From: Novipirellula herctigrandis
Lineage (GTDB): Bacteria > Planctomycetota > Planctomycetia > Pirellulales > Pirellulaceae
NCBI GenBank assembly: GCA_007859835.1
Contig: SJPJ01000001.1
Span: 3,683,437-3,747,436, forward strand
Direction: 5' to 3'
DNA length: 64,000 nucleotides
The position numbers were made by a program, and so were the translations under genes. Of this stretch, positions 1-64,000 are shown in pieces. The notes beneath the pieces were generated by a model. That model saw only the letters and a list, made by a program, of their open reading frames with translations, was not told the DNA's origin and did not search any database. The first letter of the stretch is position 1. The number at the start of each line of letters is the position of its first letter.

Positions 1-50
1 TGGGCGGAACCGTTTCCCCCGGTGCGCTAACGCGACCGGGGGCTAATCGC

Positions 51-91
51 TGCGATCCCGTTGGGATCAACAATCCCGAAGGGATGTTAGC
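51..91. repeat. Short palindromic repeat unit, copy 1
   Basis: This 41-base unit contains two imperfect palindromes, ATCCCGTTGGGAT and ATCCCGAAGGGAT, separated by a short CAA-type spacer. A second copy at 180-221 is identical except for one inserted base. Two copies this close, plus a third half-unit at 153-165, suggest a dispersed intergenic repeat family of the REP kind. The function is unknown. Confidence 0.7.
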
Positions 92-179
92 GATTAGCCG
101 GTGGTTGAGCGCAGCGACACCACCGGGATGCGTCGTGCCCTAACGATCGTTCATCCCGGAGGGATGGCAGCGGTCCGGC

Positions 180-221
180 TGCGATCCCGTTGGGATCAAC
201 AATCCCGACAGGGATGTTAGC
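180..221. repeat. Short palindromic repeat unit, copy 2
   Basis: This matches the unit at 51-91 over its whole length with one extra C in the second palindrome. Same orientation as copy 1, with start points 129 bases apart. Confidence 0.7.
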
Positions 222-518
222 CAAGCCACGGAATAGAAACGAGCCTCAGTAAATCGCTGACAATACCAACTCTTTGACAGCCCAGGACGAGCCCGTCGAA
301 CAACCTGGTTGGAATTCTGAGGATTTCTCTGAACGAAGGTTTACATCCCCGCCCCAATTGACATTTACATGTAGGCAGGTCGTGACAGAAACGGATGGCC
401 ACATGCTGCCCAAGAGTGGCGGCTCGGCAGCGAGGTCGCAATCTGTCGTGATCCGTTGGTCAATACGATCGTCGCACGATTGAACCGTCATACCTATTAG
501 TGATTGAAGGACATCCCC

Positions 519-3173
519 ATGCCGACGCTTGGTTCCCGCTTTTTTGGCCGCGAGCACAAACAGACCAAATGGCGAAGGCAATGCACGATGTTAAGCAGAC
601 GCGGGTGCGGCGTGTTTGTCATTGCTTCGATGTTTGTGTCGAGCACGCTGTACGGGCATGTGCCCCATGACATCATTCGCGCCCTCGGTATCAGCCCAGA
701 ATATGAGTCGGACGGCTTGGTCTTCGCGAGCGCTGACCAGTTTGGAGTCTGCATCCTGAGATCGACCGATCACGGAGAGACATTTTCGGAAGCCCATGGT
801 GGACTTGAGACTCGCGCCTTCGCGACGGGCATGACATTCTCGCCCAATTTCAAGAACGACAAAGTCGTTTATCTCTTCACTGATCAGGGATACTACAAGT
901 CCGAAGATCGAGGGATCAATTGGCAACGGCAACCTCATCTCAGGAAACAGTCCATTCTCAGCATTTGGCTCGACGACAATTACTCCGCGACCCAAGATGC
1001 CTATGTCTTAACAAGATCGGGTTTGTATCTGTCCAAACGCAATGGAGCGTCTTTGGAGACACTCAAGACCTTTCCCGCTGCCGCGAGAATAGGGCGACTC
1101 TGCCGGAGATCGAATTCGCTCTATGTGCACACTGCTTATTACGACAAACCTCCCTTCGTAAACGGGCAGGAGGTCATTACCTACAAGAGAGGGCAGGTTC
1201 ACGTTTACGATCTCGCCAACGGCTCCTGGGCGTCCTTGAACAGCGAACTGGAGGATTTGGTGGTTGCGGATTTCGATGTCGCCGCAAACTCTGATCATTC
1301 GACGATGATCGCTTCCTCTACAGATGGACGGATCATGACCAGCAACGATCGGGGCGACACATGGACGCCAACCTATGAATTGAAGGGCGATTTTGCCGCG
1401 ACAGTACGAATCTCTCCCAACTATGGTAACGACGGAACCATGATCATGGGAACTGCGAACGGATACGCTTACAAGTCAACCGACCAGGGTGCCAGTTGGA
1501 CGTTGGTATCCAACGGTCTGAATCGATGGATACAGCATAAGAATATCCATGTTACGCAACTTGAGTTCTCACCCAGCTACGCGAGAGACAACACAATATT
1601 CCTGGGCAAGACCGAGGGCTTGTTCAAATCGACAGACAATGCAGCTTTCTGGAGATACGTGGCGGTATGGCCTGTCCATTGGGGATTCTTCGCAAGCATT
1701 GCTCCGGACTACAGCACGTCACAGAACGTCTTCCTCGGCACCTACAACGCAGGCATCTTCAAATCGGAAGATGGTGGAAATGACTGGTTGCCCATTACCG
1801 AGGGAATCGAGTTGCTTTTCGCGAATGGCGTTCTCGTCTCGCCAAACTACGACAAGGATAAAGCGTTATTCGTCATGGACATCGCCTCGGGAGTTCATAA
1901 GTCGACCGACGGCGGTCAGTCGTATGTGCAAAATGAAACGCTTTCCAAACTCCTTCCTGACCCAAATCAGGCAGGTAAATACCTTCCCTTGCTGTATCGA
2001 GAACTCGCCATCTCGCCAAACTTCGAGCATGACGGACTGTTGTTACTGTTTGTCTTGCCAAGGTACATCTTGGGAGGAAATGACACGCACGTCTTTACCT
2101 ATTCGGAAAAGACAGGTGTCGCCAAAGAAGTATCTGTAGGGAGCGGAACTGGCTACATCACCGGGTTCGCTTTTCCACCATCCTATCCAAGCCATAACAG
2201 GATTTTCTGTGGTTCAACGGAAGGATTGTTCGCTTCCGACGACAGTGGGGACACCTGGATTCAGGTTGCTGGTCAGGCCATCGACAACGTTCTGATCTCA
2301 CCAACGTACGCGACCGACAAGACCGTCTATGCGATGACGAGAACCGGCAAGATTATCTATTCCACGGACAGTGGAAATATCGGCTCATTTCGGGCTTTGG
2401 AGAGTGGGCTGGAAGGTCGTTATGTTTACAACATCACCGTTTCTCCGAACTATGAGTCAGACAATACGTTGTACGTCTGCACCCTTGGAGACGGTGTGAT
2501 CAAGACGTCCGACGGTGGTCGCACGTGGAAAGAAGTAGGATTACGAGGCAGGTTTCTCTACGACGGTTTGACTTTTTCGCCTGCCTACAATGAGGACGCA
2601 ACGATTTTTGCCGCGTCCCTCGCGGGAATCCATCGAAGTCGAGACAGAGGTGCGACGTGGGAGCCCGTGCTAAATCGCAGTCAGTACCAGCCGCGATTTC
2701 ACGATATCTACATGCGAGACCCCGATGGGAAGTCCGTCACTCTTGATTGGGATGCCTTCAATTACAACAGCTATCGCAACAGCGACGACTTGGCTCTAAG
2801 AGATCAAGTCACGAAAATGTTACCCCGCGGCCACTACCAGATGTTGAGACACAAGAAGGCGACGCAAGGGGTCTATTACAAGTATCTCGTGAACGTTCCT
2901 GGCTATGACATCAACGCCTGCTTCACGGGCACGAGCGTCGACTATCGCTGCATTATGGGACCGGATTTGGGAATCGTAGAGATTCTGCTCGACGGAGAGA
3001 GCCAAGGCACCGTGGATCTCTACAGCCCTTCACTCCGAGTGAATGTCAGTGGCTTTTCGAAGCAGGGTATGAAGAAGGGATTTCACACATTCACGATCAG
3101 GAGTACGGGAACAAAGAACGCCAAATCCACGGGAACTTCGATAACCCTGAATTCAATCGACTTTGACTTCTAA
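519..3173 (+). CDS. Secreted Asp-box (BNR/VPS10-like) beta-propeller protein
   Basis: The protein carries about ten Asp-box motifs of the S-x-D-x-G-x-T-W type spread over roughly residues 80-720. Clear examples are STDHGETF, SNDRGDTW, STDQGASW, SEDGGNDW, SDDSGDTW, TSDGGRTW and SRDRGATW. This pattern marks the beta-propeller of sialidase-like, YCF48 and VPS10/sortilin-type proteins. The last 160 residues form a separate beta-rich region with no recognised family, possibly a carbohydrate-binding module. The ATG at 519 is preceded by GAAGGA at a good distance, which favours it over the TTG at 504; the hydrophobic export signal follows an inner Met at 588. It heads a four-gene plus-strand unit with a TIM barrel protein, a sulfatase and a fucosidase, so a role in binding or processing glycans outside the cytoplasm is likely. 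No catalytic residues are recognised. Confidence 0.8.
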   Translation: MPTLGSRFFGREHKQTKWRRQCTMLSRRGCGVFVIASMFVSSTLYGHVPHDIIRALGISPEYESDGLVFASADQFGVCILRSTDHGETFSEAHGGLETRAFATGMTFSPNFKNDKVVYLFTDQGYYKSEDRGINWQRQPHLRKQSILSIWLDDNYSATQDAYVLTRSGLYLSKRNGASLETLKTFPAAARIGRLCRRSNSLYVHTAYYDKPPFVNGQEVITYKRGQVHVYDLANGSWASLNSELEDLVVADFDVAANSDHSTMIASSTDGRIMTSNDRGDTWTPTYELKGDFAATVRISPNYGNDGTMIMGTANGYAYKSTDQGASWTLVSNGLNRWIQHKNIHVTQLEFSPSYARDNTIFLGKTEGLFKSTDNAAFWRYVAVWPVHWGFFASIAPDYSTSQNVFLGTYNAGIFKSEDGGNDWLPITEGIELLFANGVLVSPNYDKDKALFVMDIASGVHKSTDGGQSYVQNETLSKLLPDPNQAGKYLPLLYRELAISPNFEHDGLLLLFVLPRYILGGNDTHVFTYSEKTGVAKEVSVGSGTGYITGFAFPPSYPSHNRIFCGSTEGLFASDDSGDTWIQVAGQAIDNVLISPTYATDKTVYAMTRTGKIIYSTDSGNIGSFRALESGLEGRYVYNITVSPNYESDNTLYVCTLGDGVIKTSDGGRTWKEVGLRGRFLYDGLTFSPAYNEDATIFAASLAGIHRSRDRGATWEPVLNRSQYQPRFHDIYMRDPDGKSVTLDWDAFNYNSYRNSDDLALRDQVTKMLPRGHYQMLRHKKATQGVYYKYLVNVPGYDINACFTGTSVDYRCIMGPDLGIVEILLDGESQGTVDLYSPSLRVNVSGFSKQGMKKGFHTFTIRSTGTKNAKSTGTSITLNSIDFDF

Positions 3174-3237
3174 AGAGAACGTCGTGCGTGCCCAGGACGG
3201 ACCGGGGGCGCCAACGCCGCTAAAGTAAGAAACAAGC

Positions 3238-4647
3238 ATGAAAACACATTCCTTAAGAACCATACTGATCGCGTCACTGCTTGTGGCCGCCGCTTTGCTT
3301 ACGCCGCAGGCCACGGCGGCTTCAGGCACCGGCTATGTTCGCGTCGAACAGATCGACGGCGTCTGGTGGTTCATCAGTCCCGACGGGCAGAAGTTCGTCA
3401 GCCTGGGCGTGAACCACATCGAACCGCATCTTTGGCTGGCCCCCTACAACCAGGAGGCCACTCTCAAGCGATATGGGGCCGACATGCTCACACCGCAAGG
3501 TCGATTCGACACCGATAGCGAGGCCGCCGAGAAGTGGATTAACCGCCAGGTGGAAATCTGCAGAGATCTCCGTTTCAACACGTTTGGCAAACATACGCAT
3601 CCATCGATCTCGCCGTCACTCTACCAAGACAAAGTCTACTACCTGGCTTCTCTGGAGACCGCGCCGCTCGCGCTTTGGAGACACGAGGCTGGCGAAGGCC
3701 CGATGCCGGACATCTTTTCTTCCGATTTTGAGGTGTACCTTAATCAACGCGTCGCTGAAGTAGTGAGCCAGCACAAGCAGAGCCGTAACCTCTTGGGCTA
3801 CCTCTACACGGATATCCCTCATTGGGTCATGCCCGATTATATCCAACGTCGCGAGAATGAGCGCGTGATGATCTATCCTTGGCTCAATACAATCGTTCGG
3901 CTGGGGGCATCCAGTCCCGGCAAGCAACGATGGATCGAGCATCTCAAAAGCCGCTACTCCACGGCGGAGGCGGCGGCCAAGGTATGGGGAATGTCCGCAC
4001 CGGCGATTTATGGCACAAGCTGGGAGCAACTGGCACATCAGCAGACTTGGTTCGACCCGTCCGACGCGGAAGCAGCCGAGCAGGACATGGAGTCTTTCAT
4101 GCAACTCATCGCCGACCGGTGGTACCGGCTGCACCATGATGCGATCAGGCAGCATGACCGGAATCACCTGATCTTCGGCGACAAGACGATGATCGAAATG
4201 TACCGTAAGTTCCTGATTCCATCGCTCAAGAAATATGTAGACGTCATTGTGGTTCAATCCTACAACCGCTGGTCGAAAGACGCCGAGACCACCGATTGGA
4301 TCTATCAGCAGCTCGGCAAACCGATCTTCAACGGGGACGGTTCCTACGCGTACGTTCATCCGAACCAGCAGCAGTACAAGGTCAAGGGCTGGTGGACCAA
4401 TGCGAAGGACCTCGCCGACGTGTCAGCCATGTATAAAGAGACACTCGATGGCATGATGGCAAAGCCGTACATCATCGGCTGGCACCATTGCGGAATGCTG
4501 CAGCAATGGGACGGTGCCTTGCGAGGTGATGTGGACTCGAATGAGAACGGGTTCATGGATCCGTTCGAGAACTACTACACCGAGTGGACTGACGTGATTC
4601 GAGAGTTCAACAGCAAAGCGGCGGATCTGCATGAAGCGGCCAAGTAA
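3238..4647 (+). CDS. Agarase-like (GH50-like) TIM-barrel protein, atypical catalytic positions
   Basis: A signal peptide covers about residues 1-28. The mature protein begins with a segment of the DGVWWFISPDGQKFVSLGVNH type that is typical of GH50/agarase-like clan GH-A enzymes, and continues with RYSTAEAAAKVWG, the W-and-Y motif after the fourth strand. At the place where relatives have a GYFxDNE-type motif with the acid/base Glu, this protein reads GYLYTDIPHW. The nucleophile-strand position reads IFNGDGSY rather than a Glu-containing motif. It may therefore use other carboxylates, belong to a little-studied subfamily, or be non-catalytic. It is 64 bases downstream of the propeller gene and just upstream of a sulfatase, so it probably acts on the same exported substrate. 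The family call is from pattern recognition and is moderate in strength. Confidence 0.65.
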   Translation: MKTHSLRTILIASLLVAAALLTPQATAASGTGYVRVEQIDGVWWFISPDGQKFVSLGVNHIEPHLWLAPYNQEATLKRYGADMLTPQGRFDTDSEAAEKWINRQVEICRDLRFNTFGKHTHPSISPSLYQDKVYYLASLETAPLALWRHEAGEGPMPDIFSSDFEVYLNQRVAEVVSQHKQSRNLLGYLYTDIPHWVMPDYIQRRENERVMIYPWLNTIVRLGASSPGKQRWIEHLKSRYSTAEAAAKVWGMSAPAIYGTSWEQLAHQQTWFDPSDAEAAEQDMESFMQLIADRWYRLHHDAIRQHDRNHLIFGDKTMIEMYRKFLIPSLKKYVDVIVVQSYNRWSKDAETTDWIYQQLGKPIFNGDGSYAYVHPNQQQYKVKGWWTNAKDLADVSAMYKETLDGMMAKPYIIGWHHCGMLQQWDGALRGDVDSNENGFMDPFENYYTEWTDVIREFNSKAADLHEAAK

Positions 4648-4885
4648 GATGTCAAGAGCGAATCGGCTTACGAAATGGAAACGATCAATTTTTGTGACAT
4701 CGACCTGCTCCACTGAATCATTGCCTATTCCAACGGAAGGCTCACGGAAAACACCAGTCATGATTGAATCAACAGGAAACCTTGATCACAGGACTCCCGT
4801 CCGAACAGCCTTCCCAACGAGCCAACTCCGTCACGCAGTTGGATTGGGAAAGCCGTTCTTCTTCCATCAGCGAGGGTGGGTTCTG

Positions 4886-6280
4886 ATGTCTTCTGTATTG
4901 TTTGGAATCTGCGCCTTTGCGGTGGGGACGTGCTCTGCAGCCACCGCCTCGAAGCCGAATGTGATTTTAGTGATGGCAGACGATATGGGGTTTGAGTGCC
5001 TTTCCGTTCATGGAGGTGCTCCGTATAAAACGCCGCATTTAGACCGGATGGCGAAACAGGGGGTTATGTTTACGGACGCCTATTCGAATGCGATGTGCAC
5101 TCCGACGCGGGTCAAGCTGATGAGTGGGCGCTATAACTTCCGCAACTATGAAATGTTCGCCTATATGAACCCGAACATTTATACGATCGGAAACCTGATG
5201 CAAGATGCGGGCTATGCGACTGCGATCATTGGAAAGCACCAGCTGAACGGCTATGGGAAATATGCAGTTCCGGCGGAAGATCGCTGGCCGCGATTTTCAA
5301 AAAATGGGTTCGATGAGTTTTGCATGTGGAATGCTAAACTGGATTTTAACACCACGCCGGATCAGTTTCATAAACCCGTCATTGAGCAGAATGGGAAGGT
5401 CTTGCGCTACGATGAGGAGTTGAAGGGGAGATTTGGTCCCGATGTCTTAATGGATTATGCCTGCAACTTTATCCGTCGCAAAAAGGAGGCGCCCTTCTTT
5501 ATCTATTACCCGATGATGCTGCCCCATGCGCCGTTCATTCCAACACCGGATTCTGAGGATCCAACCTGTACGGATAAAGAGAAGAACCAGCAGGATATGG
5601 TCGCCTACGTCGATAAGCTCATGGGGCGTTTGCTTGCTTTCCTCGAGGCCGAAGGTGTGCTGGACAACACGCTCGTTCTTTTTACGGGCGACAATGGGAC
5701 CTACCACAGGTTGAATCGTTCACTGAATGGGCGAACGTTGACGACCGGTAAGATGTATCTAACCGATGACGGCACCCGTTCCATTCTGTTGGCCTATTGG
5801 AAAGGCAGCATGAAAGCGGGCCAGGTGTGTGGTGATTTGATCGATTTTACGGACTTCATGCCGACGCTGGCCGAGGCCGCTGGCGTGGCAGCTCCGGCGG
5901 ATACCGACGGGGTAAGTTTTCTCCCGCAGATTAAAGGTGAGAAGGGAACGCCGCGTGAATGGATTCTGGTGGAGCATGACCCCGGACAAGCGCCGCAGTA
6001 TGACTATATAGGCCGCTGGGTGCGGAACCATACGCATAAGCTCTATCACGATGGTCGCGTGTTCAACACCAAAGTCGATCCGGATGAAAGAACGGACTTG
6101 GCTGGATCGACTGAACCACAGGATCTCATCACAATTCAACAACTCAAGGAAGCGATGGCGACGATCCCGCCGTGGGATCCAAAGACCCCGAAGGAAGATG
6201 CTCAATCGCGTCGGTTGAAAAAACAGAAACAGCAGCGAGGGAACGAACCGGTTAGCCTTGAAAAGGAAAGTACTCAATAG
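4886..6280 (+). CDS. Secreted sulfatase (S1, CTPTR)
   Basis: The sulfatase fold is shown by PNVILVMADDMGF near the mature N-terminus, the formylglycine motif CTPTR with Cys71, and GDNGT in the middle, which supplies metal ligands. The open frame extends upstream to 4631, overlapping the previous gene. I chose ATG 4886 because it follows GAGGG at 4872-4876 and begins a standard signal peptide (MSSVLFGICAFAVGTCSA). That gives 464 residues, usual for S1 sulfatases. The Cys must be converted to formylglycine by a maturation enzyme not present in the window. The substrate is presumably a sulfated glycan shared with the adjacent fucosidase. The C-terminus is Lys/Gln-rich. Confidence 0.9.
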   Translation: MSSVLFGICAFAVGTCSAATASKPNVILVMADDMGFECLSVHGGAPYKTPHLDRMAKQGVMFTDAYSNAMCTPTRVKLMSGRYNFRNYEMFAYMNPNIYTIGNLMQDAGYATAIIGKHQLNGYGKYAVPAEDRWPRFSKNGFDEFCMWNAKLDFNTTPDQFHKPVIEQNGKVLRYDEELKGRFGPDVLMDYACNFIRRKKEAPFFIYYPMMLPHAPFIPTPDSEDPTCTDKEKNQQDMVAYVDKLMGRLLAFLEAEGVLDNTLVLFTGDNGTYHRLNRSLNGRTLTTGKMYLTDDGTRSILLAYWKGSMKAGQVCGDLIDFTDFMPTLAEAAGVAAPADTDGVSFLPQIKGEKGTPREWILVEHDPGQAPQYDYIGRWVRNHTHKLYHDGRVFNTKVDPDERTDLAGSTEPQDLITIQQLKEAMATIPPWDPKTPKEDAQSRRLKKQKQQRGNEPVSLEKESTQ

Positions 6281-6330
6281 CAGATGCAACATTTTGATAC
6301 ACTGACACAGCGAATGAGAGGGCCACTGGA

Positions 6331-7731
6331 ATGATAACTAAACGAGAGTTTCTTAAGGTCGGCACGGCATGTCTCGGCGGCATGGCACTGCATCCCTCTT
6401 TATCTCTCGGCGCGGAAACGGCTGATGACACGCTGCTGCCGCTGCCAACGAGAGCGCAGATGTCTTGGCAGGATTGCGAGATCGGCCTGGTGTATCATTT
6501 CGACCTCTCTATCGCGGCCGGGAATTTTGCCGGAAATAATACTCACAGAGAGCGTTTCGATCCAAAGCGGTACAACCCGAAGAAACTGGACACGGATCAG
6601 TGGATCGAGGCGGCGAAAGCCTGCGGGGCCAAATACGCCGTGTTCACCGCGACCCATTTCAATGGATTCATGCAGTGGCAGAGTGACCTCTACCCGTACG
6701 GCGTCAAGCAGGCGACCTGGCGAAACGGTAAGGGTGATGTGGTTGGCGATTTCGTGGCCTCCTGCCGAAAGGCCGGTATCCGCCCCGGTATTTACTTCAG
6801 CACCCACCGCAATGTTTACCAGACCGTGTGGGGGCACTATGTAGACTGGGGCAAGGGTCGTAAAACGGAGAAGCAGAAAGCGTACAACCAGATCGCGGAA
6901 GCGCAATTGACAGAGCTCTGTTCGAGATACGGGGAGCTGGTTCAGATCTGGTACGACGCGGGTACGAAATTGCCGCACGAGGACGGTCCCAATTCACTTC
7001 CGATCTTCGAAAAGTACCAGCCCAATTCCGTTTTCTATCACAGCTCCCGGCGGAGCGATGTCCGCTGGGTAGGGAACGAACACGGACACGTGCCTTACCC
7101 CTGCTGGGCCACGATGCCGAAGGGCAAAGACGGCTCCGTCGGGCACAACCACACTGATTGGAAACCGAACCTGTCTCAGGGAGTCGCCGATGGCTCGGTC
7201 TGGGCGCCGGGGATGGCTGACGTCCCCTTGCGCAACCACAACTGGTTCTGGAAGCCGGGGCAGGACAACAAAGTGTGGTCGCTTCAGGAATTGATGAAGA
7301 AGTACTACGGGTCAGTCGGGCACAACTGCAACCTGCTTCTTGGCGAGGTTGTCACATCAGAAGGTCTGGTGCCTGACCATGACATCAACCGGCTGGCCGA
7401 ATTCGGGAAGGAGATCCAACGCCGGTTCGGAAAATCCATCGCGGAAACATCGGGAACCGGAGATTCCATTGAGTTAAAGCTTCCAACTCCCCAACGCATC
7501 AACCACATGATCGCCATGGAAGACATTGCCGAAGGTGAACGTGTCCGCGAATACACACTCGAAGGGCGCATGCCTGGTGGAGAATGGCAGCCCCTGTGTT
7601 CCGGTGAATGCATCGGACATAAAAGGATTCAGACCTTCACCGACGTCGACGTGGCCGCCGTGCGGCTGAAGATCTCCAAGGCCCGGGCGAAGCCGCACCT
7701 ACGTCGATTGGCTGTTTTCAACGTTACCTGA
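6331..7731 (+). CDS. Alpha-L-fucosidase, GH29
   Basis: This is a GH29 retaining fucosidase that should release alpha-linked L-fucose. Visible landmarks are the N-terminal barrel strand with FDPKRYNPKKLDTDQW, the THFNGF motif (the usual HHDGF-type substrate His), and QIWYDAG, where Asp209 is the expected nucleophile. The N-terminus has KREFLKVGTACLGGMAL followed by an Ala/Leu stretch, which resembles a Tat signal with Lys at the first Arg. The last 120 residues form a beta-rich C-terminal domain. At 466 residues it is complete. It lies 50 bases after the sulfatase and is the last gene of the unit that starts at 519. The pairing suggests removal of sulfate and fucose from the same glycan. Confidence 0.9.
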   Translation: MITKREFLKVGTACLGGMALHPSLSLGAETADDTLLPLPTRAQMSWQDCEIGLVYHFDLSIAAGNFAGNNTHRERFDPKRYNPKKLDTDQWIEAAKACGAKYAVFTATHFNGFMQWQSDLYPYGVKQATWRNGKGDVVGDFVASCRKAGIRPGIYFSTHRNVYQTVWGHYVDWGKGRKTEKQKAYNQIAEAQLTELCSRYGELVQIWYDAGTKLPHEDGPNSLPIFEKYQPNSVFYHSSRRSDVRWVGNEHGHVPYPCWATMPKGKDGSVGHNHTDWKPNLSQGVADGSVWAPGMADVPLRNHNWFWKPGQDNKVWSLQELMKKYYGSVGHNCNLLLGEVVTSEGLVPDHDINRLAEFGKEIQRRFGKSIAETSGTGDSIELKLPTPQRINHMIAMEDIAEGERVREYTLEGRMPGGEWQPLCSGECIGHKRIQTFTDVDVAAVRLKISKARAKPHLRRLAVFNVT

Positions 7732-8199
7732 GGAACAAGCCATTCTGAATGAAGAGGGCGACACAACAGGGCCAACCAAATAGGATTTAACTTTGCGACG
7801 CATGAGCCGAAGGGGTAGGGCCTTGGTTCAGCCGTAACACGTGTGCAATTGGGCGATGTCGAATTCTCCTCTCAACCGTGGATAATCTTGCACTGAGCCT
7901 GTCAACTGAAGAGCAGCGGACCCTGCTGATGTTGTGCGAAAAGTGCCTGGGCGTGGAAAAGTCATTCTGTTAGCTCACAACGTGGTAATGTCAGCAGACA
8001 CAGTTTGGAAACCGCGATCACGGGACATGCAGTAAGATTTCCCCAATGTGTTCTGCTTCTGGGTTTACAATGTCTCTGACGGCGACATTACCTATTCGCT
8101 GGAACGCGGCTCGACTTTTGCCGAGAATCGGCTTCGTGGCATACGCATCATGCCTGTCGTCCGCAATTCATGTTTTCACATTTCACAGGCTGGAAGCAG
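7732..8199 (+). other. Intergenic stretch, possible MarR-like 3' remnant
   Basis: There is no complete gene here. An open frame ending with the stop at 7971-7973 encodes LSTEEQRTLLMLCEKCLG, which resembles the last helix of MarR-family regulators. Upstream sequence in that frame does not continue the similarity, so this is at best a gene fossil and I hold it weakly. The short frames between 8046 and 8300 overlap the sigma factor start and look random. Confidence 0.3.
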
Positions 8200-8739
8200 A
8201 TGCCACCTTCAACGCACGACGACGAAAAAGTCGAACAGTTTTCACGACTACTGGTCGCGAATCAACGGCGGCTGTATGGCTTTATCTTAACGCTGGTTCA
8301 TGACCGTGCCGCAGCCGATGACATTCTGCAGGACGTCAGTTCGCTGCTATGGCAGAAGTTCGACAAGTTTGAACCGGGGACGGATTTTGCTGCGTGGGGA
8401 ATGGCTGTTTCGCGATTGACGATCCTCAATTGGCGGAGAAAGCAAAAGAAGGTTCCCTTGCCGCTCGATGACCAGCAGTTCGCACTACTGGCCGACGAGG
8501 CGGTTGCAGTCAGTTGTCAACATGAATCTCGGCAGGTTGCTCTGCGAGAGTGCCTGCAAAAAGTCGATGCCTCCGGTCGAGAACTGCTCGCGTCGCGATT
8601 CGAGATGTCTCGAAGCGTTGCGTCCATCGCCGAGCAATTGGGGCGTAGTCGAGTGGCAATCTATAAACGATTAAATCGGATTCAGTCCTTGTTGTTGGAT
8701 TGCATCAACGAAAAGGTGCAGGAGGAGGGTGTTTTATGA
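8200..8739 (+). CDS. ECF sigma factor (Rhodopirellula-type sigma-70)
   Basis: This is a small sigma factor with only regions 2 and 4. Region 2 holds DDILQDVSSLLWQKFDKF and the adjacent FAAWGMAVSRLTILNWRRK, which contacts the -10 element. Region 4 holds VASIAEQLGRSRVAIYKRL, the helix-turn-helix for the -35 element. The ATG at 8200 has GGAAG just upstream and gives 179 residues; an ATG at 8170 is possible. The stop overlaps the start of the next gene as ATGA, so the two are translationally coupled. That partner is a membrane FecR-LamG protein, the usual anti-sigma or signal-receiving partner in planctomycetes. Its targets cannot be read from the window. Confidence 0.9.
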   Translation: MPPSTHDDEKVEQFSRLLVANQRRLYGFILTLVHDRAAADDILQDVSSLLWQKFDKFEPGTDFAAWGMAVSRLTILNWRRKQKKVPLPLDDQQFALLADEAVAVSCQHESRQVALRECLQKVDASGRELLASRFEMSRSVASIAEQLGRSRVAIYKRLNRIQSLLLDCINEKVQEEGVL

Positions 8740-10367
8740 ATCAGTCATCTGATAACTGGGAAACACGGTTGGAAGAACTTGTCGGAGCACTGCGCGATGA
8801 CAGCCTTTCCGACGACCAATCGGTCGAACTTCAAAATCTTTTGAAGACTCAGCCCGGCGCGCGTCGACGTTTTGCGGAGGCGATGCACCTATCGGCCATG
8901 TTAGGAGACGCGGGAGCAATAAGTGGCACAGGCTTCCAGCCTGTGGTCGGTGAATTCACCGGCGTCCAGCCTGTGCCACATTCAAAGTCGACGAGCAATA
9001 CTCTTGCTGACACACGCCGCTTTCGAACGATTGCGATGATCTTGTTGGCATCGTCCGCTACGATTCTTTTTGCAATGCTGTGGGCAAGACCTCAAGGCGT
9101 CGAGGACGACTTTCACGTTGAACTGTTCGACGAAGGCGTTGCAGTCGTCACGCAAAGCTACGACACTCGGTGGACAGGCAAAACTCAACTGCAGGTTGGT
9201 TCTAGTGTTTCACCGGGAAAGGTAGAGCTTCAGTCCGGTTTGATCCAATTGGAATTCTATCGCGGTGCTGTTGTTGTCGTTGAAGGCCCGGCAGAGTTGG
9301 AGTTCGTGAATGCGGATCGCCTGATCTGTCGACGTGGGCGTCTGCGAGCCCACGTTCCTCCACAAGCAGAAGGTTTTGCGGTGGTCTCGCCGAACGTTGA
9401 ATTGGTGGACCTTGGGACCGAGTTTGGTATGGATGTCGCCGATGACGGCAGCGCATCGGTGCATGTGTTCGATGGCAAGGTGGAGCTTTACGAGTCCGGG
9501 ACAGATCGGTCCGCCGAGACGCGTCAGGAATTCACGGAAACCGAAGGTGCGTTGGTTTCCGCAGGCGGCAAGATCGTCGCATCGAAGACGAAGCTAGTCG
9601 AATTTGTCTCCTCATCGGAGTTGCTTCAGTTGGCATCGGCGCGAAACACCGCACGGCTTCAGCAGTGGAAGTCGAAACGCCAATCGCTGATCGACGATCC
9701 CCGAGTTGCGATTCATTACTCGTTCGAGAAGGACCCAATATCCAGTCGATTGTTACGCAGTCACGCTTCCGATAGCCTGCGACTTGATGGAGCCATCATC
9801 GGTTGCCGGTGGACCGAGGGTCGCTGGTTAGGAAAGAATGCGTTGGAGTTCAAGCATCCCGGTGACCGCGTCCGGTTGCAGATTCCGGGCGAGTTCGATT
9901 CACTGACCTATTCTGCGTGGGTTCGCATCGACGGACTCGATCGTCCGTTCATCGCGCTCGTGTTGACCAACGGATATGAAGTCGGTGAGCCGCACTGGCA
10001 ACTGCGAGACGATGGCCGCCTGTTGCTTGGCATCCAGACTCCCAGTGGTCATGTCGCCTATGATTCTAAACCGGTCCTGAATATCAAGCATCTCGGTCGT
10101 TGGACCCATTTGGCCACAGTCTACGACAGTGATTCCGCCCGAGTCACTCACTACATCAACGGCGAAAGTGTTGGCGTGTCGCCCATCACCACCGACAATT
10201 TCAAACTTCGATTCGGCGAAACGGAAATCGGAAACTGGGGAACTCCCGCAAAATACAGTCCCCAAAAAATCCGCAACTTCAACGGCCAAATCGACGAACT
10301 GACAATCTTCGGTAAGCCGTTGACGGCGAGTGAAATTAGGGCGATCTATGCCGACGGACTTCGCTGA
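8736..10367 (+). CDS. FecR-LamG membrane protein, putative anti-sigma partner
   Basis: Residues 1-75 are a soluble N-terminal region that probably contacts the sigma factor. A single membrane helix lies at about residues 95-117 (TIAMILLASSATILFAML). A FecR-like beta domain with the LVDLGTEFGMDV motif follows at about 150-280, and a LamG/concanavalin-like domain fills about 325-540. The architecture suggests a cell-surface glycan sensor that controls the sigma factor. The start at 8736 is fixed by a strong GGAGGAGGG at 8721-8729 and the four-base overlap with the sigma gene. Between the N-terminal region and the membrane helix sits an in-frame 57-bp inverted-repeat element, adding the segment GTGFQPVVGEFTGVQPVPHS. 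Confidence 0.85.
   Translation: MNQSSDNWETRLEELVGALRDDSLSDDQSVELQNLLKTQPGARRRFAEAMHLSAMLGDAGAISGTGFQPVVGEFTGVQPVPHSKSTSNTLADTRRFRTIAMILLASSATILFAMLWARPQGVEDDFHVELFDEGVAVVTQSYDTRWTGKTQLQVGSSVSPGKVELQSGLIQLEFYRGAVVVVEGPAELEFVNADRLICRRGRLRAHVPPQAEGFAVVSPNVELVDLGTEFGMDVADDGSASVHVFDGKVELYESGTDRSAETRQEFTETEGALVSAGGKIVASKTKLVEFVSSSELLQLASARNTARLQQWKSKRQSLIDDPRVAIHYSFEKDPISSRLLRSHASDSLRLDGAIIGCRWTEGRWLGKNALEFKHPGDRVRLQIPGEFDSLTYSAWVRIDGLDRPFIALVLTNGYEVGEPHWQLRDDGRLLLGIQTPSGHVAYDSKPVLNIKHLGRWTHLATVYDSDSARVTHYINGESVGVSPITTDNFKLRFGETEIGNWGTPAKYSPQKIRNFNGQIDELTIFGKPLTASEIRAIYADGLR
8923..8979. repeat. 57-bp inverted-repeat element inside the FecR gene
   Basis: The ends are a perfect 12-base inverted repeat, GTGGCACAGGCT at 8923-8934 and its complement at 8968-8979. 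The element contains the CAGGCTTCCAGCCTG core. Its length, 57, is a multiple of three, so the host frame is kept. A second element of the same length and core lies at 25945-26001 between genes. Confidence 0.85.
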
Positions 10368-11064
10368 CCGAAGCAGCAGTGAGCAACGCAACGACGAACT
10401 GAAAAACGGTCTGTCAATGAACCGTCTTCGCTGCCATCGGTTCATGACAAGAACGCCATTGGCCGAGGCCCGCCGAACCGCAACGCCGGGCGATTGGACG
10501 CCAACGCGATACGAAAGAACAATCCGTACAGATCCGCGTTTGCGACAATAAGCACACTTTCGCGTAAGAACTGGATGAACTGTTTTCTTCATGGGTTAGA
10601 CTTCGAACTAAAGAACCGATGTGATTTTGCTTCGGTCCAAGATCTCGGTGGTTTGAATCGTTTCATCGCGGGACATTGAAAATAAAGACCATCTCTGAGG
10701 GCGTGTTCACCTCACGTGTGCGAGCGGTGTTGGTAAACATCGCCGTGAAAGGTTGATCGGTTCGTTCAGCGATAGTATCGGCAGCTTGGCGATTTTGTCG
10801 GGAGTGTACTGGCGCGGAGCGATCTTCGTCAGCATTCCTGACAAGGCCAATCGTCGATCTTCGTCATCCACACTCATAATTTCCGACGCAGAAACACTGC
10901 GATCCGAGTCCCTCGAACCAATGGGTTGGCTTTTCGGGTACGACATTTGCGGTGACAACGTTTGATTGATTTACCGATCACCTCATTTGGCGCTGCGAAT
11001 GCCTGACGAGTAAACTTATACGGTGACCAACCAGATTCAATTAATAGGCGAATTGGATTAATCG
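10368..11064. other. Intergenic stretch without a recognised gene
   Basis: About 700 bases between the FecR-LamG gene and the P-type ATPase. The longest candidates are an 83-codon minus-strand frame at 10707-10958 and short plus-strand frames. None shows a recognisable motif, signal peptide or convincing ribosome binding site. The stretch presumably holds the ATPase promoter. Confidence 0.5.
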
Positions 11065-13824
11065 ATGGAAACGCTGATCGAACGACTCTGGCATCACACT
11101 CCCGCTGGTGATGTGGTTGGGCTGTTGGCTACCGACTTGCAAAAAGGGTTGGATCGGTTTGAAGTGGAGGCGCGCCAACGGCATTTCGGGCCAAACGCGA
11201 TTCCTGTGCAAAGTGGACCAGGAGCGGTGGCTCGTTTTCTACTGCAGTTTCATCAACCGCTGCTTTACATCCTAATGGCAGCGGCGGTAATTACGGCATT
11301 TTTGGGTGAGTGGGTGGATGCGTCTGTGATATTCGGTGTCGTATTGGTGAATGCCACCATCGGATTTCTGCAGGAATCGAAAGCCGCAAAAGCACTAGAG
11401 GCTCTAGCTCGCACGACGCTGACCGAAGCACGCGTTGTCCGCAGTGGCGAGACCCGCAATGTGCCTTCCACTGAATTGGTTCCCGGCGACATTTTGCTGT
11501 TGCAATCAGGTGACAAGGTACCTGCCGACTTGCGGGTGCTTCGTGCTCGGGATTTGCAGATAGACGAGTCGGCTTTGACGGGTGAGTCGGTACCCGTCGA
11601 AAAAATGGCAACGGAGCTTCAGCGAGAGACGGCATTGGCTGAACGACGCAACATGTTGTATGCATCGACGTTGGCGACATATGGCCAAGGACGCGGTGTT
11701 GTTGTTGCCATCGGCGCAAAAACGGAAGTCGGACGCATTTCCGAACTCATTTCCACCGCGGATGTTCTTGAGACGCCTTTGACGCGGAAGATTGCGAAAT
11801 TCAGCCGATGGCTGCTTGTCGTGATTCTCGTTCTTGCCGCTGTGACCTTTGCCGTCGGAGTGTGGCGTGGGCAAGCGAAGTTCGAGATGTTTATGGCGGC
11901 CGTGGCCTTAGCGGTGGGGGCGATTCCCGAAGGCTTACCAGCGGCTGTGACGATCACGTTGGCCATCGGAGTTTCCCGAATGGCGCGCCGTCGAGCGATC
12001 ATTCGCAAATTGCCTGCCGTCGAAACACTCGGCAGCACGACCGTGATCTGCTCGGACAAGACTGGCACATTGACAGTGAACCAGATGACGGTGCGGGAAA
12101 TCTGGGCTGGCGAACAGGCGTTCAAAGCCTCCGGCACGGGATACGAACCATCCGGCGAGATCAACACATCCAACGACGAGGCGAGCGAGGTTTTGTCGAA
12201 CGTGGCTGCACATCAATCCCTCTTGGCGGGGTTATTGTGTAACGACTCGCAGTTAGTAGAGGCAGAATCGCGTTGGCAAGTTCAAGGTGACCCAACGGAG
12301 GGCGCTCTCATTGCGGTTGCTGGGAAAGCGGGATTGAATGCTAAGCAGATCAGCGAACAGTTTACTCGGTTGGACTCGATCCCATTCGAGTCACAACATC
12401 AGTACATGGCTTCCTTGCATAGCATGGGATCCGATCCGTCGAAGCAGATATACGTGAAGGGGGCTGTCGAGGTCGTGATTTCCAAATGCGCCTTTGCATT
12501 GGGTGCGAGCGGAGAACCCCAACCCTTGAACGCGAATGCGATCACTCAACAGATGGCTGCGATGGCGGCCGAAGGATTGCGAGTGCTGGCTTTTGCCAGC
12601 AAGCAATTCGCCTCCAATAGGAATGCGATTACGCACGCAGATCTCGGAGACTTGGTATTTCTTGGCTTGATGGGCATGATCGACCCGCCACGGACCGAGG
12701 CTGTGGCCGCGATCAAGGCGTGCCAAACCGCCGGGGTCCGCGTCAAGATGATCACGGGCGACCATGCGCGTACGGCGCAAGCCATTGCACAACAACTTGG
12801 TCTGGATGGAGCTGACCTCAGCGAACCGCATACACTCGTGGTCAAAACGTCTCATGATCTTGCCGAGACAACGGACCAACAACTGATTGAAATTGTCGAG
12901 GAAGTAGCCGTTTTTGCTCGTGCCACACCTGAGTTAAAACTACGGCTTGTCCGCGCTCTTCAGGCTCACGGGCACATCGTGGCAATGACGGGGGATGGAG
13001 TCAACGACGCTCCCGCCTTGAAACAGGCGGATATTGGTGTTGCGATGGGGATTGGTGGGACGGAAGTCGCTAAGGAAGCGGCCGATATGGTTCTTACAGA
13101 CGAAAATTTTGCGTCGATCGAGGCCGCTGTCGAGGAAGGCCGCAGCGTCTTTGACAATCTAACGAAGTTCATCGTTTGGACACTGCCAACGAACATGGGC
13201 GAAGGGTTCGTCATCCTCGCCGCAATCTTGATCGGAGTTACATTGCCTATCCTGCCCGTGCAGATTTTGTGGATCAACATGACCACGGCGGTGCTTTTGG
13301 GATTAATGCTTGCCTTTGAAACCAAAGAGCCGGACATCATGCGTCGCCCGCCACGCGATCCGAGTGTGCCGATTCTGACAGGCGAGTTGATCGGCCGAAT
13401 TCTACTCGTCTCGCTCGTTATGTTGGTCGGTGCATTCGGATCGTTCGAGTGGGCACTAGGCAGGGGCTACAGCGACGCTGTTGCGCGAACCGTCTCAGTA
13501 AATGTTTTTGTCATCGTAGAGTTGTTCTACCTTTTCACTTGCCGCTCGCTGACGAAGTCGATGTTTGAGTTGGGGTTGCTGACGAACCGCTGGATCGGCG
13601 TTGGCGTCGCAGTGATGGTGACGCTGCAACTGGCATTTACGTACGCACCTATTCTGAACCGCATCTTCCACAGCGCACCTATCGGCTGGGATGCCTGGTG
13701 GCGAATTCTACTAACTGGGCTAGCAACATACGCAATCGTGGGATTCGAGAAATGGGTCCGGCGCCGACGACAATCGAAAGGGATTGAACGTGCGGAAGCA
13801 ACCACGTCCAAGAGGGCGCGGTGA
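11065..13824 (+). CDS. P-type cation-transporting ATPase (P2-like)
   Basis: A complete 919-residue P-type ATPase. The N-terminal cation-ATPase domain is followed by membrane helices, the TGES actuator loop near residue 171, PEGLPAA in M4 near 287, and the phosphorylation motif DKTGTLT with Asp331. The nucleotide domain ends with GDGVNDAP near 642. A C-terminal bundle of about six helices completes it. The layout fits P2-type (Ca2+/Na+-like) pumps. The M6 motif reads WINMTTA, so the Asp that binds Ca2+ in SERCA (NLVTD) is Ala here, which makes calcium specificity doubtful. The gene stands alone, flanked by gene-poor DNA. The last residues are Arg/Lys-rich. Confidence 0.92.
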   Translation: METLIERLWHHTPAGDVVGLLATDLQKGLDRFEVEARQRHFGPNAIPVQSGPGAVARFLLQFHQPLLYILMAAAVITAFLGEWVDASVIFGVVLVNATIGFLQESKAAKALEALARTTLTEARVVRSGETRNVPSTELVPGDILLLQSGDKVPADLRVLRARDLQIDESALTGESVPVEKMATELQRETALAERRNMLYASTLATYGQGRGVVVAIGAKTEVGRISELISTADVLETPLTRKIAKFSRWLLVVILVLAAVTFAVGVWRGQAKFEMFMAAVALAVGAIPEGLPAAVTITLAIGVSRMARRRAIIRKLPAVETLGSTTVICSDKTGTLTVNQMTVREIWAGEQAFKASGTGYEPSGEINTSNDEASEVLSNVAAHQSLLAGLLCNDSQLVEAESRWQVQGDPTEGALIAVAGKAGLNAKQISEQFTRLDSIPFESQHQYMASLHSMGSDPSKQIYVKGAVEVVISKCAFALGASGEPQPLNANAITQQMAAMAAEGLRVLAFASKQFASNRNAITHADLGDLVFLGLMGMIDPPRTEAVAAIKACQTAGVRVKMITGDHARTAQAIAQQLGLDGADLSEPHTLVVKTSHDLAETTDQQLIEIVEEVAVFARATPELKLRLVRALQAHGHIVAMTGDGVNDAPALKQADIGVAMGIGGTEVAKEAADMVLTDENFASIEAAVEEGRSVFDNLTKFIVWTLPTNMGEGFVILAAILIGVTLPILPVQILWINMTTAVLLGLMLAFETKEPDIMRRPPRDPSVPILTGELIGRILLVSLVMLVGAFGSFEWALGRGYSDAVARTVSVNVFVIVELFYLFTCRSLTKSMFELGLLTNRWIGVGVAVMVTLQLAFTYAPILNRIFHSAPIGWDAWWRILLTGLATYAIVGFEKWVRRRRQSKGIERAEATTSKRAR

Positions 13825-13840
13825 AGCGTCCGGAGGCAAA

Positions 13841-13864
13841 CCGTCAAAAACACTTATTTGACGG
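13841..13864 (+). terminator. Possible transcription terminator after the ATPase
   Basis: A perfect 8-base stem, CCGTCAAA paired with TTTGACGG, closes an 8-base loop 17 bases after the ATPase stop. There is no T-run after it, so an intrinsic terminator is plausible but not secure. Confidence 0.4.
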
Positions 13865-14441
13865 CCGACAAATTCGATGAAGGGTTTTAAGGACACCTTT
13901 TTGGTTTGCCCTTGCGACCAAGCGACATTCGAAATCGCTACCGCGATTGCGTGAAATAATCATGCCAAGCAAACGCTCCTTCGCGGGCGAGGTCGATCTA
14001 CCGAATCTGAAATCTGATAATACTTTTACGAAGAGATGGGGAAGCATCAGGAATTGCTGGACGCATTGAACAACAGACGCAACTGTGGCGAGTCAATGGT
14101 GTAGATGGTCACCGGCTCGACTCAAAGGGAATCGAACTTGGCCCCGATGCTTGCCGAAAGACATGTTGTTTCTACGTTTGTCCCCGCACGTTTTCCCAAT
14201 CAAATTCCACCATCAAAGATGGCGGATTGTCTTTCACCGGAATTCCCGATGTCGGCGTCAACGGCACCGTCGTGCTCAAAGCCTCAAAAGTGCTTAAACG
14301 CCTCTACCCTGGCCAACCGATCCGGCGAGCGATGAAGACAAGATAGAAATTGCTTTTACGAGATCACTGTGGCCAGACTGCCAGATCCAGTTATTGGGAA
14401 AAACTGGATTTCGTTAACAACCCTCACCACCATGATTGACC
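13865..14441. other. Intergenic stretch, no intact gene
   Basis: This lies between the ATPase and the convergent OprB gene. A plus-strand frame stays open from about 14014 to 14346 but lacks a credible start and matches no family I know. It may be a gene remnant or chance. Confidence 0.4.
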
Positions 14442-15815
14442 TTACAGATCAATCGAGAGCCGCATCCCTAGCACGGTCGCCGTATCGTTGCGTTCATTGG
14501 CCGGCTCAACGATCTGTAAGTCGGTCGTCAAGTAGCACCAAGGGGTAATCGCGGCATTGTAGTACAGTTCGGCGCCTTGCACATCATCCAATGGAATGAG
14601 CGGTGCAGCCAACGTTTTCAAATCGCTGCTGAGCCCACTGTAGAAATAGGCGGCGCCCATCCGGTCTTGCGGACGGCCTCTGACAAGACCCATCGCATCC
14701 AGCGAAATGTTCATGCACCACTGGTAAGGCGATGTCTCTTTATCCGCGAGTCCCCACTGACTAAAGAGTCCGATGTTGCGATCTGCGTCGCAGTGATCCG
14801 CCCACAATTGTTGCTCCAGAAAATAAGTTGCACTCCAGCTTCCTGTTGCATTCGGGGCGACCAGTCCCTCTCCAGGGACGAATGCCCAACCGTTCGGATC
14901 GAGCGAGTTGAACGTTCCGGTACCATAGGTTCCAAGGAACAAGTGAGAACCCGGCTGACCACCAAAGTTGGTGAAGAATCGCCACAGCCCAGCAATATTC
15001 GCGCCGTTGTCAAACAGTTGACTAAGTCCACTGGTGGTCGGAATGTTGTTACTGTCGAGAACCAACAGCCCGCCTTGAATTCTTCCTTCGTTCATTTTCA
15101 AAACACCCGCTCCGTTAAATGAAAGTGGAACGGTTGTTGCAACGGTGAGTGGAAAGAAGGACGAGGCATTCATAAAACGATCAATACCACGCCCTGTTTG
15201 AGGAAAGATTGTGTTGAATAGGTCCAGCACGTTAATCTTACCGAACGTAACGGCCCAGTCCTCATTGAGAGCTTGAAGGACTTGAAAGCCCGTGATGGCA
15301 GTCTCGTTCTCAAGTGTCGGCATCAGCATGTTCGCATTCGACGGTGCGAGTCCAACGGCATCAAGAATCGAGTCCTGGCCGAACCGTGTCTCCGCATGCA
15401 TCAGCAACGTGAAGCCTTTGTTTAGCCCTAGCGGTTCACCAAGAAAGGCAAAGTTGTAATCGACCTTGCCGCCGTACCGGAACCGCTCGTTATTACCGCC
15501 ACTGCTGACGCCCTGATAGAACTGAGTCGCGCGGATATCGGTGACGACACCACGCTGGGCTAGACGACTTCGCAGCCCGCCCCAGTCGCCAAGCAGATGC
15601 TCGCCGCCCAGGCACGATTTGCACGAAGCACAGCCGCAAGCGTCGCAATCACCTCGCTGTGAATCACACGCGCCGAGCGAGTCACATGCTGAACTAGGCT
15701 CGCACATCCAACACGAGTTGCCTGCGCCACACAGATCGCATTGAGCGAAAAGCGGTGTCGATTGAGTTGCGACAAAGAACGCCAGAAATGCGGCGATCCA
15801 GAAAATCCTTGACAT
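14442..15815 (-). CDS. OprB-type carbohydrate porin with Cys-rich N-terminus
   Basis: The body of this 457-residue protein has the pattern of carbohydrate-selective OprB porins. It has LLGDWGGLRSRLAQRGV at the start of the barrel, alternating beta strands, GGQPGSHLFLGTYGTG and a short C-terminal strand ending in LSIDL. It should form an outer-membrane channel for sugars. I chose the start at 15815 because AAGGA lies 8 bases upstream and a normal signal peptide follows (SRIFWIAAFLAFFVATQSTPLFA). Right after the signal comes a segment of about 45 residues with eleven cysteines, several in C-x-x-C and C-x-C pairs. Such a segment is not part of the OprB fold and could bind metal or crosslink to the envelope. 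It is the only outer-membrane transporter candidate in the window. Confidence 0.85.
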   Translation of the reverse strand: MSRIFWIAAFLAFFVATQSTPLFAQCDLCGAGNSCWMCEPSSACDSLGACDSQRGDCDACGCASCKSCLGGEHLLGDWGGLRSRLAQRGVVTDIRATQFYQGVSSGGNNERFRYGGKVDYNFAFLGEPLGLNKGFTLLMHAETRFGQDSILDAVGLAPSNANMLMPTLENETAITGFQVLQALNEDWAVTFGKINVLDLFNTIFPQTGRGIDRFMNASSFFPLTVATTVPLSFNGAGVLKMNEGRIQGGLLVLDSNNIPTTSGLSQLFDNGANIAGLWRFFTNFGGQPGSHLFLGTYGTGTFNSLDPNGWAFVPGEGLVAPNATGSWSATYFLEQQLWADHCDADRNIGLFSQWGLADKETSPYQWCMNISLDAMGLVRGRPQDRMGAAYFYSGLSSDLKTLAAPLIPLDDVQGAELYYNAAITPWCYLTTDLQIVEPANERNDTATVLGMRLSIDL

Positions 15816-16820
15816 CGAACGAATCCTTTCAAACGCGTGACGAGGCTTTCGCAGGACCATGTTCATATTTGGCCCGCTAGAATTTTTTTTCGGTCGGAGC
15901 TTTGCAGGCTAACCAGACACCCATGTGTCGCGGCACGAATTGACTGTTTTGGCGTGCGGTTTGTGATGGATATAACGGTTCCTCCCCCTCCATCGATGGC
16001 GCCGGCAACGCACCGTTCATTTTGTTGTCTCAAACCTTCCGCATCTTTTCGAGTAGGCATATCACTCATCACCCAATTCCAAGTGACGAGTGATTCCTCT
16101 TACTCTTTTCGATCGGCGGGTTGGCCAAATTTCGGATTGACGTTGTCGAGGTTCGTTGACCAAGTTTGCTCGCAGTCTGCTGTTGAATTGTCGGCAACTG
16201 CGACCGCTTCGGTAATGAGAATTGCATCCGAGTTGGGCTACGCAGATCTAGCCAATTCCCCAAGCACTTTTCAGGCACTCTTTGTTTTGATGCCTACTGC
16301 GTTTTGTAGGAATGTTACGAGTCGACGAATTTCCTCGTGATGACATCTCGCTTGATAATCCTGGGACGCGTACGGTTCAAGCGATAGCAGGCGATGTGCA
16401 GGAGTCCTTGGCAACAGCAAGCACCCTTTCAACCTGACGTTGCGATCGGCGATGATGGTTTTAAGGGGACCCGTGTATTGCATCTCTTGTTGCAGTTGAA
16501 CTTGGGTCGGCTAATTAGTATCCAATTAGAACCAACGCTCGGCAGCAGAGAATGCCGACCCGATCGCAGAGGCAATTACGACGGCGTGGATGATCAGGCA
16601 CCTGTGCTGATCTACCGTGACGGTTTGCAGGAAGTAAAAGGTCAGACGAGGCAAGCGAATCCCGAAGTTACGGTCACCGTAGCTTGCGAGTTAGATTTAA
16701 AAATCATCAGCAACGTTTTCTTCCACTTCTTATTCAGTGAATCCACGTAACGGATTCCGATCCAGCTGCTGTGCCAATTGGATGTCGCTTCGCCAGTTGG
16801 TTTTCAAATCGATTGATCGC
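15816..16820. other. Intergenic stretch of about 1 kb without a clear gene
   Basis: Several frames of 60-170 codons exist on both strands (for example 15837-16340 plus and 16271-16483 minus). They overlap each other, lack recognised motifs and lack good ribosome binding sites. I annotate nothing here. Part of it is upstream of OprB and part downstream of the second FecR-LamG gene. Confidence 0.45.
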
Positions 16821-18656
16821 TTATTCGTCCTCCGCCTGTAATTGGGAAGGACGCCGTTTAGTCACTGCGGATAAACCCAATTCCTTGGGAGCGACAGATC
16901 GACCAGCAGCCTTGATGTGCTTTCGCAATTCTTGTGGCGAAAGGCAACGATCGTAAATGGCGATTTCATCGATTTGCCCGACGAATCGTCTATAGGTCGA
17001 CGTTGGGTAAACTTGCCCAACCAGGATTTGTGCGTTTTGACTTAGCGGAACCGGGTTGAACCGTTCAGCCGACAATTGCCCGTCGATCCACAACAGTTGA
17101 CGGTCCCCTTGCTTTTGCGCAACGACGTGTTGCCATACCCGAGCCAAATATGGATTTTCAGCATACATATTGGTGGCACTTATCGGGTCGCGTGATCCGA
17201 GTGAACGGTGGACAAACCGAAATCGGTTGGGCGGAGAATCCTTCAGTCGATGCGTATAATAGTGCTGTGCAATGGTTTCGAGCATCATTGTGTGTTGATG
17301 ACGGCCATCTTTTAACGCTTTAATTTCATGCAAACAGATCACTTCGCCGTGGTGAAACAACTGCGGCTTGACCCACATCTCCACGGTGTACTCATCGAGA
17401 GGCTTCTCAGGCCAAGGCTGCAAGGCTTGGAATGCTGAAGATGTCGCCGAACCACCCAATTCAGCAACCCGGTTGTCGCCATATTGGTGCCAACCCGGAT
17501 TCCCAATAGGAACCGCATCCATATTTGGTGCGCTTCCTTGGTTTACCACGTAATGAGGAGCTTCGCCCGCTAGTTCTTCAAATCGCCAGTAGATGCTCGG
17601 TTTGGAATCCAACACCGCGTCAACGTAATTCTCGTCCAGTCTTAGTGGGTCAAAACCGTTGGACCGCGACGAGGCAAAGTTGGCGAGAGAAGCTTCAAAC
17701 TTGACTGTTTCCAACTCGTTCCCTGGCTTCGATGTGTATCGAACCGCGTCTCCCTGTTCTAAGACAAACTTAGTAGCCGTAGAGTCTACCCGTGTGGGTC
17801 TCACCAATGCTCGCCCAGCAAACAGGTGGACCTCGTTAACGGTGTTATGCGACACAAGGCCGATTGAGCTTTGTCCATCGATGAGGACTTCACCGATCGG
17901 GGTTTCAATGGTGACCTTTTCGATTCCGGTCCCGATCGACTTGGCGGTCAGTGTGCCGTGGCGAAATCCAAGTTGTCCATCCGCGCGTATGAAAATGCTC
18001 GCTGGGCCCTCCATTCGCACCAGCGCTTCGCTGGGGGTGTCTTCGCCAATCCTCAGTTCGGCAACGCCCTCAACTAGGTTGAGTACATCGCCGGTATGAA
18101 TCGGCTCACCGATCGTTGGAACGGTGCTACCCGAAGCATGCCAAACACATGCAGTCATCGAAAGGAGTTGCGGTGGCGTTGCTTCGAGAGTGATTTCGGC
18201 GACAGGAGTGTTGGTTAATGAGGTCTTTGCAAGGGACCATGCCAATGACGCGATCAACAAATGGCTGGCAGCGATACCGACTAGCCAATAGGCCTTCGTC
18301 CAATAAGTAGACTGCGTGGAATACAACGCTCGATGCCGCGGCGATTCCGCGTTTGCGTCAGCCAAAGTCACTGGCGCAGTATTTGTGGACTTTGGCTCTG
18401 CTGAAGCAGCTAGCGTACCCTCGGTTACTCCATTTCGGAATGTTCCGGACATTATCTTAGCCATTGGTAAGGAGTCCAATGACCCAGAGTCGGTGAAGGC
18501 GCAAAGTTGATCAATCAGAGTTGCTGCCTCTTGGGCGCCCCCATCGGATTGGATCAATGTGTTGAGTTCAGCGATCTCTGATTCGTTCAGTGATTCATAC
18601 TGCGATTTCAGAATCAAAGTACGTAATGTTTGGAATTGGTGGTTGTCCGCGTTCAT
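16821..18656 (-). CDS. FecR-LamG membrane protein, second copy
   Basis: A 611-residue relative of the protein at 8736-10367. It has an N-terminal region with LNESEIAELNTLIQSDGG, a membrane helix near residues 120-145 (YWLVGIAASHLLIASLAWSL), a FecR-like domain at about 190-300 (VTIETPIGEVLIDGQSSIG), and a LamG domain at about 355-590 (EYTVEMWVKPQLFHHGEVI, then VGQIDEIAIYDRCLSPQEL). The start at 18656 is supported by GAGGTG upstream and by a four-base ATGA overlap with the sigma gene stop. It likely senses an extracellular glycan and gates its sigma partner. Unlike the first copy, it lacks the 57-bp element. Confidence 0.85.
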   Translation of the reverse strand: MNADNHQFQTLRTLILKSQYESLNESEIAELNTLIQSDGGAQEAATLIDQLCAFTDSGSLDSLPMAKIMSGTFRNGVTEGTLAASAEPKSTNTAPVTLADANAESPRHRALYSTQSTYWTKAYWLVGIAASHLLIASLAWSLAKTSLTNTPVAEITLEATPPQLLSMTACVWHASGSTVPTIGEPIHTGDVLNLVEGVAELRIGEDTPSEALVRMEGPASIFIRADGQLGFRHGTLTAKSIGTGIEKVTIETPIGEVLIDGQSSIGLVSHNTVNEVHLFAGRALVRPTRVDSTATKFVLEQGDAVRYTSKPGNELETVKFEASLANFASSRSNGFDPLRLDENYVDAVLDSKPSIYWRFEELAGEAPHYVVNQGSAPNMDAVPIGNPGWHQYGDNRVAELGGSATSSAFQALQPWPEKPLDEYTVEMWVKPQLFHHGEVICLHEIKALKDGRHQHTMMLETIAQHYYTHRLKDSPPNRFRFVHRSLGSRDPISATNMYAENPYLARVWQHVVAQKQGDRQLLWIDGQLSAERFNPVPLSQNAQILVGQVYPTSTYRRFVGQIDEIAIYDRCLSPQELRKHIKAAGRSVAPKELGLSAVTKRRPSQLQAEDE

Positions 18657-19180
18657 AAAAGCACCTCGCCAGCTGAACGTTCGACGCAACGCGAAAGTAT
18701 GCCGTGTATCTTACTTAGCTCTCGGTAGATCGCATGCGTCGAGCGACCAGCCCGCTCCGAGATTTGGCCGACGCTCAAACCGTCAAAGTACCTCTCGCGA
18801 ATCAAGTTGTGATCCGAGGCTTGTAGCTTATTCAGGCAGTTCGATAGAGCTGTTCGACGCTCGCTCAACTCAGTGGAGATGGGCATGGCCGCCTCGGCCA
18901 ACGATGCGAGCGTTTCATCACTCAAGAGCTTGATGCGGCGCTTGGATTCCCGGTGCTTCAGCGTCTCGTAGTGCGCTATGCGACACGCCCAGGCAGCGAA
19001 GTTGCCAGAGGAATCGTATTTTGAAAACTTTTGCCACAAAACCATACAAGTCAATTGAAAAATCTCTTCCGCATCATCCTGGCGATTCATCGTGAGGATA
19101 CGAATGAACGACATGATCTTGCTTGAGTGCATCGCAAGTAGTTGAACAAAATCGTCTTGCGACAAGTCCTCCGTTGCCAT
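18653..19180 (-). CDS. ECF sigma factor, second copy
   Basis: A 175-residue sigma factor with region 2 (DDAEEIFQLTCMVLWQKFSKY, then FAAWACRIAHYETLKHRES) and region 4 (LSVGQISERAGRSTHAIYREL). It belongs to the same planctomycete group as the factor at 8200-8739 but is clearly divergent in sequence. It is coupled to the FecR-LamG gene by stop/start overlap. It is transcribed away from the DUF1559 gene at 19472, and the 290 bases between them should hold both promoters; I could not assign -35/-10 boxes with confidence. Confidence 0.9.
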   Translation of the reverse strand: MATEDLSQDDFVQLLAMHSSKIMSFIRILTMNRQDDAEEIFQLTCMVLWQKFSKYDSSGNFAAWACRIAHYETLKHRESKRRIKLLSDETLASLAEAAMPISTELSERRTALSNCLNKLQASDHNLIRERYFDGLSVGQISERAGRSTHAIYRELSKIHGILSRCVERSAGEVLL

Positions 19181-19471
19181 GAGCCCTGTCCGAAGTGAGC
19201 GGGAAATGAAGCCAATTTAGGCACCGCCGCTGCGGTAGCACTGCTACACATCTAACATATTCCCACTGACAGCATGTGTTTTTGCGAATTTTCTTGGGAT
19301 TTTTTGCCATGAAAATGGCTTTTGGAATTCGGGAAAAAAAGCGAGATTTCGCGCGAAGAATAGCAATAGAGTTGGGAATACTTCCACTGCATGACCTTAA
19401 GTGCGGCAAAGCGACGCATGTAACGGGACGGGGTCGCTCTCTTTTCTCTCCTTTATTATTGGGATTTTCGA

Positions 19472-20737
19472 ATGAAACGTAATCGTTTGGCATTCACATT
19501 GGTCGAGCTGCTGGTGGTGATCGCAATCATCGGCGTTTTGGTCGGTCTTCTTCTACCAGCGGTTCAGGCCGCCCGTGAGGCAGCTCGCCGAATGAGCTGC
19601 AGTAACAACTTCAAACAAATTGGCTTGGGAATTCACAATTACCACTCTGCCTACAAGAATATGCCGGTTCATGGCTGCGGAACCTATCGCACGCGTGGTG
19701 GGCAGGGGCATGACCTTTGGGATGGTCAGAACGACCAAAACTCAATCAATATGCGAGGGTCTTTTCTGATTGCTTTGCTTCCCTTCATCGAGCAGCAAGC
19801 CCTTTGGGAGCAAGTTTCAAATCCCTTGGCTGTTAACGCCGACGGATCACCGAAGTCTCCGCCGTGGCAAGCCATGGGGCCAGGCCCCGCTCGCGCCAAC
19901 TACGGTCCTTGGGTGACCGAGAACCCAACCTATCGCTGCCCCAGCGACCCTGGTCGCGGGCTGCCAGCATTGGGACGCACCAACTATGCCGCTTGCATGG
20001 GGGATTCGTCGATCATGACCCGTGATGCTGCGATCAACGTTGATGAAACAAATAGCGGAAACTCGAATGGTCAAGTGAATGCTACGCTTCCCTACTCTGA
20101 CAACGAGTCCCGTCAAGCAGAGCGGTCTCGGAAAGTTCATAGGGGAGCGTTTGTCTTGTGCAAGCAGATGAAGTTTCGTGACATCCTTGATGGCCTAGCG
20201 AACACAATCGTGGCTGGTGAGATTGCGACAGACCTCGGTGACTTTGATGCACGAACCTCGCTTCCGCGAAATGACAATTATTCCGACCGTGCGGCTAGCG
20301 GGCGGGACCGTTGCTTTAGGGATCCCGCGTGGAATCAACAGCATGTTGATCCAGAGCGTCCTCAATTCTGGGTCGCAGCTGCTCAGGCAGGGATTAACCC
20401 GACTGAAGGCCGTGGGTATCGCTGGCATGATTGCTATCCAACGTTTTCCCAGATGCACACAATTTTGAGTCCGAACTCCGCGATGTGTTCTGGCGGCCGA
20501 GGCTGGAATGACAGTGTGCTGCCACCTTCCAGCCGTCACCAGGGTGGAGTCCACGTTTTGATGGCGGACGGAGCGGTTAAGTTCGTTACCGATTCCATTG
20601 AAGCGGGCAATAAGAACCATCCGCAGGTCTCCTATAGCAATAATCCACCGTCTGCAGCAGGGGCTGCTAGCTTCTATGGCCTATGGGGTGCGCTCGGAAC
20701 AAGAGCGAGTAAAGAAGTTATTAGTGAAGAGTTTTAG
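19472..20737 (+). CDS. DUF1559 prepilin-like protein
   Basis: The N-terminus is a type IV prepilin signal, [20 protein letters not shown], with cleavage expected before the Phe and methylation of the new N-terminus. Next comes [20 protein letters not shown], the hallmark of the planctomycete DUF1559 family. The C-terminal part contains the H-x9-DG motif ([12 protein letters not shown], about residue 355). These proteins are very numerous in planctomycetes and are thought to form surface pseudopilin or fibre structures; the exact function is not settled. The length of 421 residues is usual. A small lipoprotein follows, a frequent pairing. Confidence 0.93.
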
Positions 20738-20954
20738 GAAGCCGAGGTGGTGTTGCGGTGACGCGGGTTTCTGTCGTTTCCGCTGCCACCGGCATTCATG
20801 TTGTCCCTGGGCTCTACGAAGGCCTTCTTAAGTATCGCATCGCCCCGTTCTTGGTTAACAAGAGTGGGGCCTTGCGTTTTTCAATCAAAACTCTATCGGA
20901 CTGTCTCGATCGACAGCGAATATTACCCGGTGTAATTTTATGTTTAGGAATAAA

Positions 20955-21143
20955 ATGAAGTCTCTCTTTTTTGCTCTGGCCCTTGCGGTGCCAATGTGTG
21001 TGCTCGTCGGTTGTTCTTCATCCGCAACAACGAACATTACGGAAGGTGCCTCACAAGAAGATTTAGACAACTACGAAAGGCTGATTGCGGAAGCCGAGGG
21101 CGATTTGGCCGCAGACGAAGAGAGCAACCAACTAGGGCAATAG
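20955..21143 (+). CDS. Small lipoprotein next to DUF1559
   Basis: A 62-residue protein with a lipoprotein signal: hydrophobic stretch FALALAVPMCVLVGC, where the last Cys is the lipidation site, then a short Ser-rich linker and an acidic helical tail (QEDLDNYERLIAEAEGD). ATG 20955 has TAGGA at a proper distance, so I prefer it to ATG 20940. It follows the DUF1559 gene by about 220 bases on the same strand. Such tiny lipoproteins often accompany DUF1559 genes in planctomycetes; the role is unknown. Confidence 0.75.
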   Translation: MKSLFFALALAVPMCVLVGCSSSATTNITEGASQEDLDNYERLIAEAEGDLAADEESNQLGQ

Positions 21144-21403
21144 CCGCTTAGTTAGAGGCCAGGTTGGCTAACGAAGTATTGGGCAAGCAAGTGGCGACTT
21201 AGCCTCGCCGCTCGCTGCCCTCAAGTCGACGGCATCGCTGATCATGAGGCCATGTCCGGGATCAAAATATGCGACCATGAAAGTCAAGTCGAATAGTGGT
21301 GATGCTGGGCCCTGGTGAGTCCCTATGTTGCATGGTGACGTTTCGCAAGAAAAGCACCTTCTGTCAAGAATCCCAGACTCCGCTAAACACCCCAGATGAC
21401 TCC

Positions 21404-23881
21404 ATGACGATTCGATCGCTTTCTCTCCTCCTTGCCTCGGTCCTCGCGATGGGCAGCAGCTTTGGGCAGGTATCGTCCAGCAGTTCCAGCCTGCAATCAT
21501 CCGGAGCGGTTGACGCCAACACTCAGTTTCAGGGGATGATTAGTCGCGGTTACAAGCCGCTATTTAATGGGGAAGACTTAGCAGGTTGGCGGAACCCCTA
21601 TTCGCATGGCGAAGCAAAGGTCGTTGATGGCGAGATACACTTGCTGGCGAACGACAAGTTTTTTTTGGTCACAGAAAACAAATACGCCGACTTTCGTTTA
21701 AGCGTTGAAATTCACTTGCCTGAGGGGAAGGCCAACTCGGGCGTAATGTTCCGCTGTCATGTCGATGACGATGCAAAAAAGAAAGTCTATGGCTATCAAG
21801 CGGAATGCGACGGTTCGGACCGACGTTGGTCGGGCGGGCTTTACGATGAAGGACGACGTGGGTGGATATGGCCAAGCACCAAGGGACGCTCTGAAGCTCA
21901 GTTCCTTGAACACGAAGAGGAATCAAAAGCAGCATTTGAGAATCCGACGATTGCAAACGCGCTGAATCGAAACGGCTGGAATCGATTTGTGGTCACGTGC
22001 GTTGAGGATTATATCACTATCGAAGTCAACGGAGTTCCAACCACAAGCTTCCGTGACGCGGTTGACACGAATGGCTATATCGGGATCCAACACCATGGAG
22101 AAGACGGTCAGACTTACCGATTTCGAAACTTGTTTATCAAAGAGCTGCCGGACATTCCTGCGGAGAGGTCCGTTTCATTGACGGAGCAGGCGCCAGTGTC
22201 AGTCAAGAAAGTCAATGACGAGGTAATCTTGGTTGACTTCGGCAAAGTGGCTTATGGGAATCTCAAGACGCGGGTTCCCGATACTGGACGCGGAGAAGCC
22301 ATTTTCCACTTCGGTGAAAAGTTGAAAGATGGTCGCATTGATCGCAATCCACCTGGAACGGTTCGTTATGGCGAGACCCGGATTCGCAAGGAAGTCGCGC
22401 TGAAAGGGAATTGGGTGATTCCAACTCCGGTTGATTCTCGAAACACAGAACAGGCAGGCAACAAGCGAGCCCATCCGCCAGCCGTATTGACGCCGAAAAC
22501 GTGGCGGCCTGTTATGCCATTTCGTTGGGTCGAAATCGAAGGCTGGGAAGGTGAGTTCAAACCTGAATACATCGTTCGCCGGGCTGCCTTTGCCACGGAC
22601 TGGAATGATCAGGCGAGCTCGTTTGAGTGTTCCGACGAAACGCTGAATAAGATCTGGGCTTTGTGCAAATACAGTATCAAAGCAACGACGTTCGCCGGGG
22701 TCTACGTTGATGGCGATCGTGAACGCATTCCGTACGAAGCCGATGCGTATCTGAACCAACTGAGTCACTACTACACCGACGACGACGTCAAGATGGCCGC
22801 GACTTCGTTCGATTGGCTGATCGAGAATGGTACGTGGCCAACCGAGTGGGCGCCGCACATGGTGTTCATGGCCCACGCCGAGTGGATGTATTCCGGCGAC
22901 ATCCAGTGGCTCAAGCAACGTTACGAATTGTTGAAAGCGAAAACGTTGATGCATCGCAGCGGCGAAGACGGGCTGGTTCGTAGTGCCGAGATGGATCGAA
23001 AAAGGCATGACATTGTCGATTGGCCGCAAAAGGAACGCGACGGTTATGTCTTCACCGAGATCAACACCGTCGTTAATGCGTTTCACATCGAGGCAATTAA
23101 GCAGATGGCCGAAATGGCTCGTGCGATCGGAAAGAACGAGGAGGCGGACGCTTTTGAATCCCGAGTCGAACTTGCCAAAGCATCCTTCCAAAGGACTCTG
23201 TTCGACGAAACCTCAGGAATTTACCGCGACGGTGTCGGCACCGATCACAGCAGCATTCATGCGAACTTCTTTCCTTTGGCTTTCGGGCTGGTGCCGGACG
23301 ATAAACTTGCTGGTGTGATTTCATGGCTTAAGGAACGTGACATGCAGTGCAGCGTCTACGCGGCCCAGTATTTCATGGAAGGACTCTTCGAAAATGGTCT
23401 TGACGATAAGGCGATTGAGTTGATGATTGCCGACGGTGATCGTAGTTGGAAGCACATGGTCGAGAGCGGAACGACGATCAGTTGGGAGGCTTGGGATCTG
23501 AAATACAAACCCAACCAAGATTGGAATCACGCATGGGGTGCCGCCCCAGCGAACCTGTTGCCACGTTTCGTGCTAGGCGCTCAGTCAGATGCTCCAGGAT
23601 GGACGACCGCAATGATCCGCCCGTGCCCCGGCGGTCTGGCGTATGCTCGCGGCACAATTCCGACGCCACGCGGACCGGTTTCGATCGATTGGAAGAACGA
23701 GGCCACGTTTGAAATGTCACTCACATTGCCTGATGGGATGGTGGCGAAAGTCGATCTGCCGGCGACGGGCGAGACCACAGGCGTTTTGGTCAATGGTGAA
23801 TCCGTTGCAACCACAAAGGCCGGAGATCGATGGATCCTGACGGATGAAGTCAGCGGCTCGGTGATGATCAAAGTTAAGTGA
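21404..23881 (+). CDS. DUF1080 - GH78 alpha-L-rhamnosidase fusion
   Basis: After a signal peptide (about residues 1-22) comes a DUF1080 domain at about 50-250, with FNGEDLAGWRN and SGVMFRCH. This is a concanavalin-like fold seen in 3-keto-disaccharide hydrolases and glycan-binding proteins. The remaining 550 residues are a GH78 rhamnosidase. The (alpha/alpha)6 barrel has DGDRERIPYEADAYLNQ starting at Asp436 in place of the usual DCPQRDER, and ISWEAW with Glu695 as the probable base. It should hydrolyse terminal alpha-L-rhamnose by inversion. I chose ATG 21404 because the signal peptide begins there, though no strong ribosome binding site is visible. It is the first gene of the long plus-strand polysaccharide run. 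GH78 is complete except that the typical N-terminal beta domains are reduced. Confidence 0.85.
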   Translation: MTIRSLSLLLASVLAMGSSFGQVSSSSSSLQSSGAVDANTQFQGMISRGYKPLFNGEDLAGWRNPYSHGEAKVVDGEIHLLANDKFFLVTENKYADFRLSVEIHLPEGKANSGVMFRCHVDDDAKKKVYGYQAECDGSDRRWSGGLYDEGRRGWIWPSTKGRSEAQFLEHEEESKAAFENPTIANALNRNGWNRFVVTCVEDYITIEVNGVPTTSFRDAVDTNGYIGIQHHGEDGQTYRFRNLFIKELPDIPAERSVSLTEQAPVSVKKVNDEVILVDFGKVAYGNLKTRVPDTGRGEAIFHFGEKLKDGRIDRNPPGTVRYGETRIRKEVALKGNWVIPTPVDSRNTEQAGNKRAHPPAVLTPKTWRPVMPFRWVEIEGWEGEFKPEYIVRRAAFATDWNDQASSFECSDETLNKIWALCKYSIKATTFAGVYVDGDRERIPYEADAYLNQLSHYYTDDDVKMAATSFDWLIENGTWPTEWAPHMVFMAHAEWMYSGDIQWLKQRYELLKAKTLMHRSGEDGLVRSAEMDRKRHDIVDWPQKERDGYVFTEINTVVNAFHIEAIKQMAEMARAIGKNEEADAFESRVELAKASFQRTLFDETSGIYRDGVGTDHSSIHANFFPLAFGLVPDDKLAGVISWLKERDMQCSVYAAQYFMEGLFENGLDDKAIELMIADGDRSWKHMVESGTTISWEAWDLKYKPNQDWNHAWGAAPANLLPRFVLGAQSDAPGWTTAMIRPCPGGLAYARGTIPTPRGPVSIDWKNEATFEMSLTLPDGMVAKVDLPATGETTGVLVNGESVATTKAGDRWILTDEVSGSVMIKVK

Positions 23882-23924
23882 ACGTGGCGTCCTCGCACTC
23901 GTCGAACAGGCTGCAAGGGCGTGA

Positions 23925-24524
23925 TTGCACGCCGGTAGTTACATGACAACCATACAATCCCATGGCGCCACCATGAATCGAATCAGAGGGATGCGACCGC
24001 TCGCGTTGTTCGTCGGCGGCGGCGATGTGCCAGCGAATATAGACGGCCGATCGTTTTTGCCGGTTCTGCATGGCGAAACCAAGACTCATCGGAAGCGAAT
24101 CTTCACGACGCACAGTGGCAACTTGAAGATGAATGTCTATCTGAGTCGTTCGATTCGCACGGATCGATACAAGCTGATCTACAACCCGCACCCCGAGTTC
24201 GCGTTCACGTCTTACATCGACCTATTGCTTCGAGAAACCTCGGGTGACTACTGCAAGCAGTGGACGCAGCGGGCCAAGACCGACAAGCATGCCGCAGAAG
24301 TCGTGGCAAGATACTACGATCGGCCTGAGTACGAGTTGTTCGACTTGCAGGAAGACCCGGACGAGCAAACCAATCTCGCCGGTAAACCAGAATGGAGACA
24401 AGTCCAGCGAGATCTGCTGACAGAACTGAACGGCTGGATGAAAGAACAGGGCGACGCGCTGACTGTTTTCCATGAGCCGCTCATGTTAAATGCTCCCGAA
24501 ACCTGGGTTCCTAGAAGACGATGA
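23925..24524 (+). pseudogene. Headless sulfatase remnant (C-terminal part only)
   Basis: From about 24024 the frame reads like the last third of an S1 sulfatase: VPANIDGRSFLPVLHGE, then IRTDRYKLIYNPHPE, then YELFDLQEDPDEQTNLAG. The N-terminal two thirds, including the C-x-P-x-R formylglycine motif and the metal-binding DDxG, are absent; the first 30 codons match nothing. Without the active site it cannot be a working sulfatase. It is probably the remnant of a deletion that brought the previous rhamnosidase close. An intact sulfatase starts 45 bases downstream. The frame has no internal stop, so recent decay or expression of a fragment are both possible. Confidence 0.85.
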
Positions 24525-24569
24525 GCGTTTTTTACAACTTGCAATTCAAGCATTATCGAGAAAATTGAA

Positions 24570-25910
24570 ATGAGGCAGTTTTGTTGCGTCTCCATCTGGC
24601 TTTCCGTGGTGTTGTTCGCTTTGGCTGGTCAGGCTGCTAAGGCTGCAAAACCAAATGTTGTGTTTATCTTGAGCGACGACCAGGGGTGGACGGACTATGG
24701 GTTTATGGGGCATCCGTATGTTCAAACCCCAAACTTGGACGCTTTGGCTCGGTCCGGTCTGCTCTATGAACGCGGGTATGTGACGGCGCCGCTTTGTCGA
24801 CCCTCATTGGCTAGTCTCGTAAGCGGACTCTACCCCCATCAGACCGGTATTCGCGGAAATGACCCACTTCTTCCGATCGGGAAAAGTCGCAGGAGCCAGA
24901 AAGACAAGCCTTTCTCGGCGAAGTTGCGCAATCGAATGACCGCGCCCATGATGGAGCACCCGTCGTTCATCAGGACACTCAAAGAAAATGGTTACGCAAC
25001 GCTACAAACGGGAAAATGGTGGGAGGGCAATCCGCTTGACCATGGCTTCACCGACGCGATGACTCATGGAGACCACTTTCGTGGCGGACGGCACGGCGAC
25101 GACGGGTTAAAGATTGGTCGGGAGACGATGAAGCCCATCTATGATTTCGTCGACAAGGCGAATGCGAACGATCAACCGTTTTTCGTTTGGTACGGCGTCT
25201 TCTTGCCACATGCACCACACAATGCACCTGATCGGCTGTTGGACAAGTACCAAGATCTCGCCCCCGATGAGCCTACGGCGCGTTACTGGGCGAACGTGGA
25301 GTGGCTGGACGAAGGTTGTGGCCAGATGATTGACTATTTGAAGAAAAAGCAGCTCTACGAAGACACGATATTCGTCTACACCTGCGACAACGGATGGGTG
25401 CAGGATCCTGGCAAACTCAACAATAGCATCCGCTCGAAACGCGAGCCGGTCGAGGCAGGGATCCGAACACCGATCTTCATTACTCACGGCAAAACGATTC
25501 AGCCGCAGCGTGATACGGAAATTCTCGCCAGCAACATCGATATTGCTACGACCATTTTGCGGGCCTGTGGAATCAAACCGCCATCAGCGATGACCGGACT
25601 TGATCTTCGTGATCCGACACAACTTAAAAAACGCAACCGGGTCTTTGTCGACGTTTATGAGCACGACAGCGATCTGGATCAGCTCGATGATCTTGGAAGT
25701 GGCTTGATGGCGCGTGTGGTCATCGACGGTTGGGATAAACTGATCGCTCGGCCCGAACGCGATGAGCTATACGATTTGAAGACTGACCCTGACGATCGCA
25801 ACGATTTGGCATCGCTGAAGGCAGAGAAAGTCAAGAAGCTTTCGGGCATCCTTGATGCTTGGGTCGGTAACAACACGTCGGTCATAAACTCAAGCCCACC
25901 CCGCCGTTAA
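24570..25910 (+). CDS. Secreted sulfatase (S1, CRPSL variant)
   Basis: A 446-residue sulfatase with signal peptide (about 1-25), PNVVFILSDDQGWTDYG at the metal site, and the maturation motif as LCRPSLASL with Cys76. The canonical motif has Arg at the fifth position (C-x-P-x-R); here it is Leu. YTCDNGW provides the later metal ligands, and ELYDLKTDPDDRNDLA closes the C-terminal domain. CRPSL variants occur in some planctomycete sulfatases, so it may still be matured, but the loss of Arg is notable. It sits between the headless sulfatase and a putative polysaccharide lyase. Confidence 0.9.
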   Translation: MRQFCCVSIWLSVVLFALAGQAAKAAKPNVVFILSDDQGWTDYGFMGHPYVQTPNLDALARSGLLYERGYVTAPLCRPSLASLVSGLYPHQTGIRGNDPLLPIGKSRRSQKDKPFSAKLRNRMTAPMMEHPSFIRTLKENGYATLQTGKWWEGNPLDHGFTDAMTHGDHFRGGRHGDDGLKIGRETMKPIYDFVDKANANDQPFFVWYGVFLPHAPHNAPDRLLDKYQDLAPDEPTARYWANVEWLDEGCGQMIDYLKKKQLYEDTIFVYTCDNGWVQDPGKLNNSIRSKREPVEAGIRTPIFITHGKTIQPQRDTEILASNIDIATTILRACGIKPPSAMTGLDLRDPTQLKKRNRVFVDVYEHDSDLDQLDDLGSGLMARVVIDGWDKLIARPERDELYDLKTDPDDRNDLASLKAEKVKKLSGILDAWVGNNTSVINSSPPRR

Positions 25911-25944
25911 GGATCAAGCGGGAAAACGCCGTTGGATTTGAAAC

Positions 25945-26001
25945 GTGGGATAGGCTTCCAGCCTGTCTTGCTGGAAACGACAGGCTGGAGTCCTATTTCA
26001 C
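25945..26001. repeat. 57-bp inverted-repeat element, intergenic copy
   Basis: Two 22-base arms (25945-25966 and 25980-26001) are complementary with four mismatches and flank a 13-base loop. The core CAGGCTTCCAGCCTG type and the total length match the copy inside the FecR gene at 8923-8979. Here it occupies the gap between a sulfatase and the next gene. Confidence 0.85.
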
Positions 26002-26061
26002 GATTTGTTCCATCGAGAAAACTTACACGCAACTGGTTACATCCGACGAGAGAAAGACAAC

Positions 26062-28038
26062 ATGGATCGCAGAGATTTCATAGGGGGGCTGACGTCGAGC
26101 TATGCATGCGCCACGCTCTTTGCGAGTGGCGCAGTCGCGAATGCGCAAACGTTTGCCGAAGAACCTGGCAACAGCGACTTTGACGCACTAACCAAAAGCT
26201 TGCTTTCGGAATGGTGTGACGGGATGATTCGGCGCCAGATCAATGATCCGGGGAATGCCGAGCTTCATGGTGCCTTGGCATGTCCGGCTTGTGATCACAT
26301 TCATGGCCGGTGTTCCGATGCGCTGTATCCGTTCTTACACATGGCGCATGTAACGGGCAAGAAGAAATATCTTGACGCTGCGATCAATGTTTACGATTGG
26401 GCAGAGAACAACGTTAGTCAGCCCGATGGCAGCTGGACCAATGACATCAACCCCAAAGCGTGGCGTGGAACGACAATCTTTGGCGCGATCGCACTTGCCG
26501 AAGCCCTGCACTATCACGGCGAAGTGCTGGACGAAGATCGCCGCGCGGCGTGGACAAGACGGCTCGACGATGCGGTCGGCGGCTATTTGTATCGGGATTT
26601 CAAGAAGATTGATTTCACGAATCTGAACTACGGAATGACCGGCGTCTACGGTTTTAAACTGTTCGGTCGAGTCCTAGGAAAACGGAAGTACACGGAACGA
26701 AGTGAGCAATTCTCGAAACGGCTCAAAGAGTTCTTCACAGAACCGAATAAGCTGCTCTGGGGCGAAGGCAAACCGAATGACAATCGCAGCGGCCGAGGTC
26801 TGTTGCCAGTCGACCTTGGGTACAACGTTGAGGAATCACTCAACGGCGTCGTGCTATACGCTTTAGAAGAAAACGACACGGAGTTGTTGGACCTGTTGGT
26901 TGAATCTCTCAACGCCCACTTGGAATTCATGTTGCCTGACGGTGCGTGGGACAACAGTTGGGGCACTCGGTCAGCCAAGTGGAGCTACTGGGGCAGTCGG
27001 ACGTCGGATGGCTGTCAGCCTGCGCTGAGTCTGATGGCAGGCTACAATCCAGCGTTTGGGACAGCCGCGATTAGGAATGCAGAACTACTGCAACGGTGTA
27101 CCGCAGATGGACTGCTGCATGGTGGCCCGCACTACGTTTCGCATGGTGTCAAACCTTGTATCCACCACACATTTGCACACGCGAAGGTGATGGCTCTGGT
27201 GCAGGACAAAATGCATTGGATGCCCAAGGTAGACGCAATTACGCCACTACCTCGCAGGACCGCTCAAGGAGTGAAGCACTTTCCTGAACTCGACGTTTGG
27301 CTTGCAGCGAAAGGGCCATGGCGAGGAACGGTGTCTGCTTACGATTCGATCTACAAAACCAAGTCAGTAGTCCATCTGCAGCAACCGACCGGTGGATCGT
27401 TGGCGGTGCTGTATCACATGAAGGTGGGCACTTTACTGGCGTCCAGCATGGCGCGATACATTCTAGTCGAACCGCTGAACCAACAGCCTCAGCCTAGTGA
27501 AGATTTCCCCTTTACCACACGGGTTGAAATTCGCAACGCCGATGGCTGGTTCACCAACATCTATGACTTGAAGGCCGATGTAAGTGTTGAAAACCATGAT
27601 GATCATATTACGTTCGATGTGAAGACGACCCTGCAAGATGAAGATCGGAAAGTCGTTGAGAATGCGGCAGCAAGTTATGACGTCACGTATCAGTTTGATA
27701 GCGAGAAAGTGACGATTTCCGCAGTGTCCTCTGACGCAACATCGTCCTCTGACGCAACATCGTCCTCTGGCGCAACATCAGGATCGGATCGAGTTGCGTT
27801 GGTCGTTCCTATCATTTCGCACTCCGGCGAAGAAGTCCGTCTGGTATCGGAAAAACGCATTGAGATCACAAAACCGGACGGGACTGTTATCGTCCAATCG
27901 AATGTCCCGTTGGCGATCAAAGCCAGTAAGAAGGGACGCATATTCAACATGGTGCCGGGTGCGGAAGCGGTGCCGATCATCGCGGAATTTCCCGCCAAGC
28001 AATTGGGCAAGGTCTGCTGCGAGATCTCCGTTGCTTAG
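26062..28038 (+). CDS. Putative exported (alpha/alpha)-toroid polysaccharide lyase or hydrolase
   Basis: The N-terminus MDRRDFIGGLTSS is a Tat signal with the twin Arg intact. Residues 50-380 are helical with repeated patterns of an (alpha/alpha)6 toroid, such as HGRCSDALYPFLHMAHVTG, NYGMTGVYGFKLFGR, and IHHTFAHAKVMALV with clustered His. The last 280 residues are beta-rich, as in toroid-plus-sandwich lyases such as the heparinase II/III group. I cannot name the family. ATG 26062 is chosen for the Tat motif and nearby GAGAGAAAG; total 658 residues. Three tandem 18-bp repeats in the beta part encode SSDATS units and probably form a loop. Position between sulfatase and rhamnosidase genes supports a role in sulfated glycan breakdown. 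Confidence 0.6.
   Translation: MDRRDFIGGLTSSYACATLFASGAVANAQTFAEEPGNSDFDALTKSLLSEWCDGMIRRQINDPGNAELHGALACPACDHIHGRCSDALYPFLHMAHVTGKKKYLDAAINVYDWAENNVSQPDGSWTNDINPKAWRGTTIFGAIALAEALHYHGEVLDEDRRAAWTRRLDDAVGGYLYRDFKKIDFTNLNYGMTGVYGFKLFGRVLGKRKYTERSEQFSKRLKEFFTEPNKLLWGEGKPNDNRSGRGLLPVDLGYNVEESLNGVVLYALEENDTELLDLLVESLNAHLEFMLPDGAWDNSWGTRSAKWSYWGSRTSDGCQPALSLMAGYNPAFGTAAIRNAELLQRCTADGLLHGGPHYVSHGVKPCIHHTFAHAKVMALVQDKMHWMPKVDAITPLPRRTAQGVKHFPELDVWLAAKGPWRGTVSAYDSIYKTKSVVHLQQPTGGSLAVLYHMKVGTLLASSMARYILVEPLNQQPQPSEDFPFTTRVEIRNADGWFTNIYDLKADVSVENHDDHITFDVKTTLQDEDRKVVENAAASYDVTYQFDSEKVTISAVSSDATSSSDATSSSGATSGSDRVALVVPIISHSGEEVRLVSEKRIEITKPDGTVIVQSNVPLAIKASKKGRIFNMVPGAEAVPIIAEFPAKQLGKVCCEISVA
27727..27780 (+). 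repeat. Three tandem 18-bp repeats in coding sequence
   Basis: Unit TCCTCTGACGCAACATCG is repeated three times: 27727-27744, 27745-27762 (exact) and 27763-27780 (two changes). It stays in frame and encodes a Ser/Thr/Ala/Asp-rich stretch within the gene at 26062-28038. Confidence 0.95.
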
Positions 28039-28140
28039 CGTTCTCACGATGCCTTGCCGTCGATCGCCGTAGTACTGGTCCGAAAACGGCAGGGCAAGCT
28101 CGAACAACCACAAAGTTTAAATCATCCAAGGTAAATAACC

Positions 28141-29043
28141 ATGCGATCAAACCTGCTTCTCGTCGTACTAGCGATGGTTTGTGCTTTACCCGTTTCGGCA
28201 GTAACCGCGCAGGATCGAAAACAAGTGCGATCATTCGACAAGGGCACCGACCTCTTGCTATTGCAGCACGACTGTAAAACAGACCCTGACGACATCATGG
28301 CGATCGCGACGGAAGCGGGCATGCTAACGCACCCGGACTTCGCAGACGTGAATTACCATTTGGTCCTAGGGAGTTATCATTTTGGCGAATTGGATACTAA
28401 GCCTTACATTCCTCGGTCTGACGAGGTGATGGCGTTTGCCTTCGGTGTCGAGGGTGAAAATTGGACCAATATACACAAGGACTTTGATGAGACCGAGTTC
28501 GTCTGGCCCCAGGCAACAATCAACCGAGTAGCTGAAAGGGTCAAGCGTGTTCTCGATCAAAGTGGGATTGTCTGGGTGGCTGAGGCTGGCACGTCGAACT
28601 ACACAGCGCAGTGGTTACTAGCACTGCGTGAATCGGGGGTGGATAGCGAGATCCTTCGACGGCATGTCGTCGTTGTCCAGCACAGCAAGGTCAATGAGGA
28701 CAGAACGGAGCCAGGAAACCTTCAATACACCAAGCAGAATGCGAGTTATTTCAAAATTGATGATGGAAATTCATCGAATCGGACACCCGCGTATAAGGAT
28801 AAGACCTTGTCTCTGATTAAAATCGTGACCGGCGCTGATGATCGCAATAATAAAAATCTCGCGATCTGGCGATTGGCAAATGAGATCATACAGGCTCACC
28901 CAATTCCCCAAAAGCGAATTCAGTTTCTCGATTTCTCAGATACAGTAGAGGTATGGTGGATTTTGCAGTTGGGCTCAGATGGGAATAGTGTCCAGAAGGT
29001 GATCGACCGCTATATTGTGAATCTGGTGGCGAAGAGTGACTGA
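28141..29043 (+). CDS. Secreted nucleoside-hydrolase-like protein
   Basis: A signal peptide (about 1-23) is followed by LLLLQHDCKTDPDDIMAI. This resembles the Asp-rich Ca2+-binding N-terminal motif of the inosine-uridine nucleoside hydrolase fold (DTDPGxDD) and of the related DUF1593 family. The later segment VWVAEAGTSNYTAQWLLAL fits the second strand-loop region of that fold. Export and the setting among glycan-degrading genes argue against nucleoside salvage. A sugar-releasing activity on the polysaccharide is more likely. The window's GH10 fusion at the right end carries a DUF1593 domain, so the fold occurs twice. The exact reaction is unknown; 300 residues is normal for the fold. Confidence 0.6.
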   Translation: MRSNLLLVVLAMVCALPVSAVTAQDRKQVRSFDKGTDLLLLQHDCKTDPDDIMAIATEAGMLTHPDFADVNYHLVLGSYHFGELDTKPYIPRSDEVMAFAFGVEGENWTNIHKDFDETEFVWPQATINRVAERVKRVLDQSGIVWVAEAGTSNYTAQWLLALRESGVDSEILRRHVVVVQHSKVNEDRTEPGNLQYTKQNASYFKIDDGNSSNRTPAYKDKTLSLIKIVTGADDRNNKNLAIWRLANEIIQAHPIPQKRIQFLDFSDTVEVWWILQLGSDGNSVQKVIDRYIVNLVAKSD

Positions 29044-29113
29044 CAGCGTTGTGATGCGCAATGCTGCACTGGAGAGCCCGCAATTTCAATCTAATTCAAA
29101 GACCAACCCCCAA

Positions 29114-32100
29114 ATGTTTGCCGTGCCTTTTAAGAGAGTCGATTGCCAACGCTGCCTTCGTCGATCAATCCACGTTTCGTCGACCAAAGTCTTCTTGGCC
29201 GGACTGTTTGTTGTTTTCATCGCTGGGCCGACGTCGGCTCAAACACCGGACCAGTCGCGGACTTCGCAGGAGTTCAGGTCGCCACCACAACGGTCGTACC
29301 CCGAGACGTGGTTTCATTTGATTGGTGGTAACGTCAACAGGGAAGCTTTGACTATGGATCTGGAGGCTGTGTCCGATGCCGGTATTGGTGGAATCCAGTT
29401 GTTTCATGGGAAGGGCCGAGAGTGGCCTGGGGTGAAACCGCAAATTCAAACGCTTAGCCCGACTTGGGACTCTCTGATCGGACATGTAGCCGACGAGACC
29501 AAACGACTGGGCCTAAAGTTCACGATGCAGAATTGCCCTGGTTGGGCGATGTCCGGTGGACCTTGGATCACTCCCGACAAAGCGATGCGGCACTTGATCT
29601 ACAGTCGCAAGAATCTTCAGGGCGGCAAACCTGTTTCGATCAACTTGGAACAGCCTCAACCAAGTGATGAAGCGTGGCGTGACTACAAAGACATCGCCGT
29701 GCTCTCCTTTCCGACCCCGGCGGATGATACCGGCCAGTGGCTGCAGCCAGTCGCCGTGCACAGCAACATGGCAAACGCGACCTGGGACAATTGGTTAGCA
29801 GGCAAAGACGTGGAAATCCAAGTCCCCGCGGTTGGCGATCAGCCAGCATGGGTGGAGTTCACGTTTGCCGATCCGGTGACGCTTCGGTCGATCGAACTGC
29901 CGCCGATCGAACACTTGATGAAACGGGCCAACTTCGATCCGGACTCAAGGATCACCATTGAAGCCGCGGGTGAAAGCGGCTGGAAAGACCTGGTCACGCA
30001 TGTCGTGCCACGCGGAACCTGGCAAGATCGCCAGCCGGAGGTGCCGTTTGTGATGGCGGTTCCCGATGCGATGTCCAAACGGTACCGAATCATCTTCCAC
30101 AACAATCGAGAGATGGAGGTCTCGCAACTTCGCTTGTCTTCCGCCGCACGGATTCAGGATTGGCGGGCACAGGCCGGTTACGCGTTGCGAAGTTTGGAAA
30201 GGACAACGCCACCTGAGCAGTCCCCCAAAGCCTGGGTCGGGCGCGACTCTGTGGTTGACTTGAGCGAAAACGTCGATGAGACAGGACGGCTGACTTGGAA
30301 TGCACCAGCAGGCAATTGGACGGTTGTTCGTTTCGGTCATGTGAATACAGGCGTGAAAAACAAACCTGCACCGCCGGAGGCGACGGGTTTCGAATGTGAC
30401 AAGCTTTCCCCAGTGGGCGCCGAGCAACACTTTGCTGGGTATATCGGTCGGCTGTCCAAACCGGGTGGGGCCGCTGATAATGGTCGGCTCAAAGGCATGC
30501 TAATCGACAGTTGGGAATGCTATACGCAAACTTGGACTCCGGCGATGGCGCAGGAGTTTGAGAAACGCCGCGGATACTCGCTTCGAACTTGGATGCCGGC
30601 GCTTGCCGGTTGGGTGGTGAATGATCACCGCTCAAGCGAACGGTTCCTGCGAGACTGGCGGGCAACGATCAGCGACTTAATTGTCGAAAACTACTTTGGC
30701 CGTTTGGCCGAACTGGGACGCGAACGTGGGTTGGAGCTGTCGTTTGAAACGGCGGTAGGTGACGTGTCACCTGGCGACATCTTGCAGTACTACAAGTCGG
30801 CCGACATTCCTATGTGTGAGTTTTGGCAGCCCAATGATCCACACGATGGAGGACTGGAAACGAAGCCCATCGCAACGACCGCTTCGGCCGCGCACCTTTA
30901 CGGAAAACCTCGCGTTGCGGCAGAATCTTTCACCAGTATCCCGTTGGATTGGCGTGAGCATCCATTCGCGCTGAAAAATCTTGCCGACCGCAGCTTCGCA
31001 CTCGGCGTCACGCACCTTGTGTTCCATACCTACACGCATAATCCACTCGACCAAGTGCCGGGAACTTCGTTCGGCAGTCGAATCGGCACGCCATTTCTGC
31101 GTGGCCAAACTTGGTGGAAGCACATGCCGCACTTCACACGGTATCTTGCGCGATGCGGTTCGATGTTGGAACAGGGCAAGCCGGTTGCCGACGTGTTGTG
31201 GTACCTCGGGGATGACGTCGATCACAAGCCAAGGCAGGATTCACCATTTCCGAGTGGTTACCATTTCGACTATTTGAACGCGGATGTGTTGACCACGCGT
31301 CTCAAAGTCGATGACGGCGATTTGGTCAATCCCGAGGGCACACGCTGGCGAGTCCTTTGGCTTTCACCGAAACAGTGTCGGCGACTGACGCCTGAAACGC
31401 TTTTAAAAGTCAAGGAACTTCTCATTTCCGGTGCAACGGTCATCGGTCAAGCACCAGAGTTGAATCCATCGTTGAGCGGTGGTGCCGATTCGGAAACGAC
31501 GTTTAATGCGCTGGTCAAAGAGCTTTGGGGTGACGGCACGCTGGCCAACGGAGATCGGCGTATCGGCAAAGGACGTTTGCTTTGGGGTGATGATCTGGAA
31601 ACCTCGCTCGCCAAGTTGGGGATTGCTCCGGACGTCAGCGGAACCCTGCCAGAACGATGGTGCCATCAGCGTGTTGGCAAGACGGATATCTACTTTGTAA
31701 TTGGCGATCGAAAGCAATCGCTCAACGCCAATCTGCATTTTCGTGCAAAGGGCAAGCCTGAGTTTTGGAATCCAGTCGACGGTAGCGTTGAACCTGTACC
31801 AGTCTTTCATTTGACAAACCAAGGCACAACGATTCCCGTGCAGTTGCCAGTTGCAGGATCGACGTTCATTGTTTTTCGTCCCGAACAACCCAAGTCGTCG
31901 TTGCAGCGGATTTCGCTGAACGGTGAAATCTTAGTCGACGCGACTGACCAAGCACGTGTCGACACTGCGGAAAGGTTTCCCGCCTACGGCCTCTCTCGAT
32001 CCGAACCGCTGCAACCATGGATTGAACCTGAGCCATTGGTTTATGGCGTCATCGATGGTGGACAGAATCTGGTTGTCTGGAAAGATGGCAATTATAAATT

Positions 32101-33307
32101 CGGTGGATCCGGTGGCAAAGAAATTTCCGTCGATGTTGTTGGCACCAGAACAATCCCACTGCAATCAGGCTGGACACTCTCATTTCCAAGTGGCTGGGAT
32201 ACACCACAGTCGGTCAATTTGGGCCAAGTGCAACCTTGGTCGGGACTAACCGACAAAGCCCAAAAACATTTTTCTGGCACGGCAACCTATCAAACCTCCT
32301 TCACACTTGATGAACTCAATAACGACGATCGATTGGTGCTTGACCTGGGACGTGTCGGGAACATCGCTAGTGTCAAAGTGAATGGACAAGATGCAGGTGT
32401 GCTCTGGGCCGCGCCATTCCGCCAAGATGTCACCGCTTTGTTGCAAAAGGGAACGAACACTCTCTCGATAGCTGTCACCAATACTTGGCACAACCGCCTT
32501 GTTTATGACGCAGCACTGCCAATGCCGGACCGCAAGACATGGACCTACTCGGCTCCCGAGCGAGATTCGCAGATCGAATTCTCCGGACTGAGCCGCAACG
32601 TGAGTTTAAAAGTCGGGAAAATTGTGCCGATCATTGAACGTTCAGTCGTTTCATCGTCAGGTTACATCCGCAAGCGTCAGACATTCGACGATCTAAAACA
32701 CGAAATGCAATTGGTTTGGCCTAAAAACCGTTTGGTGCGATTCGTGTTTCATGGTCATTCGGTACCTGCTGGATATTTCCAAACTCCTACGGTTCAACGA
32801 TTTGATTCCTATCCAGTCCTGTTCCATCAAGCCTTGTGCAAGCAATACCCGACCGCTGTGATTGACGTATGCACGACTGCGATTGGTGGAGAAAATTCGC
32901 GTGGCGGTTCGCAGCGTTTTGCAGAGGACGTATTGACGCTGAAACCAGATGTGGTTTTCATCGACTACTGCCTGAACGATCGAGCGATCGGTGTCAAAGC
33001 AGCCGAGGAATATTGGCGAACAATGATCCGGCGGACGCTAAATAGCAGAGTGAAGGTTGTTCTGCTGACGCCAACACCAGATTCACACGAAGACATCTTG
33101 GATCCTAAGTCCAGCCTTGCCTCTCACGCTCAGTCGGTACGTCGCCTGGGAAATGAATTCGGTGTTCCGGTAGTCGACTCCTACGCTGCATTTCAAAAGC
33201 TGGTGTCCGAAGGAACTGATTTGTCGGCGTTTCTATCGCAAACCAATCACCCCAATCGAAAGGGACATGAGATCGTCACGAAGTTGATATTCTCATTGTT
33301 CGAGTAA
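29114..33307 (+). CDS. GH106 alpha-L-rhamnosidase fused to SGNH hydrolase
   Basis: The first 1,160 residues are a GH106 rhamnosidase. Landmarks are NVNREALTMDLEAVSDAGIGG at the start of the barrel, MLIDSWECY and IPMCEFWQP with the conserved Glu residues, a GH42-like domain (LLISGATVIG), and a jelly-roll domain (VKVNGQDAGVLWAAPF). The last 190 residues are an SGNH hydrolase: FHGHSVPAG (Ser1216, GHS instead of GDS), LND near 1286, and NHPNRKGHE near the end, where the usual Asp of DxxH is Gln. It may remove acyl groups as well as rhamnose. ATG 29114 begins a signal peptide with hydrophobic core FLAGLFVVFIAGPTSA; the frame is open from a GTG at 29036 that overlaps the previous gene. 1,397 residues. 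Confidence 0.82.
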   Translation: MFAVPFKRVDCQRCLRRSIHVSSTKVFLAGLFVVFIAGPTSAQTPDQSRTSQEFRSPPQRSYPETWFHLIGGNVNREALTMDLEAVSDAGIGGIQLFHGKGREWPGVKPQIQTLSPTWDSLIGHVADETKRLGLKFTMQNCPGWAMSGGPWITPDKAMRHLIYSRKNLQGGKPVSINLEQPQPSDEAWRDYKDIAVLSFPTPADDTGQWLQPVAVHSNMANATWDNWLAGKDVEIQVPAVGDQPAWVEFTFADPVTLRSIELPPIEHLMKRANFDPDSRITIEAAGESGWKDLVTHVVPRGTWQDRQPEVPFVMAVPDAMSKRYRIIFHNNREMEVSQLRLSSAARIQDWRAQAGYALRSLERTTPPEQSPKAWVGRDSVVDLSENVDETGRLTWNAPAGNWTVVRFGHVNTGVKNKPAPPEATGFECDKLSPVGAEQHFAGYIGRLSKPGGAADNGRLKGMLIDSWECYTQTWTPAMAQEFEKRRGYSLRTWMPALAGWVVNDHRSSERFLRDWRATISDLIVENYFGRLAELGRERGLELSFETAVGDVSPGDILQYYKSADIPMCEFWQPNDPHDGGLETKPIATTASAAHLYGKPRVAAESFTSIPLDWREHPFALKNLADRSFALGVTHLVFHTYTHNPLDQVPGTSFGSRIGTPFLRGQTWWKHMPHFTRYLARCGSMLEQGKPVADVLWYLGDDVDHKPRQDSPFPSGYHFDYLNADVLTTRLKVDDGDLVNPEGTRWRVLWLSPKQCRRLTPETLLKVKELLISGATVIGQAPELNPSLSGGADSETTFNALVKELWGDGTLANGDRRIGKGRLLWGDDLETSLAKLGIAPDVSGTLPERWCHQRVGKTDIYFVIGDRKQSLNANLHFRAKGKPEFWNPVDGSVEPVPVFHLTNQGTTIPVQLPVAGSTFIVFRPEQPKSSLQRISLNGEILVDATDQARVDTAERFPAYGLSRSEPLQPWIEPEPLVYGVIDGGQNLVVWKDGNYKFGGSGGKEISVDVVGTRTIPLQSGWTLSFPSGWDTPQSVNLGQVQPWSGLTDKAQKHFSGTATYQTSFTLDELNNDDRLVLDLGRVGNIASVKVNGQDAGVLWAAPFRQDVTALLQKGTNTLSIAVTNTWHNRLVYDAALPMPDRKTWTYSAPERDSQIEFSGLSRNVSLKVGKIVPIIERSVVSSSGYIRKRQTFDDLKHEMQLVWPKNRLVRFVFHGHSVPAGYFQTPTVQRFDSYPVLFHQALCKQYPTAVIDVCTTAIGGENSRGGSQRFAEDVLTLKPDVVFIDYCLNDRAIGVKAAEEYWRTMIRRTLNSRVKVVLLTPTPDSHEDILDPKSSLASHAQSVRRLGNEFGVPVVDSYAAFQKLVSEGTDLSAFLSQTNHPNRKGHEIVTKLIFSLFE

Positions 33308-33551
33308 GAACTATCAAGAAACGATGAAATACGTCCTGTTTCCTAATTATGTTTACGTGCTTGGCAGCAAACGCAATTTCAGTAGTTGCCAAGGGATCAA
33401 TAAAACCTATCAAAGTTACTTCAACATTAGGCTCAGCGGATGGCAACGAATGCAGCCGTGGGCGTTGGCTTGGAGTTGCGTTTCTTGCTGCGTCCGCGAG
33501 CAAAGAACAAATTGTGTCCGCACGTCGTGGTCTTGAACGGCAGAACAGAAA

Positions 33552-34976
33552 ATGAGAACAAATTCAACGTCTTTGGCTCGAACCCTCATCCTCTGGAGCT
33601 TAGGTGCCGTCTTCTTCAACTCATTCATACAGGCGAGCGAGCTTGAACTGATTCGCAAAACCACGGTGGAAGAAAATGCATTGACGTTTGCGATCGGCCC
33701 TGCGGCGAGTTTCGCTATTACGGTCAATGGGCGCACGCATCAACAAGACGCTCTAACAACCTATCGTGGTTATCAATACGCAACCTATGTCGATTCCGAT
33801 CGGTGCTTTTGTATCGGCCGCAGAAAACTGCCAAGTGGTTCCTGGGAGGTCATTTCGTTCAAAGACCACAAATTCAAATCGAATGATTCGCACAATACAG
33901 CTGTCATTGGCATTTGTGATCGTGACGGAACGATTCATCTGGCCTTTGATCACCATGCCTCGCAACTAAACTATCGCGTTTCAAAAATAGGGGCTGCGCA
34001 CCAACCGGATTCGGTGAAATGGAATGCGGATCTGTTTGGTGGTGTAACGCACACGCTTGGGGCCGTCATTCCGGATCAAAGAGTCACCTACCCACGATTT
34101 TTCTCGGCCCCGAATGGCAATCTGATGCTCTATTACCGGGCCGTTACGTCGGGTAACGGCGACGGGATGATTGAGGAATATGATGGGGAAAAGCATGGCT
34201 GGACGCCTGGCCTTGGAAAGTTCATTGCCCGTGACATCGGAATATTTACCGAAAGGGGCCGAACCAGTCCCTGTCGCTGTCCTTACATGAATTCACTCTC
34301 GTTCGCCGGTGAGCGTTTGCACGCGTCTTGGGTATGGCGAGATCGATTTGAGAAAACCAATCCCGCGAATCAGCACGATCTTTGTTATGCCTACAGCGAC
34401 GATTATGGTCGAACGTGGTGCAATTCGGCCGGAAAAATCATCGGAAGAACAGGTCAGAAATACATTCATCTTGATTCGCCGGGCTTGATCGTAGTGCCCA
34501 TTCCGCCTGAGGCTAGGGTGGCGAATCAAAACACACACTATGCCTACGATGATGGTAGTATTCACATCGTCATGAGGCACCGTGCCAAGGGTTGCTACGA
34601 AAGCCGCTATCACCATTATTGGAGAAGCCAAACGGGGGCATGGCGACAAGAGATACTGCCCTTCACTGGAAAACGTCCAAAGCTGGTTGGCACCGAAGAT
34701 CGCATGCTCGTTCTGGTCTACAACGACGACGGAGAGCTCTTTATCGCCAAGGGGTTGCCTGATTCTCGCCAAACTCGCTGGCGTTGGAGTCAGGTCAAGT
34801 TGCCTGAGGCCCATTCTATCTGCGGTGAAGCGTTGGTGGATCTGCCGCGATGGGAGGCGGAAAACGTGTTATCCGTTTACAGCCAAGAAGAACCGTCCAG
34901 GCTCATCCGTACCGAACGACCAGAGCCGGTCGATGGATTTCCTTCGGCACTGAATGTTGTGGATTATCGCTTCTAA
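33552..34976 (+). CDS. BNR_4 family propeller protein, ulvan-lyase-like (PL24/PL25-like)
   Basis: A signal peptide (about 1-28) leads into a seven-bladed-propeller type protein of the BNR_4 family. The segment IHLAFDHHASQLNYRVS carries His134/His135, and VTYPRFF carries Tyr180 and Arg182. Ulvan lyases of PL24 and PL25, which share this fold, use His, Tyr and Arg residues for beta-elimination at glucuronyl/iduronyl-rhamnose linkages. The Asp-box YSDDYGRTW is also present. The assignment as a lyase for a rhamnose-uronic acid polysaccharide is inferred from fold plus neighbours (GH106, GH78, sulfatase); BNR_4 also includes proteins of unknown activity. 474 residues, complete. Confidence 0.65.
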   Translation: MRTNSTSLARTLILWSLGAVFFNSFIQASELELIRKTTVEENALTFAIGPAASFAITVNGRTHQQDALTTYRGYQYATYVDSDRCFCIGRRKLPSGSWEVISFKDHKFKSNDSHNTAVIGICDRDGTIHLAFDHHASQLNYRVSKIGAAHQPDSVKWNADLFGGVTHTLGAVIPDQRVTYPRFFSAPNGNLMLYYRAVTSGNGDGMIEEYDGEKHGWTPGLGKFIARDIGIFTERGRTSPCRCPYMNSLSFAGERLHASWVWRDRFEKTNPANQHDLCYAYSDDYGRTWCNSAGKIIGRTGQKYIHLDSPGLIVVPIPPEARVANQNTHYAYDDGSIHIVMRHRAKGCYESRYHHYWRSQTGAWRQEILPFTGKRPKLVGTEDRMLVLVYNDDGELFIAKGLPDSRQTRWRWSQVKLPEAHSICGEALVDLPRWEAENVLSVYSQEEPSRLIRTERPEPVDGFPSALNVVDYRF

Positions 34977-35042
34977 GAAATATGCAGTCACGCTCAACCG
35001 TTCCTCTCGCAAAAACGAATTCCTCGAAAAACCAAACAGCTC

Positions 35043-37988
35043 ATGAACATAGTACGATTCCAATTTTTGCTTGCCTTGTTAATTGGCGTTTGCTCTACAA
35101 CAACAACCGCCGCACAGTGGCAACCCCATTCACTTCGCGTTGGTGAAGACTTTGTTGACCCGGTTGGATTCCATGATCCATTGCCCGTATTGTCGTGGAA
35201 GTTGCCAGTGATGGACGGCGTGCTGGCGCAGTCGGCTTACCGAATCGTGGTAACAAGCGAAACCCAATCAGCTTCTAGTTCATCGGTACTCTGGGATTCC
35301 GGAAAGGTTGAATCGGATCAATCGGTTTGGGTGCCTTACAAAGGACCTTCGCTCGAGTCCAGGCAGCAAGCATTTTGGCGGATCAAGTTCTGGGACAACC
35401 AAGGCCGTGAGTCGCAGTGGAGCAATGAAGCTAAGATTGAAATGGGCCTGCTTTCCAATTCCGACTGGAAAGCCGATTGGATCGAAGTCGATCGTGGACT
35501 AACGGCAAGCAGCAATGTCAGAATTTTAAAGGCCGAGTACGGAAGTCGAACGGGCGCAACACCCAAGGTTGTTGACGTCGCCGATAAACTGACGCGTGCG
35601 ATCACCAACGGAGCGATGCCGATTCGCGTCACAAATGCTCGACTTGGTGGTGACCCTGCGCCGCAAACACCGAAAACGTTGTGGGTTGAGTACGAAGTCA
35701 ACGGCGTTAAAAAGCAGGCGGAAGTTCCGGAAAACAGCACCTTTAATCCATATCCACCGTTTACGGCTCACCCCGGCTACTATCTTCGCCGCGATTTCAA
35801 TGTCGAGCAAAAGATCGTTAAAGCTCGATTGTACGCATCCGCCCTCGGGATTTACGAATTCCAAATCAATGGCAAACGAGTCGGCAATGATTTGCTGAGT
35901 CCCGGCTACACAACGTACTCCAAACGCGTTGAGACGTTGACGTACGATGTGACATCAATGATTCGTGATGGTGGAAATGCGATTGGGGCTCTGTTGGGTG
36001 AAGGTTGGTATGCGGGGAATTTATTGCTCCGCAAACCCACGGAACTTCAAGCATTAACACCAAAGCTGCTCGGACAGCTGGAGTTGACTTACGCTGACGG
36101 TCGAGTTGAAACGATCAACACCGACAAATTTTGGAGCGGCACCGATCAAGGCCCCATCCGAGCCGGCGGCTTCTATCACGGTGAAGATTACGACGCGGCA
36201 CTTGAACTTGGACATTGGAGCATCGCGGGATATGACGACTCTGCATGGGACGCAGTGAAGCCAACAGCCGTATCTTCGGAACCTCTGCTCGTACCAAAGC
36301 GAATTCCGCCGGTTCGGGGCATGAAACAAGTGGCGGCTGTCAAATTGACCGAGCCCGAACCGGACAAGTACGTGTTTGACTTTGGACAAAACCTAGTGGG
36401 CGTTCCAGAAGTGACTTTGCCCGTTGCGAAGGGTGAAAAGATTACTTTTCGTGTCGCCGAAATGCTGGAACAAGATGGCACGCTCTACACCACCAACTAT
36501 CGAAGCGCTCGTTCGCAAGCGACTTATATTGCGGCGACCGACGGCCAAATCGGTTGGAAACCATCACTGACGTTCTTTGGATTCCGCTATGTGGAAATCA
36601 GCGGATTGTCCAAAGGCGAAGAACTAAGGCCTGAATCGGTGACGGCACACGTTTATCACACCGACTTTGACTCGACCGGAAAGTTCACTTCGTCACATGC
36701 GAAGCTGAATCAACTGCAGAGTAACATTCGATGGGGCCAAATTAGTAACTTCCTCGACATTCCAACCGATTGCCCCCAACGCGACGAACGACTCGGTTGG
36801 ACCGGTGATGCACAAGTCTTTCTGCCCACGTCTTTCTTCAACTACGACGTGTATTCGTTTTGGGCCCGCTGGCTACAAACCGTTCGCGACGATCAGACTC
36901 CGGAAGGCAAGATTCCACATACTGTGCCGGCAACAAATTTTGGGTACGCAAGCCCCGGTTGGGCCGACGTCGTGGTGACGGCTCCTTGGGACGTCTACGA
37001 ACGAACCGGCGATATTCGGATTCTCAGCGACAACTACGAAGCGATGAAGAAGTGGGTTGGCGTTTACGAGCGAGAGTCCGAAAGTCTGATTCCTACGCTG
37101 AAAGGTTTTGGTGACTGGTTACAGCCCTTTTCCAAGGGTGATCGCAAGGGCGATACGGCTCAGGATTTGATCGCGACGGCCTACTTTGGTCGTGACGCTC
37201 GAATCCTTTTTTGGACAGCCACCGCATTGGGCAAGAAGGAAGACGCTCAACGCTACAAAAAACTGCACGCTGACATTCGCAGTGCGTTCTCGAATCGGTA
37301 TTTTGCCGGCGCTGAAGTTGCCGAGGGAGCGAACACACAGACCGCCTGCTTGATGGGATTAGCTTACGAACTGGTCGAGCCCGAGCTTCGCAAAAAAGTT
37401 GCGGCGACACTGCTGGAGAAATACGAGGAAGCCGACCGCCATCTACGAACGGGATTCCTTGGGACTCCACTGCTGGCTCCTGTTTTTGATGAACTCGGGC
37501 ACCCTGAGATCTGCTTCGAGCTGCTGTTTCAAGAAAGCTACCCATCATGGTTTTATTCGATCAATCAGGGAGCCACGACGATGTGGGAGCGTTGGAACAG
37601 CTACAGTCATGCGGAGGGATTTGGGGACGCAGGCATGAACTCGTTCAACCACTATGCCTACGGAGCAATTGGCCAGTTCATGTACGAACGGGTTGCCGGT
37701 CTGGCTGCCGACCCAAATCACCCCGGATACAAACACTTCTTCATTCGTCCCCTGATCGGTGGACCACTCACATCGGTTCGCGCCGAACTGGAAACCATCT
37801 ATGGGAAAGCGGTTAGTGGTTGGGAATTGAACGGGAATTCGCTCGCGATGGAAGTGGTGGTTCCGCCTAACACGACGGCAACAATCAAATTCCCCAATGG
37901 ACGCCAAAGCGAAATCGTCGGTGCTGGAAAGCACCAATACAAACTTACGATGGCAATGGTGGGATCTGCGAAGCCGATTCAGGATTAG
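35043..37988 (+). CDS. Alpha-L-rhamnosidase, GH78 (canonical)
   Basis: A full 981-residue GH78 enzyme. Signal peptide about 1-23, then the N-terminal beta domains (WQPHSLRVGEDFVDPVGFHD; LSPGYTTYSKRVETLTYDVT), and the (alpha/alpha)6 catalytic domain. DCPQRDERLGWTGDA at 576-590 contains the acidic residues including Glu582, and GATTMWERW contains Glu849, the expected general base. The C-terminal beta domain is present (VRAELETIYGKAVSGWEL). It removes alpha-L-rhamnose from oligosaccharides. It lies 66 bases after the BNR_4 gene and 100 bases before a sulfatase. No strong ribosome binding site is visible, but the signal peptide starts exactly at this Met. Confidence 0.95.
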   Translation: MNIVRFQFLLALLIGVCSTTTTAAQWQPHSLRVGEDFVDPVGFHDPLPVLSWKLPVMDGVLAQSAYRIVVTSETQSASSSSVLWDSGKVESDQSVWVPYKGPSLESRQQAFWRIKFWDNQGRESQWSNEAKIEMGLLSNSDWKADWIEVDRGLTASSNVRILKAEYGSRTGATPKVVDVADKLTRAITNGAMPIRVTNARLGGDPAPQTPKTLWVEYEVNGVKKQAEVPENSTFNPYPPFTAHPGYYLRRDFNVEQKIVKARLYASALGIYEFQINGKRVGNDLLSPGYTTYSKRVETLTYDVTSMIRDGGNAIGALLGEGWYAGNLLLRKPTELQALTPKLLGQLELTYADGRVETINTDKFWSGTDQGPIRAGGFYHGEDYDAALELGHWSIAGYDDSAWDAVKPTAVSSEPLLVPKRIPPVRGMKQVAAVKLTEPEPDKYVFDFGQNLVGVPEVTLPVAKGEKITFRVAEMLEQDGTLYTTNYRSARSQATYIAATDGQIGWKPSLTFFGFRYVEISGLSKGEELRPESVTAHVYHTDFDSTGKFTSSHAKLNQLQSNIRWGQISNFLDIPTDCPQRDERLGWTGDAQVFLPTSFFNYDVYSFWARWLQTVRDDQTPEGKIPHTVPATNFGYASPGWADVVVTAPWDVYERTGDIRILSDNYEAMKKWVGVYERESESLIPTLKGFGDWLQPFSKGDRKGDTAQDLIATAYFGRDARILFWTATALGKKEDAQRYKKLHADIRSAFSNRYFAGAEVAEGANTQTACLMGLAYELVEPELRKKVAATLLEKYEEADRHLRTGFLGTPLLAPVFDELGHPEICFELLFQESYPSWFYSINQGATTMWERWNSYSHAEGFGDAGMNSFNHYAYGAIGQFMYERVAGLAADPNHPGYKHFFIRPLIGGPLTSVRAELETIYGKAVSGWELNGNSLAMEVVVPPNTTATIKFPNGRQSEIVGAGKHQYKLTMAMVGSAKPIQD

Positions 37989-38087
37989 CTCGCGCGTGCT
38001 TAGCTGCACGCATTGCATGCTTGCTTTCCTAGTGGAAATCTCATACCAAACGTGAAACCGAAATATCGCGAAACTCAAAAGACAGAA

Positions 38088-39482
38088 ATGAACAAACTGA
38101 ACTTTGCCTATTTGGCCCTTCTGATACTGACTGCGCAGCAAATGCTTGACTCAAGCCAAGCGTTTGCTGCCAGCGATGATCAGACAGCACCCACTCCGAT
38201 GAACATCCTCTTGCTGTACGCCGATGATTGGCGGCACAACACGCTTGGGGTAGCCGGCAATTCGGTCGTAAAAACACCAACGCTCGATCAATTGGCAACG
38301 GAGGGAGTGAGATTTACTCACAATTGCGTCACCACTTCTATTTGTGGAATTAGTCGCGCTTCGCTGTTTACGGGGCAGTGGATGTCGCGGCATGGAAACC
38401 GATCGTTTAAGCCGTGGCAGACGGCTTGGTCAGAAACCTTCCCAGGTTTGTTGCGTGAAAACGGTTATTACGTCGGTCACGTCGGCAAGTGGCACAATGG
38501 CAAACTTCCGGCCGAAAATTTTGATTTCAGCCGATCCTACTACGGGAAACACTGGCTCAAACAGGCTGACGGGTCGAAGGTTCACGTCACGCAAAAGAAC
38601 GAGAATGACGCGATGGATTTCCTACGGACTCGGCCAACCGATAAACCTTTCTGTTTGACGGTCGCGTTTTTTGCAACGCATGCCGAAGACTCCAATCCAC
38701 TGCAATTTCTGCCACAACCCGAAAGTATGGAACTGTACGAGAACGTCTCGATTCCGGTCGCAGTGAATGCTACACAGGAATCATTTGAACGATTGCCTGA
38801 GTTTGTAGGCAACGAGAAAAACGAAGGTCGAAACCGCTGGCACTGGCGTTTCGACACGCCTGAAAAATATCAGTCGATGATGAAGAACTATTACCGTTTG
38901 GCTACCGAGGTTGATACGACTTGCGGGCGTATTCTGGCGGAATTGAAAGAACAGGGATTAGCCGACAACACGCTGGTCATCTTCACGACGGACAATGGTT
39001 ACTACCACGCCGAGCACGGCCTAGCCGACAAATGGTATCCGCATCAAGAAAGCATTCGCGTTCCACTGATTGTCAACGATCCTCGGATGACCAAGAGCAC
39101 ACGTGGTCAGACCAAGGATGAATTCACTCTTAACGTGGACTTGGCACCCACGATTCTCGCCGCCGCCGGGATCGATGCACCTGAGACGATGCAAGGATCG
39201 GACCTAGGCTCACTTTATCTTTCAGAAGAGAAACCCGAGTGGCGTGACGAGTTTTTCTATGAGCATCCGATGCTCAAGAGCACCGACTTTATTCCCGCTT
39301 CCGAAGCATTGGTGCGAAAGGACTGGAAGTACTTTTACTGGCCCGAGTTTGATCGGGAGCAGTTGTTCGATCTGAAGAATGATCCAATCGAGGAGAATGA
39401 CCTCGCGGCCAATCCGATGCACAAAGACAAACTGATTGAAATGCGCAAACGCTTCGCTCAGCTCAAAGCTTCAGCCCACTAA
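38088..39482 (+). CDS. Secreted sulfatase (S1, CGISR variant)
   Basis: A 464-residue sulfatase. The signal peptide starts at ATG 38088 ([16 protein letters not shown]), which I prefer to the frame's first start at 38013. [16 protein letters not shown] is the metal-binding N-terminus. The maturation motif is CGISR (Cys86), with Ile where Pro is canonical. [10 protein letters not shown] and FTTDNGYY supply substrate and metal ligands, and [16 protein letters not shown] is the usual C-terminal signature. The C-x-[VI]-S-R form is seen in a recognisable sulfatase branch. It probably desulfates oligosaccharides made by the upstream enzymes. Confidence 0.9.
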
Positions 39483-39625
39483 CAAGCAGCTTCTTTGATC
39501 GAACCATTGTGCTAATAGAAAACGCAAGCCCAAATTTTTCAGATACCACACGGTTCCCCTCAGGAAAGATCTGTTCTGATGCTCTCCTCCCTGAAATTGA
39601 GTTTTTCGAAAGGCAGCACGCTAGA

Positions 39626-41506
39626 ATGTTTGAGTCCAATCAGCAAGTGAACGGGACGTTTCTGTTCGCACTTTTGATGATGCTCGTTACGAGCATCACA
39701 TACGCCGACGATCCGATTGTGCCCCCGCCGGGCGGTCAAGACCTTTTGTCGTTCCAACGTGACAGCAAACTCCGATTTCACAAGTCGAATGTGGAGGCGA
39801 CGGCGGCTTGGACGCAAGTGAAGGACGTGCCGCTGGAGGCCATTTATCAGGTTGAATCCGACGTCCGATTTTGCGCCCCTGAAAACATGCAGGTGATTGT
39901 CCCAATCGACGCCGCGATCAAAAAGGGGGACGTCATGTTGCTCTCCTTTTGGATTTGCCGGCCTGGAGCAGGTGGCCAGCCGAACAACGTGTATTTTTCC
40001 GTTCAGTCCGAAACGGAACAATCGCAATATGAATACAAACTGTCAGCGTATCGAGAATGGAAGCAGCACGTCCGCTCGTTTGTGGCGACGGCCGATTGTG
40101 ATCCAGCCAGCAGCAACGCCATTTTTGAACTGGGCGAAGCGGGGACCATCGCCCAGATTGCTGAACTGCGGCTGATCAACTATGGAGCAGACTACGACAT
40201 CAAAACGCTTCCCCGTTCCACGGTCAACTATAAGGGCCGTGAGTTTGACGCGCAGTGGCGAGAAGATGCATTGGCACGAATCGAGAAGATACGCAAGGCG
40301 GACATAACCGTCCAAGTCGTCGACGCCCGCGACAATCCGATTCAAGACGCCAAAGTAACAATCCAAATGCAGCGACACGCTTTCGGCTTCGGCAACGCGG
40401 TCAATGCTTATCTTCTCGGTGGCAACGAGAGCATGTTTCCTTACGCAAAGGTTCGCAACGGAACGAGCGTGACGTCAACGTGGTCGGACGCACAGAAGTA
40501 CCGCGAGATCGTCAAGAAGTACTTCAACTGTGTAACCTTTGAAAGCGAGTTGAGGCCACACGTTTGGAAAAAGCAAATGAGTGGCACACCAGACGGAAAC
40601 AGCTTGCACAAGGTGTTCACTCAGCAAGCCATTCCGTGGCTACAAGCCAACAATGTCGACATCCGTGGGCACTACCTAGCCTGGGCAGCGATGGATTTTA
40701 ACGCAATGGAAAAGCAATTTATCGGCAACCCCGATGCTCACCGTCAATGGCTGTGGGAGCACATGGCTGACGTGTTGCGCAAGACATCCCTCTTTGTTTC
40801 CGAGTGGGACACAATCAACCACATTATCGCTTGGGGCAAGCACACCTATGAAATCGAATACGGTGGGATGCAGATCTACGCGGACATCATGAAGGAGGCT
40901 CGGCGACTGGCCCCTAACGCGACCCACGCAATCAATGAAGGCAAGGTGCTGCCCGACGGCTACAAACGCGAACCCTACAAGCGTGTCATTCGCTTTTTGA
41001 ATGAACAAGGTCAGGCACCGGACACCGTTGGTTTTATGGGGCACTTTGAACTGATGACGCTTACGCCGCCAGAAGAATTGCTCGAGGTGTATGATCGTTT
41101 CGCCGAGATCGCTCCGCGGTTGCAATTGAGCGAGTTTGATGTCGAAGCTGGCGACGACGAACAGTTGCAAGCAGATTACTTTCGCGACGTGATGATCGCG
41201 ACGTTCAGTCATCCAAACTTCGTTTCAATCGTCCAGTGGGGATTTTGGGAAAAGGCTCATTGGAAGCCCGCAGCCGCATTATGGCGTGCTGATTGGAGTC
41301 TCAAACCGTCGGGTAAGGTGTTCGTCGATTTGGTTGCCAAACAATGGTGGACCGACGAGACTGCAAGAACCAACGCCGCCGGCAATTGTCAGGTTCGAGG
41401 ATTCTTGGGCGACTATCACGTCACTGTAGAACGGGAAGGTCAAATCGTGATGAAGAAAGCTACGCTGAACCGCGAAGGCGCCATGATTCGATTCAAGCTC
41501 AAGTGA
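39626..41506 (+). CDS. GH10-like protein with His at the acid/base position
   Basis: Signal peptide (core GTFLFALLMMLVTSITYA) from ATG 39626, then an N-terminal beta region (about 30-200) that may bind carbohydrate, then a GH10-type barrel (about 250-585), then a short beta tail. GH10 landmarks are FGNAVNAY, FNCVTFESELRPHVW, RGHYLAW, VGFMGHFELM and LQLSEFDVEA with Glu503 as nucleophile. In active xylanases the acid/base motif is WDVVNE; here it is WDTINH, so His399 replaces Glu. The nucleophile and substrate-cleft pattern are kept. The protein may be a variant enzyme, cleave substrates with good leaving groups, or only bind. It ends the long plus-strand run before the AraC regulator. Confidence 0.75.
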   Translation: MFESNQQVNGTFLFALLMMLVTSITYADDPIVPPPGGQDLLSFQRDSKLRFHKSNVEATAAWTQVKDVPLEAIYQVESDVRFCAPENMQVIVPIDAAIKKGDVMLLSFWICRPGAGGQPNNVYFSVQSETEQSQYEYKLSAYREWKQHVRSFVATADCDPASSNAIFELGEAGTIAQIAELRLINYGADYDIKTLPRSTVNYKGREFDAQWREDALARIEKIRKADITVQVVDARDNPIQDAKVTIQMQRHAFGFGNAVNAYLLGGNESMFPYAKVRNGTSVTSTWSDAQKYREIVKKYFNCVTFESELRPHVWKKQMSGTPDGNSLHKVFTQQAIPWLQANNVDIRGHYLAWAAMDFNAMEKQFIGNPDAHRQWLWEHMADVLRKTSLFVSEWDTINHIIAWGKHTYEIEYGGMQIYADIMKEARRLAPNATHAINEGKVLPDGYKREPYKRVIRFLNEQGQAPDTVGFMGHFELMTLTPPEELLEVYDRFAEIAPRLQLSEFDVEAGDDEQLQADYFRDVMIATFSHPNFVSIVQWGFWEKAHWKPAAALWRADWSLKPSGKVFVDLVAKQWWTDETARTNAAGNCQVRGFLGDYHVTVEREGQIVMKKATLNREGAMIRFKLK

Positions 41507-41733
41507 GACTAAGGATTCAATTCCGTTGAGAACGACCGTCAAGGCGACCATCAATGGAATGCCGTCATGATGATTGAAGAACGTTCTGTCAGCGACGCCG
41601 GGCTGTTTTGGGAGATTGCATGCCTCAACCCGGACTTCCGCGGCGACCAAGCAGAAGATGTCGAGTTTGCTGGAGCGAAACCATCAACCCAAATTGAAAT
41701 CGACAACGGCATCGGCTATTCAAGCATGGTCTT

Positions 41734-42633
41734 CTAGCTTGCTGACGGGATTTTTGATTTTGTCGCAAGAGATTTACGCCATGCGTTGGGAGCAAGCCCG
41801 TACGCCTGTTTAAAAGAAGAAGAAAGGTGAAAGCCGGAACTGAAGCCGGTTTGGGCAGCGATCTCATCGAGCGTGGCGTTGCTGGAAGCCATGAGCACTC
41901 GTGCGCGGGTAAGTCTCAGGTGGATGACGTACCGCCAGGGGGAAAGACCGGTGTGGACGCGAAAAGCTCGTCGAAAGTGTGAGTAGGCAACGCCGAACTT
42001 AGCTGCGAGCGATTCCATTTGAATTGCCTCGCGGTAATGATCGCTCAGGTATCGTTCGGCACGATGGACTGCACGCTGAATGTTCGATAGCCGAGCTGGG
42101 CTGGTTCCAATGCAAGCGCACTGGGCAAGAACCTGCAACGCGAGGGCCGCGAGCTCCGGTCGGCTACCGGCCGTGTCGTCTCCGATCCGAAGATGAATAC
42201 GATTGAGTGTTTCCTCGATGCCGGCATCAAAACCACCGCGTCGGAGCACCGAATTCGCTGGAAACGTGTCTTCTTCAAGCAGTTTGTCGACAACGGGACC
42301 TCGCACCTCGATCCAGCTTTCGACCCAGCCGGTTTGGGGATTAGGACGGTAGCGGTGCCAGCTGTTGGGGAGGATCAAAAACACCATGCCAGCGTCGACT
42401 CTCCGCTCTCGTACCTCGCGTGTTTCGAGCAGGCCGCTGCCTTCCAGAATGAGGACCACCTGAAGAGCTTCGATGACGCGCCCATGTTGCCAGTCCAGAT
42501 CATGATCGTCAGGGTGTTTGTTAGGCGGATAGGGTGTTTGAGGCGGAATGCGAGTGAAGCCTGCCGCGGAAAGCGCCAACCCCCAGTTCAGGAGTTCAGG
42601 TGGGGTCGGGATGTAGCGAAAGTAGTTCTTCAT
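41734..42633 (-). CDS. AraC-family transcription regulator
   Basis: An N-terminal cupin-like sensing domain (LQVVLILEGSGLLETREV, then GMVFLILPNSWHRYRP) and a C-terminal double helix-turn-helix of the AraC family. The latter includes MESLAAKFGVAYSHFRRAF and LDEIAAQTGFSSGFHLSSSFKQAYG. It should bind a sugar and activate nearby genes. It is transcribed divergently from the sugar isomerase at 42710, with only 76 bases between them, and flanks both halves of the polysaccharide cluster, so it is the best local regulator. The start is uncertain: I took Met at 42633, with Met codons upstream at 42645 and 42666 also possible. 299 residues. Confidence 0.9.
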   Translation of the reverse strand: MKNYFRYIPTPPELLNWGLALSAAGFTRIPPQTPYPPNKHPDDHDLDWQHGRVIEALQVVLILEGSGLLETREVRERRVDAGMVFLILPNSWHRYRPNPQTGWVESWIEVRGPVVDKLLEEDTFPANSVLRRGGFDAGIEETLNRIHLRIGDDTAGSRPELAALALQVLAQCACIGTSPARLSNIQRAVHRAERYLSDHYREAIQMESLAAKFGVAYSHFRRAFRVHTGLSPWRYVIHLRLTRARVLMASSNATLDEIAAQTGFSSGFHLSSSFKQAYGLAPNAWRKSLATKSKIPSAS

Positions 42634-42709
42634 GGCGATGATCATTTTATATATGCTAAATGCCATCCTCGCTATTCCATTTTGACCAGCGAGATTTAAA
42701 TTTAGGACT
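42634..42709. promoter_or_regulatory. Divergent regulator/isomerase promoter region with inverted repeat
   Basis: The 76 bases between the AraC gene and the isomerase are AT-rich and hold the 6-base arms CTCGCT (42668-42673) and AGCGAG (42688-42693), exact complements 14 bases apart. This could be a regulator site. AraC-type sites are more often direct repeats, so the call is tentative. Confidence 0.3.
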
Positions 42710-44140
42710 ATGAAGAACTCACCTTTACGCATCGGACTATTCGGAATCGGACTCGACACCTACTGGCCACAGTTCGAAGGGCTGAAAGAACGACTCGAAG
42801 CATACCTCACCTCGGTCGCAGGGAAACTTGCACGTCCGGGCGTTGAAATTGTCAACGTTGGACTCGTGGACAGTCCTGAGCGGGCGTATCAGGCGGGGCG
42901 AGAGATGCGGCGCGCCGATGTGGACGTGATTTTCCTGCACGTCACGACCTACGCGCTGTCTTCAACCGTGCTGCCGGTAGTGCGACGGGCCAAGGTGCCC
43001 GTGATCGTACTGAACCTTGCACCGGAGGCAGCGATCGACTACGCGCATTTTAACTCACTTGGCGACCGGACCAAAATGACCGGCGAGTGGCTAGCACACT
43101 GTTCCGCCTGTCCTGTGCCGGAGATCGCCAACGTCTTTCAAAGAGCAGGGATTCCCTTTCATCAGGTCACAGGCGTACTTGATGACGATCCCGTGTGCTG
43201 GGACGAGATCGACGCCTGGGTCGAAGCCGCACGAGTGGCTGCGGTCATGGCGGAAAACCGTCTCGGTTTGATGGGCCATTACTACAGCGGAATGCTTGAT
43301 ATCTATACCGACATGACACTCCAGTGCGCGGTCTTTGGTACCCACGTTGAGTTGTTGGAAGTGGATGAGTTGGGTGCTCGGCGTCGCGACGTAACGCAGA
43401 GTGAGGTTGTGGCAAGAGTGGAAGAGTTCCACGAAGTTTTTGATGTCCAATCGGATTGCTCAGCGGAAGACTTGTCCGAAGCAGCACGGACCGCTGTGGC
43501 TTTGGATGCAATTGTCGACGATTATCGACTTGGATCGATGGCGTACTACTACAAAGGCACGGGGGTTTCGGAAAACGAAACAGCGCTCGCTTCGATCATA
43601 CTCGGCACATCGCAGCTTACTGGCCGCGGTATCCCGGTCGCCGGTGAGTACGAAGTCAAAAACGTACAAGCGATGAAGATCATGGACCTGTTTGGCGTCG
43701 GTGGTTCATTCACAGAATACTACGCGATGGATTTCAACGACGACGTCGTGCTGATGGGGCACGATGGTCCGGGCCATATTGCGATCGCAGAAGGAAAAAC
43801 GAAAGTGCGTCCGCTCAACGTCTACCACGGCAAGGTCGGGCGTGGAGTCTCGGTGGAGATGGCCGTCAAACATGGTCCAGTGACACTGTTGTCCATTGTC
43901 GAGCAGCCCGGCGGAACACTTGCATTGCTGGTTGCCGAGGGAGAGTCAGTAGCCGGGCCGATTTTGGAGATTGGCAACACGAACAGCCGTTATCGGTTCG
44001 ATTGCGGCGTTAGAGAGTTTGTAAACCGTTGGAATGCGGCGGGCCCAGCACACCACTGTGCGGTCGGAGTTGGCCACATCGCAGACAAAATCGACAAGCT
44101 CGGAAAGCTGCTGGAGATCGAAGTAATCACTGTGGTATGA
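42710..44140 (+). CDS. L-arabinose isomerase family protein
   Basis: A 476-residue cytoplasmic protein without a signal peptide, of the arabinose/fucose isomerase fold. It keeps four metal-ligand positions that match those of E. coli AraA: Glu313 in GEYEVKN, Glu336 in FTEYYAMD, His351 in GHDGPGH and His456 in GVGHIAD. It should interconvert an aldose and a ketose using Mn2+. Whether the substrate is arabinose, another pentose, or a deoxysugar such as rhamnose or fucose cannot be told from sequence. It is the only clearly cytoplasmic sugar-catabolic enzyme in the window. It starts 76 bases from the divergent AraC gene, and the GH78 gene follows within 21 bases, implying one operon. Confidence 0.85.
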   Translation: MKNSPLRIGLFGIGLDTYWPQFEGLKERLEAYLTSVAGKLARPGVEIVNVGLVDSPERAYQAGREMRRADVDVIFLHVTTYALSSTVLPVVRRAKVPVIVLNLAPEAAIDYAHFNSLGDRTKMTGEWLAHCSACPVPEIANVFQRAGIPFHQVTGVLDDDPVCWDEIDAWVEAARVAAVMAENRLGLMGHYYSGMLDIYTDMTLQCAVFGTHVELLEVDELGARRRDVTQSEVVARVEEFHEVFDVQSDCSAEDLSEAARTAVALDAIVDDYRLGSMAYYYKGTGVSENETALASIILGTSQLTGRGIPVAGEYEVKNVQAMKIMDLFGVGGSFTEYYAMDFNDDVVLMGHDGPGHIAIAEGKTKVRPLNVYHGKVGRGVSVEMAVKHGPVTLLSIVEQPGGTLALLVAEGESVAGPILEIGNTNSRYRFDCGVREFVNRWNAAGPAHHCAVGVGHIADKIDKLGKLLEIEVITVV

Positions 44141-44161
44141 ACCGAACGCGAAAGATGCTCA

Positions 44162-46912
44162 ATGACAAACCTGCAACCTTTCAAAAGCTGTCTGAAACTG
44201 TTCCTTGTTTTGACCCTCGCCATGATTTCCACATCCGCCCTTGCCGGGTCCGTGAAAGTCGAGAAGCTGCGCTGCGAGTATCTTCAGGATCCACTTGGCG
44301 TTGATGTGGCCGAGCCGCGCTTGAGTTGGCAGATCACGGATGCGTCCCTGGTTCGCGGTCAGGTGCAGACCGGCTATCGCGTTCTTGTGGCGAGCCGACC
44401 CGAAATGCTGGAGAACGAACAAGGTGATCTCTGGGACAGCGGAAAGGTCTTGTCTGCGCAATCTGTTCTGGTGCATTATCAGGGTGTGGGATTAGCGTCG
44501 AACCAGCATTGTTGCTGGCAGGTCCGTGTTTTTGATAAGGATGGGAAGGCGAGCGATTGGAGCGAGCCGGCGAGTTTTTCAATGGGGCTGCTGGATCCAA
44601 GCGACTGGAAAGGGGGGTGGATCAAGCATCCTGGGATGCCCCCAGCGACCGAGGCCGCGGTTCGTTCCGGCGAGACACTACCGGTCGAACAGCATCTTTG
44701 GTTCCGCAACAATCTGAAGCTTGATGCCGCCGCCCAGACGGCTTTCCTGCATGTTGCTTCGTGTGGATACCACGAACTCTACGTGAACGGCAACAAGGTT
44801 GATGACCGTGTGCTCGCCCCGGCGCAGAGCCGACTCGACAAGCGCGTGCTGTACGTCACCTATGACGTTGCGGATCTGCTGCGACAGGGCGACAACGTGA
44901 TTGCGTTGTGGACAGGCCCTGGCTGGTCACGATACAGCTTTTTCAAAATGCATCATGCGTTGCGCGTCCAACTTGATGGCTCGGACGCCGACAACAACCG
45001 GTTCTCGTTGTCCACAGGCTCTAATTGGCGCTGTGCACCGGCGAACAGCAGAAACGATGGCGGCACTCGCTACGGTGACAATGGTGGCGAGCTTCTTGAC
45101 GCTGGTAGATTCGTCGCTGATTGGAACGCGGTTGGCTTTGACGATGTCGCTTGGTCGTGGGCGGAGGAAACGGAGATTGGTGCCCAGCTGTCTTCGCAAA
45201 TGATGGAACCGACACGCATCATCGAGACCTTTTCGGCGAAGAGCGTTTCGGGTGACGGCGCCTACCAAATTGACATGGGCAAGAACTTTACCGGTTGGCT
45301 GAAGATCACCATGCGTGACCAGAAGCCCGGTGACCGGATCAAAATCCAAGTCGCGGACGATGAACAGACGGTGCAGGATTTCGGACAGCGTAATGAGTAC
45401 ATCTGCAAGGGCGGAGGCACCGAATCGTTTCAAAATCGCTTCAACTACATCGCGGGCCGGTACGTCACAATCGATGGCCTACGGCGCAAACCGGAACCCG
45501 AACAGATCACCGGATTGGTGCTCGCGACCGATCTGCAGCAAGTGGGGCGGTTTTCTTGCTCCAGTGAGCTGTTCAACGAGATCTACGAAGCCGACCTTTG
45601 GACCTTCCGCGCCAATACTGTCGAAGGCTTCACAATGGACTGCCCACACCGTGAACGTCTCGGTTACGGCGAGGTCGCCTTTGCCAACGCTTGGGCGATC
45701 GGATTGCCGAACTACCACTGCGGTGCGTATTACACCAAACACGTGCGAGACTGGTCCGATGTCCAAGAGTCAAACGGCTGGATCCACCACACCGCGCCTC
45801 AAATCAACAAGCACTACGGCGGGCCGATGTGGAGCAGCGCCGGACTCAATATCGCTTGGGCCTTTTATCAGCACCACGGCGATCCACGTATCCTCGAACT
45901 TATCTATCCGTCTGCAACACGCTGGTTGGGATTCCTAAACGCCCATGTCGAAGGCGGACGTTTGAGGAACTACGCGACGCACGGCGGTCGATTCCTTGGT
46001 GACTGGGCCGCTCCCGGTCAACGCAAAGAGTTTGGTGACACGCCGGAGGCAGAGTATTTCAACAACTGTGTCTATGCCATGAACCTCGCGAACGTCGCTG
46101 ACATGGCGAGGATTCTGGGAAAGGACGACGATGCGGCACGTTTCAAAGAGCGGCTGAGGTTGCTACGCAGAACAATTCACGAACGTTTCTTCGATCCAAC
46201 CACGTCAAATTATTCGGCGGGAACACAGGTCCAGCAGGCTTTCGCCTTGATGACGGGGGTCACGCCAGAACACCTCCGACCAGCCGTGATGGCGAACATC
46301 GAGAAAGACCTCACCGAAGTGCATCGCTACCTTGACATGGGCAGTTCTGGATTGCCGGTATTGTTCAAGTTCATGATCGAAGAATCGGGCCAAAGCGAGT
46401 TGTTCTTTGATGCGCTGTCGATGACGACACAGCCAAGTTACGGATACTTCCTCGATCGCGGCGAGACTACTTGGCCCGAATACTGGAACGTTGATGTGCC
46501 CAGTCGTATCCACACCTGCTATACCGGCGTAGCGTCGTGGATGACCAAGAGCCTTGCTGGTATTCGCCCTGATCCTAACGCGCCGGGTTTCCAATCCTTC
46601 ATTATTCATCCCGTCTTGGCGGGCGACCTGACTTTTGCCGAAGCCTCTACCGAATCTCCTTACGGCGAGATCACCAGTCGCTGGGAACGAAACGGACCCC
46701 GGCTCACGCTGGATATCATGATTCCTCCAAACTCCCGGGCGACTGTCTACGTTCCAACGCGCGATCCGCAGCGCGTGTCCGAAAGCGGGAGGTCTCTTCG
46801 CGATGCTGACGGTGTGACGCTGTTGCGCATCGAAGACGGGCGCGCGGTGTTGAGTGTCGACGCGGGCGCTTACCAGTTCACCTCCGTTCTCGAATCGAGT
46901 TTACGGCCATGA
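44162..46912 (+). CDS. Alpha-L-rhamnosidase, GH78 (DCPHRER subtype)
   Basis: A 916-residue GH78 protein with a signal peptide (about 1-28), N-terminal beta domains (VEKLRCEYLQDPLGVDVAEP; LSWQITD), and the catalytic barrel. The acidic motif is DCPHRERLGYGE starting at Asp493, a recognised alternative to DCPQRDERLGW, and GETTWPEYW gives Glu773 as the probable base. The C-terminal beta domain follows. Only about 20-25% of motifs look shared with the GH78 at 35043, so it likely has another linkage or oligosaccharide preference. It is probably co-transcribed with the isomerase upstream and the sulfatase downstream. Confidence 0.92.
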   Translation: MTNLQPFKSCLKLFLVLTLAMISTSALAGSVKVEKLRCEYLQDPLGVDVAEPRLSWQITDASLVRGQVQTGYRVLVASRPEMLENEQGDLWDSGKVLSAQSVLVHYQGVGLASNQHCCWQVRVFDKDGKASDWSEPASFSMGLLDPSDWKGGWIKHPGMPPATEAAVRSGETLPVEQHLWFRNNLKLDAAAQTAFLHVASCGYHELYVNGNKVDDRVLAPAQSRLDKRVLYVTYDVADLLRQGDNVIALWTGPGWSRYSFFKMHHALRVQLDGSDADNNRFSLSTGSNWRCAPANSRNDGGTRYGDNGGELLDAGRFVADWNAVGFDDVAWSWAEETEIGAQLSSQMMEPTRIIETFSAKSVSGDGAYQIDMGKNFTGWLKITMRDQKPGDRIKIQVADDEQTVQDFGQRNEYICKGGGTESFQNRFNYIAGRYVTIDGLRRKPEPEQITGLVLATDLQQVGRFSCSSELFNEIYEADLWTFRANTVEGFTMDCPHRERLGYGEVAFANAWAIGLPNYHCGAYYTKHVRDWSDVQESNGWIHHTAPQINKHYGGPMWSSAGLNIAWAFYQHHGDPRILELIYPSATRWLGFLNAHVEGGRLRNYATHGGRFLGDWAAPGQRKEFGDTPEAEYFNNCVYAMNLANVADMARILGKDDDAARFKERLRLLRRTIHERFFDPTTSNYSAGTQVQQAFALMTGVTPEHLRPAVMANIEKDLTEVHRYLDMGSSGLPVLFKFMIEESGQSELFFDALSMTTQPSYGYFLDRGETTWPEYWNVDVPSRIHTCYTGVASWMTKSLAGIRPDPNAPGFQSFIIHPVLAGDLTFAEASTESPYGEITSRWERNGPRLTLDIMIPPNSRATVYVPTRDPQRVSESGRSLRDADGVTLLRIEDGRAVLSVDAGAYQFTSVLESSLRP

Positions 46913-46952
46913 ATCCAACTTGTGGACGTCCGTCGTTTAATATCGAAGGCAA

Positions 46953-48485
46953 ATGAACCCGGAATTGAAAATGATGATAAACAAGCTACTGCTATGGCTC
47001 CTATGTGTCACAGCGTTATTCGCACGCGCACCTGCTACCGGTTTTGCTGCTGACAAAAGCAGGCCGAATGTCATTTTCTTGATGGACGACCAACACCGTT
47101 GGGACGCGCTCGGGGTGGTGGATGGTGCTGTAAAGACGCCGAACCTGGATGCCCTGGCAAAATCGGGCATTCTCTACGATCAGGCCGTCTGCCAGGCGCC
47201 GATGTGTATTGCCAGTCGTAACTCGATGATGTTCGGTCTCTATCCGAATCAGACTGGTGTACTGCGTAATGGTCACGGAATGCCAGACGCACAACTGCCC
47301 GCCCGCCCGCTGCCCGAACTGTTCAGAGACGCCGGGTACCAAACCGCCGGCTTTGGTAAAACCCATTGGGGTTTGGTTTGTGGGACTCGTGGTTTTGAAA
47401 CCCGATATATCGCAGAGTGCCTTGAAAATGACGCCGTGATGATGATCGACGATGCACCGGCAGCCAAACAGCGATACGATGCCGAGAGCAAAACGATGGG
47501 CCCTGGCGAGGAGGACAACCTCGGGTATCTCGGGTTCACAAGTCCATTGCCGGAGGGAGAACACCGAGACGGCTGGGTAACCAATAAATGCCTCGAGTTT
47601 ATCGACGGCGAGATTGATCCCGAACGACCATTGTTTCTGTATCTCTCTTTCCTTAAGCCACACGCCGGTCACAACGTTCCTGCCGGGTACGAAGATCGCT
47701 ATGACGTGAATGACACTCAGTACGCGTCGCAGCCACCATGGACGGAGGACCGCTCGCCACATGCCGCCGGTGTCAATCGCCGTGACAAGTACATCGACTA
47801 CTGGAGCAAAGCAACGGACGAGCAATGGCGGTTGATGACCATGCGATATCGGGCGAACTGCACGTGGATTGACGATATGTTCGGAAGAGCCCTGAAGGCT
47901 CTACAGCGAAAGGGGGTGCTGGACAACGCGATCATTGTCTTTTGTAGCGATCACGGCGAAATGCTGGGCGAACGCTTCTATCGATTCAACAAGTATTGTC
48001 TTTACGAATCAAGCGTCCGCGTCCCTCTTGTACTCGCTGGTTCCGCGATTCCCGAGCAACTGCGTGGGACACGCGATCATCGGGCCGCCGAGTTGGTGGA
48101 TCTCTATCCCACCTTGCTGAGCGCCACCGGGATAGAAGTTCCGCAACAATCGGTCGGGTTAAATCTGTTGGACCGTCAGAAAAGGCCGGCATCGTTCTGT
48201 GCCCTGCATGAACGAGAGGCCGAAGCCGCTTTTATGTGGCGAACTGCTGACCACAAACTGATTCTCAGGATGAAACGAAGAGTCGACGACGACGCCAGTA
48301 CGTACACGGCAAACGACATTATCGGTGGCGAATTTTTTGATTTGGTCAATGATCCGCAAGAGTGGCGTGACCTGTACTCGGCTCCTTCGGTCCACTTGGA
48401 GACACGCGAGAGGATGACCCAGGAACTGTTGGCCTTTCTCAAGTCTCACCACAAACGGACGAATTTCAGGCAACGAAAAAGATGA
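46953..48485 (+). CDS. Secreted sulfatase (S1, CIASR variant)
   Basis: A 510-residue sulfatase. Hydrophobic export signal LLLWLLCVTALFARAPATGFA, then PNVIFLMDDQHRWDALG. Its DDQHRWDALG form is typical of choline-sulfatase/iduronate-type members. The maturation motif is CIASR (Cys85), with Ala in place of Pro. FCSDHGEMLGE is the later metal site, and FFDLVNDPQEWRDL the end signature. The start could be the Met at 46953 (GAAGG is very close) or one at 46971. It lies 40 bases after the GH78 gene, inside the AraC-linked operon. Confidence 0.9.
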   Translation: MNPELKMMINKLLLWLLCVTALFARAPATGFAADKSRPNVIFLMDDQHRWDALGVVDGAVKTPNLDALAKSGILYDQAVCQAPMCIASRNSMMFGLYPNQTGVLRNGHGMPDAQLPARPLPELFRDAGYQTAGFGKTHWGLVCGTRGFETRYIAECLENDAVMMIDDAPAAKQRYDAESKTMGPGEEDNLGYLGFTSPLPEGEHRDGWVTNKCLEFIDGEIDPERPLFLYLSFLKPHAGHNVPAGYEDRYDVNDTQYASQPPWTEDRSPHAAGVNRRDKYIDYWSKATDEQWRLMTMRYRANCTWIDDMFGRALKALQRKGVLDNAIIVFCSDHGEMLGERFYRFNKYCLYESSVRVPLVLAGSAIPEQLRGTRDHRAAELVDLYPTLLSATGIEVPQQSVGLNLLDRQKRPASFCALHEREAEAAFMWRTADHKLILRMKRRVDDDASTYTANDIIGGEFFDLVNDPQEWRDLYSAPSVHLETRERMTQELLAFLKSHHKRTNFRQRKR

Positions 48486-48522
48486 AGTCCTGATACGATT
48501 CAACACATTGCGAAACCGATCG

Positions 48523-51500
48523 ATGAACCAACCCACATCCATTCTTTTTATTGCACTGACACTTATCGCCGGAGGCCTTCGCGCCGACGAATTCGTTGAT
48601 GCCTTCCGGAATCCGCCTGATGCGTCGCGTCCGGGTGTTTACTGGTACTTCATGGACGGCAACCAGGATCGCGACGAGATGATCGCCGACTTGCGTGCCA
48701 TGAAAGAGGTCGGCATCGGCAGCGTACTGTTTCTGGAAGTCGATCTGGGGATGCCGCGTGGTCCAATACCGTTCATGACCGAACCGTGGCAGGACAACAT
48801 CGCACATGCCTTTGCCGAAGCAGGACGAATGGAGATGGAAGTGATTCTCGGCACCGGGCCTGGCTGGAGCGGCAGTGGAGGGTCATGGGTGAAAGCCGAG
48901 GACTCGATGAAGCACCTGGTTGGCAACAGCCTCAAAGTCACCGGGCCAGCAATGCTCGACGAAATTTTGGAGATCCCGCCACCTCATCCGGCTAACCACT
49001 TCGCCGGAATGAATGCAGTCCATGAATCCGAACGTAATGCATGGCACGAGGATGTGGCCGTGATCGCCTTTCCGACTCCTGCCGAGGAAACAGCCACCAT
49101 TGATCAGATCAACATCAAGACCTTGAAGGATGTGCAGCCCTACTCAATCCGCCGGACTCTCCAGCGGTTTGTCGCGTCTCGCGCCGATTACACCGAGCCG
49201 GATAAGTCCAGCGTGATCGATTTGAACCAAGTCATTGATCTAACTTCGTTGATGCAGCCCGACGGTCGCATCCGCTGGAGTGTCCCCAAAGGCGAGTGGA
49301 CGGTGATGCGATTCGTTTCCCGAAGCACCGGCCAAACCACACGCCCTGCTCCACAGACCGGCCACGGATTCGAGACAAACAAGTTTGATCGCGAAAGTTA
49401 CCAACGGCATTGGGAAAATTTTCATGCCAAACTGATTAAGAAAATCGACGCCAAGGGTGGACCGCTCAAGCCGGGCACGGGGCTGACAACCATTCACCTC
49501 GACAGTTGGGAGATGAGTTCTCAAAACTGGACTGCGGGGTTTCGCGAGGAGTTTCGTAAACGCCGGGGATACGATCCGCAGCCCTTCTATCCCGCTTACA
49601 CCGGACTAGTCGTCGATAGCTTGGAGCGGACCGAGAGATTCTTGTGGGACATGCGCAAGACCTCACAAGAATTGGTGCTAGAGCAGTACGCCGGCGTGAT
49701 TAAACAGATCGCCCATGAGCATGGCTTGCTGTACTCGAACGAGCCTTACGACATGAATCCGGCCGGCGACATCGATCTGGGCTCCGTTGCCGACATACCC
49801 ATGTGTGAGTTTTGGAACGCTCCCCATGATACGCAGTACGGCTGCATCGAAGCAGTCAGTATCTCGCACACGATGGGACCTCAGGTTGTAAAGGCAGAGG
49901 CTTTTACGTCGAGTGAAGATGCCTTTGCGAAGCATCCCGCTAATATGAAGAACCAAACCGATTGGGCTCTCGCGATCGGCATCAACGGCATTGTTTTCCA
50001 CACCTATCAGCACCAAACGCTCGGCGACAAAGAGCAGCCAGGGATGACCATGGGACCCTATGGCGTTCAGTGGCATCGTAACCAAACGTTCTGGCGATTC
50101 CTGCCCGCCTATCATGAGTACTTGGCGCGCTGTTCGCATCTTTTGCGGCAGGGCGAAGCGGTGGCCGACATCCTCTACCTCACGCCCGAAGGCGCCCCGC
50201 ACATTTTCGAGGCCCCCGAGGATGCCACCGAGGGAGTCACAAGGATGCGAGACAAGAAGGGGTACGCCTTCGATGCGGTCACGCCGCGGATCCTTGCGAT
50301 GCGGGCACGGGTCGAAGGCGACAGAATCGCCTTTCCGGACGGCAGTAAATATCGGGTCCTGGTATTGCCCGACGTGCCGGCGATGACTCCCGAATCACTT
50401 GCAACCATCAAGAAGTTGGTGGAAGCCGGGGCCACTGTGATCGGTAACCCGCCGGTCAAGTCCCCAAGCCTAGTAGACTATCCGGCGTGTGACGACGAGG
50501 TGTCCAGACTGGCTGAGTCGATTTGGGGTGGCGCTGAAGTTCCTGAGGAAGTGACTCGTATCGAACGAGGAAAGGGCGAGGTGTTCTGGGGTGGAGCCCT
50601 TGCGCCTAGTTCGGGCCTCTTTCCGAGCTACCTCACCACCGAATCAATCTTGTTCGGGCTGGGACTTCCTGAAGATTTCTCCTCGCCCTCGGGCAAGCTG
50701 CGTTACATCCATCGTCAAACGGAAGACCGCGACTTCTATTTCGTTGCCAACCGCACCGAAGAGCGGGTCGACACCGAGGGGATCTTTCGGATCGAAGGAC
50801 GTCAGCCGCAACTGTGGGATCCGGTTACCGGAACCACGCGGCAACTTGAAAATTATGAAGCACGCGATGGGATGACAACTATTCCGCTCTCCTTCGAACC
50901 TTACCAGAGCTTCTTTGTCGTTTTTCCGAAAAGCAACTCTGGAAATGATCGAGCAAATGTTGCCATCGAAAATTTCCCAACATTGAAAAATTCCTTGCAG
51001 CTTGATGGAGTCTGGGACGTTGCCTTCGATCCCGTGCGTGGCGGTCCAGCGGATGTCACTTTTGATCGATTGCAGGATTGGACAAAACACCCGGAATCCG
51101 GCGTTCGCTATTACTCGGGCGTGGCCACCTATCGCAAACGTTTTGATCTCTCAACGCCAGACGTCTCGGACGACACGAGGCTCTATTTAGACCTTGGCAC
51201 TGTGCATGACCTTTGTCGCGTCCGCCTCAATGGTCATGATCTCGGGGTCGTTTGGACTGCACCATGGCGAGTCGACATTGCTTCCGCGGTGAAACCTTCC
51301 GACAACCAGTTGGAGATTGACGTGGTCAACGGTTGGGCCAACCGGTTGATCGGCGATCTGCAGGAGGGTGATCGGGGAGTTCGCGAAGTGACATGGAAAT
51401 CAGGTTTACTGGATGGCAAGACTTTTTCAGCGGGGCGTTTTTCCTTCGTAACCCACCAACATTACAAGCCGGCGTCACCGTTGCTGCCGGCCGGCCTGCT

Positions 51501-51546
51501 CGGGCCAGTGACTGTCTTGGTAGAATCTTCAGCGGAGACACCTTAG
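48523..51546 (+). CDS. GH106 alpha-L-rhamnosidase-like protein
   Basis: A 1,007-residue protein of the GH106 type. After a signal peptide (SILFIALTLIAGGLRA) come PGVYWYFMDGNQDRDEMIAD and MKEVGIGSVLFLEV of the barrel, IHLDSWEMSS and IPMCEFWNAP with the conserved Glu residues, a GH42-like domain (VEAGATVIGNPPVK) and the C-terminal jelly roll (LNGHDLGVVWTAPW). It differs from the GH106 at 29114 in lacking the SGNH domain and in a shorter N-terminal region. The Met at 48523 is preferred to the TTG at 48508. It probably acts with the adjacent GH78 and sulfatases on rhamnose-bearing oligosaccharides. Confidence 0.85.
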   Translation: MNQPTSILFIALTLIAGGLRADEFVDAFRNPPDASRPGVYWYFMDGNQDRDEMIADLRAMKEVGIGSVLFLEVDLGMPRGPIPFMTEPWQDNIAHAFAEAGRMEMEVILGTGPGWSGSGGSWVKAEDSMKHLVGNSLKVTGPAMLDEILEIPPPHPANHFAGMNAVHESERNAWHEDVAVIAFPTPAEETATIDQINIKTLKDVQPYSIRRTLQRFVASRADYTEPDKSSVIDLNQVIDLTSLMQPDGRIRWSVPKGEWTVMRFVSRSTGQTTRPAPQTGHGFETNKFDRESYQRHWENFHAKLIKKIDAKGGPLKPGTGLTTIHLDSWEMSSQNWTAGFREEFRKRRGYDPQPFYPAYTGLVVDSLERTERFLWDMRKTSQELVLEQYAGVIKQIAHEHGLLYSNEPYDMNPAGDIDLGSVADIPMCEFWNAPHDTQYGCIEAVSISHTMGPQVVKAEAFTSSEDAFAKHPANMKNQTDWALAIGINGIVFHTYQHQTLGDKEQPGMTMGPYGVQWHRNQTFWRFLPAYHEYLARCSHLLRQGEAVADILYLTPEGAPHIFEAPEDATEGVTRMRDKKGYAFDAVTPRILAMRARVEGDRIAFPDGSKYRVLVLPDVPAMTPESLATIKKLVEAGATVIGNPPVKSPSLVDYPACDDEVSRLAESIWGGAEVPEEVTRIERGKGEVFWGGALAPSSGLFPSYLTTESILFGLGLPEDFSSPSGKLRYIHRQTEDRDFYFVANRTEERVDTEGIFRIEGRQPQLWDPVTGTTRQLENYEARDGMTTIPLSFEPYQSFFVVFPKSNSGNDRANVAIENFPTLKNSLQLDGVWDVAFDPVRGGPADVTFDRLQDWTKHPESGVRYYSGVATYRKRFDLSTPDVSDDTRLYLDLGTVHDLCRVRLNGHDLGVVWTAPWRVDIASAVKPSDNQLEIDVVNGWANRLIGDLQEGDRGVREVTWKSGLLDGKTFSAGRFSFVTHQHYKPASPLLPAGLLGPVTVLVESSAETP

Positions 51547-51716
51547 CAAAGAACACTTTGTCTCAGGCCTTTTTACGGCAGTGCACGACAACCGTTTTAC
51601 AATCTTAGCAACATTCCTTTATTGGCGACTTGCGTTTTCGATATCGTCGTTTCCAAACTCTTTCCGCCGATAGCCCAATGATTATGCAATGCAGCACCAT
51701 TATTATGCGAGATACC

Positions 51717-53138
51717 ATGATGCATCTTATGATTCGATCGATTTCCGCCGTCGTCGCCTGTGTCTTTGTGGTTTTAACAAGTGCGGAAGCATTCTCTGAG
51801 TATAAACAGCCGAACATCATCTTCATCCTCGCCGATGATTTGGGATTCAATCAAATTGGCGCTTACGGTGACACACCGATCAAAACGCCGAACCTTGATT
51901 CTCTTGCAAAGAATGGCATTCGGTTTACACAAGCATACGCCGGCAACACGGTCTGTTCACCATCGCGTGTTTCTCTGTTTACTGGCCGCGACGGTCGATT
52001 GATGGACAACAACTCCAACACCGTCCAGCTTGAAGCTATCGATGTTACCATCGCTCATGTGCTGAAGCATGCGGGATATGACACGGCCTTATTTGGCAAG
52101 TACTCCATCGGTTCGCAAATGGGAGTTACTGACCCATTGGCAATGGGTTTCGATACTTGGTTCGGTATGTATTCGATCCTGGAAGGTCATCGACAGTATC
52201 CGCATGTCCTTTGGCGGGACGGAAAGAAGGTGCGTATTGAATCGAACGAGGGCGGTAAGAAAGGGGCTTACGCTCAAGAACTGTTTGCAGGCGAAGCGAT
52301 CGATTACATCCGGCGCGACCGAGACAATCCGTTCTTTATCATGCTCGCCTTTTCTTCGCCTCATGCCGAATTGGGCGCACCAGAGGAATTTGTGAGACCC
52401 TACGAAAAGGAGTTCACCGAAATACCCTACACAGGGATGGCCACCGGAACGCCTGCGGACAAATACGCTTGGTACTATCCCGAAGCAGTTGAGCGACCGC
52501 ACGCCACGCTGGCTGGCATGGTGACGGCGTTTGATGCTTACGTGGGCAAAATCGTCTCCACGCTTAAAGAGAGAGGCATCGACGACAATACCCTCATTGT
52601 TTTCACGTCCGACAACGGTCCGCACGATGAAGGCGGCGGCGATCCAAGATTCTTCAAAGCATCTGAACCATACAAGGGCATGAAACGGGATCTTTACGAC
52701 GGCGGGATTCATGTTCCGATGATCGTCCATTGGCCTGCTGCGATCAGGATCGGCCGAGTTGATTCTACACCGTGGGCCTTTGCAGACGTTTTGCCAACGT
52801 TCGCTGACATCGCTGGCGTTCCGTTAAATTCCGTTCCACGTGTACGGACCAACGGAGTTTCCATTCGCAGTCGCTTGAACGACAGTCCGCTCGTTTTACC
52901 CGAGCGTACGCTGTACTGGGAATTTGGCAAGCAAGCGGGTGACCCCAATTCAGGAGTCATCGGGGAGGTCTTTCAAGCTGCCCGTCGCGGACCTTGGAAA
53001 GCCGTCCGCTACGGGATCGATGCGCGCGTGGAGCTGTACCAGATCGAGAAGGATCCAAGTGAAAGTGACGAACTATCGGAGAAACATCCGGAGATACATC
53101 AAGAGTTCGTATCCCTCTTCGAGCAATACAAGGGTTAG
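51717..53138 (+). CDS. Secreted sulfatase (S1, CSPSR)
   Basis: A 473-residue sulfatase with canonical formylglycine motif CSPSR (Cys80), PNIIFILADDLGFNQIG at the N-terminal metal site, FTSDNGPHDEGG in the middle, and LYQIEKDPSESDEL at the end. It resembles the arylsulfatase A group. I chose ATG 51717 because it directly begins a signal peptide (HLMIRSISAVVACVFVVL); earlier in-frame Met codons have no good ribosome site. It is the last gene of the AraC-linked plus-strand run. Confidence 0.9.
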   Translation: MMHLMIRSISAVVACVFVVLTSAEAFSEYKQPNIIFILADDLGFNQIGAYGDTPIKTPNLDSLAKNGIRFTQAYAGNTVCSPSRVSLFTGRDGRLMDNNSNTVQLEAIDVTIAHVLKHAGYDTALFGKYSIGSQMGVTDPLAMGFDTWFGMYSILEGHRQYPHVLWRDGKKVRIESNEGGKKGAYAQELFAGEAIDYIRRDRDNPFFIMLAFSSPHAELGAPEEFVRPYEKEFTEIPYTGMATGTPADKYAWYYPEAVERPHATLAGMVTAFDAYVGKIVSTLKERGIDDNTLIVFTSDNGPHDEGGGDPRFFKASEPYKGMKRDLYDGGIHVPMIVHWPAAIRIGRVDSTPWAFADVLPTFADIAGVPLNSVPRVRTNGVSIRSRLNDSPLVLPERTLYWEFGKQAGDPNSGVIGEVFQAARRGPWKAVRYGIDARVELYQIEKDPSESDELSEKHPEIHQEFVSLFEQYKG

Positions 53139-53405
53139 ACGCCAAATTCTAGTTTGATATTCCATTCGAATTCAAAAAACAACTTCCACAATAAAACGCA
53201 CGGCCCATAGCACCAACATCAACGAGGAGGGCTTGAGGGATCGTCTTCTTATGCGTGCTTTCAGTATCCGATCCCATCGGGGGCTAGGCGAGCCAGATCG
53301 AACTGATAGAGAAGTCAACCGTTGATGAAAAGCCGCGTCATGCAGTACATGAAAGCCTCGCAAATCGTGCAATTAAAAGTTAAATAGCGAGTCCAAACTT
53401 TAGGG

Positions 53406-55052
53406 CTATAACAATCCGAAAATTTCTTTCCAAGCCTCGATTGCATCTTTTTGGGCGTCTTTTTGTGTCACCAACTCTTCGTCGAAGCCCCAAAAATTGA
53501 GATCCAATTCAAACCGGTTGCTCCACAACGATCCTCCTTTGCCCTGTTTGGCAACCCATAGAAAAGCTCGGCCAACTCCGTCGGGCCATCCTCGAAAATG
53601 CTTGGACGTTTCGTTCGCTGGCCCGCCGTTGATGAACTCTGAGACACTCGCGGTGATTTCTGCTGGCATCGAGTGATCCTTGTTGTTCGAGTCTTTGGGT
53701 TTGAAGGGCGCATTGACATTGACCGCCCCTATCATCGTTTTGCCGTCAATTTCGAAAAGACAAGACTGCGTCCAGGCAAAACACTTTTCCATCTGCGGAA
53801 TCAGTTTCGCAATACATTCACCAGGCTTGCCGATCTGTTTGGGAATCTCCATCGCCGTGGGGTTCCCAATCGCGGACTGTTTCGCAGCAATGGATCGCGC
53901 CTCACCGGATTCATTTTTCAAGATACGCAAAGTTCCTGTTACGGTTTCATGTTCTGAAAGCTTGAACGGAGCCTTTCTCGACTTCTTAATCAATTCAATT
54001 TGCAGCGAGTCTTCGATGGGGCGAAAGGTCGCAAAGTTCTTCGCCTTGCGTTTTTCCTTTTCAATTAAATCCCATGAAGTCGGATCGGGAACTGCTCCTT
54101 CGATGATCACCCCCGTCAGTTCCATTTCGTCGATCTGCAGACTCACCAGCAAGCCTGGATGAAGACCGAAATTGTTTTGAAGGCTCTTTGGCATCTCCAT
54201 CTCGGTGGTAAAAGAGTCGCTTCGAACGCTTCCCCAATACTCACCATTTTTCAACAACTTTGGTTTTTGCTTTGGCTGTTTCTTTTTCGGCGGAAGCCCC
54301 TTTGAGGCACGCCGCAGCAAATCAAAATCCTGACTAGGAGGATGGATTGGCAATATCGCATCGGACATGCGAAACGATGTTGGCTTCTTCACGTGTGAAA
54401 GGAAAATCGCTAGCTGTGGAAAAACGTCTTTGTCGAGATCTTCATGTAGAAATCGAGTGAACGCGGTGGCGCGATAGAACCCAGGCTCGCACCTGACAAC
54501 GTAGCTGGCTGCTTCAGTGTAGGCCGTGCTATTGAGGTTTTCGTCTTTGCGAGAGTTGATCTCGAAGTGATCAGCTTCTTGCTCAGATCCCTCTTCGAAG
54601 AATTCAGGTTCGTAGACGACTAACATTCGGCCAGTCGGGAGATCTAGAAATTGAGTTACCGGATCGAACCAATTTCCATTCTTCGGTGCCGCCGGTTTTG
54701 TATGATCTTCGTTGGTAAACAACAGATCGAGGCTTGGCACGCTATCGCTATCCGTTATTGCCGGGTGGGAGTCAACTGCCATCCACGTTCCCCGACCAGC
54801 CCATCGTCGAATCTTATCGTATTTCGATTTTGGTTTCTTTCGCCAAGCCACGTCGAGTAGATTGAATTTGGCATCATTCAATCTTTTTAGATTTGATTCA
54901 TCGAGCATTAACGTGCACCAACCGACGGATCCCGATCGGAGACTGATTGCTGAAGGATCCACCTTCTTTATCGACGGTCGCCTTTGTTTCTTAGCCACAC
55001 GGTTCTCCATTGTATTCGGGTGATTCCAGGCTTCATCTCGCTTTCTAAGCAT
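53406..55052 (-). CDS. Unrecognised 548-residue protein
   Basis: I do not recognise this protein. It has no signal peptide or membrane helix. The first 35 residues are rich in Lys/Arg (VAKKQRRPSIKK). A Lys/Pro-rich linker (GLPPKKKQPKQKPK) near residue 265 divides it into two halves of mixed alpha/beta character. The first half contains WMAVDSHPAITDSDSVPS and GRMLVVYEPEFFEEG; the second contains GVIIEGAVPDPTSWDLIEKE. It is the first gene on the minus strand after the polysaccharide cluster and faces it tail to tail. The start may be 55010 rather than 55052; neither has a clear ribosome site. Codon pattern and length argue that it is a real gene. Confidence 0.6.
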   Translation of the reverse strand: MLRKRDEAWNHPNTMENRVAKKQRRPSIKKVDPSAISLRSGSVGWCTLMLDESNLKRLNDAKFNLLDVAWRKKPKSKYDKIRRWAGRGTWMAVDSHPAITDSDSVPSLDLLFTNEDHTKPAAPKNGNWFDPVTQFLDLPTGRMLVVYEPEFFEEGSEQEADHFEINSRKDENLNSTAYTEAASYVVRCEPGFYRATAFTRFLHEDLDKDVFPQLAIFLSHVKKPTSFRMSDAILPIHPPSQDFDLLRRASKGLPPKKKQPKQKPKLLKNGEYWGSVRSDSFTTEMEMPKSLQNNFGLHPGLLVSLQIDEMELTGVIIEGAVPDPTSWDLIEKEKRKAKNFATFRPIEDSLQIELIKKSRKAPFKLSEHETVTGTLRILKNESGEARSIAAKQSAIGNPTAMEIPKQIGKPGECIAKLIPQMEKCFAWTQSCLFEIDGKTMIGAVNVNAPFKPKDSNNKDHSMPAEITASVSEFINGGPANETSKHFRGWPDGVGRAFLWVAKQGKGGSLWSNRFELDLNFWGFDEELVTQKDAQKDAIEAWKEIFGLL

Positions 55053-55312
55053 GAAATATCTTATCGCATCCGTTTATGAATTTCGAGTTTTCATATTGGT
55101 TCGCGCGCGGTCACGGAATGTTGAGCAACTTTTTGGTCCTGGACCATCGACGACAACGCTCAACAGGCGATCGTAGCAATAAAGTATTTTGGCAGCGGAT
55201 TCTTCATCGTTCACTCCTTATGGTATTTTTTGAGGTTACCATACTGCTATGCAAAACGTGGACCTGAAATATCCTTTGAAACCGCGAAACGTTTCATACA
55301 GGATTTGCCAAA

Positions 55313-57712
55313 CTAGTTCTCCACGAAAAAAAACCAGAGCTCGCCTTTGAGAATCTGTCCGTCTGGCATTACTGCGTCGACGCGCCAAAAGTAGCGTTGT
55401 CCCGGTTGCAGTGTTCCGGGATTCACAATATTTGATCTGTCCAACGTCACTTGGTGGTGAAGGTTTTTTTCTTCGTTGCTGAAATAGACGATGTGTCGAT
55501 CGGCACCGTACGCTTCGAGGAACATCAGGCTAACGTCTTGCTGCACTTCCTGTGCGCCGTTGGGTGGAATCGGTGTCGAGGCTCTCTTCTGCAGGCGACC
55601 GGGGATCCAATAGCTTCTATCCCCGCTTTCGTAGGCACCAATATCGGGTGAATTGCCGATGAAAGACGGCGGCTCTAGGTTGGTATCATCTGTTGGTTTG
55701 TCAGCTTTCGTGACAGCGATGCCAGCGTCAATAACCCTTGAGCCTCGCTTGGGGCGGAAATCGAGGTTGGCAGGATCACGCAATTGATTCACAACCACGC
55801 CTTCTCCGTGAAGATTGTTCTCCATCCGCGCCGAGATCGGTTCTTCTGGTCGTCGAACACTCCAAGCGACCATTGTATCGGCCAAGTTATTACGTGCCAG
55901 CGTGTTTCGATTGTGGCCGTCGGTGTTGCCAAACCTGTTCGGGATCGAAAAATAGCTGTTGTAGAACGTGTTATTGAACAACAAGTGACGGTCGCCCTTG
56001 AACTTGCTGCCGTGGGTGCTGAGATTAAATACGACGTTGTGGTGGACACAGCCACTTTCCCCCATGCGATTTGTCGTCGAATCAAAACGGATGCCCGCGC
56101 GATTGGTATTGTGAACCCAATTGTATCGGACCACGGTTCCTTTCTGCGCATCCGTACCGATATTGATCGCCGATCCGTCGTGTTGCAGTTTTCCCAAATC
56201 CCAGAGCCGATTGTATTGCACAATCGAATCGGGCCCCGGTCGGATTCCCTCGGAATTTCCAGCGGTACGAATGGTGTTGCGTCGAATGATGCAACCGCCG
56301 CCGCCCGACAGCGTCCCACTGCCCCCGCTGGAGTTCACGTCCCATTCGATGTCATGGATATAGCAGTTTTCGATGACACTACCAGCACTACGGACCTCCA
56401 TTGCCGGTGAATTGGCAAAGGCGATTTCACAGTTGCGAATCACATTGCCATGAACCCCCTTATCGCGATTGACAATACGCGTCATCACATTTCGATTCGT
56501 TTTCCCCTTCGCATCCTTCCCGTGCATTTTGTCAGGATCCGCAGAGGAGCTGAACCAACTAAAGTCGCCAAGCATGAATTTGTTGGTCGATGGATAAAGC
56601 AAACGACTATCCTCGACCACAACGTGTTCGCAATCCGTCATGGAAAACGTGCTTGCAAAGAACTCAAGCCCCTGGAACACAACATGCTCACATTCAATCA
56701 ACCGAAGCGTATAGTCTCGCACTTTTGCGGTCACTTGCACTTGATTCGGGTCAATCTCGTCTGCTGGTCGAAAATAGATCGTCTCCGACTCAGCGTCATA
56801 CCACCATTCGTTAGCCCGATCCAGAGCCGGTAAACCGAGTATGTAGTAAGCAACATACTTTTTCATTTTCGTGCCCTGATTGTCGTAGTGAAACCAGTTG
56901 CGTCCCGCGTCGTGATCGGTAATCGGTCGCGCCCAAGTCAACCAATGATGCAGGTTCAGTACAGCGATCGCGCCAGTGAAATCGACACCCGTTTCGCCGA
57001 GGCTAACTTGATTGATTCCTTCATTGACTGTCAGTGCCTCGGAACCTTCTTCCGATGAATCGGCGTCGCGAGAGATTGGATTTCGGTCATGGATCAGTCC
57101 ATCGGTTGTTTTTCCGATTGTCTTGCCACGAGCAAAAACGCGATCGGTGAAACGCATGCAACTTTCTATCTGCCAAATCGAACCGTCTTCGAAGGAGGCG
57201 TTCGGCCAGCGTGCAACATCAACGAGCTTGCGATCAGTAAAAAGTTGCCAAACCGGCTCACCCGATTGGATTTGGTAGATTCCGTCTTTCCAAGGTGACC
57301 ACTGGGGCGGCAATGTGATCGTTCCGTCAAATACCACTTGCTCTCCGGGATAACTTTTGAATACCAGCGGCTTATCGGGCAGTCCCTTGAGCCCTTTTAA
57401 GATCGCTTCGGTCCGATAGTGCCCATGACGCAGCCAGCAAATGTCACCGGGTCCCATTTCTATCGCAGCCCGTTGGATCGTCGCGAAGGGACGGGCTTTA
57501 CTCCCATCGTCTTGATCGGTGCCAACGGGGGAAACAAAGTACTCCGTCGCCTGCAGCGGTTTGTTGGACGTTGTGAGCATCAAAACAGCAAACAACGCTG
57601 GAACACTCCAAAACGCTCGTCTGCGTGATGAAAGACGCGTTCGAACAACTATAGCAATCAAATTGAAGTCAAAGCTTCTCAAGGTTTTCCCTCGTAGAAT
57701 AGATCGATACAA
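55313..57712 (-). CDS. Secreted right-handed beta-helix protein with Fn3-like tail
   Basis: A 799-residue exported protein; the hydrophobic signal (VPALFAVLMLTTSN) lies unusually far in, near residue 40. TEYFVSPVGTDQDDGSKARP is the DUF1565-type entry to a parallel beta-helix. Repeated turns such as HVVFQGLEFFAS, VVEDSRLLYPSTN and VIRNCEIAFANSPAME form the helix, and PDIGAYESGD ends it. The last 95 residues read like an Fn3/Ig-like domain (PGQRYFWRVDAVMPDGQ). Such proteins include pectate-lyase-like and alginate-lyase-like enzymes, but no catalytic set could be pinned down. Its 5' end overlaps the fucosidase remnant at 57669-57983 by 44 bases, so the true start may be further in. Confidence 0.75.
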   Translation of the reverse strand: MYRSILRGKTLRSFDFNLIAIVVRTRLSSRRRAFWSVPALFAVLMLTTSNKPLQATEYFVSPVGTDQDDGSKARPFATIQRAAIEMGPGDICWLRHGHYRTEAILKGLKGLPDKPLVFKSYPGEQVVFDGTITLPPQWSPWKDGIYQIQSGEPVWQLFTDRKLVDVARWPNASFEDGSIWQIESCMRFTDRVFARGKTIGKTTDGLIHDRNPISRDADSSEEGSEALTVNEGINQVSLGETGVDFTGAIAVLNLHHWLTWARPITDHDAGRNWFHYDNQGTKMKKYVAYYILGLPALDRANEWWYDAESETIYFRPADEIDPNQVQVTAKVRDYTLRLIECEHVVFQGLEFFASTFSMTDCEHVVVEDSRLLYPSTNKFMLGDFSWFSSSADPDKMHGKDAKGKTNRNVMTRIVNRDKGVHGNVIRNCEIAFANSPAMEVRSAGSVIENCYIHDIEWDVNSSGGSGTLSGGGGCIIRRNTIRTAGNSEGIRPGPDSIVQYNRLWDLGKLQHDGSAINIGTDAQKGTVVRYNWVHNTNRAGIRFDSTTNRMGESGCVHHNVVFNLSTHGSKFKGDRHLLFNNTFYNSYFSIPNRFGNTDGHNRNTLARNNLADTMVAWSVRRPEEPISARMENNLHGEGVVVNQLRDPANLDFRPKRGSRVIDAGIAVTKADKPTDDTNLEPPSFIGNSPDIGAYESGDRSYWIPGRLQKRASTPIPPNGAQEVQQDVSLMFLEAYGADRHIVYFSNEEKNLHHQVTLDRSNIVNPGTLQPGQRYFWRVDAVMPDGQILKGELWFFFVEN

Positions 57713-57983
57713 ATGAAGTCAGGGTGATACTTGTGCTGCATGTCACGCGGAAACCGTCCCGATGATGCTCCCATTGTACGTCGCCATCGCGTCCGAGCAT
57801 TTCCACTGATTCGATCTTTCCAATCCGGGTGTTGCCAGACGCAAGAAACGTAAGCTCAACCTCAGGTCGCTTCTTTGGTGGCCACGCAAGTACGTACGCA
57901 TATAGGTATTCGCCTTTGGTTTTGTAGCGGTTGCAGACATTTCGGACGAGACTAATCGCGTCGGCTCGGCAGATTCGCATCAA
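57669..57983 (-). pseudogene. GH29 fucosidase C-terminal remnant
   Basis: The frame encodes KGEYLYAYVLAWPPKK, then GKIESVEMLGRDGDVQWEHH and DGFRVT. This follows the C-terminal beta domain of GH29 fucosidases (LYA-x-VLAWP, then SVELLG, then W-x6-G-x-x-V). The barrel with the catalytic Asp is absent upstream. It is therefore a relic of a second fucosidase gene, cut from its N-terminal part. The final codons run into the start of the beta-helix gene. Confidence 0.6.
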
Positions 57984-58270
57984 TAGAATGCTTCAAAGTT
58001 TGTATTTCTCAGTGTCGAGTGGTCGGTCGATCTTTTTTTTTAAACCCGAAGTGCTGTCTTCAGCACATAATCCAGCTTTGGTTCATTACAATCGGCACTC
58101 GAGAATTTTCGACGGGAACGGCGACGGCTATTTTTGGGCCATCCCTTCGAGTCGATTTCGGATATACCTTGTGGCAACACAAAATATCCCCGAAAGGGCT
58201 AACAGAGGATTGGTTGAATGGTTAGCGAGTCTGAATCAGGCAACTCCGTTTTACACTACGAGGTGATCGC

Positions 58271-59866
58271 ATGACGATGGTGTGCTTTGTGGTGTTTTCC
58301 GAAAACATAGACTTCGATCAAGATCGTTGGATGAGCCAACTTGTTGACCCATTGCCGGGTGGTGTACGAGTTTCTCAAGTCACAAAGAATAGCGAAGATA
58401 TCTCTCAGATTGATTTTGAGAACTCCGGGAAAGACAAACTGGATCCGGGGACGGTCTTTGTCTCGAAGATGCCTCCATTGCAAATCGATGCAGAAGATTT
58501 GGGTTCACCACTCTGGCCACTTGCTCAACAAGAGCTCGCAAGCAATCAATGTCATTGGATCGTCACGACGGCATGCTCGGAACTCTCACCGGTCAACGAA
58601 GCTCTGCTGCTGACTCATGTCACCGATGCCATTCTGCGTTCTCATTCCGCTGCGGTTGGTGTTCTTTGGCATAAGCATGGCCTAAAACTCTCGTCGCGTT
58701 GCTTTCGAGAAATCGTTGCATCCCTTGCGCCCCAAGAACTACCAACATCACTCTGGATCGATATCAACGTCATCGCTGATCCAAGCGATCCGGATACACC
58801 TCCGATAGCGCTGACAAGCGGAATGGATGCTTTTGATCTGATGGAGATCGAATGTATCGGGTCACCTGAACCGCCCGATGAAATACGAGACAGAATCGAT
58901 GGGATTTGCGACTACTTGCTGAAGAATGGTCCTGTCCTCGAACATGGAAATACACTCGGGGAATCCGAAACGGAACGCATCCTGGTGCTTCACACAAAGT
59001 CGGCGTTTGGTCGCGAAGGGAAAGTGATTCAACTCCGCTACGAAGGTGGCGACGACCACGGGAAATCAACATTGCCCCAGCCCGATCCTCCTGTTCTAAA
59101 GTCGATCGTTGCATTGATGGCGGTGTTGTTGGTGACAGGATTTCTGGTTTTTGGTCTCGTCAAGTTGGTCGGGTTCATCGTTCATGCCGTCCAAGCGACT
59201 CCTGACAAGCCTGTTGCGATAGTGGCATCCACCGAAGAAGGAGAGAAGGCCCCTGCGCCACCCGCTCAGCAACAGTCGACTATCTTCCGGCCCTCTGCCA
59301 AGACGCCGAATGAAAAAGTTACGCCCGCTTTTGATACAGGTCGTTTACCAATCTCGCAGTCGCTCGCAACGGATCAAGAACCGGAGACGCTATCTGAATC
59401 GGTTTCGAACACGGAGAACTCCAATCGCATTTCAACGGACACTCGGGACACGCGACCATGGAATACCGGATCCGATGGGATCGTGATTGATGCAAAGATC
59501 GTAGGTGTCGATCGTGAGAATGGCGAAACCAAGATTCGGCTGCAAAGAGCCGATGGAGAAAGGGTGACGATTCCTTACGCTTCTATCTCCGAGGAAGATC
59601 AAGACTATGCCAAGGACTGGTATCGGCGTCAGAATGAAGAGCGACACTCGACCGGTGCTGCCGGACTTCCAGTGATCGGCGATACCGTCCGAATTGAATG
59701 GGGAAACAAGTGGTGGGACGGTGAGGTCATCGAGGTGGATGCAGAGCGATTTAAAGTGACGTATGCGGGCTGGGGTTCAAACTGGGATGAGTGGAAGACA
59801 TCCGATCAACTGCGTTGGTCAGATGACACACCAGTGATCCCGGATGAACCAGTGAAAGAAGAGTGA
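58271..59866 (+). CDS. DUF4261 - TM - SHD1 - Tudor-like protein
   Basis: A 531-residue protein with an unusual chain of domains. Residues 1-240 match the DUF4261 pattern, with DAFDLMEIECIGSP and LKNGPVLEHGNTLGESETER. A membrane helix lies at about 275-300 (LKSIVALMAVLLVTGFLVFG). A low-complexity linker follows (about 310-395). Then comes an SHD1-type domain (IVIDAKIVGVDRENGETKIR, then VTIPYASISEEDQDYAKDW), and finally a 50-residue Tudor/chromo-barrel-like domain (GDTVRIEWGNKWWDGEVIEV, then YAGWGSNWDEW). SHD1 domains are common in planctomycetes. The C-terminal part would be on the far side of the membrane from the DUF4261. The function is unknown; ligand binding at the envelope is possible. 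The gene converges on the EAL remnant. Confidence 0.75.
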   Translation: MTMVCFVVFSENIDFDQDRWMSQLVDPLPGGVRVSQVTKNSEDISQIDFENSGKDKLDPGTVFVSKMPPLQIDAEDLGSPLWPLAQQELASNQCHWIVTTACSELSPVNEALLLTHVTDAILRSHSAAVGVLWHKHGLKLSSRCFREIVASLAPQELPTSLWIDINVIADPSDPDTPPIALTSGMDAFDLMEIECIGSPEPPDEIRDRIDGICDYLLKNGPVLEHGNTLGESETERILVLHTKSAFGREGKVIQLRYEGGDDHGKSTLPQPDPPVLKSIVALMAVLLVTGFLVFGLVKLVGFIVHAVQATPDKPVAIVASTEEGEKAPAPPAQQQSTIFRPSAKTPNEKVTPAFDTGRLPISQSLATDQEPETLSESVSNTENSNRISTDTRDTRPWNTGSDGIVIDAKIVGVDRENGETKIRLQRADGERVTIPYASISEEDQDYAKDWYRRQNEERHSTGAAGLPVIGDTVRIEWGNKWWDGEVIEVDAERFKVTYAGWGSNWDEWKTSDQLRWSDDTPVIPDEPVKEE

Positions 59867-60390
59867 CAACAAGTGTTTTCTTGGCCAGCGTTGAACGTCG
59901 ATGCCGCATCGACGCGGGTTTAAGGGCATTCTGCGTGTTTTCCCACTAGCGGTTACGTTCCCTTTATCCCGGCAAAAGTACTTAGTGACTTCGTCTGCCT
60001 CTACGGGAGGACTAAAGAAGTAGCCTTGGTATTCATCACAGTCGTGCGTCTTAATAAACTCGAGCTGCTCCTTTGTCTCCACGCCTTCGGCCAATACCTT
60101 GAGGTCTAAAGCTTTAGCAAGAACGATGATGCTCGATGCGATCACGCCATCATCCGCGTCGGGGATGTCCTTGATAAATTCACGATCAATCTTAAGCCGA
60201 TCGATCGGGAATTGTCGCAAATAGGAGAGTGAGGAATACCCGGTCCCGAAGTCATCGATGCTGATACTGACACCCAACTCCTTAATCAGATGCAACTTAT
60301 AGACTGCCTCGGCAACATCGCCAATCAGTAGTCCTTCAGTGATCTCAAAGTCTAGCTGGCTTGGCTGGACGTCGGATGCGTGATCAGTAC
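59819..60390 (-). pseudogene. EAL-domain remnant (lacks EAL motif)
   Basis: The frame reads LDFEITEGLLIGDVAEAVYK (upstream of the Leu/TTG at 60295), then IDDFGTGYSSLSYL, LKIDREFIKDI, LAEGVETKEQLEFI and YQGYFFSPPVEADEV. This is the second half of a c-di-GMP phosphodiesterase EAL domain. The N-terminal half with the EAL motif and any GGDEF/PAS domains is missing. It begins abruptly where another gene fragment on the same strand stops (about 60352-60390), so a deletion or recombination joined them. After the EAL end it runs on to 59819 through a tail overlapping the gene on the other strand by 48 bases. It cannot be catalytic. Confidence 0.85.
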
Positions 60391-61146
60391 ATAGTGCGAA
60401 TCGCCGTCCAGCGTACGGAGCAGTTGCATGCTTCCGTCGCGTTCCTCGACGACTTGCGTTTCGTGGGCGTCGGGCCGAGTCCAGTCCTCTGGTTCTTTCC
60501 CAAAACGGCCTGAACCGTATGCGAACTGAAACGCCACTTGCAGACGCCCGAGGCGAATCAGGGGCGCCTCAACGCGAACCGCCAGCAGATCCGAATTCGG
60601 GTGACAGACGGTTGTGACTTCCACGGACTGTCCCTCCAACTCGAAGCGACTGTGAAGCACGCCCGACCAGAGGTCGAGTTTCTGTTCCATCGACTGCAAA
60701 TCGTCGATCGTCGCGCGCGTTCCGTCTTCCTTTGTCAGCACGAAGCCAACATGCCCAAGTCCTAGGCGGTGCGGATTTTCGCGCAGCCACTTGCCTGCGT
60801 CATTGCTGGTTATGGAAGCGTAGGCAACCTTTCGCCCCTGAGCATCGTATTCCTTCATCGCGCTGGCTAGCCCGAAATTCTTTGGATTCGGAAATGCATG
60901 CCAGCCCCAGTTGGATTGCGTGCTGAGCGGAATACCATCGCGATAGGATTCCGGGAATGTCTGCAGTCCGGTGATGTCAGCAGTAAACGCCAGCTCTCCG
61001 TTTCCGACTGTCAGCGGCGCCAGCGGATCGTGCTCGTCAAGGACCGGACAATGCCTCTGTACGACCACGCGACGGTTGATCGGAGAATTGGCGAACACCG
61101 ACAGGCTGGAGAGAAGACCAAGGAATACCGCGATGTATCGAATCAT
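60352..61146 (-). pseudogene. Truncated glycoside-hydrolase-like gene (N-terminal part)
   Basis: From Met 61146 (AAAGG upstream) a signal peptide (MIRYIAVFLGLLSSLSVFA) is followed by DPLAPLTVGNGELAFTADIT and GLQTFPESYRDGIPLSTQSN. These resemble the N-terminal beta-sandwich of six-hairpin glycosidases such as GH65/GH95 relatives. The frame stops at 60352 after only about 265 residues, whereas such enzymes usually exceed 650. The stop is formed where the sequence runs into the EAL remnant in another reading frame. The catalytic barrel is gone. The family call is weak; the truncation is clear. Confidence 0.65.
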
Positions 61147-61251
61147 GAGAGTTGAACCTTTCAAATACGCCCGTTTTTGACCTAGAACTAGCAATGTCGC
61201 CGACCATTTCGACCGTGAATCAGCCTTTCGCTTTAGGGAAAGACCAGGACG

Positions 61252-64000
61252 TTACTTCGTCGGTTCAAAGATGATTCTGCGATAGCTAGTCAGGTTGTGC
61301 GTACCGTCGTCGGTCACTTCGCAAATCACGTGGAAGGTCTTTCCGGCGGAACCGGGCGGAACTTCGATCGCGGCGACTTTCGAGTCACTGCCGGTGATTT
61401 TGATTTCCTGAGTGTAGGTACCGGCGGCGGTCAGGACCCACCACTTGAACGTCATTTTGTCATCATCGGGATCTTGCGACGTGGACGCGTCGAGTTTAAC
61501 CGTCGTGCCTTCCCTAGGGCTTCTTGTGAGGATTTTCAGGGTCTTGTCGTTGTCGATAGCTGCGATCGGGTTGCGGTTTCCGGCTCCATCTTTGGCCCAG
61601 TCCATCCGGGCGGCGAAGTTATTGAAGGTTGCCGCGTAGAAGTGGTCTTCGAGCTCGCGACAAGTTTCGTACTGTGCGCCCTGGTGGTTTGTGAAGCATG
61701 ACGTTTCCTGGTCTGGGGCCGTTCCAAACGCAAAATATCCACCCCAGCCGCCTTGAGTTGGTTCGCTAGGATTATTTAGGCCGGTCGGCATCACGTGCAG
61801 GATTGCGGGCGTATCACCCTCGACTCCGTACTTGTATTTCGGATAGACGCGGCCCAGGTTGCCGTGGTTTTGGATGTGCGATTCATACTGTGTCCAATTT
61901 TTCTTGCCGGTGCCGTTCTGATACTTCCATGCGCACTCGTCCCAGATAAAGAACAGGTCGCTCTCGAATTCTTTACGCAGCCATTGATGAGAGCTATCGC
62001 TGAACGGAGTTTTTTGACCTCGGTCTTGGTCGGTGATGGTGTAGACGCGTAACTTCTTGAGGAACGTTTTCAGTTCCGCTGCTGTGCGGTCTTGCTTCAC
62101 TCGCCAAATTGCTTGGGCCAGCGTATTGCCGCCTCCCCAGACGGTGACCCACACCGGCCGGTTGTCGTCTTCATCGGCGAGTTTGATAATCAGATTGCTT
62201 CCAGGGGAATCGTTTCCTTCGCCAATGTGTTCGGCGCCGCGTTTCCTGCTGCCGTACATCGTTCGTTCTCGCAAGTACTGCGGACTCGGCCAGTATCCAA
62301 GATTTTGTCGAGACTCGTCCTGCCGATGCTTTGGCTGGTTGGAACGCTTGCGAAGGTTGGGTAGATCCTTTTCGTAAGCATCGGTTGCTTTGTGAATTAA
62401 GCCCATGAAGTCATCGCGTGTTTTATCGAGGCTCCAACCCGTTGTGAAAACCAGACCTTCGATTTCGATCATGTCGGCATGCACCAGCAAACGCACCAGT
62501 GACTCGCTGTCGTCGGTTTCCCAAGTGGAGACGTCTGTCAATACGACCACTCGCGGTTTGAGTGGCGGTTTGAGTCCGGTGTCATCGGATGTGGCGGAAC
62601 TCGCCTTCGGGATGCCTGTTGGTGGAGGCGACGTATCGGTTGTTTCGGGCGGGCCGAGAAGTTTCGTAAAGATTGGCCGCAAGGCCTGAGCCCAGAGTTC
62701 GTAGCCCGGTTCTTCTAGGTGTATGCCATCGGACGAAACCTGTGGCAACAATTTGCCATCGGCGCCAAGCAGATGCTTGTTAATGTTGACCCAATGGATC
62801 GTCTTGTCAGCGGTGGCGATGGTTTCCAAACGTTTGTTGATGGCGTCAATGGTGTCTATTAGCTTTATGTTCTGATCGCGAGGGAACATTGCGGTCATCA
62901 CGATGGGAGTCTCTGGGAACCGAGATCGGAACTCGGCGATGATCGCCTGAATGCCTTCGGTTACATCGTCCACGTGGCCGGGGGTACCTGCATCGGTCCA
63001 CGGCAGATTGTTGGCTCCAGCTTGAAGAACGATCACCTTTGGAGCAACACCGTCGAGTTCACCGTTTTGCATCCGCCATAGAATGTGGTGAGTGTTGTCG
63101 CCGCCCCACGCGAAGTTGGCAGCATTCCACCCGTGGAAGCTCTTTTTCCAATGTGCCAACAATTTGGGATAGTCAGTCGCACCCCAACGCCGTGTTATCG
63201 AATCGCCCTGGAAGTAAATATCGACCGTTCCCTGTTTTGTCTTCTTGAGCAACTCAGCGTGAGCGAGTTGTGACATTTCATCGGTACGCTCCCAAGCAGC
63301 GTGCGTCTTCGATGGCTTTTTCCTCGTCGCATTTCGGTTGCTGAGTGCTTCGCAGACGGCAAAGAACGCAGGCTTGGGTTGGCGATCACGATCGAATAGA
63401 AGCGGGTAGTTGACCCGCTTCCATGGGAAGTCGTTGAGCCAACTTTCGCCGTCGTGAAGGTTCCAGAATGAGACTCGCTCGATGACGTCGCTATTCTCGC
63501 TGAAGAGCTGAAAGATCTCCACGTACTGCTGGGTCAGCTTTCGTTGAATGTCTTCCGGAAGACCGTCTTTGTACGGGTCGTAGGTAGCTAACTCTTCGCG
63601 GTATTTTCCATCCTCCGCCCACCAACGACCTCGTTTCACCACGTCGATATCGAGTTCGGAGACCACGACCTTGATACCAAGCTTGCGAAGTTCGGCGAAC
63701 GTTTCGCGAAGTTGAGGAATCGAATCGTCGCCCAGTTCGAAGTGACCCTGCATGCCGTAGGCATCGACCGGCGCTCCCTTCTTCTTAAGCTCAGTCAACA
63801 GCTTGATCAACTTTTCACGCTTGCCCGGTTTGTGGCAGTTATAGTCGTTGTAGATCAGCAGCGCATCAGGGTCCTTAGCATGTGCAGCTTTGAAAGCAGT
63901 GACGATGAAGTCCATGCCGGTGGTGCGGGAATAGATCGAGTCCCGCAAGAGATCTCCGTCGCTATCACCGATAGCTTCGTTCACGACGTCCCACATCGTC
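61252..64000 (-). CDS. GH10 - SGNH - DUF1593 multi-domain enzyme (partial, runs off the edge)
   Basis: The gene continues past base 64000, so its N-terminus is missing. The visible 914 residues hold three enzyme-type domains. First, the second half of a GH10 barrel with WDVVNEA (acid/base Glu, codon 63976-63978), GMQGHFELG, VVVSELDID (nucleophile Glu near 63657) and VSFWNLHDGESWL, all canonical. Second, at about 257-448, an SGNH esterase with GDSI (block I), GGDN, GANN and DGIHL, complete in Ser/Gly/Asn/His. Third, from about 480 to 800, a DUF1593 nucleoside-hydrolase-like domain (VVVLTDVSTWETDDSESL) with the family's Ig-like C-terminal domain (KLDASTSQDPDDDKMTF). It is probably a secreted xylan-type enzyme combining backbone cleavage, deacylation and a third sugar-directed activity. 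Confidence 0.85.
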   Translation of the reverse strand, partial: TMWDVVNEAIGDSDGDLLRDSIYSRTTGMDFIVTAFKAAHAKDPDALLIYNDYNCHKPGKREKLIKLLTELKKKGAPVDAYGMQGHFELGDDSIPQLRETFAELRKLGIKVVVSELDIDVVKRGRWWAEDGKYREELATYDPYKDGLPEDIQRKLTQQYVEIFQLFSENSDVIERVSFWNLHDGESWLNDFPWKRVNYPLLFDRDRQPKPAFFAVCEALSNRNATRKKPSKTHAAWERTDEMSQLAHAELLKKTKQGTVDIYFQGDSITRRWGATDYPKLLAHWKKSFHGWNAANFAWGGDNTHHILWRMQNGELDGVAPKVIVLQAGANNLPWTDAGTPGHVDDVTEGIQAIIAEFRSRFPETPIVMTAMFPRDQNIKLIDTIDAINKRLETIATADKTIHWVNINKHLLGADGKLLPQVSSDGIHLEEPGYELWAQALRPIFTKLLGPPETTDTSPPPTGIPKASSATSDDTGLKPPLKPRVVVLTDVSTWETDDSESLVRLLVHADMIEIEGLVFTTGWSLDKTRDDFMGLIHKATDAYEKDLPNLRKRSNQPKHRQDESRQNLGYWPSPQYLRERTMYGSRKRGAEHIGEGNDSPGSNLIIKLADEDDNRPVWVTVWGGGNTLAQAIWRVKQDRTAAELKTFLKKLRVYTITDQDRGQKTPFSDSSHQWLRKEFESDLFFIWDECAWKYQNGTGKKNWTQYESHIQNHGNLGRVYPKYKYGVEGDTPAILHVMPTGLNNPSEPTQGGWGGYFAFGTAPDQETSCFTNHQGAQYETCRELEDHFYAATFNNFAARMDWAKDGAGNRNPIAAIDNDKTLKILTRSPREGTTVKLDASTSQDPDDDKMTFKWWVLTAAGTYTQEIKITGSDSKVAAIEVPPGSAGKTFHVICEVTDDGTHNLTSYRRIIFEPTK

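Follow-up and report, generated by a model that had tools for sequence, protein, structure and literature searches.

A rhamnosidase- and sulfatase-rich locus in Novipirellula herctigrandis predicted to act on ulvan or a related glycan

The window, that is the whole 64,000-nucleotide stretch of the Novipirellula herctigrandis genome analysed here, contains 60 open reading frames of at least 150 aa, of which 32 were taken as genes; 30 of these were scanned with Pfam and the other two with NCBIfam only. The locus spans about 16.8–53.1 kb of the window, and its features are listed below after one sulfatase gene located further upstream.

4631..6280 (internal ATG at 4886), plus strand: sulfatase, CTPTR motif (Pfam), part of a distinct cluster upstream; may or may not belong to the locus
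16821..18689, minus strand: LamG-domain protein (PF13385), may act as sensor or as anti-sigma partner to the ECF factor
18653..19180, minus strand: ECF sigma factor, Rhodopirellula/Verrucomicrobium family (TIGR02989, 127.9 bits, cut-off 124.55)
19472..20737, plus strand: DUF1559 protein with N-methylation motif (PF07596, PF07963); 66% ortholog in relative G436
21296..23881, plus strand: GH78 alpha-L-rhamnosidase with fused N-terminal PF06439 domain (Pfam)
23925..24524, plus strand: sulfatase C-terminal remnant (PF16347 only)
24570..25910, plus strand: sulfatase, CxPSL motif (CRPSL) (PF00884)
26005..28038, plus strand: predicted P29_PDnc-type ulvan-oligosaccharide dehydratase, 677 aa (eight-residue signature)
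28141..29043, plus strand: 300-aa protein without Pfam or NCBIfam match
29036..33307, plus strand: GH106 alpha-L-rhamnosidase with C-terminal SGNH esterase domain (Pfam)
33552..34976, plus strand: BNR_4 protein, predicted PL42-like rhamnosyl-glucuronate lyase (PDB match, residues)
35043..37988, plus strand: GH78 alpha-L-rhamnosidase (Pfam)
38013..39482, plus strand: S1_25-like sulfatase, predicted for rhamnose-3-sulfate (best PDB match 6hr5)
39509..41506, plus strand: GH10-like protein, acid/base Glu replaced by His (PF00331)
41734..42759, minus strand: AraC-family regulator, divergent to the isomerase (Pfam)
42710..44140, plus strand: sugar isomerase, AraA/FucI-like superfamily (PF11762)
44162..46912, plus strand: GH78 alpha-L-rhamnosidase common to Bacteroidetes/Verrucomicrobia (Pfam)
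46953..48485, plus strand: sulfatase, CIASR motif (Pfam)
48508..51546, plus strand: GH106 alpha-L-rhamnosidase (Pfam)
51630..53138, plus strand: sulfatase, CSPSR motif (Pfam)

Pfam bears out the grouping given in a preliminary description of this DNA, namely three GH78 and two GH106 proteins, five full-length sulfatases (that at 4631..6280 outside positions 21404–53138), one BNR_4 protein, an isomerase and an AraC regulator. GH10-type proteins had been placed there in the plural; there is one (39509), the second ORF with such a match beginning at 61252, outside 21404–53138, and falling below the NCBIfam cut-off. Of a sixth sulfatase only the C-terminal part survives, at 23925..24524; full-length orthologs exist in three relatives (G436, G013 and G429). 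As had also been stated, no SusC/SusD or TonB receptor occurs among the 32 window genes (Pfam on 30, NCBIfam only on two). Four sulfatases were seen in 31.7 kb against at least about 0.5 expected from the genome-wide count; the 9.5-Mb genome encodes at least 150 of them (150 of 325 candidates scored), at least 11 in another cluster at C1:7.900–7.955 Mb. With sulfatase clusters this common in the genome, density alone is not telling, and it was dropped as proof of a locus. The locus is non-random because its gene content is shared with other genomes. Of four Ig_Rha78A_N matches in the whole genome, two fall here within about 9 kb.

The most diagnostic gene of the locus is 26005. All eight residues mutated in Formosa P29_PDnc are present in its product at exact spacing, in the motif D-x5-EE-x13-D-x20-D-x9-R-x2-K-x2-Y, corresponding to D248, E254, E255, D269, D290, R300, K303 and Y306. 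Residues and numbering follow the passages on the mutants in PMC8511951, which give a variant R300E yet name R230E among the inactive ones. The spacing is exact in all seven aligned proteins (the window protein and six homologs), and across 1.39 Mb of DNA, overlaps counted and all six frames read, the motif was seen only in these seven. Orthologs (67–76%) occur in five planctomycetes, and the Algibacter homolog is the immediate neighbour of a PL28 ulvan lyase, in a PUL that carries SusD. The link to P29_PDnc runs via the eight residues and this Algibacter neighbour, not via whole-sequence comparison, and on that footing a P29_PDnc-type dehydratase is predicted. Sequence searches of the PDB, with the single sequence or a profile of the seven, gave no match for it. 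The first Foldseek hits of its predicted model (pLDDT 40.5; best E 6e-5, TM about 0.2) include PL17/PL15-type alginate lyases mixed with unrelated folds, which would agree with a lyase of helical toroid plus beta-sheet, the model being too poor to count as evidence. Since P29_PDnc acts on a disaccharide, a glycan of related Rha-uronate type other than ulvan would also be compatible.

The BNR_4 protein had been described as ulvan-lyase-like. A BNR_4 protein is indeed present, and PL42 and PL24 have catalytic residues in common according to the part of PMC8377490 that deals with them, but among PDB entries the protein is nearest to PL42 and not to PL24, PL25 or PL40. Its best PDB match is FoRham1 (7esl, 160.8 bits), a fungal PL42 L-rhamnose-alpha-1,4-D-glucuronate lyase with gum arabic as substrate, as against 18–33 bits for PDB entries named ulvan lyase or Uly1. 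The anterior-face base/acid His, second His and neutralising Arg (equivalents of His85, His105 and Arg166) are kept, as is the Tyr202 equivalent, and of 11 active-site positions compared, 10 have identical residues in both proteins; Tyr26, through which FoRham1 contacts rhamnose, corresponds to a His here. GH145 comes next in closeness among PDB entries, and a GH145 hydrolase was rejected because the posterior catalytic His48 is not kept, being Tyr here. From the PDB match and these residues we predict a PL42-like Rha-alpha1,4-GlcA lyase. The locus was not found around BNR_4 relatives in G026, G065, G082 and G002 or around the genome's own second copy, except that a 65–66% match to the 51630 sulfatase adjoins the G082 BNR_4 gene.

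The best PDB match of the 38013 sulfatase is 6hr5, "Alpha-L-rhamnosidase/sulfatase (GH78)", at 259 bits with the next at 172; we take 6hr5 to be the S1_25 module of Formosa P36, and the S1_25-type label follows this match and not SulfAtlas. Formylglycine motifs are non-standard in this protein (CGISR) and in 24570 (CRPSL), whose CxPSL is kept in all four aligned homologs. The four-residue set of AraA-type E/E/H/H positions, presumably catalytic, is kept in the 42710 isomerase, which has a 74% homolog adjoining a GH78 gene in a verrucomicrobium; it was rejected as the genome's only rhamnose isomerase because RhaA is encoded at C1:4810190. In the GH10-like protein, at the positions of the acid/base and nucleophile in GH10, the former is His and the latter Glu in five of five sequences.

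Orthologs of the dehydratase and the GH106 protein (58–76% for these two) and of the GH10-like protein (61–70%) are found together in four of the five other dehydratase-bearing planctomycetes (G436, G438, G013 and G429, two of one genus). The GH106 part of 29036 is 58–70% in all four, and its SGNH part has no match in the compared planctomycete stretches. The 21296 GH78 has a 74% match in G436 and a 54% match over two thirds in G438; the 35043 GH78 is 69% in G013 and G429, there fused to the GH10-like protein, and 53% in G438. For the sulfatases the values are 68% in G013/G429 and 43% in G438 (24570), and 72–74% in G438, G013 and G429 (51630), while the BNR_4 and S1_25-like proteins each have a 69% ortholog in just one of the four, G438. 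Beside the G436 locus lie orthologs of the ECF factor (72–75%) and, in the same place and orientation, of the LamG protein (56%). In the fifth genome, G262, the dehydratase stands without other locus genes in 45 kb upstream (the contig ends 1.5 kb downstream) and other matches are at most 30%, so dehydratase and locus can part. PL28 was found in none of six planctomycete genomes, the window genome included, in a search that gave two matches in the positive control Algibacter (G098) and none in 14 standard control genomes. GH88/105 is absent from the loci and was not found in G013 or G429, and the only GH88-family gene of the window genome lies about 1.6 Mb from the locus. Near the relatives' loci are a KDPG aldolase (G436, G429), a PfkB kinase (G436, G013), and a class II aldolase with aldehyde dehydrogenase (G013); G438 has RhaA, a class II aldolase and an FMN dehydrogenase at 62–67 kb from its dehydratase.

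Ulvan is a sulfated, rhamnose-rich glycan, a major polysaccharide of green seaweeds, with a chain of alternating alpha-L-Rha3S-(1->4)-uronate/xylose. The Formosa agariphila ulvan PUL includes P29_PDnc, P30_PL28, P33_GH105 and P36_S1_25/GH78, as given in the passages of PMC8511951 on that PUL. The window locus resembles it in the dehydratase with all eight mutated residues, the S1_25-like sulfatase, the GH78s and several S1 sulfatases; it lacks PL28, GH105/GH88 and GH3, no SusC/SusD pair was found, and it adds GH106, the PL42-like lyase and the GH10-like protein with altered acid/base. S1_25 and GH78 are joined in P36, whereas sulfatase and GH78 are separate proteins here. At least seven genes of the window have homologs in the compared 120-kb stretch of an uncultured Algibacter sp. 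cluster (NZ_CANLZX010000007.1; G098:C7, 4–124 kb): 26005 (51%), 24570 (42%), 29036 (37%), 38013 (37%), 42710 (59%), 44162 (64%) and 48508 (33–36%, the best 36%). Twelve sulfatase-like ORFs are present there, and it differs from the window in having two PL28 matches, GH88/105, GH39, GH43, GH3 and SusD; the stretch gave no GH10-like match and the Algibacter genome no RhaA match. Planctomycete dehydratase homologs without GH105/GH88/GH3 were already remarked on by Baumgen et al. 2021 (PMC8511951), whose Fig. 6 has more distant dehydratases lacking that context, as in the window; the discussion and passages of that paper drawn on here hold no further analysis of planctomycete loci. Among the matches listed in literature searches on planctomycete ulvan, PL42 or dehydratase, titles and abstract openings described no such locus besides that remark. 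Of the distinct planctomycete organisation proposed earlier, the enzyme set does look distinct (PL28 absent, GH105 missing from the locus, a changed GH10-like residue), but nothing in this analysis marks the absence of SusCD as special.

The locus probably encodes enzymes that depolymerise ulvan or a closely related glycan, a reading based on gene content, residue conservation and gene content shared between genomes, from which all activities and substrates are predicted. The rhamnose-centred, sulfated, ulvan-like character first proposed is strengthened by the dehydratase signature, the 6hr5-closest sulfatase, the Algibacter PUL homologs and the gene content common to planctomycetes. The ECF/LamG pair and AraC would sense the substrate, and the PL42-like lyase would cut Rha(3S)-alpha1,4-GlcA through beta-elimination. 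The S1_25-type sulfatase may remove the 3-sulfate from non-reducing-end rhamnose and the other sulfatases would act as well, after which GH78 and GH106 enzymes would free rhamnose, and the dehydratase could convert leftover GlcA/IdoA-Rha3S to unsaturated uronyl-Rha3S. Rhamnose would pass to RhaA and probably then to a microcompartment encoded elsewhere (RhaA and BMC shell genes are present in the genome), and the uronate to a KDG/KDPG-type route.

The closeness of the BNR_4 protein to gum-arabic PL42 and then GH145, the lack of PL28 in the genome and of GH105 in the locus, and the SGNH esterase domain on GH106, which suggests acetylation, would also suit another glycan containing Rha-GlcA, for example arabinogalactan protein or a microalgal or cyanobacterial exopolysaccharide, from which the PL42-like enzyme takes rhamnose caps off glucuronate while the sulfatases handle sulfated variants. 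We regard this as quite unlikely, as the P29_PDnc residues, the 6hr5 match and the gene set common with the Algibacter PL28 cluster point to Rha3S-uronate chains. Rhamnan sulfate, whose rhamnose chain contains little uronate, would account for five rhamnosidases and five sulfatases, but breaking down a uronate-free rhamnan takes no uronyl dehydratase and no Rha-GlcA lyase, and rhamnan sulfate is a highly improbable substrate.

It is rather unlikely, too, that two adjacent loci are present, an ulvan-type module (16.8–41.5 kb plus the 51.6-kb sulfatase) and an acquired isomerase-GH78-sulfatase-GH106 cassette (41.7–51.5 kb) for another rhamnoside. Within the compared stretches of the four relatives, 44162 has matches of 26–38% only, and for 42710 there is just a fragment (65% over 10%, in G429); in Algibacter and a verrucomicrobium, by contrast, the homologs of both are at 59–74%. 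All 12 genome-contig loci of 44162 are from Bacteroidetes/Verrucomicrobia in a query-peptide scan that may leave out near relatives, and GC is 56–57% in 42710, 44162 and 48508 against 50–54% in 21296–41506. The Algibacter cluster, however, joins the cassette homologs with the dehydratase homolog and PL28, so both parts are already neighbours there.

The ulvan cascade set out in the passages of PMC8511951 used here is from Bacteroidetes. If true, a planctomycete counterpart working with another set of enzymes would name concrete new enzymes, candidates being the GH10-like protein with Glu changed to His, the PL42-like lyase on a sulfated substrate and the AraA/FucI-like isomerase paired with GH78, and would let one ask how bacteria without SusCD import such glycans. 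The GH10-like protein is conserved, has lost the acid/base Glu to His and is GH78-fused in two relatives of one genus. It is possible, if doubtful, that it is a new enzyme type splitting the (unsaturated) uronyl- or xylosyl-Rha3S bond, in a planctomycete ulvan pathway that dispenses with PL28 and GH105 and obtains the unsaturated uronate from the dehydratase and the PL42-like lyase.

The matches of the upstream sulfatase (4631..6280) in relatives are just 24–40%. Two unannotated proteins, 26005 and 28141, were missing from the preliminary description; the latter had no match in the compared stretches of five planctomycete relatives and Algibacter, and its single-sequence structure prediction had a pLDDT of 36.

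No relative of the 677-residue protein encoded at 26005 (genes are designated by their start positions in the window) was found in Pfam, NCBIfam or PDB sequence searches, and comparison was made instead by published residues. Eight residues of the Formosa agariphila ulvan-oligosaccharide dehydratase P29_PDnc were mutated by Baumgen et al. (2021, PMC8511951), and all eight, as far as the accessible text of that paper gives them, are present in the 26005 protein with identical spacing. The same residues, at exactly this spacing, occur in homologs from five other planctomycetes (67-76% identity) and from an uncultured Algibacter sp. (51%), and a regular expression for the pattern matched these seven proteins only in the 1.39 Mb of sequence examined (overlapping stretches counted). 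The base position falls at residue 252 of the 642-residue Algibacter ORF versus 248 in P29_PDnc, in the numbering available from the published text. The dehydratase was found in 6 of 397 class-level genomes, the window's own included.

In the 120 kb of the Algibacter contig that was examined, the dehydratase homolog directly adjoins an ulvan lyase of family PL28 (PF22826, E 1e-118), and the stretch further encodes GH88/105, GH39, GH43, GH3, GH2, SusD, GH78, GH106 and twelve sulfatase-like ORFs. Judged by this content, the stretch is a predicted ulvan PUL. Like the window, it holds homologs of 24570, 26005, 29036, 38013, 42710, 44162 and 48508; unlike the window, it has no GH10-like gene. A search for loci related to the GH78 at 44162 gave twelve, namely this one, five from Verrucomicrobia and six from Tannerellaceae. 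The Algibacter genome has the AraA/FucI-like isomerase and gave no match to RhaA, so this isomerase may serve as the rhamnose isomerase there. An isomerase of this kind and a GH78 lie close together in three phyla (window 42710-46912; stretches L055:9989-17615 and L056:4473-8647). A fragment of the window isomerase (65% over 10%) immediately precedes a GH78 near L087:15728-15932 in the planctomycete genome G429, perhaps a remnant of the same pair.

ORF and Pfam analysis of the window, which lies at C1:3683437-3747436 of a 9.5 Mb genome, recovered the three GH78 and two GH106 proteins, five full-length sulfatases, BNR_4 protein, isomerase and AraC regulator of the preliminary description. Its GH10-type proteins reduce to a single GH10-like protein within the span. 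SusC and SusD, reported as lacking, are indeed absent as domains from the 30 ORFs scanned with Pfam and the two scanned with NCBIfam, and no TonB receptor domain was found in the same set. One porin was identified:

14442-15866, OprB-type porin (Pfam)

Ulvan-type degradation of Rha3S-uronate is the best reading of what had been called a rhamnose-centred, ulvan-like locus, and we consider this predicted function quite probable. A planctomycete dehydratase lacking GH105/88/GH3 context had been noted in 2021 (accessible text of PMC8511951), which makes the window locus a variant within a known system. As new leads it offers an altered GH10-like enzyme, a PL42-like lyase and the isomerase-GH78 pair across phyla.

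The BNR_4 protein (33552) ranked in phmmer first with the PL42 lyase FoRham1 (160.8 bits), then with GH145-type proteins (80-88 bits) and ulvan lyases (18-33 bits). It has the same letter at 10 of 11 active-site or related positions of FoRham1, as taken from the available part of PMC8377490, the exception being Tyr26 (His), and carries Tyr at the Tyr34 position, which is His48 in GH145. Ranking and residues together favour a predicted lyase acting on Rha-alpha1,4-GlcA. In the same alignment the BNR_4 proteins of G013 and G429, two planctomycetes of one genus, have Leu at the Arg166 position, and for this reason these paralogs may not be lyases.

The best match of the sulfatase at 38013 was 6hr5, 'Alpha-L-rhamnosidase/sulfatase (GH78)' (259 bits; next 172), which we take to be the S1_25 module of Formosa P36. 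P36_S1_25 removes sulfate from non-reducing-end Rha3S of ulvan trisaccharides, according to the accessible text of PMC8511951. For the sulfatases at 24570, 46953, 51630 and 4631, the comparisons made pointed to no particular specificity. The sulfatase at 24570-25910 has CxPSL in place of CxPxR; all four aligned homologs, from Algibacter to planctomycetes, keep CxPSL, so the motif probably does not reflect decay. The ORF at 23925-24524 comprises only the C-terminus of a sulfatase and is a remnant, since full-length orthologs are present in three relatives (G436, G013 and G429). The GH106 at 29036-33307 bears a C-terminal SGNH esterase domain, unmatched in the planctomycete stretches examined; the Algibacter stretch has one 115-residue match.

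Between 49 and 120 kb around the dehydratase were compared in the five other planctomycetes. In G262, no further locus gene above 30% identity was found in 45 kb upstream, the contig ending 1.5 kb beyond the dehydratase, and this speaks against fixed linkage of dehydratase and locus. Among the remaining four (G438, G436, G013 and G429, the last two much alike and both counted), the GH106 at 29036 (58-70%) and the GH10-like protein (61-70%) recur in all, the sulfatase at 51630 in three (72-74%), and the GH78 at 35043 in two at 69% and one at 53%. BNR_4 has an ortholog in one (69%) and 31-33% matches in two others; the S1_25-like sulfatase is found in one at 69%, with a 38% match in another. These two recur less regularly than the genes for the dehydratase, the GH106 and the GH10-like protein, and the per-gene recurrence points to a planctomycete core that is real, with variable components. 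Near the G438 locus, a pair of 500- and 260-residue ORFs occurs twice in opposite orientation (L106:3526-5807 and 14039-16320); the copies agree in length and start and look like an insertion element.

PL28 was found in none of the six planctomycete genomes with the dehydratase, Algibacter serving as positive control. Two of the six have one GH88/105 gene each above cut-off, outside the stretches examined around the dehydratase, and two more have a sub-cut-off match alone. The GH10-like protein (39509) is present in all five loci compared (G262 left out), with His for the acid/base Glu in each and the nucleophile Glu retained (window 39509-41506; L083:3157-5043; L039:1279-6111); in G013 and G429 it is fused to GH78. 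That it might stand in for GH105 or GH39 is a guess.

Stretches around the dehydratase encode a KDPG aldolase in G436 and G429 and, among the ORFs scanned, a PfkB kinase in G436 and G013, with an ORF of matching start in G429. G013 adds an enolase-superfamily protein together with a class II aldolase and an aldehyde dehydrogenase. In G438 the dehydratase is separated by 62-67 kb from genes for RhaA, class II aldolase and FMN dehydrogenase. These catabolic genes fit release of rhamnose and uronate. The window genome encodes RhaA and has a BMC locus that includes genes for aldehyde dehydrogenase, acetate kinase and PTAC; planctomycete BMCs serve fucose and rhamnose breakdown, according to the accessible parts of PMC8857213, PMC4042473 and PMC12078418. 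Separate from the main BMC locus (C1:3.15 Mb), a further gene some 31 kb past the downstream end of the window (L094:10997-11551; C1:3778463-3778972) encodes a protein that carries two BMC shell domains.

ECF sigma, LamG and DUF1559 genes adjoin the glycan locus (16821-20737; L082:212-6384), their order kept in two genera; in G436 they are conserved upstream. A second ECF/FecR-LamG pair lies at 8170-10367. The 280-residue ORF at 60352-61194 gave no Pfam or NCBIfam match; by eye it resembles the N-terminal portion of a bigger secreted glycosidase and is possibly truncated. A second glycan cluster at 504-7731 comprises a sortilin-like BNR protein, a 469-residue protein, a sulfatase and a GH29-like protein, with relatives (23-40%) immediately upstream of the window (L054:10264-19389).
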